Assembly: GCA_026770025.1 (NCBI GenBank)
Contig: JAMXDE010000013.1
Location: forward strand, 1,302,001-1,366,000
Direction of reading: 5' to 3'
DNA: 64,000 bases
From: Craspedostauros australis
Taxonomy: Eukaryota; Bacillariophyta; Bacillariophyceae; Mastogloiales; Achnanthaceae
This document shows positions 1 to 64,000 of this stretch, piece by piece. The position numbers and the translations under genes are program-made. The first letter of the stretch is position 1; each line of letters begins with the position of its first letter. Under the pieces are notes generated by a model. The model saw nothing but the letters and a program-made list of their open reading frames with translations. It was not told the origin of the DNA and searched no databases.

Positions 1-2103
1 ATCACGCGCAAGGTCTCCAAGCAGGAGCCACGCGAAAAGGTGGCTGCTCTCGACATGGACGGGACGTTGCTTTCCTGGCTGGTGCAGTACCCATCGCAGC
101 TGGAGCAGTACGAGCTGTGGTCCACGTCCATCATCCCCAAGCTGCGCAAGCTGCACGATGACGAGGGGTACAGATTGTGCATCTTTTCCAACCAAGGCTC
201 CGTCCGCAGCGCGCACACCGGCAAGAAGGCGACCAGGGTCAAGCTCATCGTCGACTGGCTCGCGCACATCATCAACCGACCGCTATTCGCCATCCTGTCC
301 ACGAAGAGCCGCAAGGCGAGCAAGGATTCCTACCACAAGCCATCCTACGGATTGTGGGAGGCAGCGGAGGTTCTGCTCAACAAGAAGGTGAACTTCGACA
401 TCGGGCAAAGCTTCTTCGTCGGTGACTCTGTCATCGAGGATCCGCAGGATACCCAAGGTGGCGTAGACGAGAACTTCGCCCTGAATGTGGGCAAGGAACG
501 CAACGGGACTCTCAAGTTCTACACCCCGAAGCAGTACTTTGGTCCCACGGACGAGGAGCGGCGTTCCGCCTCGTCGGGCGGTTCAGGAAAGGATGCCATC
601 CCCAAGCACGCTCTGGAGGCACGAGCAGCATTGCTCGGTGCGTACACCAAGGGGCCGATCATGCTCATGTTGTGCGGCATCCAAGGCAGTGGCAAATCAA
701 CCTTCTGCAACCACCTGATGCGGTCGCCGAAGGATGATGGGCAGCCGCAACAACCACAGCAACCGCAACAAGCAGACAACTGTCATTGGCAGTACCTGAG
801 CCAGGACACAATCAGCAATGGCAAACCAGGGAAGAGGGAGAAGGTCGAAGAAAAGGCCAAACAGGCGCTGGAGGCTGGCCGATCCGTTATCATCGACAGG
901 ACGCACTTGGATCCCACGCAGCGTTCGCACTTTCTGCGTGTCGCGGAGTCGGTGCAATCATCCTCACCCATCCCCGTTCATATCGTCGTCCTGGATCCAC
1001 CAAAGTCGATCATCGGGAAGAGGGTCAAAGAGCGGACCAACCACCCGGGCAAGGTTCAGGGTGAGAAGGCGGCGGCATTCGCCATGCGCGCCAAGCTGAT
1101 TCCTCCCACATACGACGAAGGCTTCACGTTGATTTCGAGAACCATGTCGGTAGCTGGGGCGATTGGGATTGCGAGGTTGTACGCGGCTCTCTTCGACCGT
1201 GCTGTGCCCAAGAAGATCCCCGACGATTGGTTCCAACTGCGCAATGAATCCGCAGCAAGCGTTGCGCCGCTATGTCTGGGTATGTACAAGGTGAACAAAA
1301 AGGCAGTGGGCGGTGTTATTCGGAAGGCTGCGTCGGCTGGATTCCGCTGTATCGACACAGCACCGACCTACGATAACGAAACCCAGCTGGGTGACGTCCT
1401 CCACACGAGCAACGCAGCATCTGTTGCGTGTATTGTCAAGGTGCCCAAAAGGGCCAAGACGCCTGAGCAGGTTCGGAAAGAAGTCGAATCCAGCCTGGCC
1501 AAATTACAACTCCAACAAGCAGACTTCCTGCTGCTGCATTGGCCCAGCGATGTGATGGGAGCCAAAACGATGGCCGAAGTATGGAAGGCCATGGAAGACT
1601 GCGTGGAAGATGGCTTGTGCAAATCGTTGGGCGTTTGCAATTTCAACGAGGCTGCGCTGCTGGAGTTGCTGCCGTACTGCAACATCCGACCAGCCATAAA
1701 CCAAGTGGAGCGCCATCTGCTGCTTCCACAATGGGAACTGCTCGATTTCTGCTGGCGCAATGACATCATCCCCCAGGCTCACTCTCCGTTGGGGTGTGCC
1801 AGTCCGATGCTGCTGGATAATGCGACAGTGAGGAAAATCGCGAACGAAATCGGCGCGTCGCCTGCACAGGTCTTGCTGCGGTGGAATTTGCAGAGCCACG
1901 TCCCCGTCGTATGCAAGTGTTCCACATCAGGCCACCAGGAGGAGGCAATCGCATCCGCGGCATCCGTTGAGTTGTCGCAGCAGCACATGGAAGACTTGAA
2001 CATGGTCTCCAAAGATCCAGCATCACACAAGCGGTTCGTTGCACCACCGTTCATGTATGGCAAGGCGACATTCTGCTGGGGGCTGAAATGGAAGAGTTCC
2101 TGA
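1..2103 (+). CDS. Polynucleotide 3'-phosphatase/5'-kinase fused to aldo-keto reductase (5' partial)
   Basis: The frame is open to base 1 (Ile-Thr-Arg-Lys-Val...), so the true start lies upstream; the first in-frame GTG is at 40 and the residue numbers below count from it. Residues 1-180 are a HAD 3'-phosphatase with the DMDGT nucleophile motif (D5, D7), an FSNQ motif and FVGDS. Residues about 205-380 are a P-loop kinase (GIQGSGKS, 213-220) with a DRTHLDPTQR segment typical of PNKP-type 5'-OH kinases. These two activities repair DNA strand-break ends. From about residue 408 the chain continues without a stop into an aldo-keto reductase with the visible tetrad D439, Y444, K467 and H500 (DTAPTY, VKVPK, LLLHWP). 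The C-terminus, KWKSS, has no targeting signal. The missing N-terminus could hold an FHA or other domain. The domain calls are firm. That this is one protein is seen in the DNA but not proven in RNA. Confidence 0.88.
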   Translation: MTRKVSKQEPREKVAALDMDGTLLSWLVQYPSQLEQYELWSTSIIPKLRKLHDDEGYRLCIFSNQGSVRSAHTGKKATRVKLIVDWLAHIINRPLFAILSTKSRKASKDSYHKPSYGLWEAAEVLLNKKVNFDIGQSFFVGDSVIEDPQDTQGGVDENFALNVGKERNGTLKFYTPKQYFGPTDEERRSASSGGSGKDAIPKHALEARAALLGAYTKGPIMLMLCGIQGSGKSTFCNHLMRSPKDDGQPQQPQQPQQADNCHWQYLSQDTISNGKPGKREKVEEKAKQALEAGRSVIIDRTHLDPTQRSHFLRVAESVQSSSPIPVHIVVLDPPKSIIGKRVKERTNHPGKVQGEKAAAFAMRAKLIPPTYDEGFTLISRTMSVAGAIGIARLYAALFDRAVPKKIPDDWFQLRNESAASVAPLCLGMYKVNKKAVGGVIRKAASAGFRCIDTAPTYDNETQLGDVLHTSNAASVACIVKVPKRAKTPEQVRKEVESSLAKLQLQQADFLLLHWPSDVMGAKTMAEVWKAMEDCVEDGLCKSLGVCNFNEAALLELLPYCNIRPAINQVERHLLLPQWELLDFCWRNDIIPQAHSPLGCASPMLLDNATVRKIANEIGASPAQVLLRWNLQSHVPVVCKCSTSGHQEEAIASAASVELSQQHMEDLNMVSKDPASHKRFVAPPFMYGKATFCWGLKWKSS

Positions 2104-2501
2104 TTCTCTACTACACGAGAACGAATACTGGAATACTCCAATGCACTGGATGAATACATTGAACAATATGTTATTGTGCAGTACATGATAGTAGAAGAGA
2201 GCAGAGTATGCCATAGTGCTTCACTCGCAAAGAGGACTGTTCTCTGCTCCACTCCGCTCGCTTCGTTCTGGCCATCGTGTACAGATCGTGGCCAGTGGGC
2301 AGCTGGACGCCGGCTGCAAGCAATTCCGAGTTACTCATAGAGAAGCATCAAGATCAGTGCGAAGAACAGCCCAGAAGTTAGAGAAATGAATTGAACTCGT
2401 TATCGGCAGGTTTGTTTGCACTTGTACTATTCGTGCGCGTATTGTGGTCCTTGAGCATCATGCAGCATACTCGTGCGAGTGCTCGTGGGCGTGCGATAGC
2501 A
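2104..2501. other. Convergent intergenic region
   Basis: The stretch between the stop of the PNKP/AKR gene and the stop of the ferroportin-like gene is AT-rich and holds both 3' UTRs. No gene or RNA is recognised. Confidence 0.6.
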
Positions 2502-4589
2502 TCACTTGGATGGCAGCAATGTTGTTGTTGGCGTTGGCGACGTTGGTGACGGTGGACACGGGGTCGATTCGGATTGATCCTCCAAGTCCGTCATTGGGAC
2601 CAGCTCCACACGAAACCTGCCAAGACCGGCCATTTCTTCCTCTCGAAACGGCAGGTAGACACCACAGCTGTACACGAAAGCCGCAATGGCCACCGCAGTG
2701 TATCCAGTCCAAACGAAGACCGAGTACTGTTCCGGTTTGGAGAACATGAGCCCAAGACAGAAGGGAAAGAATCCAAACATGCACTCCATCGAACTTTGGA
2801 CGCCACCGACACGTCCGCGGATATCGACGGGAACCTGCTCCTGCATCATCTGAACGATCGCAATGTCGAACACCCACAACCCCAGGCGGCTCGGAAGTAC
2901 CCCGGCGACGAGCAGCGCAGTTGAGTCGCCGAAAAACACCGACGATGCCGAGATGCTGAGGCATGTGATTTCCCATACGATGCTCCAAAACCCCGTGAAT
3001 TCCAAGCTCCAACCGCACATCTCGGTCGAAGATCGGTATGCCAAGGTGCCCAGCAAGCCGACGGCGTTGGAAACACCTCGCAGGACCCCGATCTTGTCCA
3101 GCGTCATGCCCTGCGCGATGAGGTAGGCAGTCATGAGGCCGGAAAACGTCAAGGTGTTTAAATGTAACAACGCTAAGCCGATGCCTCCGTACGTCGCTGC
3201 GCCTTGACGCAGGTAGAGCTTGATGCTTGACAGGACCGATGTGGACGCGGTCGATGATGTTGATGTTGATGCGCCTTCCTTCTGCTTCGCCAAATTACAT
3301 TCCGGAGCACCTGCAACGAGTGCCTTGTTGTTGGACACGTTGGATCCATGTTTGGATGACGTTGACGCTGATGTTGATGCTGATGCCGCTTCCTCGTTTG
3401 ATCCAGGTTCTGGTGTTGTGTTCGTGAGATATTCGCTTTCGAGTGCTGTGTCGGAATCGCTGTCGTCAACGTCATCAATGTCATTGTCGTTGTCACCACT
3501 CTGCTGCGGGTGGATTGGCGCTGCGAGGACTGGGATCAGCGAATGGATGCGTGCAATGCAGATCAATTCGATGACCAGCGCGGCGACATTCCATCCGCTG
3601 ATCCAAAGAATGGCCGGGGATAGATCGGAGCTCCCGTGTGGCCTCTGCGCTTGCGAGTTTGCGGAGGTGGTGTCGTGCGCGGCGTCGGGAGATGGCGTGA
3701 TAGTCCACATGGCCAGGAACCACCCCGCGAATGTCGGAGCCATGACTTTGCATGCCAGATCGATCTGCTTCATCTGCACGTTGGTCTTCGACAGCCACAG
3801 GCTGGATGCCTTCGGCGGTGGGCGAGAATGGGGGAGAGTCGCCGGCTGGTTGGTGACGTCGTTCGTGGATTGGGTCGGCATGATGGGGCCATCTCGAGTC
3901 GGTTCCACCACGCATGTGCTCATCGCGACGATCCAATCCTTTTCGACTGCGACCAGGAAGCTCCGATCCAGTACTTGTGCGATGGCACCGCAAATGTGAA
4001 CCACTGCGAGGCACACGATCTCTTCGAATGACCATCTCGGTGCGAAGCTGCTGCCATCTTGTTCCTCCTCGTGAGTGATGGATTGGTTATTATACCCATC
4101 ACTTCCATCGTCATGGACGTCACCAACGTCGCCAACGCCGCCACCATTGGCATCATGCCTTCGCAACAGATACCAGCACCCCGCCGTTGCCAGGACGACG
4201 AACATGTTCTCACATGAGATCCACACCTGCGCAAGCCGCAGCCGCTGTCCCTTGCGCGCGTATCCATCAATGAGAATGCCAGTGTAGGGGAGGATGGTCG
4301 TGGTTGCCAACCCCACCACGATGCCGTAGGTCGAGACCAGCAGCAGATCGTAGTTGGACAATGCCGCGAGAAGCAGGACCAGGCAGAATTGCCACGACCA
4401 CTCGCTGAATTGATTCAACGCATGCGAGGCGTACATCAGCCAAAGTGCGTGGTTAAGATCATCGGGATGCACTTGTGGCGCCGCGGGAGGCAGAGCCGGA
4501 GTCGCACTCTCCGTTGAAACCGGCATTGAAGTCGAGGATGCCGACGCTGTCGTTGGAACCGATGCTGTTGTTGGATTGGGTTGGAGCAT
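2502..4589 (-). CDS. Ferroportin-family (SLC40-like) metal exporter
   Basis: This is a 695-residue, strongly hydrophobic membrane protein in one exon with an ATG start at 4589. After a Pro/Thr-rich leader of about 45 residues come LWLMYASHALNQFSEWSWQF and a YGIVVG...GILIDGYARKGQRLR segment, matching the N-terminal transmembrane pair of ferroportins. Near the C-terminus, DIRGRVGGVQSSMECMFGF matches the family's second conserved block (RG.INGVQ.SMN). About ten to twelve helices are visible, broken by low-complexity hydrophilic loops: a His/Asp/Gly-rich one near residues 125-160 and a Ser/Thr/Asp-rich one at about 365-450. Ferroportins export ferrous iron and related divalent metals. The substrate and membrane here are inferred from family only. 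The protein is longer than animal ferroportins (about 570 aa) because of the loops. Its C-terminal tail is Pro/Thr-rich. Confidence 0.82.
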   Translation of the reverse strand: MLQPNPTTASVPTTASASSTSMPVSTESATPALPPAAPQVHPDDLNHALWLMYASHALNQFSEWSWQFCLVLLLAALSNYDLLLVSTYGIVVGLATTTILPYTGILIDGYARKGQRLRLAQVWISCENMFVVLATAGCWYLLRRHDANGGGVGDVGDVHDDGSDGYNNQSITHEEEQDGSSFAPRWSFEEIVCLAVVHICGAIAQVLDRSFLVAVEKDWIVAMSTCVVEPTRDGPIMPTQSTNDVTNQPATLPHSRPPPKASSLWLSKTNVQMKQIDLACKVMAPTFAGWFLAMWTITPSPDAAHDTTSANSQAQRPHGSSDLSPAILWISGWNVAALVIELICIARIHSLIPVLAAPIHPQQSGDNDNDIDDVDDSDSDTALESEYLTNTTPEPGSNEEAASASTSASTSSKHGSNVSNNKALVAGAPECNLAKQKEGASTSTSSTASTSVLSSIKLYLRQGAATYGGIGLALLHLNTLTFSGLMTAYLIAQGMTLDKIGVLRGVSNAVGLLGTLAYRSSTEMCGWSLEFTGFWSIVWEITCLSISASSVFFGDSTALLVAGVLPSRLGLWVFDIAIVQMMQEQVPVDIRGRVGGVQSSMECMFGFFPFCLGLMFSKPEQYSVFVWTGYTAVAIAAFVYSCGVYLPFREEEMAGLGRFRVELVPMTDLEDQSESTPCPPSPTSPTPTTTLLPSK

Positions 4590-5129
4590 TGCGAATCGTT
4601 CGTTTTGTGGCAGAAAGATCTGGTGCGGGTATTAGTATTATTATTATATTCTATAATATAATAGAATATTATACTCTGGAGTATTTAGTATGGTGGAGTG
4701 CCTGTGAGTATTGGTTTGATGGGGTGGAGCAATGGCAACATGAGCACGCGTGTGTTACTGTTTGTTACTATCTGTTACTGTGTGTAGTCGCATGGTGGAC
4801 CACGCGTCTTGATGGGCGTGCGATTGATGCCGCATTCGTACCAATGCTCGTGGGGCGACGGGTGCTGATCTTGTCTTGGAGGATCGTTGTTGCCCGAACG
4901 GCACAACCATGTACCTACGCTTGGCAAATGTTCTGTGGAGTGATGGCGGATGGAAGCGTGCCGGTTCGGTTGATTGGTTTTGGGTGACTTTTCGATCCGC
5001 GAACTCGCGCATTTTCTTGGCCTATCAAGTACGTTTGCGATTGGTCGTTCAGAATTCAAGTTGAGCTAATGGCCTGTCGATAATGGCCTCTCTCTAGTTT
5101 AACTCCCCATGTTCGATTTTCTCACACCG
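4590..5129. other. Intergenic: upstream region of the ferroportin-like gene
   Basis: This holds the presumed promoter of the ferroportin-like gene and the 3' end of the LRR gene, both on the minus strand. An AT-rich patch around 4636-4672 contains a short perfect inverted repeat (ATTCTAT, 6-base loop, ATAGAAT). No gene is seen. Confidence 0.5.
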
Positions 5130-6992
5130 CTATGCGTCGTCACAACAAGAGCACCGGACGAGATCATTCACGACGACAAAGTCAGGATCCGGCAATTCGT
5201 CGCTCTCGCTGTCATCGTTGTTGACGTTGCCTGCGCAAACGATGGGATCGAGATCACCCGTCACGAAGGTTCCATTGATATCCAGATCGTCCAACATCCT
5301 CAAGCTTGCGAATTGGATGGGGATGTCTCCGAACAGACCATTGCCAAACAAGGATATGACTTCCAAATTGGCAAGATTCCCAATCTCGGTGGGTATGGCA
5401 TCGCTCAGCAGATTTCCGTCGAGCAGAATTTCTACCATTGCTGCCATCTTGCCCAACTGGGACGGCAGCGATCCTTGCAAGTGGTTCTGTCCAAGATCAA
5501 GTGTCTGGAGCGATGTGAGGTTCCCGAACTCGGTTGGGATGGATTCATTCAAGTCGTTCATGTAGAGGTCCAGTTCAACCAGTGACGTGAGCATCCCCAG
5601 CTCGGTGGCCAGCGACCCTTGCAGTTGGGTGCGCGCCATTCGCAGAGTGCGAAGTCGCCGCAGCTGCCCGATCGCAGCATCCAGCGTCCCATTGATCGGG
5701 TTCCTGCTCAGATCCAACTGCTGCAGTTCCATTAAATTGTACACGGACGGATCGAAGTTTCCCGACACGTTGTTGTTGGCAAGCCGCACAGCGATCACGC
5801 GTCCCTCTGGATCGCAAAATACCCCGTTGTCTCCGTCGCTATCGCCGTCGCTGTCATTCCAATCGCAAAGACCGACGCTTTCCGACAAGAAGTTGTGCTG
5901 ATCGATCCAGTCGGAACCGCCCAGCGACAAGTACATGCTGACGACGCTGTAGTACTCCGTCAAGAGCTGCGACTTGTTTGTGGAATTGGATAGGATTTGT
6001 GCAACTGCCGGATTACCCGAGCTTGCCATCCAATCCACTGTCTGGTGAGGAATGCTCGTGGGATCTTCAAATGCAGATCGTTGCACCGAATTCGGGGAGT
6101 CAGAAAGGAAGGGCGCCAGCTCGTCGAGTATGGCGAAGAATTCCTCCGTTTGTTCAAGCTCTGCTGTTGGCGAAACGGACGGAATGTTGGACCCGACGGC
6201 TGCTTGAATCACGGACGGCGGAGCTGTTGGGAGCGATGTACGAGTACTTGTGGGAGCAATACTATTCGGGTCGTCGCTGCCATCGCCATTGACATCATCG
6301 CCATCATCGTCGTTGTGATCAAAGACATTGTCTGTGTTGTTGCGATCGATAGCAACGGCACGACTATTGCCTCTACCGCTATCATCGCGGTTGGAAGCGA
6401 CGGCTATCCCCAATCCGGTTCCGACAGCGATCAGGAGAATGGTGCAGAATATCAACAGCGCCACGTTCCTCTTCCGTCTTTGTTCCCTTGCGACGGTAGA
6501 GCCATCACGCGTGTCGTGGTTCTTTTCATCGAGGTACAAAGAAGAGCTGGCACTCTTGCTGTCGTCGTTGCTGTTGCTGTTGCCGTTGCTGCCATCTTGC
6601 ACTTCTCCAGTGTTGGCAGCAGTGGCAACCGGTTCTGGCTGGAGAAGCGCAGTCGTTGTAGTAACGGCATCATGCTCGGACACATCATGATCAGCTCCTG
6701 ACGTGTCTGAATTCCGAGCATCATCAGCCTGCTGCGTCCCATCGACGGAATATTTTCCGGAGTTGCCTGCCTGTTCGATTGGCGTTGTTGGCTGTAGCAG
6801 CTCCTGAGCTTCAGAAGGATCAGGAGCACCAGCAGCAACACTGTCCTCTCCAACCCCATTCATACCGCTGCGGGTGTTCTGATCGTTCTCGTTGTTCTCT
6901 TCGTCGGTGCGCATACGACCATTGTCCAGTCCACCGCTGCCGTCCATGCTTTCGTTGGTGTCATTGCGTTTACGGTACATGTCCGCTTCCAT
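5130..6992 (-). CDS. LRR protein with one N-terminal membrane segment
   Basis: The protein has 620 residues from the ATG at 6992. An upstream in-frame GTG at 7031 is rejected as a start. Residues 1-170 are acidic, rich in Asp, Asn and Ser, and predicted cytosolic. An RRKR stop is followed by one hydrophobic helix at about 176-200 (ALLIFCTILLIAVGTGLG). A Ser/Thr/Asp-rich stalk follows, then an N-cap with two Cys (a CDW and an FCDPEG motif), six or seven plant-type LRRs with the LxxLxLxxNxLxGxIPxxLGxL pattern at about 420-585, and a CSCC terminus. This arrangement is common in pennate diatom LRR families and implies a type II surface protein with extracellular LRRs. The ligand is unknown. No kinase is attached. 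Confidence 0.85.
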   Translation of the reverse strand: MEADMYRKRNDTNESMDGSGGLDNGRMRTDEENNENDQNTRSGMNGVGEDSVAAGAPDPSEAQELLQPTTPIEQAGNSGKYSVDGTQQADDARNSDTSGADHDVSEHDAVTTTTALLQPEPVATAANTGEVQDGSNGNSNSNDDSKSASSSLYLDEKNHDTRDGSTVAREQRRKRNVALLIFCTILLIAVGTGLGIAVASNRDDSGRGNSRAVAIDRNNTDNVFDHNDDDGDDVNGDGSDDPNSIAPTSTRTSLPTAPPSVIQAAVGSNIPSVSPTAELEQTEEFFAILDELAPFLSDSPNSVQRSAFEDPTSIPHQTVDWMASSGNPAVAQILSNSTNKSQLLTEYYSVVSMYLSLGGSDWIDQHNFLSESVGLCDWNDSDGDSDGDNGVFCDPEGRVIAVRLANNNVSGNFDPSVYNLMELQQLDLSRNPINGTLDAAIGQLRRLRTLRMARTQLQGSLATELGMLTSLVELDLYMNDLNESIPTEFGNLTSLQTLDLGQNHLQGSLPSQLGKMAAMVEILLDGNLLSDAIPTEIGNLANLEVISLFGNGLFGDIPIQFASLRMLDDLDINGTFVTGDLDPIVCAGNVNNDDSESDELPDPDFVVVNDLVRCSCCDDA

Positions 6993-7840
6993 GTCGTCAA
7001 ACCTATGCTTGCGAATCGTTTGGCGTCTCACAAGTATGTTTGGTATGGTATGGTATGGTATGGTATGGTATGGTATGGTATGGTATGGTATGGTGTGTCA
7101 CGTACGACCTGCGAATACGAGCACGGCTCAAAGCCTGCACCAGTGCTTCAAACCTTTGGACCGTTCGTGTTTGTCATGGCAGCTTCCTTCTTTGCACCGC
7201 GACAGACATTGCCGAAAGAGCGACAATGGCAGTGGTCGCGGGTTGTGAGAAACTGGACAGGGAAGGGAAACCTTTGCGAATTTTTATCTGTTTCCTTGAT
7301 TCCTCGGAATTGTTTTTGAGTCGTGTATACTACATGTCGCAAATCTTCAATCGTGCACAAAGGGCGGCCGCGCAGACTCAAGAACCTCCTCTCCGACCAC
7401 ACACTCTGCTATTACGACTATGAGTAGGTCATAGAATACATGTTATAGAATATATCATGTCGGAACACAGCAGCATCATCACCAGCAGTAGCATGTAGCT
7501 CGTAATCTACTCGTACGCATCGAAGGCAGCAGAGAATTGCAGCTGCAGCCGATGCTGCGGACAGATACGACCTATTCGCAGAGTAGACAAAAGATCCTTG
7601 GACGGTCCATACTCGTGCCTTCTGCCAACAGCGAAGAGAGATCATCAAGTGCGAATATTTCCTCACTTTGTTCTAGCCCGTACGAGTACAATTCCCAGCA
7701 GACTCGTCTCTTACGTACACGTGGATGGAGATTGGACAAGCCCGGCCGCGGCAGCCGCGAGCCTTGCTGATGGAGAATCGCGTCTACAACGCGCGCCCCC
7801 AATCATGTCTCTCATTGCAAAGAGGAGAGTGGTCACGAAA
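6993..7840. other. Intergenic: LRR gene promoter side and CIA30-like gene 3' side
   Basis: Apart from the pentanucleotide repeat at 7041-7094, nothing is recognised. The open frames here have no protein-like features. Confidence 0.5.
7041..7094. repeat. (TGGTA)n microsatellite
   Basis: There are about ten to eleven perfect tandem copies of TGGTA. The repeat sits about 50 bases upstream of the LRR gene's start, on the antisense side, so it lies in the 5' UTR or core promoter of that gene and length variation could affect expression. Confidence 0.95.
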
Positions 7841-8470
7841 TCAGCAGCCACCGCCAACTCCTTTGATTCTGACGAGACTAAGACGGAATACGCCCGGGCC
7901 TCCCTGAGCCCAGATCTCCACGAATTGGATTTTTCTCAATACTGATGGGAGCGGTCACACGCTTGGGTCAGAGGAGCATTCACTGTCGATGCGGCCATTG
8001 GCCAAGTTCCAACCGCTGCTGAAATCCGTGAGCGGAATAGTGATCCTCCCGCCGTCGGACATGCCAGGATCGATCCTGGTGCGCCACTGATAGTGGGGAG
8101 GAGGCACCATGTTGATAAATTGGGCTTGCTCTCTGAAGGCGAGGTAACATCCATTGTACGGAACCTCGAAATGCAGCTCGATTTCGTTGGCAGCGCAGTT
8201 GGCGAGGCTTGGGAATGAATCAATGGAACGCGACTTGACGAAACCATCAGCATTAAAGATGGACGAATGCTGCACGAGTCCCTCGAAATCTGACCATACT
8301 CCTCGTCGAATGTCTCTCGCCAAGGATGATCCATACCAGAAGTCCTCGTCAGTCATGACCTCCCACTCATGGTGAGGGTTGGCGAAGTCTTCAATGGCGA
8401 TGTCAGCGATCGCTGGAGATAACACGGCCATGAAGGTGCCGAAGATGGCAAAGAGCGGAGACGTCTTCAT
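7841..8470 (-). CDS. CIA30-like secreted protein with an in-frame TGA
   Basis: From the ATG at 8470 there is a signal-peptide-like start (MKTSPLFAIFGTFMAVLSPA), then a domain resembling CIA30 (NADH:ubiquinone oxidoreductase intermediate-associated protein 30): IEDFANPHHEWEVMTDEDFW, FEGLVQHSS...GFVKSRS and YQWRTRI...ITIPLTDFSSGW. The frame reaches TGA at 7955-7957 after 171 codons, just after DSECSSDPSV. The same frame then stays open for 37 more codons to TGA at 7841 and reads PLPSVLRKIQFVEIWAQGG and FRLSLVRI, which look like the normal C-terminal strand of the domain. So the TGA sits inside the domain, where relatives, as I recall them, have Cys. It may be a nonsense mutation, a sequencing error, read-through or selenocysteine. 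The last would need a SECIS element, and I saw no convincing one by eye downstream. Confidence 0.68.
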
Positions 8471-10114
8471 GGTGATTGCGATCGCTTTGCTTGTACCTGT
8501 TGATTGGCGATCTGACCAAGTGTTTGTTTGTAGGTCTGGTGTGAGCGGAACATTCCACTCGTCGATTTGCTGATTTAGAAATGCATGCAACTCATGGAAA
8601 CAGAACGCTCTTGGATGGAGGGCCAACTGACGGGAATTGCATCTGGGTCCCCGCGTCATAAAATAGAAGCATACTTGTAGGCATGGCGCATACCGGTGCA
8701 CCAACAGAGAGTACAGGCATGTAGCTCGCGCAAAGGCAAGTGCAGTACGTAGGTGTGCGGGTACGAGGATGGAGATGTGGGAAAATCCTCAGCTCTTCAT
8801 TTGAAAGCGAAATGCATAACTCCAATTGCGGTTCGATCAGTCCGTTCGTTTACGCGGCACACTTGGTTTCGAACATGTTGTTAACGCGTTCTAGACATAA
8901 GTTAGATGTAGATATTCACTGCGAAAGCAACATGTCCACTCGAACTGATCATGCGATACTCCGGGTGATACTGAGAAACCCATCAACGCGGTGCCAACAT
9001 TGTGTGTTGTGGGGGCGACAGGTTCGAGATGACCCCAAAACACGAGGAACATAAATTCTACTGTCATGACAAAAGCCTCAACAGCTGAGGATGTCACAGG
9101 CGAAAAACCCCATCTCAATGGAACAAGATGTGGCTGGGTGGTGCAAGTGCATGCGCCGTCTTTTGTGCGAGGAAAGTGAGAAACACTATTGGTCAACACA
9201 GAGAGGTCACAAGCGACGCGTTCGGCAGTCAGTTCTCGGGGACGCAGGTCCCACTCTTCTTCAACCGGCAAGCGAGTTGTTGGTTGCCGTGGAAAAGTTG
9301 CTTCTTTGGTGGCGTGCAGGTTGCAACAACAAGAGGATTACCACAACCAAGTCAAGGAGCAGTTTCACAGGTACACACCTGAGAGTGTTAAGAAGACCTT
9401 CCGTCTTTAGCCAAGGAAGGAAGAACCACAGCTTTTTCAAGCAGACCCCAACAAACATTGCACTCTGTGCTGCAGTCCCCAGCCGACACGTGTGCCGAGT
9501 GAGGCTAAGTCGATGCACGACGCTTTCTGGGTGAGGGGCGGAATTATTCTCTGTCGTTGGATTAGTGACCCGTGGCGAAAGTGCCGATGCGAGCAAACCA
9601 AACACGTGGTGCTCGTGGGGCTTCCTCAGCCGCTCTACGACCACGAGGATTGTGTGATGACACCACGAGGCGATCCCTCCACGAATTTCAATCCCAATCT
9701 GTCTGCTTTGTGCGGTGTCACCAGATGTGATTTTTGTGAAGGAAGAATAACGAGGAAGGACAAACCATGCGACCTCGCTGGAGCGTAGATCTCCTCCCAT
9801 GGGCGTTTGGAGCTCTTCAACAAAAGGATATACTGCACTCTTCGTAGCATGTTTGCGCATGTGTGGTGTGGCAAGGTAGCGGAGAAACGAGTGTCCCAAC
9901 TCTCTGTTTGGTCAGGAGGATGGAGGAAGACCTGGGGTTGAAAAATGGTTGCCTGTCATCCTGTGCTCACACTTAGTATTCCGCTTTCTTCTCAGTCCTT
10001 GACTTCATCATCGATCATCGGGACACCTCCAGCGAAACCCAACCGAGCACAATCCCTCGCTCCCACCAACATCAAACAACCATCTATCCATCCCACTCAT
10101 CGAAGACTCCGAAG
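8471..10114. other. Intergenic, 1.6 kb, no gene recognised
   Basis: This separates the divergent CIA30-like gene and cyclase gene A. The longest open frames (for example 9261-9899 minus) lack an ATG start and protein-like composition. The stretch before 10115 should hold the promoter and 5' UTR of gene A. Confidence 0.5.
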
Positions 10115-13100
10115 ATGGCATCGAAGGGCGACTCAACGACTGACGGCAGCGCCCGCGATATTGGCGATGAACGCGACGAGATCAAGGAGCTCCAGAAGAT
10201 CTCCCAAAAGGAGACAAACAGAGTCCGAACATGGCGCTTGCTTCTCTGTCTCGCTCTCTTGCTGGCTGCCATCTCTGTCACCATCGCAACCTACCAGCTA
10301 CTTCGTCGACAGGAAACGCGCAACTTTGAGCAGGCAGTAAGTTTGGAACAACCTTCAAGACAAGTGACGGCTGCCTCAACACTTGACGATTCCACCGGCT
10401 CGTACCATACTCACTCTGACACACATCTATCCTCTTGTCAATGTATACTCTTATATTACGTACTGCTCAAATTCTCACCGCCCCCGTCACGCGTGTACCG
10501 ATCCATCAGTTCACCCAATTCGCTCGCACCATCAAGAGTTCAATGCTACAGAACCAGGAAGATATCCGGCAGTCCCTGTACGGTTTGAGCAGAGTGTGTT
10601 CATCGGATGCCGAGGCTACGAACGCAACTTGGCCATTCCATGTTGTGAACAACTTCGAAGCTCATGCCAGGACGGCGAGGGACCACTCTGGCAGCGAGCT
10701 CATCTCCGTTGCCAGGCTTGTGCCACGTGAGCAAAGGGACGAATATTTGGATTTCGTTTCAGACACCTACAGACAAATGGTCATCGGCGGTCACATGCAG
10801 GACAAGGGAAACCTGGATCGACTCGTGGACAACACTGCCGACTACAACAACTACATGTCCAAGCCTGGATCTCCTAGGTTCGTCCCGCAGGATCAACTTG
10901 ACTACTACTGGCCCTTGTACGAGTTCTCGCCTCCGTACTTCTCGTATGGCGTGATCAATTGGGACCTCAGATCAATTCCAGTGTACGACGACATCCTCAA
11001 GACGATGCTCGTGCTCAAGAATGAGACACTGAGCACGAAGGTCAGGGGATACTCGACTATCGGTATCTCTTTCACGTACGAAGAACACCAGCAGATGCAC
11101 AGCCAACCCCAGAACTCGGACGAGGACTTTCCGCATAGTTTCACCTACTATCCGGTATACAATAAAACTGGAGACTCCAACTCCGGCATAGTGGGCTTGG
11201 TCGTTGCGGCAGTCGCTTGGGATGCGGCTATGCGATCCCTTCTCCCCACCGGCGTTTCTGGTATCGTCGCCATCCTGCGAAACACATGTGATCAGGCATT
11301 CACGTACAGAATCAATGGTCCGGACGCCATATTCATTGGTGAAGGCGAACTGTACAAGAACAAGTACCCCGATCTCAGGCATAGGGTTGACCTGGCAGTT
11401 CACACTCATCCAGACTTCACCACGGCACCCGGTCACTGCATGTACTCACTGGTAAGATCTCATCTGAGGAAGTCATGGATCTGTTTGCAGCTGCGACTGG
11501 CACTGGCATGACCTGTTGTTTGCTCTACTTCATCACAATTCTCGCTCTGCTATGCGTCGTTCGCTGTTCATCCATTTCTGCGCGCTCTTACATTGGCAAC
11601 GCCATCAACATTCGTCTTTGCAACACACTCCACTCCTGCACTTACACCTGCACCTGCATCTTTATCCTCTCCTTTACTCACATTGTGGCATGAATAGGAT
11701 ATCTTTCCATCGAAGGAATTAGAGGATGAATACACCACGGACACACCTGTCATCTACGCCGCTGTAGTTGCCGTCACCTTCGTCGCGGTCATCCTCATCT
11801 TCTTCGTGTACGATCTCTTCGTCCAGAGACGCAACTGGAAGCTGATGGGACAAGCGGCACGATCCAACGCCATCGTCACGTCCCTCTTCCCAGGCAAGCT
11901 CCGAGACCAGATCATGGACCAAAGCCGAATGGACCAGAAGGAGTCACGAAGAGGAACGGCATCCGAAATGAAGTCCTTCCTGTCATTCGCCCTGAGCGAG
12001 GACAACGATTTCGTCAAGTTCGAATCACGGCCCCTGGCTGAGTTCTTCCTGGAGACGACCATCATGTTCGCTGACATCACCGGCTTCACAGCATGGGCGT
12101 CCGTCCGCGAGCCAAGCCAAGTCTTCACTCTGTTGGAGACCGTGTACAGCTCCTTCGATCAGCTCGCGAAGCGCCGGCGCGTGTTCAAGGTGGAGACCGT
12201 CGGTGACTGCTACGTCGCAGTGACAGGATTGCCCGAGCCCACAGCAGATCATGCCATCTCCATGGCGAGATTCGCCCAGGACTGCCTCTGGAGCTTCAGT
12301 ACCATGGTCCATCAGCTCGAAGTCATCCTTGGTCCTGACACAGCCGACCTGAGCATCCGCATTGGGATCCACAGTGGGCCGGTGACTGCCGGTGTGTTGC
12401 GTGGTGAGCGCTCTCGCTTCCAACTCTTCGGAGACACCATGAACACAACAGCCCGACTGGAAAGCACGAGTATGAGAGGCAGGATTCAGGTGTCGAAGCA
12501 AACGGCCGAGCTCATCGCAAAGTCAGGCAAGCCTCATTGGCTGCAGAAGCGAGCTGACGCCGTGATGGCGAAGGGGAAGGGGGAGATAGAAACCTTCTGG
12601 CTTTGGCTTGGCACAGGAAGTCCCACAAACAGAGCTGGCAGCGAGACAGACATGAACACTCAAATCTTCGAACTCGCCGATGCCATTCAGGGGAACAAGT
12701 CCATCAGTCTGGACTCAAGGATTGCCCGCCTCATCGACTGGAACGTCGAAACTTTGGTGCGGTTGCTGAAGCAAATCGTCGCAAGACGACGCGCGTCACA
12801 CGCTTTCTCTTCGAAACCAAGTCACGTTGACCGCAGCATGTGTCTCAGTGTTGATCACAGGGAAGGAGAAACCTTCCTCGACGAGGTGAAAGAAATCATC
12901 GAACTCCCTGAGTTCGACGCGGGCATTGCTCAGAGGGAGCAGGCACAAGGCCCCGCCGAGGTCAGCTCTGTCGTTGTCGAAGAGCTCCGAGCGTACGTGA
13001 CAGAAGTCGCGGGCTTGTACCGCAAGAATCCGTTCCACAGCTTCGAGCATGCGAGTCATGTCACCATGTCCGTCATCAAGCTCATGACACGCATCGTGGC

Positions 13101-14082
13101 CCCTTCGGATCTCGATCTTGGCAGCACTGCAACGGAGGCAACCGTTCACGTAGGCGACGAGAATGCCGCGGACAAGGGCAGATTGCAAAAGGAGGCATCT
13201 TCGTTGCACGATCACACCTACGGAATCACATCCGATCCGCTGACGCAGTTTGCGTGCGCCTTCACTGCACTCATCCACGACGTCGATCACACCGGCGTTC
13301 CCAACCAGCAGCTCATCAGCGAGAATCCAAGGCTTGCGGCCATCTACAAGAACAGGAGCGTTGCGGAACAAAACTCGCTCAGCCTCTCATGGGATCTCCT
13401 CATGGATGAACGCTTCGAGAACCTGCGCAACACCATCTTCTCCACCAAGGCCGAGCTCTGCCGTTTCCGAGAGCTTGTGGTGAACGCTGTCATGGCCACA
13501 GACATCGTCGACAAGGACCTCAAGGTCCTCCGCAACGAGCGCTGGAACAAGGCATTCGAGACTACCGACAACAGCAGCAGCAACAACAACAACAACAACA
13601 ACAACGATGTTGGCAACGTTACTGCCGACAGCAGCAGGAAAGGTCGATCGGTCAGTGCGAAACGCGCAGCTCGTGATGGTGTCAACCGCAAGGCGACCAT
13701 CGTGATCGAGCATCTCATCCAGGCCTCGGATGTTGCCCACACCATGCAGCATTGGCACGTGTACCGCAAGTGGAACGAGCGGTTGTTCCACGAGCTCTAC
13801 GCTGCCTACCGAAGCGGACGAGCAGGCAGCAACCCAGCAGACTTCTGGGCGAAGGGCGAGGTGATGTTCTTTGACCATTACGTCATCCCGCTGGCGAAGA
13901 AGCTGAAGAACTGTGGAGTCTTCGGTGTGTCGAGTGATGAATACCTGAACTACGCCATCAGCAACAGGCAAGAGTGGATCGAGAAGGGTGACACGATCGT
14001 TGCGGACATGGTGAGCAAGCTGAGCGACCAGTTCGAGGCCAGCAGCACGGATACGGAGGAGGAAGAGGAGGAGAGTGAGTGA
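10115..14082 (+). CDS. Receptor-type nucleotide cyclase/phosphodiesterase, copy A
   Basis: Three exons (10115-10336, 10510-11451, 11698-14082) with GT-AG introns in phase 0 give 1,182 residues. The layout is a short basic/acidic N-terminus, TM1 (41-63), an ectodomain of about 340 residues coded mainly by exon 2, TM2 (406-427), a class III cyclase (about 505-690) and a class I cyclic-nucleotide PDE (about 820-1150). The cyclase keeps both metal Asp sites (FADITGF, GDCY) and NTTAR. A Glu in FKVETVGDCY favours GTP, but the second base-contact site is Gln (FQLFGDT) instead of the usual guanylate-cyclase Cys. The PDE keeps NPFHSFEH, HDVDHTGVPN and SDVAHTMQHW, so its metal and catalytic residues are present. 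One protein can therefore make and destroy its messenger. A poly-Asn run (about 625 in exon 3) interrupts the PDE domain. The ectodomain matches no family I recognise; a receptor role is inferred from topology. Confidence 0.9.
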
Positions 14083-15141
14083 GTGAGTGAAGCATGGCAG
14101 ATGCAGAATGGATGCAGAGCTGATGACACCGCGAGGGTACGATGGTGATGCAGGTGCGCGCATCCAGAAGTTGCCAAAAGGGAATAATGCCACATGTGGT
14201 TGTGACGGATGGCTCTACTCCAGAGAGTATACAGGCATGGTATCATTCGAGACCCAGGGAGTCCAGGAGTTTAACCTTCGACCAAGATACATGTTATACG
14301 CATGATGCAATACATCCGAGTACTCGCAGGTGCCATGAGCTATGCACAGCGTGCGACATGGTGCACGACTACTATAGAGTAGTTGATTCAGTCAAGAACA
14401 GTTCGAAATCGTCGTTCCCAGCGTGCAGCTTCGTGACCAGAGTCCGCACACCAGCAACGATGCATCGCCCTCGCCGAGCGTGAGTCAGATGTATGGTACG
14501 CGCGGTAGTATTGCCATAGTCGTACATATTATACCACACAACCCAAGGGAAACATCTGGACCACACGCGACAAGGTGACGGTCTCATGGACGCTGGTGGC
14601 ATTGTTGTTGTCGGTATTATTCCTCCAGCCCTGCTTCTTCGAAATTGTGCCGTCCTAGTCTCTCTTGGGGAGGCTTGTGTGTAGTATCATAATATTATAC
14701 CATACAATCTACAAGTGAAATATATGATATAACCTAATAGGTCATACTCGCATGCCACGTGCTCCACCATGCTGGTGTGCGGAACGCGACGCGCTAACTC
14801 ATTCTCTCTCTCTCTCTCTCTATCTAGACATTTATCTTTAGCCTGCATGGTTGAGCGGCGAGTGGATTGGATTGGACTGAACCGATTGAATTTCTGGACA
14901 ACGAAAAACGCACGATAAAGTGGTCTGGATACTCACACGTTGTGTGGAAGCTTCCGATCATGATGCTCGTGACACATCAACGCTCGTGAGAACAGAACGC
15001 ATGTGCGCTTCTCAAGAAAATCGTGACACTTCGAGAAATCGAAATCGACAACCAACCAACCCCCCAATCCTCCCACAATACCGATCACAAGCCAGATTCC
15101 CACCACCATTGTCAGCACCAGCACCAGCACCAGCACTCAAG
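14083..15141. other. Intergenic with (TC)n tract
   Basis: This is the 3' region of gene A and upstream region of the next gene. A (TC)n run lies at 14803-14820. The last 50 bases before 15142 are CA-rich (repeated CAGCAC), like a 5' UTR. No gene is recognised. Confidence 0.5.
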
Positions 15142-16296
15142 ATGCCTTCCCCCAAGCACGCAGCCTTCTACGATGAAGACAATTTCCCTGTCCCTGGGAC
15201 AAGAGTAATCATCTCAAAAGCAGGGAGGCTCCCTGCAAAGGGAATCGTGGTTGGGTACACCAAGCACAAGATGAAGGTCCACTGCACGCAGGGGAATGCA
15301 GAGATACGCACTGGGCGGACAGTAATCATCGGTCTCGGTGGGCTTTACCCCTTGTCCAAGCCAGAATACAAGAGCGCTAGCATTGATCCGTTCGAAGTGA
15401 TGAGCATCGCAATCGCGGATGGCCAGTGCTTCGTGCCTGGTGAGGACGGTCGGTGGACCGAGACCTACAATGAGGGACGGCACCAGGGCGCTGCTCTGGA
15501 ATCTTTTCCATACTTCAAAGTCAAGGAGGACCGCGTGGAAGACATCAAGGCCCGAGCTCAGGTCGCTCGAACAGTCGAAAGAGGCCACAGATTGCTTGCG
15601 GACTATCGCGCGGCGCAGAGAAATGCTCTCAAGTCTTGCCCTCCCATCCAGCGCCATCCGCACGCCGAATGGATCTCCACGTTTCCCAGCCACACCAGAA
15701 CGACGGAACCGAAACCAATCAACACGGAGGCCGCACATTTATCCGCCAAGATGCAAGTTCCGAAGGACCTCTCCAACAAGAAGCAGGAGAAACAATACAT
15801 CGCGGATAGCGGCAGCGAGTACGAACAAGATACTGACACCGAAGCGTCGCCGTCAGTAATAGAAAAGAAGCGCGCACGCCGAAAGCGCACCGAGGATCCC
15901 AAGCCTCCGCCAAGGGAGATTTCTCTTCCCAGCCGCCGCCTGCGCAGTAACAGCCGCGACAGCGGAGCCATGGAAGAGGCCAGGGTCGTCTCTAATCAAT
16001 CTTTGATAACCGACACCAGCCACACCAGGAGGATGGATGAGGAAGAGTTTCCGGTCGACCTATTCATTAGCTCAGATGAGGAGATCAAGAGCATGCTGCA
16101 ATCCGACTACGCAGCCAGGGGCTCGATCACGACCTTGGCGGCGTGCCTCACAAGAGCTGGTGTCCCGACGGTCAATCGCTACCACATCATGTCGTTAGCC
16201 CAACATATCAACGACGAGATGCAGCAGATGAATTGTCCACGCCCGAGAAGTGCGAAACGATCCCACAAACGCCGCCGAACACGTCGAAGTGCGTGA
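15142..16296 (+). CDS. Unrecognised protein with basic C-terminal tail
   Basis: The protein has 384 residues from the ATG at 15142, chosen because the bases just before it are CA-rich and low-complexity. An in-frame ATG at 15001 would add 47 residues. The N-terminal 90 residues look folded and beta-rich (TRVIISKAGRLPAKGIVVGY, then VIIGLGGLYPLSKPEY) and could be a small SH3- or Tudor-like barrel, but I cannot assign it. The middle is charged (SGSEYEQDTDTE, KKRARRKR). A second short helical region follows (FISSDEEIKSMLQSDYAARG). The protein ends in a cluster of Lys/Arg (KRSHKRRRTRRSA). The basic clusters suggest a nuclear or nucleic-acid-binding protein; this is inference. No enzyme motif is visible. 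Confidence 0.6.
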   Translation: MPSPKHAAFYDEDNFPVPGTRVIISKAGRLPAKGIVVGYTKHKMKVHCTQGNAEIRTGRTVIIGLGGLYPLSKPEYKSASIDPFEVMSIAIADGQCFVPGEDGRWTETYNEGRHQGAALESFPYFKVKEDRVEDIKARAQVARTVERGHRLLADYRAAQRNALKSCPPIQRHPHAEWISTFPSHTRTTEPKPINTEAAHLSAKMQVPKDLSNKKQEKQYIADSGSEYEQDTDTEASPSVIEKKRARRKRTEDPKPPPREISLPSRRLRSNSRDSGAMEEARVVSNQSLITDTSHTRRMDEEEFPVDLFISSDEEIKSMLQSDYAARGSITTLAACLTRAGVPTVNRYHIMSLAQHINDEMQQMNCPRPRSAKRSHKRRRTRRSA

Positions 16297-16859
16297 GCGC
16301 ACAACCACGAAAGGCCCCCAACACGTTATGGCATCTGCAACCATGACGCCAGCGCGGCCTCCTGTTTGTACTCCGATCATTAGGTGTTTGCGAAATCCAA
16401 CGAATCGGGTTAAACCAGTTTTATTTTGTATCTATAATATTCTATTATACTATTATACTTGTATTGGGTCATGTACGCGTATTTAACTACGATTCATCAC
16501 ACCTACCAGCAGCAATGATCTATTACATTAGAATACTTGGAAATCAATAGAATACTACTCCGGAGCAGATGAATTTAGAATCTGTGGTATTACTCGTGCA
16601 GTACGAGCTCGGGTATTCTGCGCTACTCGATGTAGTTTTGGACGTTCCGCTGAAAACAGATTGCCAGAGGAAGGCACTTCCGAGAACTATCTTCCCAATT
16701 CCGGGTGATGTGATTCTTTCAAGTAACATAGTATGTTAGTAGTGGTGTACTAGTTGTACAGTGCATGGAGAGCAATGGGGGATGCTCGAAGTACGTATAA
16801 TAGATAGGCATGGTACGGTACATGGAATGCAAAATTGTGGAAAGTGGTTGGCAGGTTGC
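16297..16859. other. Intergenic, convergent
   Basis: AT-rich stretch between two convergent genes, with runs of TATAATATTCTATTATA type near 16430-16460. Nothing further is recognised. Confidence 0.5.
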
Positions 16860-17681
16860 TCAGGATGACGCGTTGCGGTGTGCATGTTGCTGCTGCTGCT
16901 GCTGCTGCTGGGTGAGATTGGAGTTGGAAGCTGCCCCAATGTCGCTGTTCGGAGCAGTCGGCACCAATTCCTCCATCATCTTGGAACCATCGTCGGAGTT
17001 CACAATGTGCGATTCCAAGTTGGAAACGAAGCTGAGGAAGCTGGAATCATGCAGCAAGCGGGTGACGTGGGACATGACGCAATGATTGTGTTGCTGCTTG
17101 TTTGGGCGATGCTGTCGCGTGATAACGGTATTCTCGCGACTCGACGATGAAGGCACAGCCAACGACCGCTTCGGTGGATTGTGTCGCAAGAAAGCTGCCG
17201 AGAAGCCATGGCATTCTTGCCGAGAGCGAAAGCGCATCACCATGGCGCGCGGTTGCCGCTGTTGCGACGAATTGGAGACGAGCAAGATGCAGTCGCCGCG
17301 TTGGATCATGGTCGTTTTGTCTGCTGGTTTCGTGGTGCTCTTGCCGCCATCATCATGTTGGTCGTCGTTGCCATTGTTGTTGTCGTTGTTCAGCGTGAAC
17401 TTTTGGCGCAGCGCCGGGATGACGATGCAGTTTCTTCTTGGCGCCACGCTCAGGCATGGCCTTCTTCTGTTGCCATCATCAAGGACACCATTCTCATCGT
17501 CTGCCAGGGGCGTCTGTTGCTGCCATCCATGACTCTCGGTGAAGCGGAAGATATCGACTTCCCAGCCTCGCGACTTTTCTTCGCGCATCGTCGTCATGTT
17601 ACCGCCGCTGTTTTCGTTGCAATGAATGCAGTTGTTCACGTTGTGCACGTATTCGTTGTGAAGAACAGACATGGTCGTCAT
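16860..17681 (-). CDS. Unrecognised soluble protein, poly-Gln tail
   Basis: The protein has 273 residues from the ATG at 17681 (another in-frame ATG follows at 17672; the frame is open further upstream only from a GTG). The N-terminal region has CIHCNEN. The centre is Asn/Asp-rich. Residues about 135-230 look folded: DCILLVSNSS...RAMVMRFRSRQECHGFSAAF, then HVTRLLHDSSFLSFVSNLES. The pattern of a hydrophobic strand, a residue-recruiting helix and an L-L-H-D-x-x-F-x-x-F-V helix looks like a conserved domain, but I cannot name it. The C-terminus is a run of eight Gln coded by CAG repeats (about 16889-16912). No signal peptide, membrane helix or catalytic motif is visible. Confidence 0.6.
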   Translation of the reverse strand: MTTMSVLHNEYVHNVNNCIHCNENSGGNMTTMREEKSRGWEVDIFRFTESHGWQQQTPLADDENGVLDDGNRRRPCLSVAPRRNCIVIPALRQKFTLNNDNNNGNDDQHDDGGKSTTKPADKTTMIQRGDCILLVSNSSQQRQPRAMVMRFRSRQECHGFSAAFLRHNPPKRSLAVPSSSSRENTVITRQHRPNKQQHNHCVMSHVTRLLHDSSFLSFVSNLESHIVNSDDGSKMMEELVPTAPNSDIGAASNSNLTQQQQQQQQHAHRNASS

Positions 17682-17704
17682 GGTGCGACGACTGCTTTTC
17701 ACTG

Positions 17705-17735
17705 CTGTGTGTTGTGTGTTGTGTGTTGTGTGTGG
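17705..17735. repeat. TGTGT/TGTTG microsatellite
   Basis: Short imperfect run of GTGTGTTGTGTGT, just upstream of the start of the unrecognised minus-strand gene. Confidence 0.8.
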
Positions 17736-17951
17736 GCGATCTTACGTATGTCTGGAAGATCGACGAACGGCAAGGAGAGCCAGAAAGGAAGTTTAATCTG
17801 CTCGTACGTCTGGATCGCAGCAAGTTGTGAATCGAAGGATTGAAAATCGCGGTGCCAGGCAGTGTGTGCGGCAACGACGCAGTGCGAGCGCGGCTGTGTG
17901 TGGACCGGGTTCTGAGGTGCCAGATGGGTGAATGGATGGATCGGCAGGGCC

Positions 17952-18001
17952 AACTCAGCTCAGCTCAGCCCAACTCAACTCAACTCAACTCAGCTCAGCT
18001 C
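17952..18001. repeat. (CAACT/CAGCT) pentanucleotide repeat
   Basis: Ten tandem pentamers alternate in blocks between CAACT and CAGCT (one is CAGCC), which suggests slippage plus point change. Confidence 0.9.
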
Positions 18002-19074
18002 TCTTCCTTCGGCATCGCTTCAACTCCCTCACTTCAACTCGGCACACACTCAGGACAGCACCGTTGGCAGGGTGTCGCTGCCAGAGTGGACCTTCGTGCC
18101 GATTCGCTTTGTCCCGTGTCGCTCCTCTCTTGTGTCTTCCTCCTTTCTCCGTGATGACGCCAACGGATGCAACAAGAAGACGAATGGCGCCTGCGCTTCC
18201 TCTGATTTCTCAAGGAACGCAGGAACAAGTGACAATTCGCTTCTCCCAAAGATGCGCCATCTGCCAAAGATCGGTGTTCGTTTCGGCTTCTCTCTAAAAT
18301 CCTGCACAAACTTGTATTCGAGTGGGTCGATTTTCCCTTTTCAAAACGTTGGTTTTTTCGAATGTACGATTTCATGAACGAAGAACGGATATTGAGAAAA
18401 ATGGTGTAGCGAGGCAAGACTCCCCGGAGCACTGTGGAGACAGAGCACTATTGCGTGTTCATTCGAGGCATTCACACGGATTAAACGTAGGCCATAGAAA
18501 TAAATCATATTTTTTACCTTGCTTGCCCTGCGCCACGACGGTGAAAAGCTGTTTTGTGTGTCGGTCTCGATTCGTGTTGCACGCCACTCTTGTGGAACCC
18601 GTTGGGACGGCTCCACCTTCCACTCCTTGAAGCTTGCAGCTTCGAGGATTCGGTCTCAGTTGTGCTTCAACCTTCACCCTGGGGATATGTAGAAAGAGAG
18701 AGGAGCAGATCACACGTTCTCGTCAACGTGCTGAGGTTGCCATCGTTGCAGCAACCATGTTGATTTGGATGAAATATGGATGTTTTATATTTGGTCCATC
18801 CGTCCATCAGAACGCCACAGCTTCTGTCGTTTCGATTCATCGAGTTTCGAGGAACAACGATGACGCAGATCGAATCGTTTTCGGGATCGAACACAAACAC
18901 ACAGAACGACGCAGCGCAACGCACAACGCAACGCACAACACAAAATTGATTCAGAAGCGCACCAACAAAGTCACAAATCGCCGCAAATAGTCACAATCAC
19001 ATTCATACTCGTAGCTCGTATAATACCAGTATTGGCATAGAAGAGGAGGAAGAGGCACCGAAAGAGAGCGGATC

Positions 19075-20328
19075 ATGTGCAACGACTGCATCAAACGTAG
19101 AATCAGCGCCAGCGGCGGCAGCAACGATGGAGGCAATTCGTCGACGCCCGTCTTTGACATGGTGGTATCCTGCAAGGGGCGCAGCAAAACGCTGTGCGTC
19201 ACGACAGCGACAACTCCAAGCGCTGTCCACGCAATGGCCTTGCGGCATCTTGGACTGGATTCCGCAACCAGCAGTGTCAAGCTGGTGCTGAAGGGCAAGA
19301 GGCTGGATCCCACCGACGCAGCGACGCCCCTCTTCACAAAGCAACCGAAGAAGACGCCGCGCCTCATGGCACTGGTCACGCCGCTTCAAGTGGCCAACGA
19401 AATCGCCGACAAGCAATCGGATCCCACGATCCGCGGCTTCGACAAGGAGGCCGAACGCACGCAGCAGCAGCACAAGGCCAACGCACGCAGCAGCAAGCAG
19501 CACTGGGGCTCCAACACGGCGCAAGATCGGCAGTACCGCTTCGTGCAGATCGAGGCATGCACGTGGCATTCCTTCGGACATCGGCCGACCGAATCGACGC
19601 CGCATGCCTTCGAAGCGTTCGCGCTGTTGGAGAAGCTGTCGACGGATCCCGGAATGGTTGCCATCATGCGAGAACGCGAGCTCGTCGTCAACACGTTGGG
19701 CGAGATGGATCCCGTCGACGATCGGCTCATGCAAAAGAAGCAGCAGCAGGGCGGGTGCCTGCTGGGGTACAACACCAACCATGGTCTGCGCATCGACATC
19801 AAGCTGCGCACGGATGACCTGGCCTCGTTGCGCCCGTATCATGAACTCGCGGCGACGTTGATTCACGAGCTGTCGCACAATTGGGTCGGCGAGCACAATC
19901 TGCTGTTTTGGACCAACTACGCGCAGATGCGAGCTGAGTATCTGTACATGCATCGCAATTTGCAAACCTCCTTGTTGTACCGGGTGCAAGGCAAGACGAC
20001 GGCGCAGATCGCGGGGTGGTCCAAGGAAGCGCTGCAGAACATTCCCGAAAGCATCCTCAACGAGCTGACACGAGAAATGGCACAGCACGGATTGCATCCT
20101 CGCATGATCGAGAATGCAATTCGTGTGCGATGCGCTGAGTTGGAACGCGAGAACAAGATGCCACCGATTTCAGGTGGTCAGCGTTTGGGAGGTGGTGGTG
20201 CTGCTGCTGCTGACAATGTCAATGCCAATGCTGCAGTATCGACCAACCAAGCCATGTCCGCAAGGGAACGAGCATTGGCAGCCGCAGAACGACGCGCGAG
20301 GGAGCAGAGGGAGAGGTCAAACAAATGA
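19075..20328 (+). CDS. Ubiquitin-like plus WLM (Wss1-like) metalloprotease
   Basis: The protein has 417 residues, with an ATG at 19075 and one exon. Residues about 25-100 resemble a ubiquitin-like fold (FDMVVSCKGRSKTLCVTT, SVKLVLKGKRLDPTDAATPLF). The WLM domain follows, with the zinc site H264-E265-x-x-H268-x5-H274 (HELSHNWVGEH). Wss1/SPRTN-type proteases cleave proteins crosslinked to DNA, often aided by ubiquitin or SUMO contacts; that role is known of the family and inferred here. The C-terminal 70 residues are Ala/Asn-rich and end in a charged ARERALAAAERRAREQRE helix. I see no clear SHP box or SIM. The UBL-WLM order is also known from plant and protist relatives. Confidence 0.85.
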   Translation: MCNDCIKRRISASGGSNDGGNSSTPVFDMVVSCKGRSKTLCVTTATTPSAVHAMALRHLGLDSATSSVKLVLKGKRLDPTDAATPLFTKQPKKTPRLMALVTPLQVANEIADKQSDPTIRGFDKEAERTQQQHKANARSSKQHWGSNTAQDRQYRFVQIEACTWHSFGHRPTESTPHAFEAFALLEKLSTDPGMVAIMRERELVVNTLGEMDPVDDRLMQKKQQQGGCLLGYNTNHGLRIDIKLRTDDLASLRPYHELAATLIHELSHNWVGEHNLLFWTNYAQMRAEYLYMHRNLQTSLLYRVQGKTTAQIAGWSKEALQNIPESILNELTREMAQHGLHPRMIENAIRVRCAELERENKMPPISGGQRLGGGGAAAADNVNANAAVSTNQAMSARERALAAAERRAREQRERSNK

Positions 20329-20675
20329 AACTCGGACGATTGTGCTGAAACCATTGCAAGTACTCTAGAGTAAGAAAATGATCATTATTTGTATTATATG
20401 ACTTCCATCGTTGGCTTTCGCGATTCTTCGGGACGTACTGTTCAAGCACTGCATTGGCGAAGGAAAGGCGATTGCCCATTCTGGTTCGTCATCTTCATCT
20501 CGGGCGTTTGTTCTGTTCCCGTTGTCACAAACCAATCAGTATGGATGCGACTCCAACGATCCTCGTTAACAGTAAGCACGTACGATGACTCTACTCTACT
20601 CTCTGGAGTCCAGAAGCAAGTAATTCTTCGACTACTCAAGAACGCGCTATCATACTTGTACGCTGCCCTAAATGG
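20329..20675. other. Convergent intergenic region
   Basis: 3' ends of the WLM and SDF2-like genes. No gene is seen. Confidence 0.5.
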
Positions 20676-21667
20676 TTACTTCGACAAGTGGACACCCATC
20701 TCGACCACGAACTTGCTGAAGCCATCCTTCTGCCCACGACCAAAGATCTCCAGATGATTCATGATGGGACACTGGCGCCCGCAGTTCTGCTGGGTGAATT
20801 GCACCGTCGATGACGCGCCAAGGTACTTGCCGGTGTCGACGTGCTGGAACTGCACGTGCTTTTCGCGCTGCCAGTGCTCGCCATCGCAGACGACCATCCA
20901 ATCATCGCCGGCGTCGCCGCGTCCGTCACCCTCCCCGTAGGCCGTGACCTCCTGCTGCCGGCTCAGCGGCGATCGCTGTCCGTGCGAGTGCAGATTGCGC
21001 ATCGTGTTGAGGTGGGTGAGGCGGATGGAGGATCCGCATCGGATGGGCGTTCCGGGTCCGTCCTGGCAGGCGCTGGCGACGTCGGAGCGGTCAGAATTGG
21101 GCGCGCGGATGAGCCAGAGGGCGTTTGTGGTGGTGGGGTTGGAGACGGCCGTGACGATCTGCTGACCGCTGCCACCGCCCAAGCTCTTGGCTTCGCTGTT
21201 CAGGAAGTACGAATCGTGCTTCTTCATTCCGCTTTCCACGTGCGTCATCTTGACAGCGGACCCGCAGGTGACGAAGCCATCGTCTATTTGTGTCATCGAA
21301 CGGATATATGGTCGTAGAGTATGGTCATCGTATCGCATTGGCAATGCCAGGTGGGGGAGCGCGGTTAGAGTAGTGCATTGGTGGGGTGATGTCCGCGCAG
21401 TCAAGCGTTCGCGATGGCGAGCGGTGAGATAGGAGTGGGCAAATGAAATAGGTGATCGAACGATTTTACAAGGAGTATGTACCATCGCTTCGTCTCTCTT
21501 CCTGCCTGACTCAAGAATGCAATGCGGCAAGTGCATGGGCACAGTACACAGTGCGCAGATGGACAGATCATGTGCACACAACAGCCACAAAGTTCGTTGC
21601 AACACTCACCGTCGGCCAGGATTCCAACCGCGAGGGAAAAGAGGGTGGTGATGCTCAGTGTCTTCAT
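20676..21667 (-). CDS. SDF2-like secretory-pathway MIR protein
   Basis: Two exons, 21610-21667 and 20676-21283, are joined across a 325-base GTGAGT...AAATAG intron in phase 1, giving 221 residues. Exon 1 codes almost exactly for a signal peptide (MKTLSITTLFSLAVGILAD). Exon 2 starts DDGFVTCGSAVKMTHVESG and carries three MIR motifs (SYFLNSEAKSLGGGSGQQIV; IRLTHLNTMRNLHSHGQ; VQFQHVDTGKYLGAS), ending HLEIFGRGQ. This matches SDF2/SDF2L1 (about 211 aa), ER proteins that work with chaperone complexes in folding and quality control. A 309-residue frame starting at 21605 includes the intron and is rejected. No HDEL-like retention signal is present; the end is VHLSK. Confidence 0.87.
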
Positions 21668-22525
21668 TTGTGCTCCCAATTGCTCGATCTTCCTGTTGTT
21701 GTTGCCACTGCTGCTGCTGTTGCTGCTGCTGCTGTGCGTTTTGTGTGTGTTGCGTGATTATTGTTGATGAACGCTCTGTGCGTAGCTCTTATGCAGTCAT
21801 AGTAGTACGTACCCTACAAGTACCAATACCCACAGACACACAAACTCGCCACACTTTCCTGGTTGGAGAATCGTCTCGTGGCAAACGCTCGGTCATCGAA
21901 CGGTATTCCACCATGGTCGATCCGTTGGTCTGTTCGCTGATTTTCGTCGTTCATCCTTGTTCTGAGCAGTCCAATCAGTCAACCGTCGCGTGTAAACGTG
22001 TCTCAAATGCGAAATGAGTCCCATCAAAGCCAAAGCACACACACGACTCACACACAAACAAACGAACAAGAACTTCGTTTCTTGTCGCATGCCGACCACA
22101 CACGAAAAATCAAGGAAACAGGGTACGCTCACAATACAAACCGCTCCGCTTTTCCAACCACAATCAACCACACAAGACGCCTCTCACAGCGTGGAAGAAG
22201 ACGCAAGAGGATGAGATGGTGTGATGAGTCGCCAATACTCGTAGCGTGACTTCCACCGCAGTCTTTCTGCGTGCGATGCCCGTCACCTTCATCTGCCCAT
22301 CTATCACATCGAATCCCGTACTATTCTGTGCTCACAAATGCGGACGACTCCTGAACTGGCCACACAGACACCAAAGAAGCGCACTCACACTCAGACTCGC
22401 AAGCACAATCACAAAAGCGAGAATCACAAGACACTGCACGAACATTTGCCAATTACCAATTATCACACACTGTGATACCATCTGTATCTCCCACAGGAAC
22501 GATTCCCCAAAACACGGCAGCCAGC
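21668..22525. other. Intergenic, divergent promoters
   Basis: 860 bases between the SDF2-like gene and the next plus-strand gene. A CTG-rich run lies near 21707-21737 in the SDF2-like 5' flank. No gene is recognised. Confidence 0.5.
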
Positions 22526-23479
22526 ATGCGTATCAATATCACCACAGGCAAGACCAAGATGACCGTGAGAAACGAGGGGACAGATCAACGCAAAGATGCT
22601 GCCGTCCTCCGTCCCAACGACAGCGGGGATGTCTTCGAAGCCATTTCACTGGACGATTCGTCCATCGGCGACGTCGCCCCCCGCATCCCCCATCGTAAGT
22701 CCAGCGCTCGGGGTCTCACGTTCCAAGCCCCGGCGTGCTTGTACTGCGGAGAGATATCGACGATGACGGAGCAAGCTTTCGGTACGGTCCGCGTGGACGA
22801 ATTGGAACGAGGCGATGGCCTGGTGGTCTTCGAGGCCGATCAAGCCGAAGGCGATCATGATGCTGACAGCGATGGTAGCGACGGCGGCGGAGATTTGCAC
22901 TCGGTGCTGAAATTGCTGATCCGACGCGAAATCGTCGTTCTCCGATCTGTGGGTCGATTGGTCACCTTCGGAGGATTGATCGTCGTCGAGGACACGATCG
23001 GCGATGCCACCAAGGCAAGAGACTTGACGCAAGGCCACCACTCCACCAAGCCGAACATCTGGGCCATCCATTTCGACCACGAGACGGACGCGTGCTGCTT
23101 CGAGCATCTGCTGAACTGGTATGCCAACCACGACGACGACGGCAGTGATGACGACGAAGTGGTGGCCACCAGCGCCATCAACGACCTCCATGCTACCAAG
23201 ACCTCTGACGAAGATCTCGGCCATGGTGGCGAAGATAACCTCATGCCCAACGATGAGAATCGCAACCCTCAAGATGCCGGCCGTCGCGTCTGCATCGGTC
23301 GCCGCAACGGCTGCGTCGCGAAGTCTGGTGCCGGCCGCGCAGCCGCACAGAAGCATGGATTCGCTTCTATCTTCAATCCCAACGAGGGTCTGTTCCCCAT
23401 TTGGGAAGTCGGTTCGAGCAGTCAGTCATTCGATGATGACTCCGTCGCCGCATCCTCGCCATCTGATGGTGAGGAATGA
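22526..23479 (+). CDS. Unrecognised acidic protein
   Basis: The protein has 317 residues from the ATG at 22526; the frame extends upstream only through a GTG. The N-terminal part is polar (MRINITTGKTKMTVRNEG). A central segment at about 70-200 looks folded: APACLYCGEISTM, VLKLLIRREIVVLRSVGRL, NIWAIHFDHETDACCFEHLL. It is broken by acidic Gly/Asp loops (DHDADSDGSDGGGD). The C-terminal third is Asp/Asn-rich and ends in SSPSDGEE. There is one CxxC-like site (LYCGE has only one Cys, so it is not a zinc knuckle). No signal or membrane segment. Function unknown. Its last 58 bases overlap an opposite-strand open frame. Confidence 0.6.
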   Translation: MRINITTGKTKMTVRNEGTDQRKDAAVLRPNDSGDVFEAISLDDSSIGDVAPRIPHRKSSARGLTFQAPACLYCGEISTMTEQAFGTVRVDELERGDGLVVFEADQAEGDHDADSDGSDGGGDLHSVLKLLIRREIVVLRSVGRLVTFGGLIVVEDTIGDATKARDLTQGHHSTKPNIWAIHFDHETDACCFEHLLNWYANHDDDGSDDDEVVATSAINDLHATKTSDEDLGHGGEDNLMPNDENRNPQDAGRRVCIGRRNGCVAKSGAGRAAAQKHGFASIFNPNEGLFPIWEVGSSSQSFDDDSVAASSPSDGEE

Positions 23480-23733
23480 GACGATGGTTTTATCATCGAT
23501 GAGGGTTTGCAGCAGGTGTAGTCCAACCTCTTCACGATATCGGACTTCCATTGCTCATCGATTGCATGATAAACACATCTCCCCTTCAAGCCGGCCGCCA
23601 TCCGATCAGCGCACATGCGCTTCTTATAATCTGGATCCTCGAACACATCGCCATCGTTCTTGTCGAAGACGACTTCCTGACTGGTGACGACTGGCGAGTA
23701 CATCAAAGCTGATGCTTCCATGACCTTCTTCAT
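23422..23733 (-). CDS. Possible small protein or terminal exon
   Basis: A 103-residue frame with an ATG at 23733 and protein-like composition: SQEVVFDKNDGDVFEDPDYK and GRCVYHAIDEQWKSDIVKRL, then a Ser-rich tail antisense to the end of the neighbouring gene. It could be a small gene, a last exon of a spliced gene, or chance. No family is recognised. Confidence 0.35.
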   Translation of the reverse strand: MKKVMEASALMYSPVVTSQEVVFDKNDGDVFEDPDYKKRMCADRMAAGLKGRCVYHAIDEQWKSDIVKRLDYTCCKPSSMIKPSSHSSPSDGEDAATESSSND

Positions 23734-23924
23734 ACTATCTGTTCACATTCAAGACTTCGCGTTGTCTTGGCTCCGACGTACGAGTAATTCCGAAATAGTA
23801 CAGTAATCGATGTAACAACGATCTGAACACTCTTGACGCGTGTCGAACGCCCTGAAATGTGCACGTCATGGCACGACACAACGTAATACGAGTATGGCAT
23901 CGCCAATCATATCCTGCCTGACCG

Positions 23925-25118
23925 TCATGTTCCGACCAGAACATTGACGAAGATCTGCGAGAATACGTAGAACACGATGCTCGGATTGTCCGTTTTGCAA
24001 TATCTTTCCAAGATCGTTGCATACAGATAAGCGGGCGTCGTCGACAGTTCTTCCAGCAGTTGCTTTCGATTCAGATCATTTAGCTGCGTGCAGAGACCCA
24101 AGACTTCTTCGGTCGAGTAAGGAAGACCGTCAATTTCAACATCGATGATCGAGTGGTTGTTGTCGAGCAACCGCCGTGCCAGCATCAGCAACTCTGGATC
24201 ATCGTCCATGGGCAGAAGATCGAGGAGCGCGTCATTCTGATGCTTCCTCCCATCCAGCCCGACGGATTTTATCCGCTGGAACGGCTGCAGGAGGATCCGA
24301 AGCGTGGCCCTCATGTCTTCTATGGAAAGATGGTAGTTCCCCAGCACGAGCATCTCCAGCGAAGCCATCTCTTGCCGATCCTTCAATGATCCTTCGATGG
24401 CGACGAAATGCTCCGCCTGCAATCCCAACCACACCAGGCTCACCGTCTTGAGAGACGGTGCCAGGCGCAGGAAGAATGCCCGAACGCATTCCACGCTGAC
24501 AAAAGACTCCACCTCCAACGATTTGTTCTGCACCGAGGATAGGTGCAACGTCTCCAAATTGGCAAGCTCGGGGATCATGTCCAGCAGTGGATCCAGCAGG
24601 GTGTCATTGTATCGTTGCACCGACACGATGAAGCAATCATCCAGGATGATATCCACCAAGTTCGGGCAGGTCCACAGCGCCTCCGCGAATCGTGCCACTT
24701 CGGTCTCGCTACAAAAGGTGAGACATGAATGGCATTGCAAGCTGATGAGGTGCGTGTTGTCGAGAAACAGCGGACTGATCCGTCCGGGTCTCACCATGCC
24801 CGCCATGCAAGGCTGGATGGACAGCGTTTCCATCGCGAGTTGCCCGACCTGCTGCAGCAACCGGACGAAGTCTTGACGCGAGAGATGCTGTCGGATGCGC
24901 CGCAACGGAAAGAAGGACTCGCGGATGATGACATGCCGCACGGTGGTGTTGGCTTGCAGGGCATAGAGGATGTCATCGAGTTCGTGCGGCTCGCATTCTG
25001 CGGTGAGGGCCATGGTGGTGAGATTCGGATCGTTGTGGTAAAGGCAGCTCGCCAGGCTCTCCAGGCTGTACCGTCTGGATGAGTCGAACGAACCGTCCGA
25101 AGTCATGTGACCGCTCAT
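23925..25118 (-). CDS. LRR/RNI-like repeat protein
   Basis: The protein has 397 residues from the ATG at 25118 (a TTG two codons upstream is rejected). It has leucine-rich periodicity of the ribonuclease-inhibitor type: DDILYALQANTTVRHVII, NTHLISLQCHSCLTF, CPNLVDIILDDCF, LANLETLHLSSV, PSLKTVSLVWLGL and MASLEMLVLGNYHLS. Spacing is irregular, as is usual in diatom RNI families. The C-terminal 90 residues are helical (LNDLNRKQLLEELSTTPAYL) and end in VFYVFSQIFVNVLVGT. No F-box, kinase, signal peptide or clear membrane helix is seen. A protein-binding scaffold is the likely role; partners are unknown. Confidence 0.72.
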   Translation of the reverse strand: MSGHMTSDGSFDSSRRYSLESLASCLYHNDPNLTTMALTAECEPHELDDILYALQANTTVRHVIIRESFFPLRRIRQHLSRQDFVRLLQQVGQLAMETLSIQPCMAGMVRPGRISPLFLDNTHLISLQCHSCLTFCSETEVARFAEALWTCPNLVDIILDDCFIVSVQRYNDTLLDPLLDMIPELANLETLHLSSVQNKSLEVESFVSVECVRAFFLRLAPSLKTVSLVWLGLQAEHFVAIEGSLKDRQEMASLEMLVLGNYHLSIEDMRATLRILLQPFQRIKSVGLDGRKHQNDALLDLLPMDDDPELLMLARRLLDNNHSIIDVEIDGLPYSTEEVLGLCTQLNDLNRKQLLEELSTTPAYLYATILERYCKTDNPSIVFYVFSQIFVNVLVGT

Positions 25119-25651
25119 GGTCAACCCCGATCTTTCACTTCGCCAGCGTGTGTACTAGCAGTTGTACCTAGGCGGGTGTGGGTGTGGGTGAGGAGTTGGA
25201 GGGTGTTGTGTTGTTACTCATGTGTGTGGAGGCAGCTGTAACAGTAGCCTTGTAGTCGTACCACACGGCTGTGACCAACACCGCCGCCAGGCAAGCAACA
25301 GAAATCCACGTGTGCAGTGACACAAAGATACGATTTGTGGCTTGCGATGACTCGTGAATCAGAACGCAGCTACCAACCGTGACTCGCTGTCCCAAGGAAA
25401 GAAGAGGGAAACGAAATTGAAAATCTTTGAGATGACCAAGCGCAATCACGTCGAAGCCAACGCCCAGGTTGGGTTCATGGTGGAATGAATCATAATTTTA
25501 TATGCACGAGCATGGTGCTCACAGAGTAATGGATAACTGGAGTTCGTATGGATATGCATTAGCATTTGCTATAATATTTTTCCTGCGTGTGGATCTTGAG
25601 AACCGTCTATGAACTGTTGGTGGATGGTCCACACACGCATTTCCAGCAGAG
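25119..25651. other. Intergenic between minus-strand genes
   Basis: This contains a 93-codon open frame (25168-25449 minus) with one hydrophobic stretch but only a GTG start. It is left unannotated. Otherwise nothing is seen. Confidence 0.45.
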
Positions 25652-26799
25652 TCACGGATCGGGAAGAAGCAGGGAGACGCCCAGAGAAAGCGCTAGAATC
25701 ATGTTCGTGAATGATATGCGCTGCGGACAACCCGATTCTCCATCTGTGGGTTGCGCTGTGGGTTGCGCTGTGGGCTGTTGCGTTGGCTGCATAGTGGTCG
25801 TCGGCATTGCCGTTGGAGATGCTGATAAGCCCGTCGGTGCGCTTGTGGGTGCCTCCGACGGTTCCACCCCAATCTGCGAATTGTACATGTTCGCCAGCTG
25901 GACCAAGTTGCCCTCGCTCCAGAAATCCACGGAGATGAAGTTCGGCAGCTTTTGCCCGTGACGCGATTGGCATGCCTTGACCAACCGATCAGCGAATTCA
26001 ACCGTGTTGATGATTTTGGCGTCATCCTGAGATGGTTGGAACTGGCCAAATATTGTGTCCAGAGTCACGAAATTGTTGATGAACAGCCAATCCCCGTTCG
26101 AGGATTGCCCGCGATCGACCGGGCAGTTGCCATCGATGATCACGGTTTCGATCTCCTCCTGATCCTTGAATGAAAACTCTGTCTCCATGGTGTAGTCGTA
26201 CAGATAATGGATGCCATCTGGGTGTACACCATCACCTGTTGGGCCACGGTGATAGAATAGGATGACTTGCTTGCCGTCATTCAACAGCGTTCCTAACTTG
26301 GGCCAATCGGTCGGCGACGTGGGAGGGTCCATGCCATCCTCAGGATGATGGTACAATCGCGCCGCAAAGCCATCGCCAACACCGTTGACGATGCTCTCCA
26401 CATCCAGCAGGGTGACGGGGCCGCCTGCTTCTCCGTTCAATTCCAGGTTGAGCACGACCAATTCTCCTGGATTCGCGATGAGCCAACTGTTGAGGAGCTG
26501 CAACGTGCTGACCGGATTGCGGCCTCCAATGCCGCAACCGACAGCGCTCGAACCATGGCACAGCAGCAACCCGTCGTCGCAGTTGCACACATCCAGAGAC
26601 AGCCCACGATATCCTCTCTCCAAGGCGTCGTTGAACGGATCGTTCATATGATTCGCCGCGAAAGTGAAACCGTGATTGGGTGACGACATCGCATTGTGGA
26701 TCATCGGCATCATGATCTCGTTTACCGAGACGTTGCAGAGGTTCGAGAAGCCATTGCATGTGGTGATGGAAGCGTCGTTGGCTGTGGCTTGCCCCATCA

Positions 26800-26830
<31 letters not shown>

Positions 26831-26932
26831 GAACGTCGGGGATGTCGGGAATGTCATGGTCGACGCGAGCAGCACCGTGACGAACGAAAGCAACGTGCTC
26901 GTACGAGTAGAGCAGAACATCTTCATTGTCAT
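25652..26932 (-). CDS. Secreted PLC-X-like phosphodiesterase, possibly GPI-anchored
   Basis: The protein has 426 residues with an ATG at 26932. A signal peptide (STLLSFVTVLLASTM) is followed by a run of ten Thr coded by an ACG/GTC-type repeat (about 26798-26831). The PLC-like TIM-barrel domain spans about 55-350: MPMIHNAMSS with candidate catalytic H79, GYRGLSLDVCNC, LLLCHGSS with H126, NPGELVVLNLELNGEAGG and QVILFYHRG. These are the blocks of PI-PLC X-domain proteins that cut phosphoinositide or GPI-like bonds without calcium. A Pro/Thr/Gln stalk (TTTMQPTQQPTAQPTAQPT) leads to a hydrophobic end (FTNMILALSLGVSLLLPDP), which could be a GPI-attachment signal. The true substrate is unknown. Similar secreted copies are common in diatoms and oomycetes. 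Confidence 0.8.
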
Positions 26933-29310
26933 CCTTGTACTTTGATGCAGTCGCAGGCTGCGTTTCGCGCGCTTTGAGAAGCGGATATGGCACTACGCGT
27001 GCTATATTATGAGGGGCTGGCTGATCTCCTACCCACTACTCGTAGGTAAGGCGTCTGTGCTCTACTCTGCACTTGAGATGGTCCCACAAGCATTCGTGTG
27101 GCACATGCAAGTCGCTGGAGGAGAACGCGCACAGCAAGGCGCCTTGTCTCAGGACATCACCAGATCTCGTTTCGCTTTCGCCATTTCTTCATACAATTTT
27201 TGTTTTTGCGCGTTTGTGCCATTGTCATTCTTTGCCCGTCGTCGCAGATTGATGCGCTCCCGAATCTTCTTTCACAGTCAAAATCACAACCTCAACATGA
27301 CAGTTCGATCAAGCTACAAACGGTCATATCTGACCAAAGCTCCGAACGGTCACTGACAAACGCGATCAGATTTTCGTCGAAGGCCATTCTTCGTTTCGGT
27401 GTGAAACACGAATGTGGATGCGAAAGGACTAAGGCAAACCTGTGGCCCACAATCCTTGTTGCTGGTTTGGAACTGCAGCAGTTGGCCTCGGATCGCATCA
27501 AGACCTGCAACGAGGACGAGTCATTCCATTCCCTTCACACTTGCCATACGTTCACTATGCTCGAAGATGCACATTCCAAGTACGCGCTCTGCGGTCATCA
27601 TTGTGTTTGGTTTTGCTTCATCTGTTGCCATGGCGCCAGACATCGTTCCTCGGGCGTGAAAGTTCCTTGTCGACGCCGAATTGCGTGTTGGGTGTTGCCA
27701 ACGTTCCCATTGCTCTGCGAACGCTTTCATCCAGCCGAGGAAGTCGACGCTGACAGAAAATGAAAGCCAACCAAGGAGATTCGCGTTTTCGTTGTAGCGG
27801 CTCTGTCCTCGCACGACGCGAATGGCTCATCCACAAACTATTCCACTCAACCCTCCACCGTGATTCGCACCTCGGTTGGTCTCGGCACTTGGAGCAACGT
27901 GTATGCGGATTGCCCAACGACGATAGTGCAGACCACTGCGGGTGGCACCGAGAAAGAGAGATCCGATCTACTCCAGAGTAAGAGAGAGAGAGAGAGAGTG
28001 TGTGTGTGTGTGCTCCGCAGAGTACTCCGTGCCACCTGTTGGAACAGCGGAACAAACGCCTGGTGTGCGAGCTCTTGCTTGTGTGACCTATGAACCAAAG
28101 AGTTGTAACACGCACATGCCACACTTCCACGAGAAGCGATGGCCGTTGGGCAAGACTGCTTGCGCCTTGGGGAAAGTTGCAAGACCACGAAACGATGCGG
28201 ATACGTGGTATTCTGACGCGCACCATCGTCTGCGATGTCGCGGCTGTTCTTTGCAGAAAACTCCATGAAATCACATCGTCATCATTTTTGCAACATCGCC
28301 CAATACACAGAAAGTCCATTGATCTCAATCGCCGCCATTGAAGAACACACGACTATCACAAATATCCCCTTGGGCGCAAACTACCATCATTCATGTGTTC
28401 GCGTGTGGCTCGTGTGAGATACATTCGCTGGTGGAAGGAATGGTGGCGGGCCCGAATTCAACAATGGCGAACGAAGTCATCATCCTTCGTGCCTAATCGT
28501 AGTCTTCTCTACCAACAAGCACAGAACACTCATGTCCACGAGAGTCTTGGAAGGGAGACATCGCCTATTCTGTACATTTATTCGCGAATGGGGAGAACGC
28601 AGAAGCGTATTGCGCACAAACGATACTTATTGCGCGAGGATTTGTGAGTAAAGGAGACATCAAGCTCACTCATCGCCGCCACAAGTACCACAAAAGCCCA
28701 ATCCTGTCTCTTCGGAATGTGATCACAGAGTCATCGTTCTCCACGGGCGGCGAAGGAAGGAGCCTCATCCCTCACTGAGAGGTCTCGTGCGCCCGTACCT
28801 CCTCTTCACCGACATCGTGCTCCCAAAAACGGATTCGAAGGCGTTGCGCATGTTGCCCAAATCAAACACCACCACCGTCCATTCGACACATGAAGTGACA
28901 ACCTACGAGCTGCGCGTGCAAGTATGGGACGGAGATGCCCTTGATGTTTCTGTCTCGCTGGTTGCGCGAGCACAACAATGGTATCGATGCGAGGCGAAAA
29001 ACCAAGAAGCAGAGCCACCACCAATGTTCCAGCATTTCCGTTTCTTTGCTCACTCTTCTCCTCATTCTTTGCACACATCATCCATGGCATTATCGGACCA
29101 GTACTAACACCACACCCCTCCCAAAAGCCAGCAGCAGTATAATCGAGTATAATCCACACGTACCATAGTGCTCTTACCACGCCACACTTCATTCCTTTCA
29201 AAGCAAGACGTGCGGGAAGAGCAAAGCAGTTCTGTTGGTCGGAGTGACAACCCCAACCTTCGCAACCCCCGCAACCCCAAGACAACAATCCTGGTACAAG
29301 ACGCCAAATC
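26933..29310. other. Intergenic, 2.4 kb, no gene recognised
   Basis: Open frames of 100-236 codons exist on both strands but lack coherent composition or motifs. A (GA)n(TG)n repeat lies at 27980-28012. The last part should hold the promoter of gene B. Unlike the introns, it shows no obvious similarity to the upstream region of gene A. Confidence 0.5.
27980..28012. repeat. (GA)n(TG)n compound microsatellite
   Basis: About nine GA units run directly into about seven TG units. Confidence 0.9.
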
Positions 29311-29675
29311 ATGAGTGCTGCGGCAATCAAGCCACCGAAGATGCAATCCGACGATGGTTCCACGACCAACGGCAGCACCCGCTACGGCGGCGACGAACGC
29401 GACGAGATCAAGGAGCTCCAGAAGCTATCTCAAAAGGAGACAAACCGAGTCCGGACTTGGCGCCTGTTCCTCTGCTTTGCCCTCTTGCTGGCCGCCATCT
29501 CCGTCACCATCGCAACCTACAAGCTCCTTCGTCGACAGGAACGGCTCAACTTTGAGCAGGCTGTAAGTTTGGAACAACCTTCAAGACAAGTGACGGCTGC
29601 CTCAACACTTGACGATTCTACCAAGTCGTGCCATACTCACTCTGACACACATGTATCTTCTTGTCAATGTATACT

Positions 29676-29703
29676 ATTCTATTCTATTCTATTCTATTCT
29701 ATT
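29676..29703. repeat. (ATTCT)n in intron 1 of copy B
   Basis: Five to six ATTCT units lie inside intron 1. The matching place in copy A has a short TATACTCTTATATTACG sequence, so the expansion is specific to copy B. Confidence 0.85.
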
Positions 29704-32178
29704 ACGTACTGCTCTAATTCTCACCGCCCCCGTCACGCGTGTGCCGATCCATCAGTTCACGCAATTCGCTCGCACCATCAAGAACTCGATGTTGCAAAAC
29801 CAGCGAGATATCAGAGAGTCCATGGATGGTTTGGGCAGGGCATGCTCATCGGATGCCGAGGCTACGAACGCAACCTGGCCATTTCATGTACTGCACAACT
29901 TCGAATCTCATGCTAGGACGGCCATTGACCACTCTGGCAGCGAGTTCTTTGCAGTTGGCAAGCTGGTGACGCACGACGAGAAGGACGATTGGCTGGATTT
30001 TGCATCACAGACCTACCGACAGATGGTCATCGACGGCCACATGCAGGACAAGGGCAACCTGGATCGACTCGTGGACAACGCTGCCGACTACAACAACTAC
30101 ATCTCTCAGCCTGGATCTCCCAGATTCACCCCGCAGGTAGATCTTGACTACTACTGGCCCATGTACGAGTTCTCGCCCCCGTACTTCTCGTATGGTGCGA
30201 TCAATTGGGACTTCAGATCGGTGCCAGTCTATGACGACATCCTCAAGACGATGCTCGTGCTCAAGAATGAGACCTTGAGCACGAAGGTCAAGGGATACAC
30301 GACTGTCGGCCTCTCCTTCACATACGAAGAGCACCAGCAGATGCACAGCCAGCTCCTCAATTCAGACAAGGACTTTCCGCATAGCTTCTTCTACCACCCA
30401 ATCCACAAGAAGACGGGAGACTACAATTCCAAGATTGTGGGTTTGATCGTCACGGCAGTTGCTTGGGATGCGGCCATGCGATTCCTTCTCCCCACCGGCG
30501 TTTCCGGCATCATCGCCATCCTGCGAAACACATGCGATCAAGCGTTTACGTACAGGATCATTGGCGCGGATGCCGTCTTCGTTGGCCCCGGTGATATCCA
30601 CCAGAACGAGTACTCCCATCTCAAGCATGAAGTCGACCTGGCAGTTCACACTCATCCAGACTTCACCACAGCACCCGGCCACTGCATGTACTCACTGGTA
30701 AGATATCATCTGAGGAAGTCATGGGTCTGTTTGCAGCTGCGATTGGTACTGGCATGACCTGTTGTTTGCTCTACTTCATCACAATTCTCACTCTGATATA
30801 CGTCGTTCGCTGTTCATCCATTCCTGCGCGCTCTTACATTGACAACGCCATCAACATTTGTCCTTGCAACACACTCCACTCTTGCACCTACACCTGCACC
30901 TGCATCTTTATCCTCGCCTTTACTCACATTGTGGCATGAATAGGATATCTTTCCATCGAAGGAATTCGAGGATGAATACACCACGGACACACCTGTCATC
31001 TACGCCACTGTAGTTGCCGTCACCTTCGTCGCGGTCATCCTCATCTTCTTCGTGTACGATCTCTTCGTCCAGAGACGCAACTGGAAGCTGATGGGACAAG
31101 CGGCACGATCCAACGCCATCGTCACGTCCCTCTTCCCAGGCAAGCTCCGAGACCAGATCATGGACCAAAGCCGAATGGACCAGAAGGAGTCACGAAGAGG
31201 AACGGCATCCGAAATGAAGTCCTTCCTGTCATTCGCCCTGAGCGAGGACAACGATTTCGTCAAGTTCGAATCACGGCCCCTGGCTGAGTTCTTCCTGGAG
31301 ACGACCATCATGTTCGCTGACATCACCGGCTTCACAGCATGGGCGTCCGTCCGCGAGCCAAGCCAAGTCTTCACTCTGTTGGAGACCGTGTACAGCTCCT
31401 TCGATCAGCTCGCGAAGCGCCGGCGCGTGTTCAAGGTGGAGACCGTCGGTGACTGCTACGTCGCAGTGACAGGATTGCCCGAGCCCACAGCAGATCATGC
31501 CATCTCCATGGCGAGATTCGCCCAGGACTGCCTCTGGAGCTTCAGTACCATGGTCCATCAGCTCGAAGTCATCCTTGGTCCTGACACAGCCGACCTGAGC
31601 ATCCGCATTGGGATCCACAGTGGGCCGGTGACTGCTGGTGTGCTGCGCGGTGAGCGCTCTCGCTTCCAACTCTTCGGAGACACGATGAACACAACAGCCC
31701 GACTGGAAAGCACGAGTATGAGAGGCAGGATTCAGGTGTCGAAGCAAACGGCCGAGCTCATCGCAAGGTCGGGAAAGCCTCATTGGCTGCAGAAGCGAGC
31801 TGACGCCGTGATGGCGAAGGGGAAGGGGGAGATGGAGACCTTCTGGCTCTCGCCTGGCAAGGGAAGCCCTGATGGCGAGACAGAGAGCGAGACAGACATG
31901 AATGCTCAAATCTTCGAGCTCGCCGATGCCATTCAGGGGAACAAGTCCATCAGTCTGGACTCAAGGATCGCTCGCCTCATCGACTGGAACGTCGAAACTT
32001 TGGTGCGGTTGCTGAAGCAAATCGTCGCAAGACGACGCGCGTCACACGCTTTCTCTTCGAAACCAAGTCACGTTGACCGCAGCATGTGTCTCAGTGTCGA
32101 TCACAGAGAAGGAGAAACCTTCCTCGACGAGGTGAAAGAGATCATCGAACTCCCTGAGTTCGACGCGGGTATTGCTCA

Positions 32179-32183
32179 GAGGG
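32179..32183. repeat. Target site duplication GAGGG, left
   Basis: GAGGG directly precedes the left LTR and recurs directly after the right LTR (39383-39387). Copy A has a single GAGGG at the matching place (cagagggagcag). Five bases is the usual copia duplication. Confidence 0.9.
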
Positions 32184-32813
32184 TGTTAGAACGTAATCGT
32201 AGATGGGTTTGAAGATACCGCACCGAGAACGTAGAGTGATCAAGTCGTTGTTGTTGGTGAGGAGAGTGTTGGTTTACTGTGTTATTCGTATGGTAGTTGG
32301 AATGCTGTCGAGCTCACAAGATTGTCTTCTTGGAACTGTGAGCATGAGAGAGGCATGACATGATCTCATGCAATTGCAAGTAAAAATAACACGGAGACAA
32401 CACGACAAATGTGCGTGTTACTGCGTGAAGATGAGGTGCAAAAGTCAATGAACAAAACACCGCGATAGCCCGTGTTGTAAATTACGTCTTCTCACGATGT
32501 TGCTAGTAGTACGATCACACGATTGATCGTATTCACTTGAGAAGGTCAGGGCAAGATTCGCACGTGTCACACCCAAGATCCAAGTCTGTCCTGATTGGGC
32601 AGATTGGCTCATCTTGGCAAGAAATCAATTTCCACGACATTTTTGGATCTGTGATTGAGGGAAAACGATTCTTGCGACGCGAAATGCGACACAAATCTGA
32701 CACAACGGATTTTCGACCAAAATTTCCGTTCGGAACGGAAAAGGTAAGAAAAGTGAAGATTTCTGATTGGTCGACGGGTGTCGCTATTGTTAGAGATTTA
32801 GCGTGCGCTAATA
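32184..32813 (-). repeat. 3' LTR of the copia element
   Basis: 630 bases, matching the LTR at 38753-39382 along its whole length by eye. It is the 3' LTR because the element reads on the minus strand. Confidence 0.93.
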
Positions 32814-32837
32814 CTCCCCAAAGCGTGTCCCGGACAT

Positions 32838-35800
32838 TCAGGTCTTGTAGGTCGGGGAAGAGGACTCGGTGTGTCCTTTCCAGAAGAGGATGGGCTTCAC
32901 GAGGGGCCAGAAGACAGCCCATGGAAGGAACTTCGTCATCACGTCGGCGACGTTCTGCGTGCCGGGGATCTTGATGAAGTAGAGGATGCCAGCGGCGACA
33001 GCGGACCGGACGCGATGGTAGGCCAGTGCGTTGTGGCGCTTGGAGAGCATGCTCTTGGGGACCGTGGAGGAGGTGATGACGGACTGATTGTCACCCAGCA
33101 TCCAGCTGGGGCCGTCGATCGGAATGCCCATTTCACGAAGGGCAAGACGGAGGGAGATGATCTGCTCTGTAGCTTGACGGGCAGCGACGAACTCGGACCC
33201 GTAGGTGGCGGTCTCAACCGTGCCTTGACGCTTGGAGAACCATTCGATGGGGGTCTGGTTGACCAGATGGAGGGCACCGGTGGCCGATCTGCCAGTGACT
33301 TGGCAGTGGAGAAGGTTGGCGTCGACGAACGTGGTGGTTCGGACGGGCTTGCCTTTCGGCTCGGGGATGTCGTCCGGAATCTCCTCAGAGGTCTTCCCGT
33401 AGACGGAGTAGATCCAGTCATGGTTGGGAACCTCGTAGTGGAGATCGAAGCGGGGAACGCAGGTGCGGAAGCGGATGGCAGCATCAGGATGCTTGCGAAG
33501 ATATCCGTAGATGCGCTTTGCGCGATCCAGATGACCTTGGCGAGGAGCTGAGCGGAAGCGTGCCAGCGTCATGACGGCGACAGAGATGTCAAACCGTCCG
33601 AGGGAGATACACCACTGGAGTGCGCCGATGAGTGACATGAACTTGCGTTTGTCGGTTTCGCTAAGTTCGGAAGAGGTGTCGAGCTCCGGACTGTCGGCCT
33701 TGTCGAGAGGGCAGCTGATCTTGCGGGGAAGCTCGCCGAACATGCGTTCGTAGTTCTCCATCATCCGCTTGATGTAGGATTGCGGGGAGAGCTTGAGAGT
33801 GCCGTCGGGATCACGGCCGAAGTCAGCACCGAGATGGTACTTGATAGGACCAACTCCCTTGAGCTGGTACCCGTACTTCGAAGAGAGGATGTCGAAGAAA
33901 GCCTTGGGATCGGCCATCGTCGCGGTTAGATCATCGACATAGACGCAGACGTACTCCCAATGGGAGTTGGCGTCACGCATCCAGACGTCGGGATCGGAGC
34001 GGCATTGGAGGAAACCCATGTCGCGAAGGGTGTCGGCGAGAGCCTCATGGAATCGGGCGCCCGATGTGCGCAGGCCGTAGAGTGCCTTGACTATCTGCAT
34101 GGTATGACCAGCGAAGTCACCGAATTCGTCGCCAGCGATGAAGCAGATGCGTTCTTGAGTGAAGGCCTCAAGATACGCATTGCCGATGTCTCCAACCCAT
34201 GTTGGAATGCCGTTGAGTTCACCGGCGAGAAGGGAGAGGCGGAGAGAGCGAAGACTGACCACACCTGCATAGGATGCATCCTTGCAGGGGTCGGTGAGAT
34301 GGCCACCAGCGACGCAGCGCGCCTTGTGGCGGAGGTCGTGCTTCACAGCGTAGACCCATTGGAGGCGGATCTTCTGGAAGCCGGAAGGGACAGGGGCGCC
34401 TTTGCCGAGAGACTTGAAGGTGTGGTACCCGAAGAGTTGGTCCATCTCCTTCTTCTCGGCATCGGCCCAGAGAGTGTTGCCGTTCTTATCGTCGAGTCGC
34501 ATCGCTTCCTTGTGGTTGCGAGGGACTTGGACGCCGAACTGGAAGGTGGGAGCGTGGTTGAAGGTCTTGGATTTGTGGACCTGGCGCTCGAGACGATGGG
34601 TGCGGATGGCGAGGCGCTTGAGGCGCTTCCAGCCAGGCTCGTCGAGCAGCTCGTGGCGGCGGCCGTAGGCAGCGCAAGAGACAGGATCATCCTGAATCAT
34701 GATGGAGAGGGGTTCGGTGGAGGTGGAGCCGTCTCCCCATTTCACGATGACATTGAAACTGGATCCCTTGTAGGAGGGAGAGGAAGATGAGAGGGGACCC
34801 TCGTGTCCGATGATGGAGTCGAACTCCCACTTGGCGTCGGGGTCGTCGTTGTGCTCCTGTTGCCGTTCGATGATGTCGGCGAGCTCAACGTAGGAGATGA
34901 GGTCATGCGTCTCCCCATCGGCCAGTGCGAGTAGCATCTTGATACGTTGGTGGTTGGCTGCGTCAAGGTCATTGACCTTTTGCACCACCTCCGCTTTGAC
35001 TTGCTGGCCATCCTTCTCGTGGATGAAGGTCATCCCAACGAGATCCTCGGGAGAGAACTTCGGGATGTGGACCTTGGCATTCCCCACTGTTTCAGGGTCT
35101 GTGCCGCGGCGGTCAGTCAGGATGGAATCGGCGAGGGAGTGTACGATGGGGTCGGAGTCAGGAGGGACGGAGATGTCGTCGTCTGGCTCCCCATTCGCCA
35201 CATTCATGGCATCAGAGCCATCGTCCTCCCCAACAATGGGGAAGGGGAAGTCCGCACGAAGATTGCGGGTGGCAGAGTCGTCGGCAGGTCGGATGGCAGA
35301 CCGAGGAAGAAGTCGTTGGGTCTCGTCGTCGAGGACCCAGAAGGTAAGATCATCGCCTTTGTGCAGGCAGGGACCGGCCCAGCGTCCACTGCGCTCCTTG
35401 GACTGACTGGGGAAGGTGGGGTTGTCAACCCGGTAGTAGACAGGCTGCCACCATCGGTAGGACAGGAACTTGGAGATGTCCGGTCGCTGTCCGAAGGCAG
35501 CTTGAAGGGGGGTGATGGAGCCAGCGGTGACCTGCGCGATGTGGTTGAAGAGATCAACCACATAGAGCGTGCAGATCAGCCAGAAGCGGTCGGGAGTACC
35601 CGTGCGATCCATCACACCGTTGGTTGTGCGTTTGATATCCTGGATCCGGCGTTCCGCGCCGTTCTGATGCTGGTGTTCCGGCTCACTCTGGTGATCACGG
35701 ATGTGATACTGCCGGAGGATCTCCATAACCTTGTTACCGATCTGCGCCTTGGCGTTGTCGGACATCAGTAGGTCAGGAGCCCCGTGGCGCCGGATGAAGT

Positions 35801-38432
35801 CACGGAGAGTGTCGGAGATGCGGCTCTCGGATGGCATGGGAAAGCCGGCCGTGAACCGAGAGTCGAGGGCGACGTACACCTGAAGCATGGTGCAGCCGCC
35901 ATGGCCGGGAACCCCGTCGTCGTGAGCAGGGGTATCGGAGAAGAGCGTATCCATCGCAACCGTCTCATGGAGACGGTCGACGTTGGCCGCTGGGAACCGA
36001 GACTTGAAATGCTTGCGCATGGAGAAGCGCTCGGCGGTACGGTACCACTGGGAGGTGCACCGAAGAGTGTCGCGAACGCGACGAGCTGGTATCCAGCCGA
36101 AGTGGGGTCGGAGAGCCTCGTAGTCGGCAGGCTTGCGAGTGGCAATGATGCTGCCCGGGTTGTCAGCGATGTCGGCTTGGCGAGCACCAGTGTAGGCCGT
36201 GAGAACGGTAGAGTTGTTCTCGCGGCGCTGGAGTGCTGCGGCGTCATCATCGTCGACGTCGTCGAGGTTCATCTCCTGGTCGAGGGAAGAAGGGTCCCAT
36301 TCGTCGTCCGCTGTGAAGTCAACATGCGGATACTTGTCGAGTTCAGAGCGGGTGGGCTTGGCCATGTCCATGTAGGACAGGCCTTGCCGGACAGCCAGTG
36401 GGATGATGTGGCCTCCTGGTGTGATGATGGTCTGGCGACCTCCAGGGAGATTCCGTGGGCGTTCGTTGACATCCATTCCGAAGGCACCAAGCTGGTTGGA
36501 TGAATGGATGGTCTTGCCCTTTCCGTAGAGCGCATATTGGTGGAATTTACCAATGATGGGCCCTTCGGTGGTCTGGATGAGACCAGCAACCGTACCGATG
36601 TCGAGGTTGGCGATGGCAGAGTCACCAATGCCACTGACGTCGGCGGTGTGTCCTGTCTTGCAGAGAACGAGGACGTCATCGCCGGCCAGGCCACCATTGG
36701 CACCGCTGTCGACGAGAGAGCCAGAGTGGTCCTTGACAAGCTTGTTGAAGCTGTACCGGACCACCGTGGAGTTGGCAAGGCGCCAGGTCTGGCCCTTGTA
36801 GACCAGTTGAGGAGTATCGTCAGACGAAGAGGTGGACTTGGTCTGTGCGAGAAGGCGATCGATGGCAGTGGACTGGTCACTGGCCTTGGAAGAGTCCGTG
36901 TTACCAGCGGATGGAGTTGCGGAAGGAGTGTCGGTGGTGCCCGAAGATGTGGCAGCGTTGTTGGCAGCTCGGTGGGAGTCAGCCTTGCCCTTGCCCTTGT
37001 TCTTGCGCCACTTTCCCTTTGCCTCAAGGAAAGCCTTACGCTGATCCTTGGACATCTCACGCCATTCATCATTGGGGATGGAACGACGATCGTCCTTGGC
37101 ATAGTCCTTGCCATTTCCCTTGCCAGCAGAGCCGCCGGTCTTGGCGTTGTTGACCTTGCGCCGAGATGTGGTGCGAGGCTGGTTGGCATCGAGGGATTGT
37201 GCCTCATCTCGAACGAACTCAAGGAGGTCTTCGAAGGAGACACCAACCTTGATGAAGCCGCGAGATTGCTTGTGACGTTGACGGGAGTTGGACTTCACGT
37301 TGGTGTAGGCCCGAGTCAAGTCGACATCGGGACCGATGGCGGTGCGCAACCATTGCTGCTTGACCGCCTCATCGACACATGCATCATCGAGCTCTTCGAT
37401 GTCATCGAGCTTGGTTTCCCAGGCATCGAGGAATTGCTCGCGGGTCTTGGTCCAAGTCTGGTCCAGACGGAAGGCGACAATGGTGTCTCTGTATTTGATG
37501 GACAGAGTCTCACCGACGACGCCACTGGTGTAGCTGTCAACGAGGTCGGCGTAGGCCGCACGGCCATCGCAGGACTTCTTGTAGGCACGGATGATGCGCC
37601 GACTCTTGGAAGTCTTGACATGCTCAGTGAGCACGGCGAAGAGGTAGCGATTCTGGCTCGCGAAGAAGGCCTCGTCCTTGGGTGCTGGCATGAAGTCCAT
37701 GTCAAGATGGTGGTTGAGTCCATGAGAGAAGGAGAGAGTCTCGAAGGTCCGCATGAAGGTGAGGAAGTGCTTGTCGTCCTTCAGTGTTGGGAGCGACAGG
37801 CTCTCTCGCTTGGTTGCCTTGCTGAACTCCTTGACGTAGTCAGCCGGTAGCTCCATGGCATGGACACCTTGGAAGTTGGAAGAGGGTGCCATGGATGGAG
37901 TCACAGGTGGTTGCGGGAAGGCAGGATCAGGCACCGAAGCCGAAGGTTCGAATCCGAAGTTCACATGCGGAGGTTCTTCGGCCACAGGACGGAATGCGGA
38001 TGCCGGAGTGGTGTGGTTGCCCATGCCCATGCCCATGCCAATTGGGGATGGCACAGGTGTGCTTGCAGTCGAATGCGAGCGCGAAGAAGGAAGAGAAGGG
38101 TTGCTCTGCTCAGCCGTGAACGCCATGAAGGTAGCGCGATCAAGCTCGTTCCAGGTATCGTCATCCAGAATGGACTGGGTGAGGTACCACTTGCCGAGGT
38201 TCAGGATCTTGCGGATGTGGTTGATGCCGAGGGATGCGGTGAAAGGCTCGCCATCATCGGTGTTGCCACTGAGATGGAAGCTGCGAAGGTCATCCTCAGT
38301 GAGAGAGACGAGGTCGAGAGGGCTGATGATGTCCTCATGAGCGATGATATCGCGAGGAGTTGAGTCGGAAGGGATGCCGATGACACCGAGGATATGATCC
38401 AAGGTGGCGAGGTCCGTCTCAGCAGTCGTCAT
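32838..38432 (-). CDS. Copia Gag-Pol polyprotein
   Basis: One reading frame of 1,864 residues with an ATG at 38432. Gag-like N-terminal region to about residue 500, protease DSGA site near 574, integrase core from about 820 (AMDTLFSD, then LLMSDNAKAQ and the NGAERRIQD block), reverse transcriptase with YVDD near 1499, and RNase H at about 1640-1790 (FVDANLLHC, SEFVAA, GDNQS). Gag and Pol share one frame, as in many copia elements. The nearest group is probably diatom CoDi; the exact clade was not determined. Confidence 0.92.
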   Translation of the reverse strand: MTTAETDLATLDHILGVIGIPSDSTPRDIIAHEDIISPLDLVSLTEDDLRSFHLSGNTDDGEPFTASLGINHIRKILNLGKWYLTQSILDDDTWNELDRATFMAFTAEQSNPSLPSSRSHSTASTPVPSPIGMGMGMGNHTTPASAFRPVAEEPPHVNFGFEPSASVPDPAFPQPPVTPSMAPSSNFQGVHAMELPADYVKEFSKATKRESLSLPTLKDDKHFLTFMRTFETLSFSHGLNHHLDMDFMPAPKDEAFFASQNRYLFAVLTEHVKTSKSRRIIRAYKKSCDGRAAYADLVDSYTSGVVGETLSIKYRDTIVAFRLDQTWTKTREQFLDAWETKLDDIEELDDACVDEAVKQQWLRTAIGPDVDLTRAYTNVKSNSRQRHKQSRGFIKVGVSFEDLLEFVRDEAQSLDANQPRTTSRRKVNNAKTGGSAGKGNGKDYAKDDRRSIPNDEWREMSKDQRKAFLEAKGKWRKNKGKGKADSHRAANNAATSSGTTDTPSATPSAGNTDSSKASDQSTAIDRLLAQTKSTSSSDDTPQLVYKGQTWRLANSTVVRYSFNKLVKDHSGSLVDSGANGGLAGDDVLVLCKTGHTADVSGIGDSAIANLDIGTVAGLIQTTEGPIIGKFHQYALYGKGKTIHSSNQLGAFGMDVNERPRNLPGGRQTIITPGGHIIPLAVRQGLSYMDMAKPTRSELDKYPHVDFTADDEWDPSSLDQEMNLDDVDDDDAAALQRRENNSTVLTAYTGARQADIADNPGSIIATRKPADYEALRPHFGWIPARRVRDTLRCTSQWYRTAERFSMRKHFKSRFPAANVDRLHETVAMDTLFSDTPAHDDGVPGHGGCTMLQVYVALDSRFTAGFPMPSESRISDTLRDFIRRHGAPDLLMSDNAKAQIGNKVMEILRQYHIRDHQSEPEHQHQNGAERRIQDIKRTTNGVMDRTGTPDRFWLICTLYVVDLFNHIAQVTAGSITPLQAAFGQRPDISKFLSYRWWQPVYYRVDNPTFPSQSKERSGRWAGPCLHKGDDLTFWVLDDETQRLLPRSAIRPADDSATRNLRADFPFPIVGEDDGSDAMNVANGEPDDDISVPPDSDPIVHSLADSILTDRRGTDPETVGNAKVHIPKFSPEDLVGMTFIHEKDGQQVKAEVVQKVNDLDAANHQRIKMLLALADGETHDLISYVELADIIERQQEHNDDPDAKWEFDSIIGHEGPLSSSSPSYKGSSFNVIVKWGDGSTSTEPLSIMIQDDPVSCAAYGRRHELLDEPGWKRLKRLAIRTHRLERQVHKSKTFNHAPTFQFGVQVPRNHKEAMRLDDKNGNTLWADAEKKEMDQLFGYHTFKSLGKGAPVPSGFQKIRLQWVYAVKHDLRHKARCVAGGHLTDPCKDASYAGVVSLRSLRLSLLAGELNGIPTWVGDIGNAYLEAFTQERICFIAGDEFGDFAGHTMQIVKALYGLRTSGARFHEALADTLRDMGFLQCRSDPDVWMRDANSHWEYVCVYVDDLTATMADPKAFFDILSSKYGYQLKGVGPIKYHLGADFGRDPDGTLKLSPQSYIKRMMENYERMFGELPRKISCPLDKADSPELDTSSELSETDKRKFMSLIGALQWCISLGRFDISVAVMTLARFRSAPRQGHLDRAKRIYGYLRKHPDAAIRFRTCVPRFDLHYEVPNHDWIYSVYGKTSEEIPDDIPEPKGKPVRTTTFVDANLLHCQVTGRSATGALHLVNQTPIEWFSKRQGTVETATYGSEFVAARQATEQIISLRLALREMGIPIDGPSWMLGDNQSVITSSTVPKSMLSKRHNALAYHRVRSAVAAGILYFIKIPGTQNVADVMTKFLPWAVFWPLVKPILFWKGHTESSSPTYKT

Positions 38433-38752
38433 GATGAGCGATGGATGGATGGAGAGAGCGGATGCGGATGCTGGAGGCTGAAGGATAGCTGAGGCTGGAG
38501 TGCACTGACTGAATCGTCTTCTGGTGCGGGAGGGTGCTGCAGGAAGTCTTGGATGGCTGAGTGGGAAGGCCCGAACTCAGCAGAGGGACCGAAAGGAGGG
38601 CGTTCTGCGGATGCAAGAAAGCCGAAGGGAAGCCGAAATCACGTCGTCACGTGATGGAAGGTGAAGGGATCGCTCGTGGGTGAACGAGGGATGAAGGATG
38701 GATGGATTGTCACGCAATCAATTCAGTAGGTGAAAGCTTGCGACTGTTAATC

Positions 38753-39382
38753 TGTTAGAACGTAATCGTAGATGGGTTTGAAGATACCGCACCGAGAACG
38801 TAGAGTGATCAAGTCGTTGTTGTTGGTGAGGAGAGTGTTGGTTTACTGTGTTATTCGTATGGTAGTTGGAATGCTGTCGAGCTCACAAGATTGTCTTCTT
38901 GGAACTGTGAGCATGAGAGAGGCATGACATGATCTCATGCAATTGCAAGTAAAAATAACACGGAGACAACACGACAAATGTGCGTGTTACTGCGTGAAGA
39001 TGAGGTGCAAAAGTCAATGAACAAAACACCGCGATAGCCCGTGTTGTAAATTACGTCTTCTCACGATGTTGCTAGTAGTACGATCACACGATTGATCGTA
39101 TTCACTTGAGAAGGTCAGGGCAAGATTCGCACGTGTCACACCCAAGATCCAAGTCTGTCCTGATTGGGCAGATTGGCTCATCTTGGCAAGAAATCAATTT
39201 CCACGACATTTTTGGATCTGTGATTGAGGGAAAACGATTCTTGCGACGCGAAATGCGACACAAATCTGACACAACGGATTTTCGACCAAAATTTCCGTTC
39301 GGAACGGAAAAGGTAAGAAAAGTGAAGATTTCTGATTGGTCGACGGGTGTCGCTATTGTTAGAGATTTAGCGTGCGCTAATA
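38753..39382 (-). repeat. 5' LTR of the copia element
   Basis: 630 bases, paired with 32184-32813. It is followed on the plus side by the GAGGG target duplication and then by the resumed cyclase/PDE exon. Being the 5' LTR in element orientation, it should carry the element promoter, pointing away from the PDE fragment. Confidence 0.93.
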
Positions 39383-39387
39383 GAGGG
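39383..39387. repeat. Target site duplication GAGGG, right
   Basis: Second copy of the 5-base duplication flanking the copia element. Confidence 0.9.
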
Positions 39388-40511
39388 AGCAGGCGCAAGG
39401 CCCCGCCGAGGTCAGCTCTGTCGTTGTCGAAGAGCTCCGAGCGTACGTGACAGAAGTCGCGGGCTTGTACCGCAAGAATCCGTTCCACAGCTTCGAGCAT
39501 GCAAGTCATGTCACCATGTCCGTCATCAAGCTCATGACACGCATCGTGGCCCCTTCGGATCTCGATCTTGGCAGCACCGCAAGGGAGAAAACCATTCACG
39601 AAGGCGACGAGAATGCCGCAGACAAGGGCAGATTGCAAAAGGAGGCATCTTCGTTGCACGATCACACCTACGGAATCACATCCGATCCGCTGACGCAGTT
39701 TGCGTGCGCCTTCACTGCACTCATCCACGACGTCGATCACACCGGCGTTCCCAACCAGCAGCTCATCAGCGAGAATCCAAGGCTTGCGGCCATCTACAAG
39801 AACAGGAGCGTTGCGGAACAAAACTCGCTCAGCCTCTCATGGGATCTCCTCATGGATGAACGCTTCGAGAACCTGCGCAACACCATCTTCTCCACCAAGG
39901 CCGAGCTCTGCCGTTTCCGAGAGCTTGTGGTGAACGCTGTCATGGCCACAGACATCGTCGACAAGGACCTCAAGGTCCTCCGCAACGAGCGCTGGAACAA
40001 GGCATTCGAGACTACGGACAACAGCAGCAACAGCAACAACAACGATGTTGGCAACGTTACTGCCGACAGCAGCAGGAAAGGTCGATCGGTCAGTGCGAAA
40101 CGCGCAACTCGTGATGGTGTCAACCGCAAGGCGACCATCGTGATCGAGCATCTCATCCAGGCCTCGGATGTTGCTCACACCATGCAGCATTGGCACGTGT
40201 ACCGCAAGTGGAACGAGCGGTTGTTCCACGAGCTCTACGCTGCCTACCGAAGCGGACGAGCAGGCAGCAACCCAGCAGACTTCTGGGCGAAGGGCGAGGT
40301 GATGTTCTTTGACCATTACGTCATCCCGCTGGCGAAGAAGCTGAAGAACTGTGGAGTCTTCGGTGTATCGAGTGATGAATACCTGAACTACGCCATCAGC
40401 AACAGGCAAGAGTGGATCGAGAAGGGTGACACGATCGTTGCGGACATGGTGAGCAAGCTGAGTGACCAGTTCGAGGCCAGCAGCACGGATACGGAGGCAG
40501 AGAGTGAGTGA

Positions 40512-41076
40512 GCGAGTGAGTGACACGCGATATCGCAGAACAGATGCAGAGTTACACATCTGGAAATTGCCAAAGAGGGATTCAATGACCAGAAACGTCG
40601 ACGCAAACGGTGATCGTGGATGATACATAACGTAGAGTAAAGAGTTGCGTTACATCCTCTCAATGATTCCATCGTTACTTCCCTGCCAACACTCATAATC
40701 GTACCCGTGCCCATCGCGAAGATGTCACAAGCGCCGACGCAAAGATTCATTGCTGGTCTCGTGGTCCAGAGAGCGTGCTCTACCATGGAGAGCTCCACTC
40801 ACAGAGTTGTTGGCTGAAACCAATCGAAACTACTCTACACCGACATGCTTCCTACCGTCTGCTTGGACAAATCAGTGAAACAGATCCAACAGATTGCCGT
40901 ACTAGTATGGGGAATTTTAAATGGAGTTTAACTATTCTGCGTATTTGTGCCATACGTTGCCACACTGCGCTACGCTGTTGTTGTGCATGATTTGGCTTCA
41001 TTTGCGGCAGTGATCACGATGATGGTCATATCCATGTCCACATGGAGATTCTGACATGGGACATTGGTGGCAGTAT
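40512..41076. other. Convergent intergenic region
   Basis: Between the end of copy B and the stop of the giant gene. The first bases after the stop resemble the matching region after copy A for only a few tens of bases. No gene is seen. Confidence 0.5.
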
Positions 41077-44000
41077 CTATCTGCCAGCTGGAGGAGGGAC
41101 ACAGGCGGTCTTGCTAGGTTGGGGGCATGCCAATGTGTCGTCAGGAAGCAAGAACATTTCCTGTGGCTTTGGACTGCAACTTTTCTCTTCGCTGTCTTCG
41201 GACATGCAGTTGTTGCATGCATTGTCTGCTTGACAGACTCTATCCCGGAGCTCGATGTCGGAATCAAAGTAAGGCGAGTTGCCCAGGTTGAAACAGGAAT
41301 GGTTGCCCTGGCAAGTTTCTTCACCAATCGTGATGTCGCCATGCAATTGATCGGCATATGCGCTGATGAGTTGGCATGCGCTTGTCTCCATGCACGAAGA
41401 CTTGCCAATGCGAATACTCGATGAGCGATTAGCTGTGGGCTGCGATGGTGCAGAGCCGATCCATGCGCAGGAGCTCATGCCAACGCACGATCCTGGCGCG
41501 ATGAGCAGATCGCCTCTTGTGTTCCTGCCTGTCAGCCAGCACGAGTCTGGCCCTGTGCATGAGTTAGGCCCGATCGATGTCATCGCTGTTGGCTGCGGAT
41601 GGGAATTGGCATTGGCGCAGCTGAAGGTATCAGTGCAGCTGCTCTGGAGCACGATGCTGTTTTCAGCAATACCAAAACAGCTCCATGTCCCAGTGCAGCT
41701 ATCCATGCCAATAGTTATGACACCACTCCATTCGCATGATTGTGGGGAGGAACAGCAAGAAGCCCCAGCCTTGTTGCATTGCTCAGAAACTTGGTCCGAT
41801 GTTCCCGTGAGAAAATCGCCAGCCACTGATGAGGCATCAAGGAGTTGCTGGAGGCGATCATCGTCATTCACAACGACATCAAATCTGGCCAGAGGATCAT
41901 CGCTACATGCGAAGAAATCCTGTAAGCTTGGCTTTGCCTCGAGAGCAGCCTTGAGGGTGGAACAGCCAAACCCTGGAACGTCGATATCGTCCTCATCCTC
42001 TCTGTCCATCGAAGATGACGTCGAACCACTTGTAGTGGTTGAGAGGTTCTGGGTGTTGCCGAGGCTTTTCGATGACTTCACGCTCTTTGTTCTTCTGTTG
42101 GATCCATGTCGGAGGTTTGAAGATTGGGCTTGCGAAGACGCTATTTCGCACGAGATAGAGGCCATGAATGCTTCCCGATCGCAGCTGTTGATGTCTATGA
42201 CGTCGCCAGCGACCGAAGGGACCATCGACGACGAAAGCGAAGGCGCGACTGTTGGGGGAGCCGTCACTGTTGGAGCAGTCGTCACTGTTGGCGATGTCGG
42301 TGCCGAAGGTGTGGCAGCCATCGGAGATCCGGATGGACCCTCGCCTACACTGTCGGGATCCACACATGCAGCCGTGTCTGGGGTTGGACACGATGCGGTG
42401 CCATCGCCGAGATAGAACATCTCCAAAGGCTTGGCCTTGCATGTGGTCTCGACCGTAGAACCAGTGATGCATCCCGAGCACGCCCAATCACCTCCACACA
42501 CGTTGTTGCCAAGCTCCAGATCTGAGTCGAACACGGGAGAAGCCCCCATCGTCAGACACGAGCTGATTCCTTGGCAGGTGTTGTCGCCGAGGATCACATC
42601 TCCGCTCACCTGTCCATCATGAGACTTCATCATGCGGCATGCGCTGGATGCTGTGCATGAGGATCTGCCGATCTGGACGCTGGACAGACGCGGGGTGGGA
42701 AGGTCGGGCGTCTCGCGAGCACCCACGGACTGGCAGGATCTGCCTCCTGTGCACGATCCCTGCTCGATGAGCAGATCACCTCTGGTGTTGGAGGCGGCCA
42801 AGAAACAGGACGATTCCCCGGTGCAGGAGTTTGGTCCCACGGAGGTCAGGGATCCGCTGTCGCTGCCCGATCCACCAGCGTCCGATCCGAAGTTCAGCTG
42901 GTAGCAGCTCCATGGGGTGGTGCAGCTGTTGTGGAGGATGATGGACCCTCGTGAGATTTCGTTGCAGGACCACACGCTGGTGCAGCTGGTGGATGCGATG
43001 GTGGCGATGCCGTCCCACTGACATGCACTGAAGGTGACGCAGCAGGCGACACCCGCATCCTTGCACATATCTGTGACCTCCTGGGATGTGCCCGTGAAGA
43101 GCCTGTCCGATGTGGATGATGCCTCCAAGAGTTGTCTGAGTCTGTTGGGGTCGGCCTTGATGGTATTGAAGAGCGCCATGGGATTGGCATGGCATGCGAA
43201 GTAGCTCTGCAGATCCGGACTGGCCAGGAGAGCGGAGCGGAGGCTGAGGCAGCCGGCGTCGGCGTCGGAGTCTGTGGTGTTGGTGGCGGTGATGGTGCAA
43301 TTGATGGATGTCATGAAGGCACCCCTGTCGCATGTGCTGCCACCTATCGCGGTGGGTGTTGGAGCAGCCGTCACTGTTGGGGCAGCCGTCACTGTTGGAG
43401 CAGTCGTCACTGTTGGCGATGTCGGTGCCGAAGGTGTGGCAGCCATCGGAGATCCGGATGGACCCTCGCCTACACTGTCGGGATCCACACATGCAGCCGT
43501 GTCTGGGGTTGGACACGATGCGGTGCCATCGCCGAGATAGAACATCTCCAAAGGCTTGGCCTTGCATGTGGTCTCGACCGTAGAACCAGTGATGCATCCC
43601 GAGCACGCCCAATCACCTCCACACACGTTGTTGCCAAGCTCCAGATCTGAGTCGAACACGGGAGAAGCCCCCATCGTCAGACACGAGCTGATTCCTTGGC
43701 AGGTGTTGTCGCCGAGGATCACATCTCCGCTCACCTGTCCATCATGAGACTTCATCATGCGGCATGCGCTGGATGCTGTGCATGAGGATCTGCCGATCTG
43801 GACGCTGGACAGACGCGGGGTGGGAAGGTCGGGCGTCTCGCGAGCACCCACGGACTGGCAGGATCTGCCTCCTGTGCACGATCCCTGCTCGATGAGCAGA
43901 TCACCTCTGGTGTTGGAGGCGGCCAAGAAACAGGACGATTCCCCGGTGCAGGAGTTTGGTCCCACGGAGGTCAGGGATCCGCTGTCGCTGCCCGATCCAC

Positions 44001-47000
44001 CAGCGTCCGATCCGAAGTTCAGCTGGTAGCAGCTCCATGGGGTGGTGCAGCTGTTGTGGAGGATGATGGACCCTCGTGAGATTTCGTTGCAGGACCACAC
44101 GCTGGTGCAGCTGGTGGATGCGATGGTGGCGATGCCGTCCCACTGACATGCACTGAAGGTGACGCAGCAGGCGACACCCGCATCCTTGCACATATCTGTG
44201 ACCTCCTGGGATGTGCCCGTGAAGAGCCTGTCCGATGTGGATGATGCCTCCAAGAGTTGTCTGAGTCTGTTGGGGTCGGCCTTGATGGTATTGAAGAGCG
44301 CCATGGGATTGGCATGGCATGCGAAGTAGCTCTGCAGATCCGGACTGGCCAGGAGAGCGGAGCGGAGGCTGAGGCAGCCGGCGTCGGCGTCGGAGTCTGT
44401 GGTGTTGGTGGCGGTGATGGTGCAATTGATGGATGTCATGAAGGCACCCCTGTCGCATGTGCTGCCACCTATCGCGGTGGGTGTTGGAGCAGCCGTCACT
44501 GTTGGGGCAGCCGTCACTGTTGGAGCAGTCGTCACTGTTGGCGATGTCGGTGCCGAAGGTGTGGCAGCCATCGGAGATCCGGATGGACCCTCGCCTACAC
44601 TGTCGGGATCCACACATGCAGCCGTGTCTGGGGTTGGACACGATGCGGTGCCATCGCCGAGATAGAACATCTCCAAAGGCTTGGCCTTGCATGTGGTCTC
44701 GACCGTAGAACCAGTGATGCATCCCGAGCACGCCCAATCACCTCCACACACGTTGTTGCCAAGCTCCAGATCTGAGTCGAACACGGGAGAAGCCCCCATC
44801 GTCAGACACGAGCTGATTCCTTGGCAGGTGTTGTCGCCGAGGATCACATCTCCGCTCACCTGTCCATCATGAGACTTCATCATGCGGCATGCGCTGGATG
44901 CTGTGCATGAGGATCTGCCGATCTGGACGCTGGACAGACGCGGGGTGGGAAGGTCGGGCGTCTCGCGAGCACCCACGGACTGGCAGGATCTGCCTCCTGT
45001 GCACGATCCCTGCTCGATGAGCAGATCACCTCTGGTGTTGGAGGCGGCCAAGAAACAGGACGATTCCCCGGTGCAGGAGTTTGGTCCCACGGAGGTCAGG
45101 GATCCGCTGTCGCTGCCCGATCCACCAGCGTCCGATCCGAAGTTCAGCTGGTAGCAGCTCCATGGGGTGGTGCAGCTGTTGTGGAGGATGATGGACCCTC
45201 GTGAGATTTCGTTGCAGGACCACACGCTGGTGCAGCTGGTGGATGCGATGGTGGCGATGCCGTCCCACTGACATGCACTGAAGGTGACGCAGCAGGCGAC
45301 ACCCGCATCCTTGCACATATCTGTGACCTCCTGGGATGTGCCCGTGAAGAGCCTGTCCGATGTGGATGATGCCTCCAAGAGTTGTCTGAGTCTGTTGGGG
45401 TCGGCCTTGATGGTATTGAAGAGCGCCATGGGATTGGCATGGCATGCGAAGTAGCTCTGCAGATCCGGACTGGCCAGGAGAGCGGAGCGGAGGCTGAGGC
45501 AGCCGGCGTCGGCGTCGGAGTCTGTGGTGTTGGTGGCGGTGATGGTGCAATTGATGGATGTCATGAAGGCACCCCTGTCGCATGTGCTGCCACCTATCGC
45601 GGTGGGTGTTGGAGCAGCCGTCACTGTTGGGGCAGCCGTCACTGTTGGAGCAGTCGTCACTGTTGGCGATGTCGGTGCCGAAGGTGTGGCAGCCATCGGA
45701 GATCCGGATGGACCCTCGCCTACACTGTCGGGATCCACACATGCAGCCGTGTCTGGGGTTGGACACGATGCGGTGCCATCGCCGAGATAGAACATCTCCA
45801 AAGGCTTGGCCTTGCATGTGGTCTCGACCGTAGAACCAGTGATGCATCCCGAGCACGCCCAATCACCTCCACACACGTTGTTGCCAAGCTCCAGATCTGA
45901 GTCGAACACGGGAGAAGCCCCCATCGTCAGACACGAGCTGATTCCTTGGCAGGTGTTGTCGCCGAGGATCACATCTCCGCTCACCTGTCCATCATGAGAC
46001 TTCATCATGCGGCATGCGCTGGATGCTGTGCATGAGGATCTGCCGATCTGGACGCTGGACAGACGCGGGGTGGGAAGGTCGGGCGTCTCGCGAGCACCCA
46101 CGGACTGGCAGGATCTGCCTCCTGTGCACGATCCCTGCTCGATGAGCAGATCACCTCTGGTGTTGGAGGCGGCCAAGAAACAGGACGATTCCCCGGTGCA
46201 GGAGTTTGGTCCCACGGAGGTCAGGGATCCGCTGTCGCTGCCCGATCCACCAGCGTCCGATCCGAAGTTCAGCTGGTAGCAGCTCCATGGGGTGGTGCAG
46301 CTGTTGTGGAGGATGATGGACCCTCGTGAGATTTCGTTGCAGGACCACACGCTGGTGCAGCTGGTGGATGCGATGGTGGCGATGCCGTCCCACTGACATG
46401 CACTGAAGGTGACGCAGCAGGCGACACCCGCATCCTTGCACATATCTGTGACCTCCTGGGATGTGCCCGTGAAGAGCCTGTCCGATGTGGATGATGCCTC
46501 CAAGAGTTGTCTGAGTCTGTTGGGGTCGGCCTTGATGGTATTGAAGAGCGCCATGGGATTGGCATGGCATGCGAAGTAGCTCTGCAGATCCGGACTGGCC
46601 AGGAGAGCGGAGCGGAGGCTGAGGCAGCCGGCGTCGGCGTCGGAGTCTGTGGTGTTGGTGGCGGTGATGGTGCAATTGATGGATGTCATGAAGGCACCCC
46701 TGTCGCATGTGCTGCCACCTATCGCGGTGGGTGTTGGAGCAGCCGTCACTGTTGGGGCAGCCGTCACTGTTGGAGCAGTCGTCACTGTTGGCGATGTCGG
46801 TGCCGAAGGTGTGGCAGCCATCGGAGATCCGGATGGACCCTCGCCTACACTGTCGGGATCCACACATGCAGCCGTGTCTGGGGTTGGACACGATGCGGTG
46901 CCATCGCCGAGATAGAACATCTCCAAAGGCTTGGCCTTGCATGTGGTCTCGACCGTAGAACCAGTGATGCATCCCGAGCACGCCCAATCACCTCCACACA

Positions 47001-50000
47001 CGTTGTTGCCAAGCTCCAGATCTGAGTCGAACACGGGAGAAGCCCCCATCGTCAGACACGAGCTGATTCCTTGGCAGGTGTTGTCGCCGAGGATCACATC
47101 TCCGCTCACCTGTCCATCATGAGACTTCATCATGCGGCATGCGCTGGATGCTGTGCATGAGGATCTGCCGATCTGGACGCTGGACAGACGCGGGGTGGGA
47201 AGGTCGGGCGTCTCGCGAGCACCCACGGACTGGCAGGATCTGCCTCCTGTGCACGATCCCTGCTCGATGAGCAGATCACCTCTGGTGTTGGAGGCGGCCA
47301 AGAAACAGGACGATTCCCCGGTGCAGGAGTTTGGTCCCACGGAGGTCAGGGATCCGCTGTCGCTGCCCGATCCACCAGCGTCCGATCCGAAGTTCAGCTG
47401 GTAGCAGCTCCATGGGGTGGTGCAGCTGTTGTGGAGGATGATGGACCCTCGTGAGATTTCGTTGCAGGACCACACGCTGGTGCAGCTGGTGGATGCGATG
47501 GTGGCGATGCCGTCCCACTGACATGCACTGAAGGTGACGCAGCAGGCGACACCCGCATCCTTGCACATATCTGTGACCTCCTGGGATGTGCCCGTGAAGA
47601 GCCTGTCCGATGTGGATGATGCCTCCAAGAGTTGTCTGAGTCTGTTGGGGTCGGCCTTGATGGTATTGAAGAGCGCCATGGGATTGGCATGGCATGCGAA
47701 GTAGCTCTGCAGATCCGGACTGGCCAGGAGAGCGGAGCGGAGGCTGAGGCAGCCGGCGTCGGCGTCGGAGTCTGTGGTGTTGGTGGCGGTGATGGTGCAA
47801 TTGATGGATGTCATGAAGGCACCCCTGTCGCATGTGCTGCCACCTATCGCGGTGGGTGTTGGAGCAGCCGTCACTGTTGGGGCAGCCGTCACTGTTGGAG
47901 CAGTCGTCACTGTTGGCGATGTCGGTGCCGAAGGTGTGGCAGCCATCGGAGATCCGGATGGACCCTCGCCTACACTGTCGGGATCCACACATGCAGCCGT
48001 GTCTGGGGTTGGACACGATGCGGTGCCATCGCCGAGATAGAACATCTCCAAAGGCTTGGCCTTGCATGTGGTCTCGACCGTAGAACCAGTGATGCATCCC
48101 GAGCACGCCCAATCACCTCCACACACGTTGTTGCCAAGCTCCAGATCTGAGTCGAACACGGGAGAAGCCCCCATCGTCAGACACGAGCTGATTCCTTGGC
48201 AGGTGTTGTCGCCGAGGATCACATCTCCGCTCACCTGTCCATCATGAGACTTCATCATGCGGCATGCGCTGGATGCTGTGCATGAGGATCTGCCGATCTG
48301 GACGCTGGACAGACGCGGGGTGGGAAGGTCGGGCGTCTCGCGAGCACCCACGGACTGGCAGGATCTGCCTCCTGTGCACGATCCCTGCTCGATGAGCAGA
48401 TCACCTCTGGTGTTGGAGGCGGCCAAGAAACAGGACGATTCCCCGGTGCAGGAGTTTGGTCCCACGGAGGTCAGGGATCCGCTGTCGCTGCCCGATCCAC
48501 CAGCGTCCGATCCGAAGTTCAGCTGGTAGCAGCTCCATGGGGTGGTGCAGCTGTTGTGGAGGATGATGGACCCTCGTGAGATTTCGTTGCAGGACCACAC
48601 GCTGGTGCAGCTGGTGGATGCGATGGTGGCGATGCCGTCCCACTGACATGCACTGAAGGTGACGCAGCAGGCGACACCCGCATCCTTGCACATATCTGTG
48701 ACCTCCTGGGATGTGCCCGTGAAGAGCCTGTCCGATGTGGATGATGCCTCCAAGAGTTGTCTGAGTCTGTTGGGGTCGGCCTTGATGGTATTGAAGAGCG
48801 CCATGGGATTGGCATGGCATGCGAAGTAGCTCTGCAGATCCGGACTGGCCAGGAGAGCGGAGCGGAGGCTGAGGCAGCCGGCGTCGGCGTCGGAGTCTGT
48901 GGTGTTGGTGGCGGTGATGGTGCAATTGATGGATGTCATGAAGGCACCCCTGTCGCATGTGCTGCCACCTATCGCGGTGGGTGTTGGAGCAGCCGTCACT
49001 GTTGGGGCAGCCGTCACTGTTGGAGCAGTCGTCACTGTTGGCGATGTCGGTGCCGAAGGTGTGGCAGCCATCGGAGATCCGGATGGACCCTCGCCTACAC
49101 TGTCGGGATCCACACATGCAGCCGTGTCTGGGGTTGGACACGATGCGGTGCCATCGCCGAGATAGAACATCTCCAAAGGCTTGGCCTTGCATGTGGTCTC
49201 GACCGTAGAACCAGTGATGCATCCCGAGCACGCCCAATCACCTCCACACACGTTGTTGCCAAGCTCCAGATCTGAGTCGAACACGGGAGAAGCCCCCATC
49301 GTCAGACACGAGCTGATTCCTTGGCAGGTGTTGTCGCCGAGGATCACATCTCCGCTCACCTGTCCATCATGAGACTTCATCATGCGGCATGCGCTGGATG
49401 CTGTGCATGAGGATCTGCCGATCTGGACGCTGGACAGACGCGGGGTGGGAAGGTCGGGCGTCTCGCGAGCACCCACGGACTGGCAGGATCTGCCTCCTGT
49501 GCACGATCCCTGCTCGATGAGCAGATCACCTCTGGTGTTGGAGGCGGCCAAGAAACAGGACGATTCCCCGGTGCAGGAGTTTGGTCCCACGGAGGTCAGG
49601 GATCCGCTGTCGCTGCCCGATCCACCAGCGTCCGATCCGAAGTTCAGCTGGTAGCAGCTCCATGGGGTGGTGCAGCTGTTGTGGAGGATGATGGACCCTC
49701 GTGAGATTTCGTTGCAGGACCACACGCTGGTGCAGCTGGTGGATGCGATGGTGGCGATGCCGTCCCACTGACATGCACTGAAGGTGACGCAGCAGGCGAC
49801 ACCCGCATCCTTGCACATATCTGTGACCTCCTGGGATGTGCCCGTGAAGAGCCTGTCCGATGTGGATGATGCCTCCAAGAGTTGTCTGAGTCTGTTGGGG
49901 TCGGCCTTGATGGTATTGAAGAGCGCCATGGGATTGGCATGGCATGCGAAGTAGCTCTGCAGATCCGGACTGGCCAGGAGAGCGGAGCGGAGGCTGAGGC

Positions 50001-53000
50001 AGCCGGCGTCGGCGTCGGAGTCTGTGGTGTTGGTGGCGGTGATGGTGCAATTGATGGATGTCATGAAGGCACCCCTGTCGCATGTGCTGCCACCTATCGC
50101 GGTGGGTGTTGGAGCAGCCGTCACTGTTGGGGCAGCCGTCACTGTTGGAGCAGTCGTCACTGTTGGCGATGTCGGTGCCGAAGGTGTGGCAGCCATCGGA
50201 GATCCGGATGGACCCTCGCCTACACTGTCGGGATCCACACATGCAGCCGTGTCTGGGGTTGGACACGATGCGGTGCCATCGCCGAGATAGAACATCTCCA
50301 AAGGCTTGGCCTTGCATGTGGTCTCGACCGTAGAACCAGTGATGCATCCCGAGCACGCCCAATCACCTCCACACACGTTGTTGCCAAGCTCCAGATCTGA
50401 GTCGAACACGGGAGAAGCCCCCATCGTCAGACACGAGCTGATTCCTTGGCAGGTGTTGTCGCCGAGGATCACATCTCCGCTCACCTGTCCATCATGAGAC
50501 TTCATCATGCGGCATGCGCTGGATGCTGTGCATGAGGATCTGCCGATCTGGACGCTGGACAGACGCGGGGTGGGAAGGTCGGGCGTCTCGCGAGCACCCA
50601 CGGACTGGCAGGATCTGCCTCCTGTGCACGATCCCTGCTCGATGAGCAGATCACCTCTGGTGTTGGAGGCGGCCAAGAAACAGGACGATTCCCCGGTGCA
50701 GGAGTTTGGTCCCACGGAGGTCAGGGATCCGCTGTCGCTGCCCGATCCACCAGCGTCCGATCCGAAGTTCAGCTGGTAGCAGCTCCATGGGGTGGTGCAG
50801 CTGTTGTGGAGGATGATGGACCCTCGTGAGATTTCGTTGCAGGACCACACGCTGGTGCAGCTGGTGGATGCGATGGTGGCGATGCCGTCCCACTGACATG
50901 CACTGAAGGTGACGCAGCAGGCGACACCCGCATCCTTGCACATATCTGTGACCTCCTGGGATGTGCCCGTGAAGAGCCTGTCCGATGTGGATGATGCCTC
51001 CAAGAGTTGTCTGAGTCTGTTGGGGTCGGCCTTGATGGTATTGAAGAGCGCCATGGGATTGGCATGGCATGCGAAGTAGCTCTGCAGATCCGGACTGGCC
51101 AGGAGAGCGGAGCGGAGGCTGAGGCAGCCGGCGTCGGCGTCGGAGTCTGTGGTGTTGGTGGCGGTGATGGTGCAATTGATGGATGTCATGAAGGCACCCC
51201 TGTCGCATGTGCTGCCACCTATCGCGGTGGGTGTTGGAGCAGCCGTCACTGTTGGGGCAGCCGTCACTGTTGGAGCAGTCGTCACTGTTGGCGATGTCGG
51301 TGCCGAAGGTGTGGCAGCCATCGGAGATCCGGATGGACCCTCGCCTACACTGTCGGGATCCACACATGCAGCCGTGTCTGGGGTTGGACACGATGCGGTG
51401 CCATCGCCGAGATAGAACATCTCCAAAGGCTTGGCCTTGCATGTGGTCTCGACCGTAGAACCAGTGATGCATCCCGAGCACGCCCAATCACCTCCACACA
51501 CGTTGTTGCCAAGCTCCAGATCTGAGTCGAACACGGGAGAAGCCCCCATCGTCAGACACGAGCTGATTCCTTGGCAGGTGTTGTCGCCGAGGATCACATC
51601 TCCGCTCACCTGTCCATCATGAGACTTCATCATGCGGCATGCGCTGGATGCTGTGCATGAGGATCTGCCGATCTGGACGCTGGACAGACGCGGGGTGGGA
51701 AGGTCGGGCGTCTCGCGAGCACCCACGGACTGGCAGGATCTGCCTCCTGTGCACGATCCCTGCTCGATGAGCAGATCACCTCTGGTGTTGGAGGCGGCCA
51801 AGAAACAGGACGATTCCCCGGTGCAGGAGTTTGGTCCCACGGAGGTCAGGGATCCGCTGTCGCTGCCCGATCCACCAGCGTCCGATCCGAAGTTCAGCTG
51901 GTAGCAGCTCCATGGGGTGGTGCAGCTGTTGTGGAGGATGATGGACCCTCGTGAGATTTCGTTGCAGGACCACACGCTGGTGCAGCTGGTGGATGCGATG
52001 GTGGCGATGCCGTCCCACTGACATGCACTGAAGGTGACGCAGCAGGCGACACCCGCATCCTTGCACATATCTGTGACCTCCTGGGATGTGCCCGTGAAGA
52101 GCCTGTCCGATGTGGATGATGCCTCCAAGAGTTGTCTGAGTCTGTTGGGGTCGGCCTTGATGGTATTGAAGAGCGCCATGGGATTGGCATGGCATGCGAA
52201 GTAGCTCTGCAGATCCGGACTGGCCAGGAGAGCGGAGCGGAGGCTGAGGCAGCCGGCGTCGGCGTCGGAGTCTGTGGTGTTGGTGGCGGTGATGGTGATG
52301 GTGCAATTGATGGATGTCATGAAGGCACCCCTGTCGCATGTGCTGCCACCTATCGCGGTGGGTGTTGGAGCAGCCGTCACTGTTGGGGCAGCCGTCACTG
52401 TTGGAGCAGTCGTCACTGTTGGCGATGTCGGTGCCGAAGGTGTGGCAGCCATCGGAGATCCGGATGGACCCTCGCCTACACTGTCGGGATCCACACATGC
52501 AGCCGTGTCTGGGGTTGGACACGATGCGGTGCCATCGCCGAGATAGAACATCTCCAAAGGCTTGGCCTTGCATGTGGTCTCGACCGTAGAACCAGTGATG
52601 CATCCCGAGCACGCCCAATCACCTCCACACACGTTGTTGCCAAGCTCCAGATCTGAGTCGAACACGGGAGAAGCCCCCATCGTCAGACACGAGCTGATTC
52701 CTTGGCAGGTGTTGTCGCCGAGGATCACATCTCCGCTCACCTGTCCATCATGAGACTTCATCATGCGGCATGCGCTGGATGCTGTGCATGAGGATCTGCC
52801 GATCTGGACGCTGGACAGACGCGGGGTGGGAAGGTCGGGCGTCTCGCGAGCACCCACGGACTGGCAGGATCTGCCTCCTGTGCACGATCCCTGCTCGATG
52901 AGCAGATCACCTCTGGTGTTGGAGGCGGCCAAGAAACAGGACGATTCCCCGGTGCAGGAGTTTGGTCCCACGGAGGTCAGGGATCCGCTGTCGCTGCCCG

Positions 53001-55038
53001 ATCCACCAGCGTCCGATCCGAAGTTCAGCTGGTAGCAGCTCCATGGGGTGGTGCAGCTGTTGTGGAGGATGATGGACCCTCGTGAGATTTCGTTGCAGGA
53101 CCACACGCTGGTGCAGCTGGTGGATGCGATGGTGGCGATGCCGTCCCACTGACATGCACTGAAGGTGACGCAGCAGGCGACACCCGCATCCTTGCACATA
53201 TCTGTGACCTCCTGGGATGTGCCCGTGAAGAGCCTGTCCGATGTGGATGATGCCTCCAAGAGTTGTCTGAGTCTGTTGGGGTCGGCCTTGATGGTATTGA
53301 AGAGCGCCATGGGATTGGCATGGCATGCGAAGTAGCTCTGCAGATCCGGACTGGCCAGGAGAGCGGAGCGGAGGCTGAGGCAGCCGGCGTCGGCGTCGGA
53401 GTCTGTGGTGTTGGTGGCGGTGATGGTGATGGTGCAATTGATGGATGTCATGAAGGCACCCCTGTCGCATGTGCTGCCACCTATCGCGGTGGGTGTTGGA
53501 GCAGCCGTCACTGTTGGGGCAGCCGTCACTGTTGGAGCAGTCGTCACTGTTGGCGATGTCGGTGCCGAAGGTGTGGCAGCCATCGGAGATCCGGATGGAC
53601 CCTCGCCTACACTGTCGGGATCCACACATGCAGCCGTGTCTGGGGTTGGACACGATGCGGTGCCATCGCCGAGATAGAACATCTCCAAAGGCTTGGCCTT
53701 GCATGTGGTCTCGACCGTAGAACCAGTGATGCATCCCGAGCACGCCCAATCACCTCCACACACGTTGTTGCCAAGCTCCAGATCTGAGTCGAACACGGGA
53801 GAAGCCCCCATCGTCAGACACGAGCTGATTCCTTGGCAGGTGTTGTCGCCGAGGATCACATCTCCGCTCACCTGTCCATCATGAGACTTCATCATGCGGC
53901 ATGCGCTGGATGCTGTGCATGAGGATCTGCCGATCTGGACGCTGGACAGACGCGGGGTGGGAAGGTCGGGCGTCTCGCGAGCACCCACGGACTGGCAGGA
54001 TCTGCCTCCTGTGCACGATCCCTGCTCGATGAGCAGATCACCTCTGGTGTTGGAGGCGGCCAAGAAACAGGACGATTCCCCGGTGCAGGAGTTTGGTCCC
54101 ACGGAGGTCAGGGATCCGCTGTCGCTGCCCGATCCACCAGCGTCCGATCCGAAGTTCAGCTGGTAGCAGCTCCATGGGGTGGTGCAGCTGTTGTGGAGGA
54201 TGATGGACCCTCGTGAGATTTCGTTGCAGGACCACACGCTGGTGCAGCTGGTGGATGCGATGGTGGCGATGCCGTCCCACTGACATGCACTGAAGGTGAC
54301 GCAGCAGGCGACACCTGCATCCTTGCACATATTTGTGACCTCCTGGGATGTGCCCGTGAAGAGTCTGTCCGATGTGGATGATGCCTCCACGAGCTGTCTG
54401 AGTCTGTTGGGGTCGGCCTTGATGGTATTGAAGAGCGCCATGGGATTGGCATGGCATGCGAAGTAGCTCTGCAGATCCGGACTGGCCAGTAGTGTCACAC
54501 GCAATGTGGCGCAACTATCGTCGATACCCTCGTTCGTGTCGCAATTGATTGATGCGATGAAGGTCGCTGCTTTGCAATTGTTAGCAGTCGCAAGTTTTCG
54601 GGTGCGATGATCGCCGGCATGCTCCCCACTCACTTCGTCTTTGATCTGTTCCGGATGCACGGCGTTCAGAAGAGTCCCACCTTTTGTCTTTTCCACGCCT
54701 TCTTGGGGGTCAATCGCTTGCGCCGAAAACTGTTTGGATGGCCTTCCACCGATCAGATTCTTGTTCGCCGCATCGATAACCTTGCCGCGGATGCTGTCAG
54801 CACCAGTATCCTCATTCATGTCCAGAGCCCATGTTGCACTGTCGTAGCTGTCGTCACTGTGAGTCGCAGGAATGTTTGAGGCCGCATTTAAATCTGGCGG
54901 CTGTTGCGCTGGTTGTGTGTCCAAGGATGTTGTTTTCAGTGTCTCGTCAAAGTCGCCGCCAAGGCTGGCACTGCATGACACCGAACCGATGCACACACAT
55001 AGCCCGATGCCAATGAGGCCCATGCGCAGCCTCATCAT
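41077..55038 (-). CDS. Giant secreted Cys-rich tandem-repeat protein
   Basis: A single uninterrupted frame. I start it at the ATG at 55038, which gives a signal peptide (MMRLRMGLIGIGLCVCIGSV) and about 4,653 residues. The frame is open to an ATG at 55194 (4,705 residues), but that would bury the signal. After a polar region of about 150 residues come twelve units. Eleven are almost identical, each 375 or 377 residues. Each has a helical N-part (LLASPDLQSYFACHANPMAL, DMCKDAGVACCV), seven CX5C motifs (such as CTGESSC, CTGGRSC, CQGISSC) set in strand-like repeats, 26 Cys, and a Pro/Thr/Val linker (PTVTTAPTVTAAP). The twelfth unit (41080 to about 42220) is clearly diverged, has a long Ser/Arg insert, and ends the protein. 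No membrane or GPI signal follows, so a secreted matrix, wall or adhesive protein is the likely role. That is inference; I do not recognise the domain by name. Confidence 0.85.
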   Translation of the reverse strand: MMRLRMGLIGIGLCVCIGSVSCSASLGGDFDETLKTTSLDTQPAQQPPDLNAASNIPATHSDDSYDSATWALDMNEDTGADSIRGKVIDAANKNLIGGRPSKQFSAQAIDPQEGVEKTKGGTLLNAVHPEQIKDEVSGEHAGDHRTRKLATANNCKAATFIASINCDTNEGIDDSCATLRVTLLASPDLQSYFACHANPMALFNTIKADPNRLRQLVEASSTSDRLFTGTSQEVTNMCKDAGVACCVTFSACQWDGIATIASTSCTSVWSCNEISRGSIILHNSCTTPWSCYQLNFGSDAGGSGSDSGSLTSVGPNSCTGESSCFLAASNTRGDLLIEQGSCTGGRSCQSVGARETPDLPTPRLSSVQIGRSSCTASSACRMMKSHDGQVSGDVILGDNTCQGISSCLTMGASPVFDSDLELGNNVCGGDWACSGCITGSTVETTCKAKPLEMFYLGDGTASCPTPDTAACVDPDSVGEGPSGSPMAATPSAPTSPTVTTAPTVTAAPTVTAAPTPTAIGGSTCDRGAFMTSINCTITITATNTTDSDADAGCLSLRSALLASPDLQSYFACHANPMALFNTIKADPNRLRQLLEASSTSDRLFTGTSQEVTDMCKDAGVACCVTFSACQWDGIATIASTSCTSVWSCNEISRGSIILHNSCTTPWSCYQLNFGSDAGGSGSDSGSLTSVGPNSCTGESSCFLAASNTRGDLLIEQGSCTGGRSCQSVGARETPDLPTPRLSSVQIGRSSCTASSACRMMKSHDGQVSGDVILGDNTCQGISSCLTMGASPVFDSDLELGNNVCGGDWACSGCITGSTVETTCKAKPLEMFYLGDGTASCPTPDTAACVDPDSVGEGPSGSPMAATPSAPTSPTVTTAPTVTAAPTVTAAPTPTAIGGSTCDRGAFMTSINCTITITATNTTDSDADAGCLSLRSALLASPDLQSYFACHANPMALFNTIKADPNRLRQLLEASSTSDRLFTGTSQEVTDMCKDAGVACCVTFSACQWDGIATIASTSCTSVWSCNEISRGSIILHNSCTTPWSCYQLNFGSDAGGSGSDSGSLTSVGPNSCTGESSCFLAASNTRGDLLIEQGSCTGGRSCQSVGARETPDLPTPRLSSVQIGRSSCTASSACRMMKSHDGQVSGDVILGDNTCQGISSCLTMGASPVFDSDLELGNNVCGGDWACSGCITGSTVETTCKAKPLEMFYLGDGTASCPTPDTAACVDPDSVGEGPSGSPMAATPSAPTSPTVTTAPTVTAAPTVTAAPTPTAIGGSTCDRGAFMTSINCTITATNTTDSDADAGCLSLRSALLASPDLQSYFACHANPMALFNTIKADPNRLRQLLEASSTSDRLFTGTSQEVTDMCKDAGVACCVTFSACQWDGIATIASTSCTSVWSCNEISRGSIILHNSCTTPWSCYQLNFGSDAGGSGSDSGSLTSVGPNSCTGESSCFLAASNTRGDLLIEQGSCTGGRSCQSVGARETPDLPTPRLSSVQIGRSSCTASSACRMMKSHDGQVSGDVILGDNTCQGISSCLTMGASPVFDSDLELGNNVCGGDWACSGCITGSTVETTCKAKPLEMFYLGDGTASCPTPDTAACVDPDSVGEGPSGSPMAATPSAPTSPTVTTAPTVTAAPTVTAAPTPTAIGGSTCDRGAFMTSINCTITATNTTDSDADAGCLSLRSALLASPDLQSYFACHANPMALFNTIKADPNRLRQLLEASSTSDRLFTGTSQEVTDMCKDAGVACCVTFSACQWDGIATIASTSCTSVWSCNEISRGSIILHNSCTTPWSCYQLNFGSDAGGSGSDSGSLTSVGPNSCTGESSCFLAASNTRGDLLIEQGSCTGGRSCQSVGARETPDLPTPRLSSVQIGRSSCTASSACRMMKSHDGQVSGDVILGDNTCQGISSCLTMGASPVFDSDLELGNNVCGGDWACSGCITGSTVETTCKAKPLEMFYLGDGTASCPTPDTAACVDPDSVGEGPSGSPMAATPSAPTSPTVTTAPTVTAAPTVTAAPTPTAIGGSTCDRGAFMTSINCTITATNTTDSDADAGCLSLRSALLASPDLQSYFACHANPMALFNTIKADPNRLRQLLEASSTSDRLFTGTSQEVTDMCKDAGVACCVTFSACQWDGIATIASTSCTSVWSCNEISRGSIILHNSCTTPWSCYQLNFGSDAGGSGSDSGSLTSVGPNSCTGESSCFLAASNTRGDLLIEQGSCTGGRSCQSVGARETPDLPTPRLSSVQIGRSSCTASSACRMMKSHDGQVSGDVILGDNTCQGISSCLTMGASPVFDSDLELGNNVCGGDWACSGCITGSTVETTCKAKPLEMFYLGDGTASCPTPDTAACVDPDSVGEGPSGSPMAATPSAPTSPTVTTAPTVTAAPTVTAAPTPTAIGGSTCDRGAFMTSINCTITATNTTDSDADAGCLSLRSALLASPDLQSYFACHANPMALFNTIKADPNRLRQLLEASSTSDRLFTGTSQEVTDMCKDAGVACCVTFSACQWDGIATIASTSCTSVWSCNEISRGSIILHNSCTTPWSCYQLNFGSDAGGSGSDSGSLTSVGPNSCTGESSCFLAASNTRGDLLIEQGSCTGGRSCQSVGARETPDLPTPRLSSVQIGRSSCTASSACRMMKSHDGQVSGDVILGDNTCQGISSCLTMGASPVFDSDLELGNNVCGGDWACSGCITGSTVETTCKAKPLEMFYLGDGTASCPTPDTAACVDPDSVGEGPSGSPMAATPSAPTSPTVTTAPTVTAAPTVTAAPTPTAIGGSTCDRGAFMTSINCTITATNTTDSDADAGCLSLRSALLASPDLQSYFACHANPMALFNTIKADPNRLRQLLEASSTSDRLFTGTSQEVTDMCKDAGVACCVTFSACQWDGIATIASTSCTSVWSCNEISRGSIILHNSCTTPWSCYQLNFGSDAGGSGSDSGSLTSVGPNSCTGESSCFLAASNTRGDLLIEQGSCTGGRSCQSVGARETPDLPTPRLSSVQIGRSSCTASSACRMMKSHDGQVSGDVILGDNTCQGISSCLTMGASPVFDSDLELGNNVCGGDWACSGCITGSTVETTCKAKPLEMFYLGDGTASCPTPDTAACVDPDSVGEGPSGSPMAATPSAPTSPTVTTAPTVTAAPTVTAAPTPTAIGGSTCDRGAFMTSINCTITATNTTDSDADAGCLSLRSALLASPDLQSYFACHANPMALFNTIKADPNRLRQLLEASSTSDRLFTGTSQEVTDMCKDAGVACCVTFSACQWDGIATIASTSCTSVWSCNEISRGSIILHNSCTTPWSCYQLNFGSDAGGSGSDSGSLTSVGPNSCTGESSCFLAASNTRGDLLIEQGSCTGGRSCQSVGARETPDLPTPRLSSVQIGRSSCTASSACRMMKSHDGQVSGDVILGDNTCQGISSCLTMGASPVFDSDLELGNNVCGGDWACSGCITGSTVETTCKAKPLEMFYLGDGTASCPTPDTAACVDPDSVGEGPSGSPMAATPSAPTSPTVTTAPTVTAAPTVTAAPTPTAIGGSTCDRGAFMTSINCTITATNTTDSDADAGCLSLRSALLASPDLQSYFACHANPMALFNTIKADPNRLRQLLEASSTSDRLFTGTSQEVTDMCKDAGVACCVTFSACQWDGIATIASTSCTSVWSCNEISRGSIILHNSCTTPWSCYQLNFGSDAGGSGSDSGSLTSVGPNSCTGESSCFLAASNTRGDLLIEQGSCTGGRSCQSVGARETPDLPTPRLSSVQIGRSSCTASSACRMMKSHDGQVSGDVILGDNTCQGISSCLTMGASPVFDSDLELGNNVCGGDWACSGCITGSTVETTCKAKPLEMFYLGDGTASCPTPDTAACVDPDSVGEGPSGSPMAATPSAPTSPTVTTAPTVTAAPTVTAAPTPTAIGGSTCDRGAFMTSINCTITATNTTDSDADAGCLSLRSALLASPDLQSYFACHANPMALFNTIKADPNRLRQLLEASSTSDRLFTGTSQEVTDMCKDAGVACCVTFSACQWDGIATIASTSCTSVWSCNEISRGSIILHNSCTTPWSCYQLNFGSDAGGSGSDSGSLTSVGPNSCTGESSCFLAASNTRGDLLIEQGSCTGGRSCQSVGARETPDLPTPRLSSVQIGRSSCTASSACRMMKSHDGQVSGDVILGDNTCQGISSCLTMGASPVFDSDLELGNNVCGGDWACSGCITGSTVETTCKAKPLEMFYLGDGTASCPTPDTAACVDPDSVGEGPSGSPMAATPSAPTSPTVTTAPTVTAPPTVAPSLSSSMVPSVAGDVIDINSCDREAFMASISCEIASSQAQSSNLRHGSNRRTKSVKSSKSLGNTQNLSTTTSGSTSSSMDREDEDDIDVPGFGCSTLKAALEAKPSLQDFFACSDDPLARFDVVVNDDDRLQQLLDASSVAGDFLTGTSDQVSEQCNKAGASCCSSPQSCEWSGVITIGMDSCTGTWSCFGIAENSIVLQSSCTDTFSCANANSHPQPTAMTSIGPNSCTGPDSCWLTGRNTRGDLLIAPGSCVGMSSCAWIGSAPSQPTANRSSSIRIGKSSCMETSACQLISAYADQLHGDITIGEETCQGNHSCFNLGNSPYFDSDIELRDRVCQADNACNNCMSEDSEEKSCSPKPQEMFLLPDDTLACPQPSKTACVPPPAGR
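42250..54488 (-). repeat. Coding tandem array, eleven units of 1,125/1,131 bp
   Basis: The same landmark recurs at 42632, 43757, 44882, 46007, 47132, 48257, 49382, 50507, 51632, 52763 and 53894. Spacing is 1,125 bases, except the last two intervals, which are 1,131 because of an extra GATGGT (codes Thr-Ile) in the two units at about 52300 and 53430. Units appear identical at the DNA level, synonymous sites included, apart from that indel and a few changes in the most N-terminal unit (about 54300-54490). Both edges are sharp: outside 42250-54488 similarity drops to protein level only. Confidence 0.93.
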
Positions 55039-57274
55039 GAACCCACGTTGATCTTTTGGAATGTCAGCGTTACACATATTCATGTTTTTGGCCAAGGAAG
55101 CTCTGTTGGTGTTTACCGTCATCCAAAAAGTAGATTTGCGCGTTTGGCATTTCCAGTATTGGTGCGCAACAGAGATCGCGTTTCGCACGAACATAATAGG
55201 ATTCAGAGCCCATCAATGGCAGGCAATTCAAAACAATGGATTGGTGATGATTGTCCGAGAACGCAATAGGATCAAGTGGGAGATCGCGGAATGATATTGG
55301 AAGAGAAGAGATGATGGCAGAATCGAAGGTGTGAGAAAGAGCTGGAAGAAATGTTGTATTCAGTTGGCGCATTCCATTGCAAATGAGGACCAGCCACCGA
55401 CCGCGAGCTATCTGCTTCACAACATCCACGGAAACATCCTTGTGCTTGCATCAATCGAAGGTGAAGGCGTTGTTGCTTGACCTGATGCATCCGATGGCGC
55501 TCCAGTCGCGAGCAGTGGCACATTGACTGCCAGTTGATCTGCGCGCCGTCGCGTGTTCGGCGTCATGGGTTCGCATCAACGTCATTGTCAACAAAGCACA
55601 AGATGGAATGGGTTTGTTGTCACATCTCATGTTTCCATCGACGGCGTTGTCAACCTCGAGACTGCTGTCAACTTCCGCGAAGGAAGATTCTCGCGCTTAG
55701 CCGATTCTTGCGCTGCGTCATCATCGTGGAAGTGGAACGTTGTGGACGATGCTTCGATTCCATGCGTGTCGGCGTATGCGTCGATGCGAAGGTTGGGAAG
55801 ATGTTTGTCTCCCATCCTTGCATCCACATGCCATCTCTCGCATGGAGCCAGGCCATCCATCGCTCCGTTTCTCCGTCAAATCGTTTGCACACCGCAACCT
55901 CCATCGATGCGTTCGGGGCTGGAGCACCGTGACGTATGGATGCGATGTTGCCCGACATGAAACTCACTTTTCAGACCGGCATCAAACTGGAGAGTTTGAT
56001 TTTGTGATGAAGTGGGAGGAACCTTCCTGTTTGGGTTTCTCCCATGCAAGATTAACGAGAAGCGACCCTCTTTCATTCAATCACATCATCACCGACCAAG
56101 AGGAGAAACAGGGAGGAAACCGATTGACATCAGCGGCGTCGATCGTACGGGTACGACCCCCGCGTGCGTCACAAAACCAAGAGTGGCACAAGAAGCAGAG
56201 AGAGGAGGAAGAGTCAGTCGAAGACGAAGGCGTCCTTCACTCTTTGGACTGCAAACTCTCGAGACTTTGTTCGCCTCTTCGCGAATGGGTCCAGCGCCCG
56301 TGCTCCCTTTTGTCCTCTGTGGCGCTCCTTTGGGTTTGATGTCGATTTGTGGTGACGCAAAAGACCAATTTGCGGCTGATTGGTATCTTTTGATTCTTGC
56401 GACACCCGCATAGTACGCTTAAGTCCCGCAACCGAACAGGTATTCCACTATGTGCTCCCGTGTCTGATGCGACATACACGACGCGACGGGCGACATATCA
56501 TTTTGGCGCCAACTCTTCCATCCGCGATCTTTTGCGATGACACTGGAACCGTATCTTTCGGAGAGGCGCAGTTCGTTTTGCGGGATCGTCATTGATGTTG
56601 TTGAACCGGTGCTCGACACAAGACAGACATCAACAACAACATCGTTAGTGGCGACATCACAACAAACTCGATAATTCGCAAAATCAACTTCGCAAAACGG
56701 AATGGTGTCTCCCATCCGTGGTACTTCCTCTTTTCGATCGCCGATTCGTAGTATCCCGTGGATCCGCCTTAGCTAGTCCCAAATTAGTGACGTGTCAGAG
56801 AGGGAAATTGTTTAATCATGAGCACGTACTGTGAGAGCCTCTGGTTTTAGCAGTTTGGGCGGCATTGGGAAAGTCGACTGGCGTGACTTTCATATTAGCG
56901 AATTGAGAATTTTTTTTTGCGAATCAGACTCATGACCAAACAAGGAACACAGTGCAAGTTACACGGTACGATCCAGTCCCACAAATAAACCTCTATACTC
57001 ATTTGATTAGCTCTTACGTAGTATCGCGTTAAAATGACAAGGTAAAAACAATTGTAACGGAGTATCTCCAATTGTTATGTTGGTTTTTTGCGCATAGCGA
57101 CTACCATGTGCGCTTGTTGAAAGTCTGAACTTTGTATGAACGATATGTTTACCATTTGTGAACATAGGCTCTATACGCGTGGAAAATACTATGATAAAGT
57201 GAGATGAGAGGGCACCCAGATGGCATGAGAGAGTGATCAGGCGTTCGTCGTAAAGAAATCCATCTGGGATACAG
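55039..57274. other. Intergenic between giant gene and satellite
   Basis: The first part is the 5' flank of the giant gene; the frame stays open to 55194. No other gene is convincing: frames of up to 199 codons on both strands have no recognisable composition. A poly-T run lies near 56910. Confidence 0.5.
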
Positions 57275-60200
57275 AGGGGTTGGTCGTAATTGCATACTTA
57301 AGGGTCCCTCCGTCCAATTTTGGTGATTCATATGACAGTGAATATTCAGCGCCACTGAATATCGTGTTCTGGCTAGAAGTGCATAGGAATGGTCAATGCG
57401 CGAGCAAACCAACAATGGTGGGCCATGGTATGGTCCCCGATGGGTACGTTCCGAGTGGTTATAGGTCGCCATTACGTATTTAGGGGTCACTCCGTCCAAT
57501 TTCGTGATTCATATGACAGTGAATATTCAGCACCACGGAATATCGTGTTCTGGCTAGAAGTGCATAGGAATGACCAATGCGCGAGCAAACCAACGATGGT
57601 GGGCCATGGTATGGTCCCCAATGGGTGCGTTCCAAGTGGTTATAGGTCGTAATTACGTATTTATAGGATCCTCCGGTCATATTTGGTGATTCATATGACA
57701 GTGAATATTCAGCGCCACTGAATATCGTGTTCTGGACAGATGTGCATTGGAATGGTCAATGCGCGAGCAAACCAACAACGGGGGACGATGGTATGGTCCT
57801 CAATGGGTGCGTTCCAAGTGGTTATAGGTCGTCATTACGTATTTATAGGATCCTCCGGTCATGTTTGGTGATACACTCGAAGTTCAATATTCAGCACCAC
57901 TGAATATCGTGTTCTGGCTAGATGTACATACAAATGATCAATGCGCGAGCAAACCAACAATGGTGGGCCATGGTATGGTCCCCGGTGGGTGCGTTCCAAG
58001 TGGTTATAGGCCGTCATTGCATATTTAGGGGTCCTGAGGTCCAATTTGGTGATACATATGACAGTGAATATTCAGCACCACTGAATATCGTGTTCTGGAC
58101 AGATGTACATAGGAATGATCAATGCGCGAGCAAACCAACGATGGTGGGCCATGGTATGGTCCCCAATGGGTGCGTTCCGAGTGGTTATAGACCGTAATTG
58201 CATATTTAGGAGTCACTCCGTCCAATTTCGTGATTCATATGAAGTTGAATATTCAGCACCACTGAATATCATGTTCTGGACAGATGTACATACAAATGAT
58301 CAATGCGCGGGCAAACCAACAACGGGGGACGATGGTATGGTCCCCGGTGGGTGCGTTACAAGTGGTTATAGGCCGTCATTGCATATTTAGGGGTCCTGAG
58401 GTCCAATTTGGTGATTCATATGACAGTGAATATTCAGCAGCACTGAATATCGTGTTCTGGATAGATGTACATAGGAATGGTCAATGCGCGAGCAAACCAA
58501 CGATGGGGGACGATGGTATGGTCCCCAATGGGTGCGTTCCAAGTGGTTATAGGCCGCCATTACGTATTTAGAGGTCCCTCCGTCCAATTTTGGTGATTCA
58601 TATGAAGTTGAATATTCAGCACCACTGAATATCATGTTCTGGACAGATGTACACAGGAATGGTCAATGCGCGAGCAAACCAACGATGGTGGGCCATAGTA
58701 TGGTCCCCAATGGGTGCGTTCCGAGTGGTTATAGGCCGTAATTGCATATTTAGGGGTCCTGAGGCCCAATTTCGTGATTCATATGACAGTGAATATTCAG
58801 CACCACTGAATATCGTGTTCTGGACAGATGTACGTAGGAATGGTCAATGCGCGAGCAAACCAACGATGGTGGGCCATGGTATGGTCCCCAATGGGTGCGT
58901 TCCGAGTGGTTATAGGTCGTCATTACGTATTTATAGGATCCTCCGGTCATGTTTGGTGATACACTCGAAGTTGAATATTCAGCACCACTGAATATCGTGT
59001 TCTGGACAGATGTACGTAGGAATGGTCAATGCGCGAGCAAACCAACGATGGTGGGCCATGGTATGGTCCCCAATGAGTGCGTTCCAAGTGGTTATAGGTC
59101 ATTATTACGTATTTATAGGATCCTCCGGTCCAATTTCGTGATTCATATGACTGTGAATATTCAGCACCACTGAATATCGTGTTCTGGACAGATGTACGTA
59201 GGAATGATCAATGCGCGAGCAAACCAACAACGGGGGACGATGGTATGGTCCCCAATGGGTGCGTTCCAAGTTGTTATAGGCCGTCATTGCATATTTAAGG
59301 GGTCCTGCGGTCAAATTTGGTGATACATATGAAGTTGAATATTCAGCACCACTGAATATCGTGTTCTGGACAGAAGTGCATAGGAATGATTAATGCGCGA
59401 GCAAACCAACGATGGTGGGCCGTGGTATGGTCCCCAATGGGTGCGTTCCAAGTTGTTATAGGCCGTCATTGCATATTTAAGGGGTCCTGCGGTCAATTTT
59501 GGTGATACACTCGAAGTTGAATATTCAGCACCACTGAATATCGTGTTCTGGCTAGAAGTGCATAGGAATGATCAATGCGCGAGCAAACCAACGATGGTGG
59601 GCCATGGTATGGTCCCCGGTGGGTGCGTTCCGAGTGGTTATAGGTCGCCAATGCAAATTTAAGGGATCCTCCGGTCAAATTTGGTGATACATATGAAGTT
59701 GAATATTCAGCACCACTGAATATCGTGTTCTGGCCAGAAGTGCATAGGAATGGTCAATGCGCGAGCAAACCAACGATGGTGGACGATGGTATGGTCCTCA
59801 ATGGGTGCGTTCCGAGTGGTTATAGGCCGTAATTGCATATTTAGGGGTCCTGAGGTCCAATTTGGTGATTCATATGACAGTGAATATTCAGCACCACTGA
59901 ATATCGTGTTCTGGATAGATGTACATAGGAATGGTCAATGCGCGAGCAAACCAACGATGGTGGGCCATAGTATGGTCCCCAATGGGTGCGTTCCGAGTGG
60001 TTATAGACCGTAATTGCATATTTAGGAGTCACTCCGTCCAATTTGGTGATACATATGAAGTTGAATATTCAGCACCACTGAATATCGTGTTCTGGACAGA
60101 AGTGCATAGGAATGATCAATGCGCGAGCAAACCAACAACGGGGGACGATGGTATGGTCCCCAATGAGTGCGTTCCAAGTGGTTATAGGTCATTATTACGT

Positions 60201-63200
60201 ATTTATAGGATCCTCCGGTCCAATTTCGTGATTCATATGACAGTGAATATTCAGCACCACTGAATATCGTGTTCTGGACAGATGTACATAGGAATGGTCA
60301 ATGCGCGAGCAAACCAACGATGGTGGGCCATGGTATGGTCCCCAATGGGTGCGTTCCGAGTGGTTATAGGCCGTCATTGCATATTTAAGGGGTCCTGCGG
60401 TCAAATTTGGTGATACACTCGAAGTTGAATATTCAGCACCACTGAATATCGTGTTCTTGCCAGAAGTGCATAGGAATGATCAATGCGCGAGCAAACCAAC
60501 AATGGTGGGCCATGGTATGGTCCCCGGTGGGTGCGTTCCGAGTGGTTATAGGCCGTCATTACGTATGTATAGGATCCTCCAGTCATATTTGGTGATACAT
60601 ATGATGGTGAATATTCAGCACCACTGAATATCGTGTTCTGGACAGATGTACATAGGAACGATCAATGCGCGAGCAAACCAACGATGGTGGGCCATGGTAT
60701 GGTCCCCAATGGGTGCGTTCCAAGTGGTTATAGGTCGTCATTGCATATTTAGGAGTCACTCCGTCCAATTTGGTGATTCATATGAAGTTGAATATTCAGC
60801 ACCACTGAATATCGTGTTCTGGACAGAAGTGCATAGGAATGATCAATGCGCGGGCAAACCAACAACGGGGGACGATGGTATGGTCCCCAATGGGTGCGTT
60901 CCAAGTTGTTATAGGCCGTCATTGCATATTTAAGGGGTCCTGCGGTCAATTTTGGTGATACACTCGAAGTTGAATATTCAGCACCACTGAATATCGTGTT
61001 CTGGCTAGAAGTGCATAGGAATGATCAATGCGCGAGCAAACCAACGATGGTGGACGATGGTATGGTCCCCAATGGGTGCGTTCCGAGTGGTTATAGACCG
61101 TAATTGCATATTTAGGAGTCACTCCGTCCAATTTCGTGATTCATATGACTGTGAATATTCAGCACCACTGAATATCGTGTTCTGGCTAGAAGTGCATAGG
61201 AATGGTCAATGCGCGAGCAAACCAACGATGGTGGGCCATGGTATGGTCCCCAATGGGTGTGTTACAAGTGGTTATAGGTCGTCATTGCATATTTAGGGGT
61301 CCTGAGGTCCAATTTCGTGATTCATATGACTGTGAATATTCAGCACCACTGAATATCGTGTTCTGGACAGAAGTGCATAGGAATGATCAATGCGCGAGCA
61401 AACCAACGATTGTGGGCCATGGTATGGTCCCCGGTGGGTGCGTTCCGAGTGGTTATAGATCGTCATTGCATATTTAGGAGTCACTCCGTCCAATTTCGTG
61501 ATTCATATGACAGTGAATATTCAGCACCACTGAATATCGTGTTCTGGACAGAAGTGCATAGGAATGGTCAATGCGCGAGCAAACCAACGATGGTGGGCCA
61601 TGGTATGGTCCCCAATGGGTGTGTTACAAGTGGTTATAGGTCGTCATTGCATATTTAGGGGTCCTGAGGTCCAATTTCGTGATTCATATGACTGTGAATA
61701 TTCAGCACCACTGAATATCGTGTTCTGGACAGAAGTGCATAGGAATGATCAATGCGCGAGCAAACCAACGATTGTGGGCCATGGTATGGTCCCCGGTGGG
61801 TGCGTTCCGAGTGGTTATAGATCGTCATTGCATATTTAGGAGTCACTCCGTCCAATTTCGTGATTCATATGACAGTGAATATTCAGCACCACTGAATATC
61901 GTGTTCTGGACAGAAGTGCATAGGAATGATCAATGCGCGGGCAAACCAACAACGGGGGGCGATGGTATGGTCCCCAATGAGTGCGTTCCAAGTGGTAATA
62001 GGTCGCCAATGCAAATTTAAGGGATCCTCCGGTCCAATTTCGTGATTCATATGACTGTGAATATTCAGCACCACTGAATATCGTGTTCTGGATAGATGTA
62101 CATAGGAATGGTCAATGCGCGAGCAAACCAACAATGGTGGGCCATGGTATGGTCCCCGGTGGGTGCGTTCCGAGTGGTTATAGGTCGCCAATGCAAATTT
62201 AAGGGATCCTCCGGTCAAATTTGGTGATACATATGAAGTTGAATATTCAGCACCACTGAATATCGTGTTCTGGACAGATGTACATAGGAACGATCAATGC
62301 GCGAGCAAACCAACGATGGTGAGCCATGGTATGGTCCTCAATGGGTGCGTTCCGAGTGGTTATAGGCCGCCATTGCATGTTTAGGGGTCCTGAGGTCCAA
62401 TTTGGTGATTCATATGAAGTTGAATATTCAGCACCACTGAATATCGTGTTCTGGACAGAAGTGCATAGGAATGATCAATGCGCGGGCAAACCAACAACGG
62501 GGGACGATGGTATGGTCCCCAATGGGTGCGTTCCGAGTGGTTATAGGCCGCCATTGCATGTTTAGGGGTCCTGAGGTCCAATTTGGTGATTCATATGAAG
62601 TTGAATATTCAGCACCACTGAATATCGTGTTCTGGCTAGAAGTGCATAGGAATGATCAATGCGCGAGCAAACCAACGATGGTGGACGATGGTATGGTCCC
62701 CAATGGGTGCGTTCCGAGTGGTTATAGACCGTAATTGCATATTTAGGAGTCACTCCGTCCAATTTCGTGATTCATATGACTGTGAATATTCAGCACCACT
62801 GAATATCGTGTTCTGGCTAGAAGTGCATAGGAATGGTCAATGCGCGAGCAAACCAACAACGGGGGACGATGGTATGGTCCCCGATGGGTGCGTTCCAAGT
62901 GGTTATAGGCCGTCATTACGTATTTATAGGATCCTCCGGTCGAATTTGGTGATTCATATGACAGTGAATATTCAGCACCACTGAATATCGTGTTCTGGAT
63001 AGATGTACATAGGAATGATCAATGCGCGAGCAAACCAACAACGGGGGACGATGGTATGGTCCCCAATGGGTGCGTTCCGAGTGGTTATAGACCGTAATTG
63101 CATATTTAAGGGGTCCTGCGGTCAAATTTGGTGATACACTCGAAGTTGAATATTCAGCACCACTGAATATCGTGTTCTGGCTAGAAGTGCATAGGAATGA

Positions 63201-64000
63201 CCAATGCGCGAGCAAACCAACGATTGTGGGCCATGGTATGGTCCCCGGTGGGTGCGTTCCGAGTGGTTATAGGTCGCCAATGCATATTTGGGGGTCCTGC
63301 GGTCGAATTTGGTGATTCGTATGACAGTGAATATTCAGCGCCACTGAATATCGTGTTCTTGCCAGAAGTGCATAGGAATGGTCAATGCGCGAGCAAACCA
63401 ACGATGGTGGGCCATGGTATGGTCCCCAATGGGTGCGTTCCGAGTGGTTATAGGTCGTCATTACGTATTTATAGGATCCTCCGGTCGAATTTGGTGATTC
63501 ATATGACAGTGAATATTCAGCACCACTGAATATCGTGTTCTGGACAGATGTACATAGGAATGATCAATGCGCGAGCAAACCAACGATGGTGGGCCATGGT
63601 ATGGTCCCCAATGGGTGCGTTCCGAGTGGTTATAGGTCGTCATTACGTATTTATAGGATCCTCCGGTCATGTTTGGTGATACACTCGAAGTTGGATATTC
63701 AGCACCACTGAATATCGTGTTCTGGCTAGATGTACATACAAATGATCAATGCGCGAGCAAACCAACGATGGTGGGCCATGGTATGGTCCCCAATGGGTGC
63801 GTTCCGAGTGGTTATAGGTCGTCATTACGTATTTATAGGATCCTCCGGTCGAATTTGGTGATTCATATGATGGTGAATATTCAGCACCACTGAATATCGT
63901 GTTCTGGATAGATGTACATAGGAATGGTCAATGTGCGAGCAAACCAACGATGGTGGGCCATGGTATGGTCCCCAATGGGTGCGTTCCAAGTTGTTATAGA
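57275..64000. repeat. 181-bp satellite array, about 37 monomers, open at the window edge
   Basis: Head-to-tail monomers of 181-182 bases. The landmark ATCGTGTTCTGG falls at 57361, 57542, 57724, 57906, 58087, 58268 and so on to about 63897. Every monomer has an 8-base inverted repeat, ATATTCAG/CTGAATAT around a CACCA loop, and a block GGGCCATGGTATGGTCCCC or close variant. Because 181 is not a multiple of three, open frames of 60-115 codons appear on both strands and shift frame from monomer to monomer; they are not genes. The length is near one nucleosome repeat, as in many centromeric or subtelomeric satellites. Which of these it is cannot be told from here. Confidence 0.95.
61202..61925. repeat. 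Two-monomer (362-bp) higher-order duplication
   Basis: The block 61202-61563 recurs almost unchanged at 61564-61925, carrying the same pair of monomer variants in the same order. It is a recent two-monomer duplication inside the array. Confidence 0.85.

Follow-up and report, generated by a model that had tools for sequence, protein, structure and literature searches.

Exons that differ more than their introns in a receptor nucleotide cyclase-phosphodiesterase pair of the diatom Craspedostauros australis: probable gene conversion with protected exons

Introduction

Why should two related receptor genes resemble each other more closely in their introns than in the exons that these introns separate? 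The question is raised by two gene copies, A and B, which lie in shared orientation (+ strand) approximately 19 kb apart in a 64,000-nucleotide stretch of Craspedostauros australis DNA (contig JAMXDE010000013.1, positions 1,302,001 to 1,366,000; hereafter the window, with coordinates counted from its first letter). The initial annotation described both copies as cyclase/PDE receptors whose ectodomain exon diverges faster than the flanking introns, and it offered two explanations, namely diversifying selection on a ligand-binding domain or conversion that homogenises the 3' part of the gene while the ectodomain escapes. All divergence figures reported here come from one pair, A versus B.

Results

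Copy A is composed of exon 1 (10115..10336), which encodes a short N-terminus and TM1, intron 1 (10337..10509), exon 2 (10510..11451; 314 codons), which encodes the predicted ectodomain, intron 2 (11452..11697; 246 bp), and exon 3 (11698..14082), which encodes TM2, a class III nucleotide cyclase (PF00211, E 3.2e-45, 119-302), and PDEase_I (PF00233, E 1.7e-24, 446-738). Copy B repeats this layout with exon 1 at 29341..29562 (an upstream in-frame ATG at 29311 would give 10 extra residues), intron 1 at 29563..29755 with an expansion rich in CTATT, exon 2, also a predicted ectodomain, at 29756..30697, intron 2 at 30698..30943 (246 bp), and the 5' part of exon 3, which encodes TM2 and the cyclase, at 30944..32183. 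All four introns, two per copy, are GT-AG and in phase 0. Intron 1 measures 173 bp in A and 193 bp in B, and because neither length is a multiple of 3, exon 1 cannot be read through in frame into exon 2; intron 2 contains in-frame stops in both copies.

Two TM helices are predicted from hydropathy maxima at residue 42 (2.42 in A) and residues 406-407, on either side of the stretch encoded by the 314 codons of exon 2, and a weaker third maximum at residue 301 (1.76 in A and 1.84 in B) probably belongs to a soluble segment. FADITGFT and KVETVGD occur in both A and B, while HSFEHA and HDVDH occur in A and in the translation of the detached 3' part of B; we take these to be cyclase and PDE active-site motifs, with either GTP or ATP as the possible substrate. 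By domain order, TM layout, and active-site motifs, A and B are a predicted receptor nucleotide cyclase-phosphodiesterase pair of the diatom type. A tblastn search of the window with the A protein gave only short matches (E > 1) outside A and B.

Exon 2 of both copies had no match in Pfam at E <= 10 (HMMER filters remove most matches above 0.1) or in the PDB at E <= 10, and AlphaFold2 returned a pLDDT of 28.8 for the two exon 2 sequences, so that no fold is claimed. A likeness to CHASE-type sensors was considered and set aside, as the Pfam search gave it no support. Single-protein queries suited to close relatives found none for exon 2 or exon 3 of copy A in viral_contigs, and no relative of exon 2 appeared in genome_contigs.

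Copy B differs from the initial annotation, which ended its exon 3 at 31776. The exon continues to 32183 and resumes at 39388..40511 with the PDE domain. Between the two parts lies a Copia-type LTR retrotransposon on the - strand (32184..39382), unmentioned in the annotation, which cuts the PDE domain off from the remaining gene. Its two LTRs of 630 bp each (32184-32813 and 38753-39382) are identical, the target duplication GAGGG occupies 32179-32183 and 39383-39387, and an ORF of 1864 aa (32838-38432, - strand) carries a single RVT_2 stretch with a YVDD box at 1498. The features by which a Ty1/copia element is recognised (LTRs, a target duplication, and an RVT_2 reverse transcriptase) are thus all present, while integrase and protease were not found, as no further Pfam family appeared at E 0.01. 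Past 32183 the frame of copy B adds 9 residues, the first of them across the junction, before a stop at 32210-32212 in the LTR. Cyclase and PDE stretches both exist in copy B with the 7.2-kb element between them (the Pfam scan was of exon 3 of A). Because the element lies between them, copy B is no longer an intact cyclase/PDE, and only A now carries a cyclase followed by PDEase_I in a single polypeptide, as expected of a diatom-type bifunctional receptor GC/PDE. Copy B has recently been split by this jumping element, and in its present state it either holds an open frame for a receptor-cyclase of 810 residues that lacks the PDE or yields no product.

The divergence between A and B forms a mosaic, most of which had been described correctly. 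Exon 2 differs at exactly 68 of 314 residues and at 159 of 942 bases, and exon 1, previously called visibly different, at 14 of 74 residues. Intron 1 is identical at 162 of 173 aligned bases (93.6%; K 0.066) apart from a 20-base gap, and intron 2 at 232 of 246 (94.3%; K 0.059), close to the earlier estimate of 94%. Over codons 1-240 of exon 3 the copies are nearly identical, as had been stated, with 2 residues and 5 bases differing. Synonymous divergence follows the same division: dS is 0.62 in exon 1 (NG86) and 0.52-0.59 in exon 2 (NG86 and codon ML), the two exons together spanning 0.52-0.62 by NG86 and 0.59-0.82 by ML, while exon 3 as a whole has a dS of 0.061 and its first 690 nt hold 0 differences over 159.8 synonymous sites. 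At non-synonymous sites, exon 2 has a dN of 0.12-0.13. That the coding sequence diverges faster than the introns is borne out at fourfold sites, taken only from codons whose first two bases agree between A and B, where 46 of 141 differ in exons 1 and 2 versus 25 of 419 intron positions (Fisher p = 2.8e-14). Even codon positions 1 and 2 of these exons differ more often than the introns (93 of 776; p = 0.00075).

Exon 3 is less uniform than had been assumed. A difference-free run of 628 bp (11762..12389, + strand) extends from TM2 to the cyclase and is a probable recent conversion tract. Two islands in the same exon, 12586..12672, where the cyclase domain ends (24 differences over 87 bp), and 13126..13154 (6 differences over 29 bp), share the high-divergence state of a hidden Markov model (HMM) with exons 1 and 2, and both contain residue differences. 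Around the first of them, at codons 297-326, ML dS reaches 1.34 with an omega of 0.19.

Outside the genes, the 5' flanks within 150 bp are not recognisable as alike (117 of 1000 shuffles reach the alignment score), and the 3' flanks within 150 bp retain one block, in which 36 of 46 aligned pairs match and 3 one-base gaps occur, whose score was reached in 2 of 1000 shuffles. As the 5' flank is unalignable and the 3' flank strongly diverged, neutral divergence since the duplication must considerably exceed 6%, so that the anomaly lies in the introns.

Discussion

The mosaic is likely to reflect an old duplication, recurrent conversion in the introns and exon 3, and selection that opposes conversion wherever an exon sets the copies apart. 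A and B would be old duplicates of a receptor gene, and ectopic gene conversion, either between the two or involving other members of the family, would have repeatedly evened out both introns and the greater part of exon 3. Conversions that overwrote exon 1, exon 2, or the two short islands of exon 3 would have been purged by selection because their amino-acid differences matter to each copy, and synonymous differences in the protected exons would have been sheltered through linkage. The Copia element would have split copy B between the cyclase and the PDE afterwards. That conversion was at work, and that selection keeps its tracts out of exons 1 and 2, we infer from the sequence; that the protected differences define distinct ligand specificities is a weaker suggestion. 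With just two sequences in the data, conversion is read from the mosaic and not from conflict between trees. A homology threshold alone is insufficient, because introns would then have been the first to escape conversion and the order here is reversed.

The conversion alternative of the initial annotation therefore fares well, given the contrast between exons 1 and 2 on one side and the introns and the start of exon 3 on the other. The same annotation had also proposed that an exon 2 with high synonymous divergence and a dN/dS well below 1 would simply have missed a conversion event that covered introns and exon 3. Both of these features are found, but a single missed conversion does not suffice as the cause; exon 2 sits between two homogenised introns, and the pattern calls for two distinct tracts or more.

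Linkage shelter may have left a trace in exon 2, where synonymous differences cluster near residue differences (shift p = 0.022): they occur in 27 of the 81 codons that lie within 1 codon of a residue difference and in 2 of the 17 that lie 9-20 codons away. The same test was significant in exon 2 only (p = 0.14 in exon 1 and p = 0.14 in exon 3).

Neutral conversion that spared exons 1 and 2 by chance, with at least two tracts that covered intron 1 and, separately, intron 2 together with exon 3, is the strongest competitor, and we regard it as unlikely. Whole-exon omega well below 1 would be equally expected under it. It would require two or more tracts with edges near three exon junctions, and the low-divergence tracts match the introns better than do 3927 of the 3943 circularly shifted versions of this segmentation, which was fitted to the same data and used a high-state intron rate set by the analyst. 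Since 16 of 3943 shifts, or 13 of 1582 without exon 3, do as well, it is improbable, though not absurd, that two tracts landed there by chance. Neutral conversion must also contend with the residue differences in both exon 3 islands. The first sliding-window identities had suggested edges at the exon junctions, a reading we dropped, as the HMM places two of these three edges a little way inside exon 2 (95% intervals 0 to +29 and -65 to -22 from the junctions); the third, at the exon 1/intron 1 junction, is poorly placed (-67 to +71). The two shifted edges agree with neutral conversion, and they favour conversion in general because tracts may cross junctions as intron constraint would not, with the qualification that they rest on few synonymous sites (2/15.0 and 1/5.7) and were inspected after the fact.

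We find it quite improbable that a recent duplication (approximately 6% divergence) was followed by an import of exons 1 and 2 that replaced the original ones, with a diverged third paralogue as the source and possibly through cDNA-templated conversion ending at the exon ends. Such an import would explain why edges lie near exon junctions and why the two introns have almost the same K, with a similar dS over the whole of exon 3 (0.066, 0.059, and 0.061), values that one recent event combined with exon import would give as well. However, a 6% duplication predicts flanks that are approximately 94% alike, unlike the flanks observed here, and a third copy was not found in the window.

Diversifying selection on the ectodomain itself, the other explanation first offered, is very unlikely to have produced its residue differences. 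These cluster within exon 2 (p = 0.0008 for the variance of counts, 5000 shuffles), and at codons 271-300, where 13 of 30 residues differ, the ML omega of 0.76 is indistinguishable from 1 (p = 0.64), so local relaxed or diversifying selection could have acted there. Against a role in the exon at large, the dS of exon 2 almost equals that of exon 1 and far exceeds intron divergence, omega is 0.23 by NG86 and 0.21 by codon ML, which rejects omega = 1 (p = 2.8e-16), and none of the ten thirty-codon windows over codons 1-300 exceeds 1 (range 0.09-0.58, NG86). By ML, omega is 0.135, 0.214, and 0.220 in exons 1, 2, and 3, and omega = 1 is rejected for each.

Equally hard to credit is the notion that the introns are functional, as non-coding RNA, in control of splicing or expression, or as part of an overlapping gene, with constraint on introns and proteins alike. 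The introns do differ less than even codon positions 1 and 2 of exons 1 and 2, but Rfam gave no match at E <= 1 in 9500-41000, a 20-bp length change is tolerated in intron 1, intron 2 contains in-frame stops in both copies, and the length of intron 1 differs modulo 3 between the copies. Intron constraint also fails for exon 3, because the low-divergence state runs on into it, with no synonymous change in its first 690 nt. Mobile or shared introns can be dismissed, as introns 1 and 2 are related neither to each other nor to the rest of the window beyond their A/B pairs; other matches at E <= 1 are limited to stretches of 13-23 bp and a gapped match of 38 columns, for the most part a stretch of 19-20 bp that matches the 1125-bp repeats.

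Conversion with selective protection has a precedent in the primate L/M (red/green) opsins, where conversion homogenises introns and selection protects exons (PMC3213168, PMC3924837). As in those genes, exons diverge more than introns at synonymous and non-synonymous sites alike, tracts being mostly intronic, and non-synonymous divergence is not significantly above synonymous divergence (PMC3213168, PMC3924837). At our locus, intron divergence lies below the synonymous divergence of the neighbouring exons and omega is below 1 in the diverged exons 1 and 2, as expected of an opsin-type pair, and the best account is probably a known opsin-type pattern in a diatom-type GC/PDE receptor. The cases differ in scale, with gibbon opsin synonymous divergence given as 6.1-6.4% against a dS of approximately 0.5-0.8 here, and in sampling, the opsin conversions being backed by many individuals of several species and ours by one pair (PMC3213168, PMC3924837). 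The protected exon here, unlike that of the opsins, encodes a predicted ectodomain.

The GOT1 paralogues of Tigriopus californicus similarly show islands of divergence amid converted sequence, and an orthologue Ka/Ks much lower than one is reported for GOT1p1/p2, a pair without introns (PMC3728101). GOT1Sd/Sr are the reverse of our case, with divergence confined to introns and conversion largely in exons (PMC3728101). A literature search judged by titles and the openings of abstracts found no paper that treats this case, which is not proof of absence.

A diatom receptor cyclase class has been linked to mating in print, and A and B resemble the Seminavis robusta GC/PDE receptors in their short N-terminus, two TM helices, extracellular stretch, and subsequent cyclase and PDE (PMC4726125, PMC8027222). 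Copy B departs from these receptors in being split by a retrotransposon, and the likeness to the pheromone-induced genes is one of architecture (PMC4726125, PMC8027222). The authors of the 2016 report just hypothesise pheromone sensing via the extracellular domain or an activator (PMC4726125). A pheromone role for A and B would derive from this published S. robusta work and from nothing in the window.

It is possible, though doubtful, that A and B sense two chemical cues, for example two pheromones, with a common signalling engine, and that the fresh Copia insertion has left B a cyclase without its off switch. If this is true, conversion would keep the engine near-identical while selection holds two sensors apart, and B would formerly have been a self-limiting cyclase/PDE. 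The corrected picture of copy B matters in its own right, as an expression study could otherwise count B as a full GC/PDE. The segments that may have to differ between the copies are exon 1, the ectodomain, and the 87 bp where the cyclase ends, and they provide a short list for ligand-specificity swaps.

Gene structure and genomic context

Copies A and B are neighbouring genes for diatom-type receptor nucleotide cyclase/PDE proteins (GC/PDE). Copy A (10115–14082, plus strand) has three exons encoding 1182 residues, and copy B, which starts at 29341, approximately 19 kb downstream and likewise on the plus strand, shares this exon/intron layout; all four introns are phase 0 with GT-AG ends. Exon 1 encodes a short N-terminus followed by TM1, exon 2 a predicted ectodomain of 314 residues, and exon 3 TM2 followed by class III cyclase and PDEase_I domains, which is the topology described for Seminavis robusta GC/PDE receptors (PMC8027222, PMC4726125). 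The predicted ectodomain had no match in Pfam or PDB, and modelling by AlphaFold2 yielded no fold (pLDDT 28.8). Single-protein queries with exons 2 and 3 of copy A, which reach close relatives only, found none in the contig collections searched, and tblastn with the A protein found no third copy within the 64-kb window.

The initial annotation took B as a cyclase/PDE receptor, and both domains are indeed encoded, but it lacked a 7199-bp Copia-type LTR retrotransposon (32184–39382) that splits exon 3 between them. The element has 630-bp LTRs identical at 630/630 positions, a GAGGG target duplication, and an open minus-strand ORF of 1864 residues with RVT_2. The B frame runs nine further residues to a stop within the LTR and so totals 810 residues when counted from the 29341 ATG. 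Because the LTRs are identical, the element is judged very young and its insertion recent; the divergence pattern described below therefore presumably formed while B was still intact.

Elsewhere in the window, an ORF open at the left end (1–2103, plus) is an apparent fusion of polynucleotide kinase 3' phosphatase, AAA, and aldo-keto reductase domains. Pfam identified ORFs for ferroportin (2502–4589, minus), a leucine-rich-repeat protein (5130–7031, minus), a WLM-domain protein (19075–20328, plus), and a MIR-domain protein (20676–21605, minus); in a Pfam scan of nine neighbouring ORFs, six had no match and one a match below cutoff only. Self-alignment of a 4705-aa ORF (41077–55194, minus) revealed about eleven tandem units of 1125 bp (375 aa) at 42241–54492 with 98.99–99.86% identity, and DUF7640 matches occur in its C-terminal 1307 residues, the sole part scanned. 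A tandem satellite of 181/182-bp units (57274–64000) reaches the right end of the window and intersperses at least two unit types (~79–99% identity within type and 60–69% between in 300-nt comparisons).

Divergence between the copies

All A/B comparisons involve two sequences, without polarity. The difference counts of the initial annotation were correct on recount: exon 2 differs at 68/314 residues (159/942 bases), and the introns are about 94% identical (intron 1, 93.6% over 173 aligned bases plus a 20-base gap; intron 2, 94.3% over 246 bases). Exon 1 differs at 14/74 residues and exon 3 at 20/787 aligned codons. A CTATT-rich expansion lengthens intron 1 of B (29563–29755) by 20 bp relative to A.

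The diversifying selection proposed for the ectodomain found no support in the exon-by-exon and windowed dN/dS check. Nei-Gojobori dS/dN values were 0.617/0.112, 0.524/0.119, and 0.061/0.014 for exons 1, 2, and 3, and codon ML omega was 0.135, 0.214, and 0.220 (each against 1, p < 2e-7), such that exon 2 combines low omega with high dS. None of the ten thirty-codon windows of exon 2 (codons 1–300) exceeded 1 (range 0.09–0.58), and the two of exon 1 gave 0.22 and 0.05. Among 26 windows in exon 3, one reached 1.09 from four non-synonymous changes and one synonymous change, and two held two non-synonymous and no synonymous changes. Of four sub-regions picked post hoc from the windows and fitted by ML (exon 2 codons 61–90, 201–240, and 271–300, and the exon 3 island at 12586–12672), three rejected omega = 1 (p = 0.0029, 0.001, and 0.0076), whereas codons 271–300 did not (omega 0.76, p = 0.64). 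With windows and ML fits of this kind, pairwise diversifying selection is not supported by the two-sequence comparison.

The neutral level was read from the flanks. The 150-bp 5' flanks are unalignable (117/1000 shuffles equally good), and the 150-bp 3' flanks retain one block in which 36 of 46 aligned pairs match, with three gaps (2/1000 shuffles equal); a looser 400-bp test gave 71/300 and 3/300 shuffles, respectively. The two genes thus stem from an old duplication, with introns and exon 3 unusually alike. The dS of exons 1–2 (0.52–0.62) is eight to ten times intron K (~0.06), fourfold sites in these exons differ at 46/141 against 25/419 intron sites (p = 2.8e-14), and even codon positions 1 and 2 together (93/776) lie above the introns. 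On these comparisons, the real anomaly is the likeness of the introns, not the divergence of the exons.

Probable conversion tracts and their limits

Exon 3 opens with 690 nt that contain two non-synonymous and no synonymous differences in 159.8 synonymous sites, and zero-difference stretches span 628 bp (11762–12389) and 395 bp (13171–13565). A two-state HMM on class-specific differences, with the high-state intron rate fixed at the fourfold rate, called low-divergence tracts at 10324–10534, 11391–12585, and most of the remaining exon 3, leaving high islands at 12586–12672, at 13126–13154, and, with uncertainty, in the last 12 bases. Short uncertain low stretches lie within exon 2 at 10800–10841 (one base at 0.5) and 10991–11023. 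The strongly diverged 87-bp island at 12586–12672 lies where the cyclase domain ends, amid otherwise near-identical exon 3. From this mosaic, rather than from tree conflict, we infer gene conversion between A and B.

A halt of conversion at drifted sequence alone would let introns escape first, and A and B show the reverse. The alternative offered in the initial annotation, in which conversion homogenised the 3' part while the ectodomain escaped, is supported to that extent; a single missed event is insufficient, since exon 2 sits between two homogenised introns. The overlap of low tracts with introns was equalled by 16/3943 circular shifts (13/1582 without exon 3). Synonymous differences in exon 2 cluster near residue differences (shift p = 0.022); the trend was non-significant in exons 1 and 3 (p = 0.14 each). 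Probably, conversion recurs in the introns and exon 3, while purifying selection removes it in exons 1–2.

In Tigriopus GOT1Sd/Sr, introns are reported to escape conversion, the opposite of A/B (PMC3728101). For L/M opsins, conversion in introns and purifying selection against conversion in exons have been argued (PMC3213168; PMC3924837, citing Teshima and Innan 2008), and non-synonymous divergence was not significantly greater than synonymous (PMC3213168, PMC3924837). A/B likewise have homogenised introns and diverged exons under low omega. Because this signature is the one argued for the opsins, we class the pair as a further case of the L/M opsin-type pattern. In Seminavis robusta, eight GC/PDE genes respond to sex-inducing pheromone, all up-regulated (PMC8027222; PMC4726125). 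As the divergence falls in the predicted ectodomain, the trait protected in A and B may be ligand specificity.
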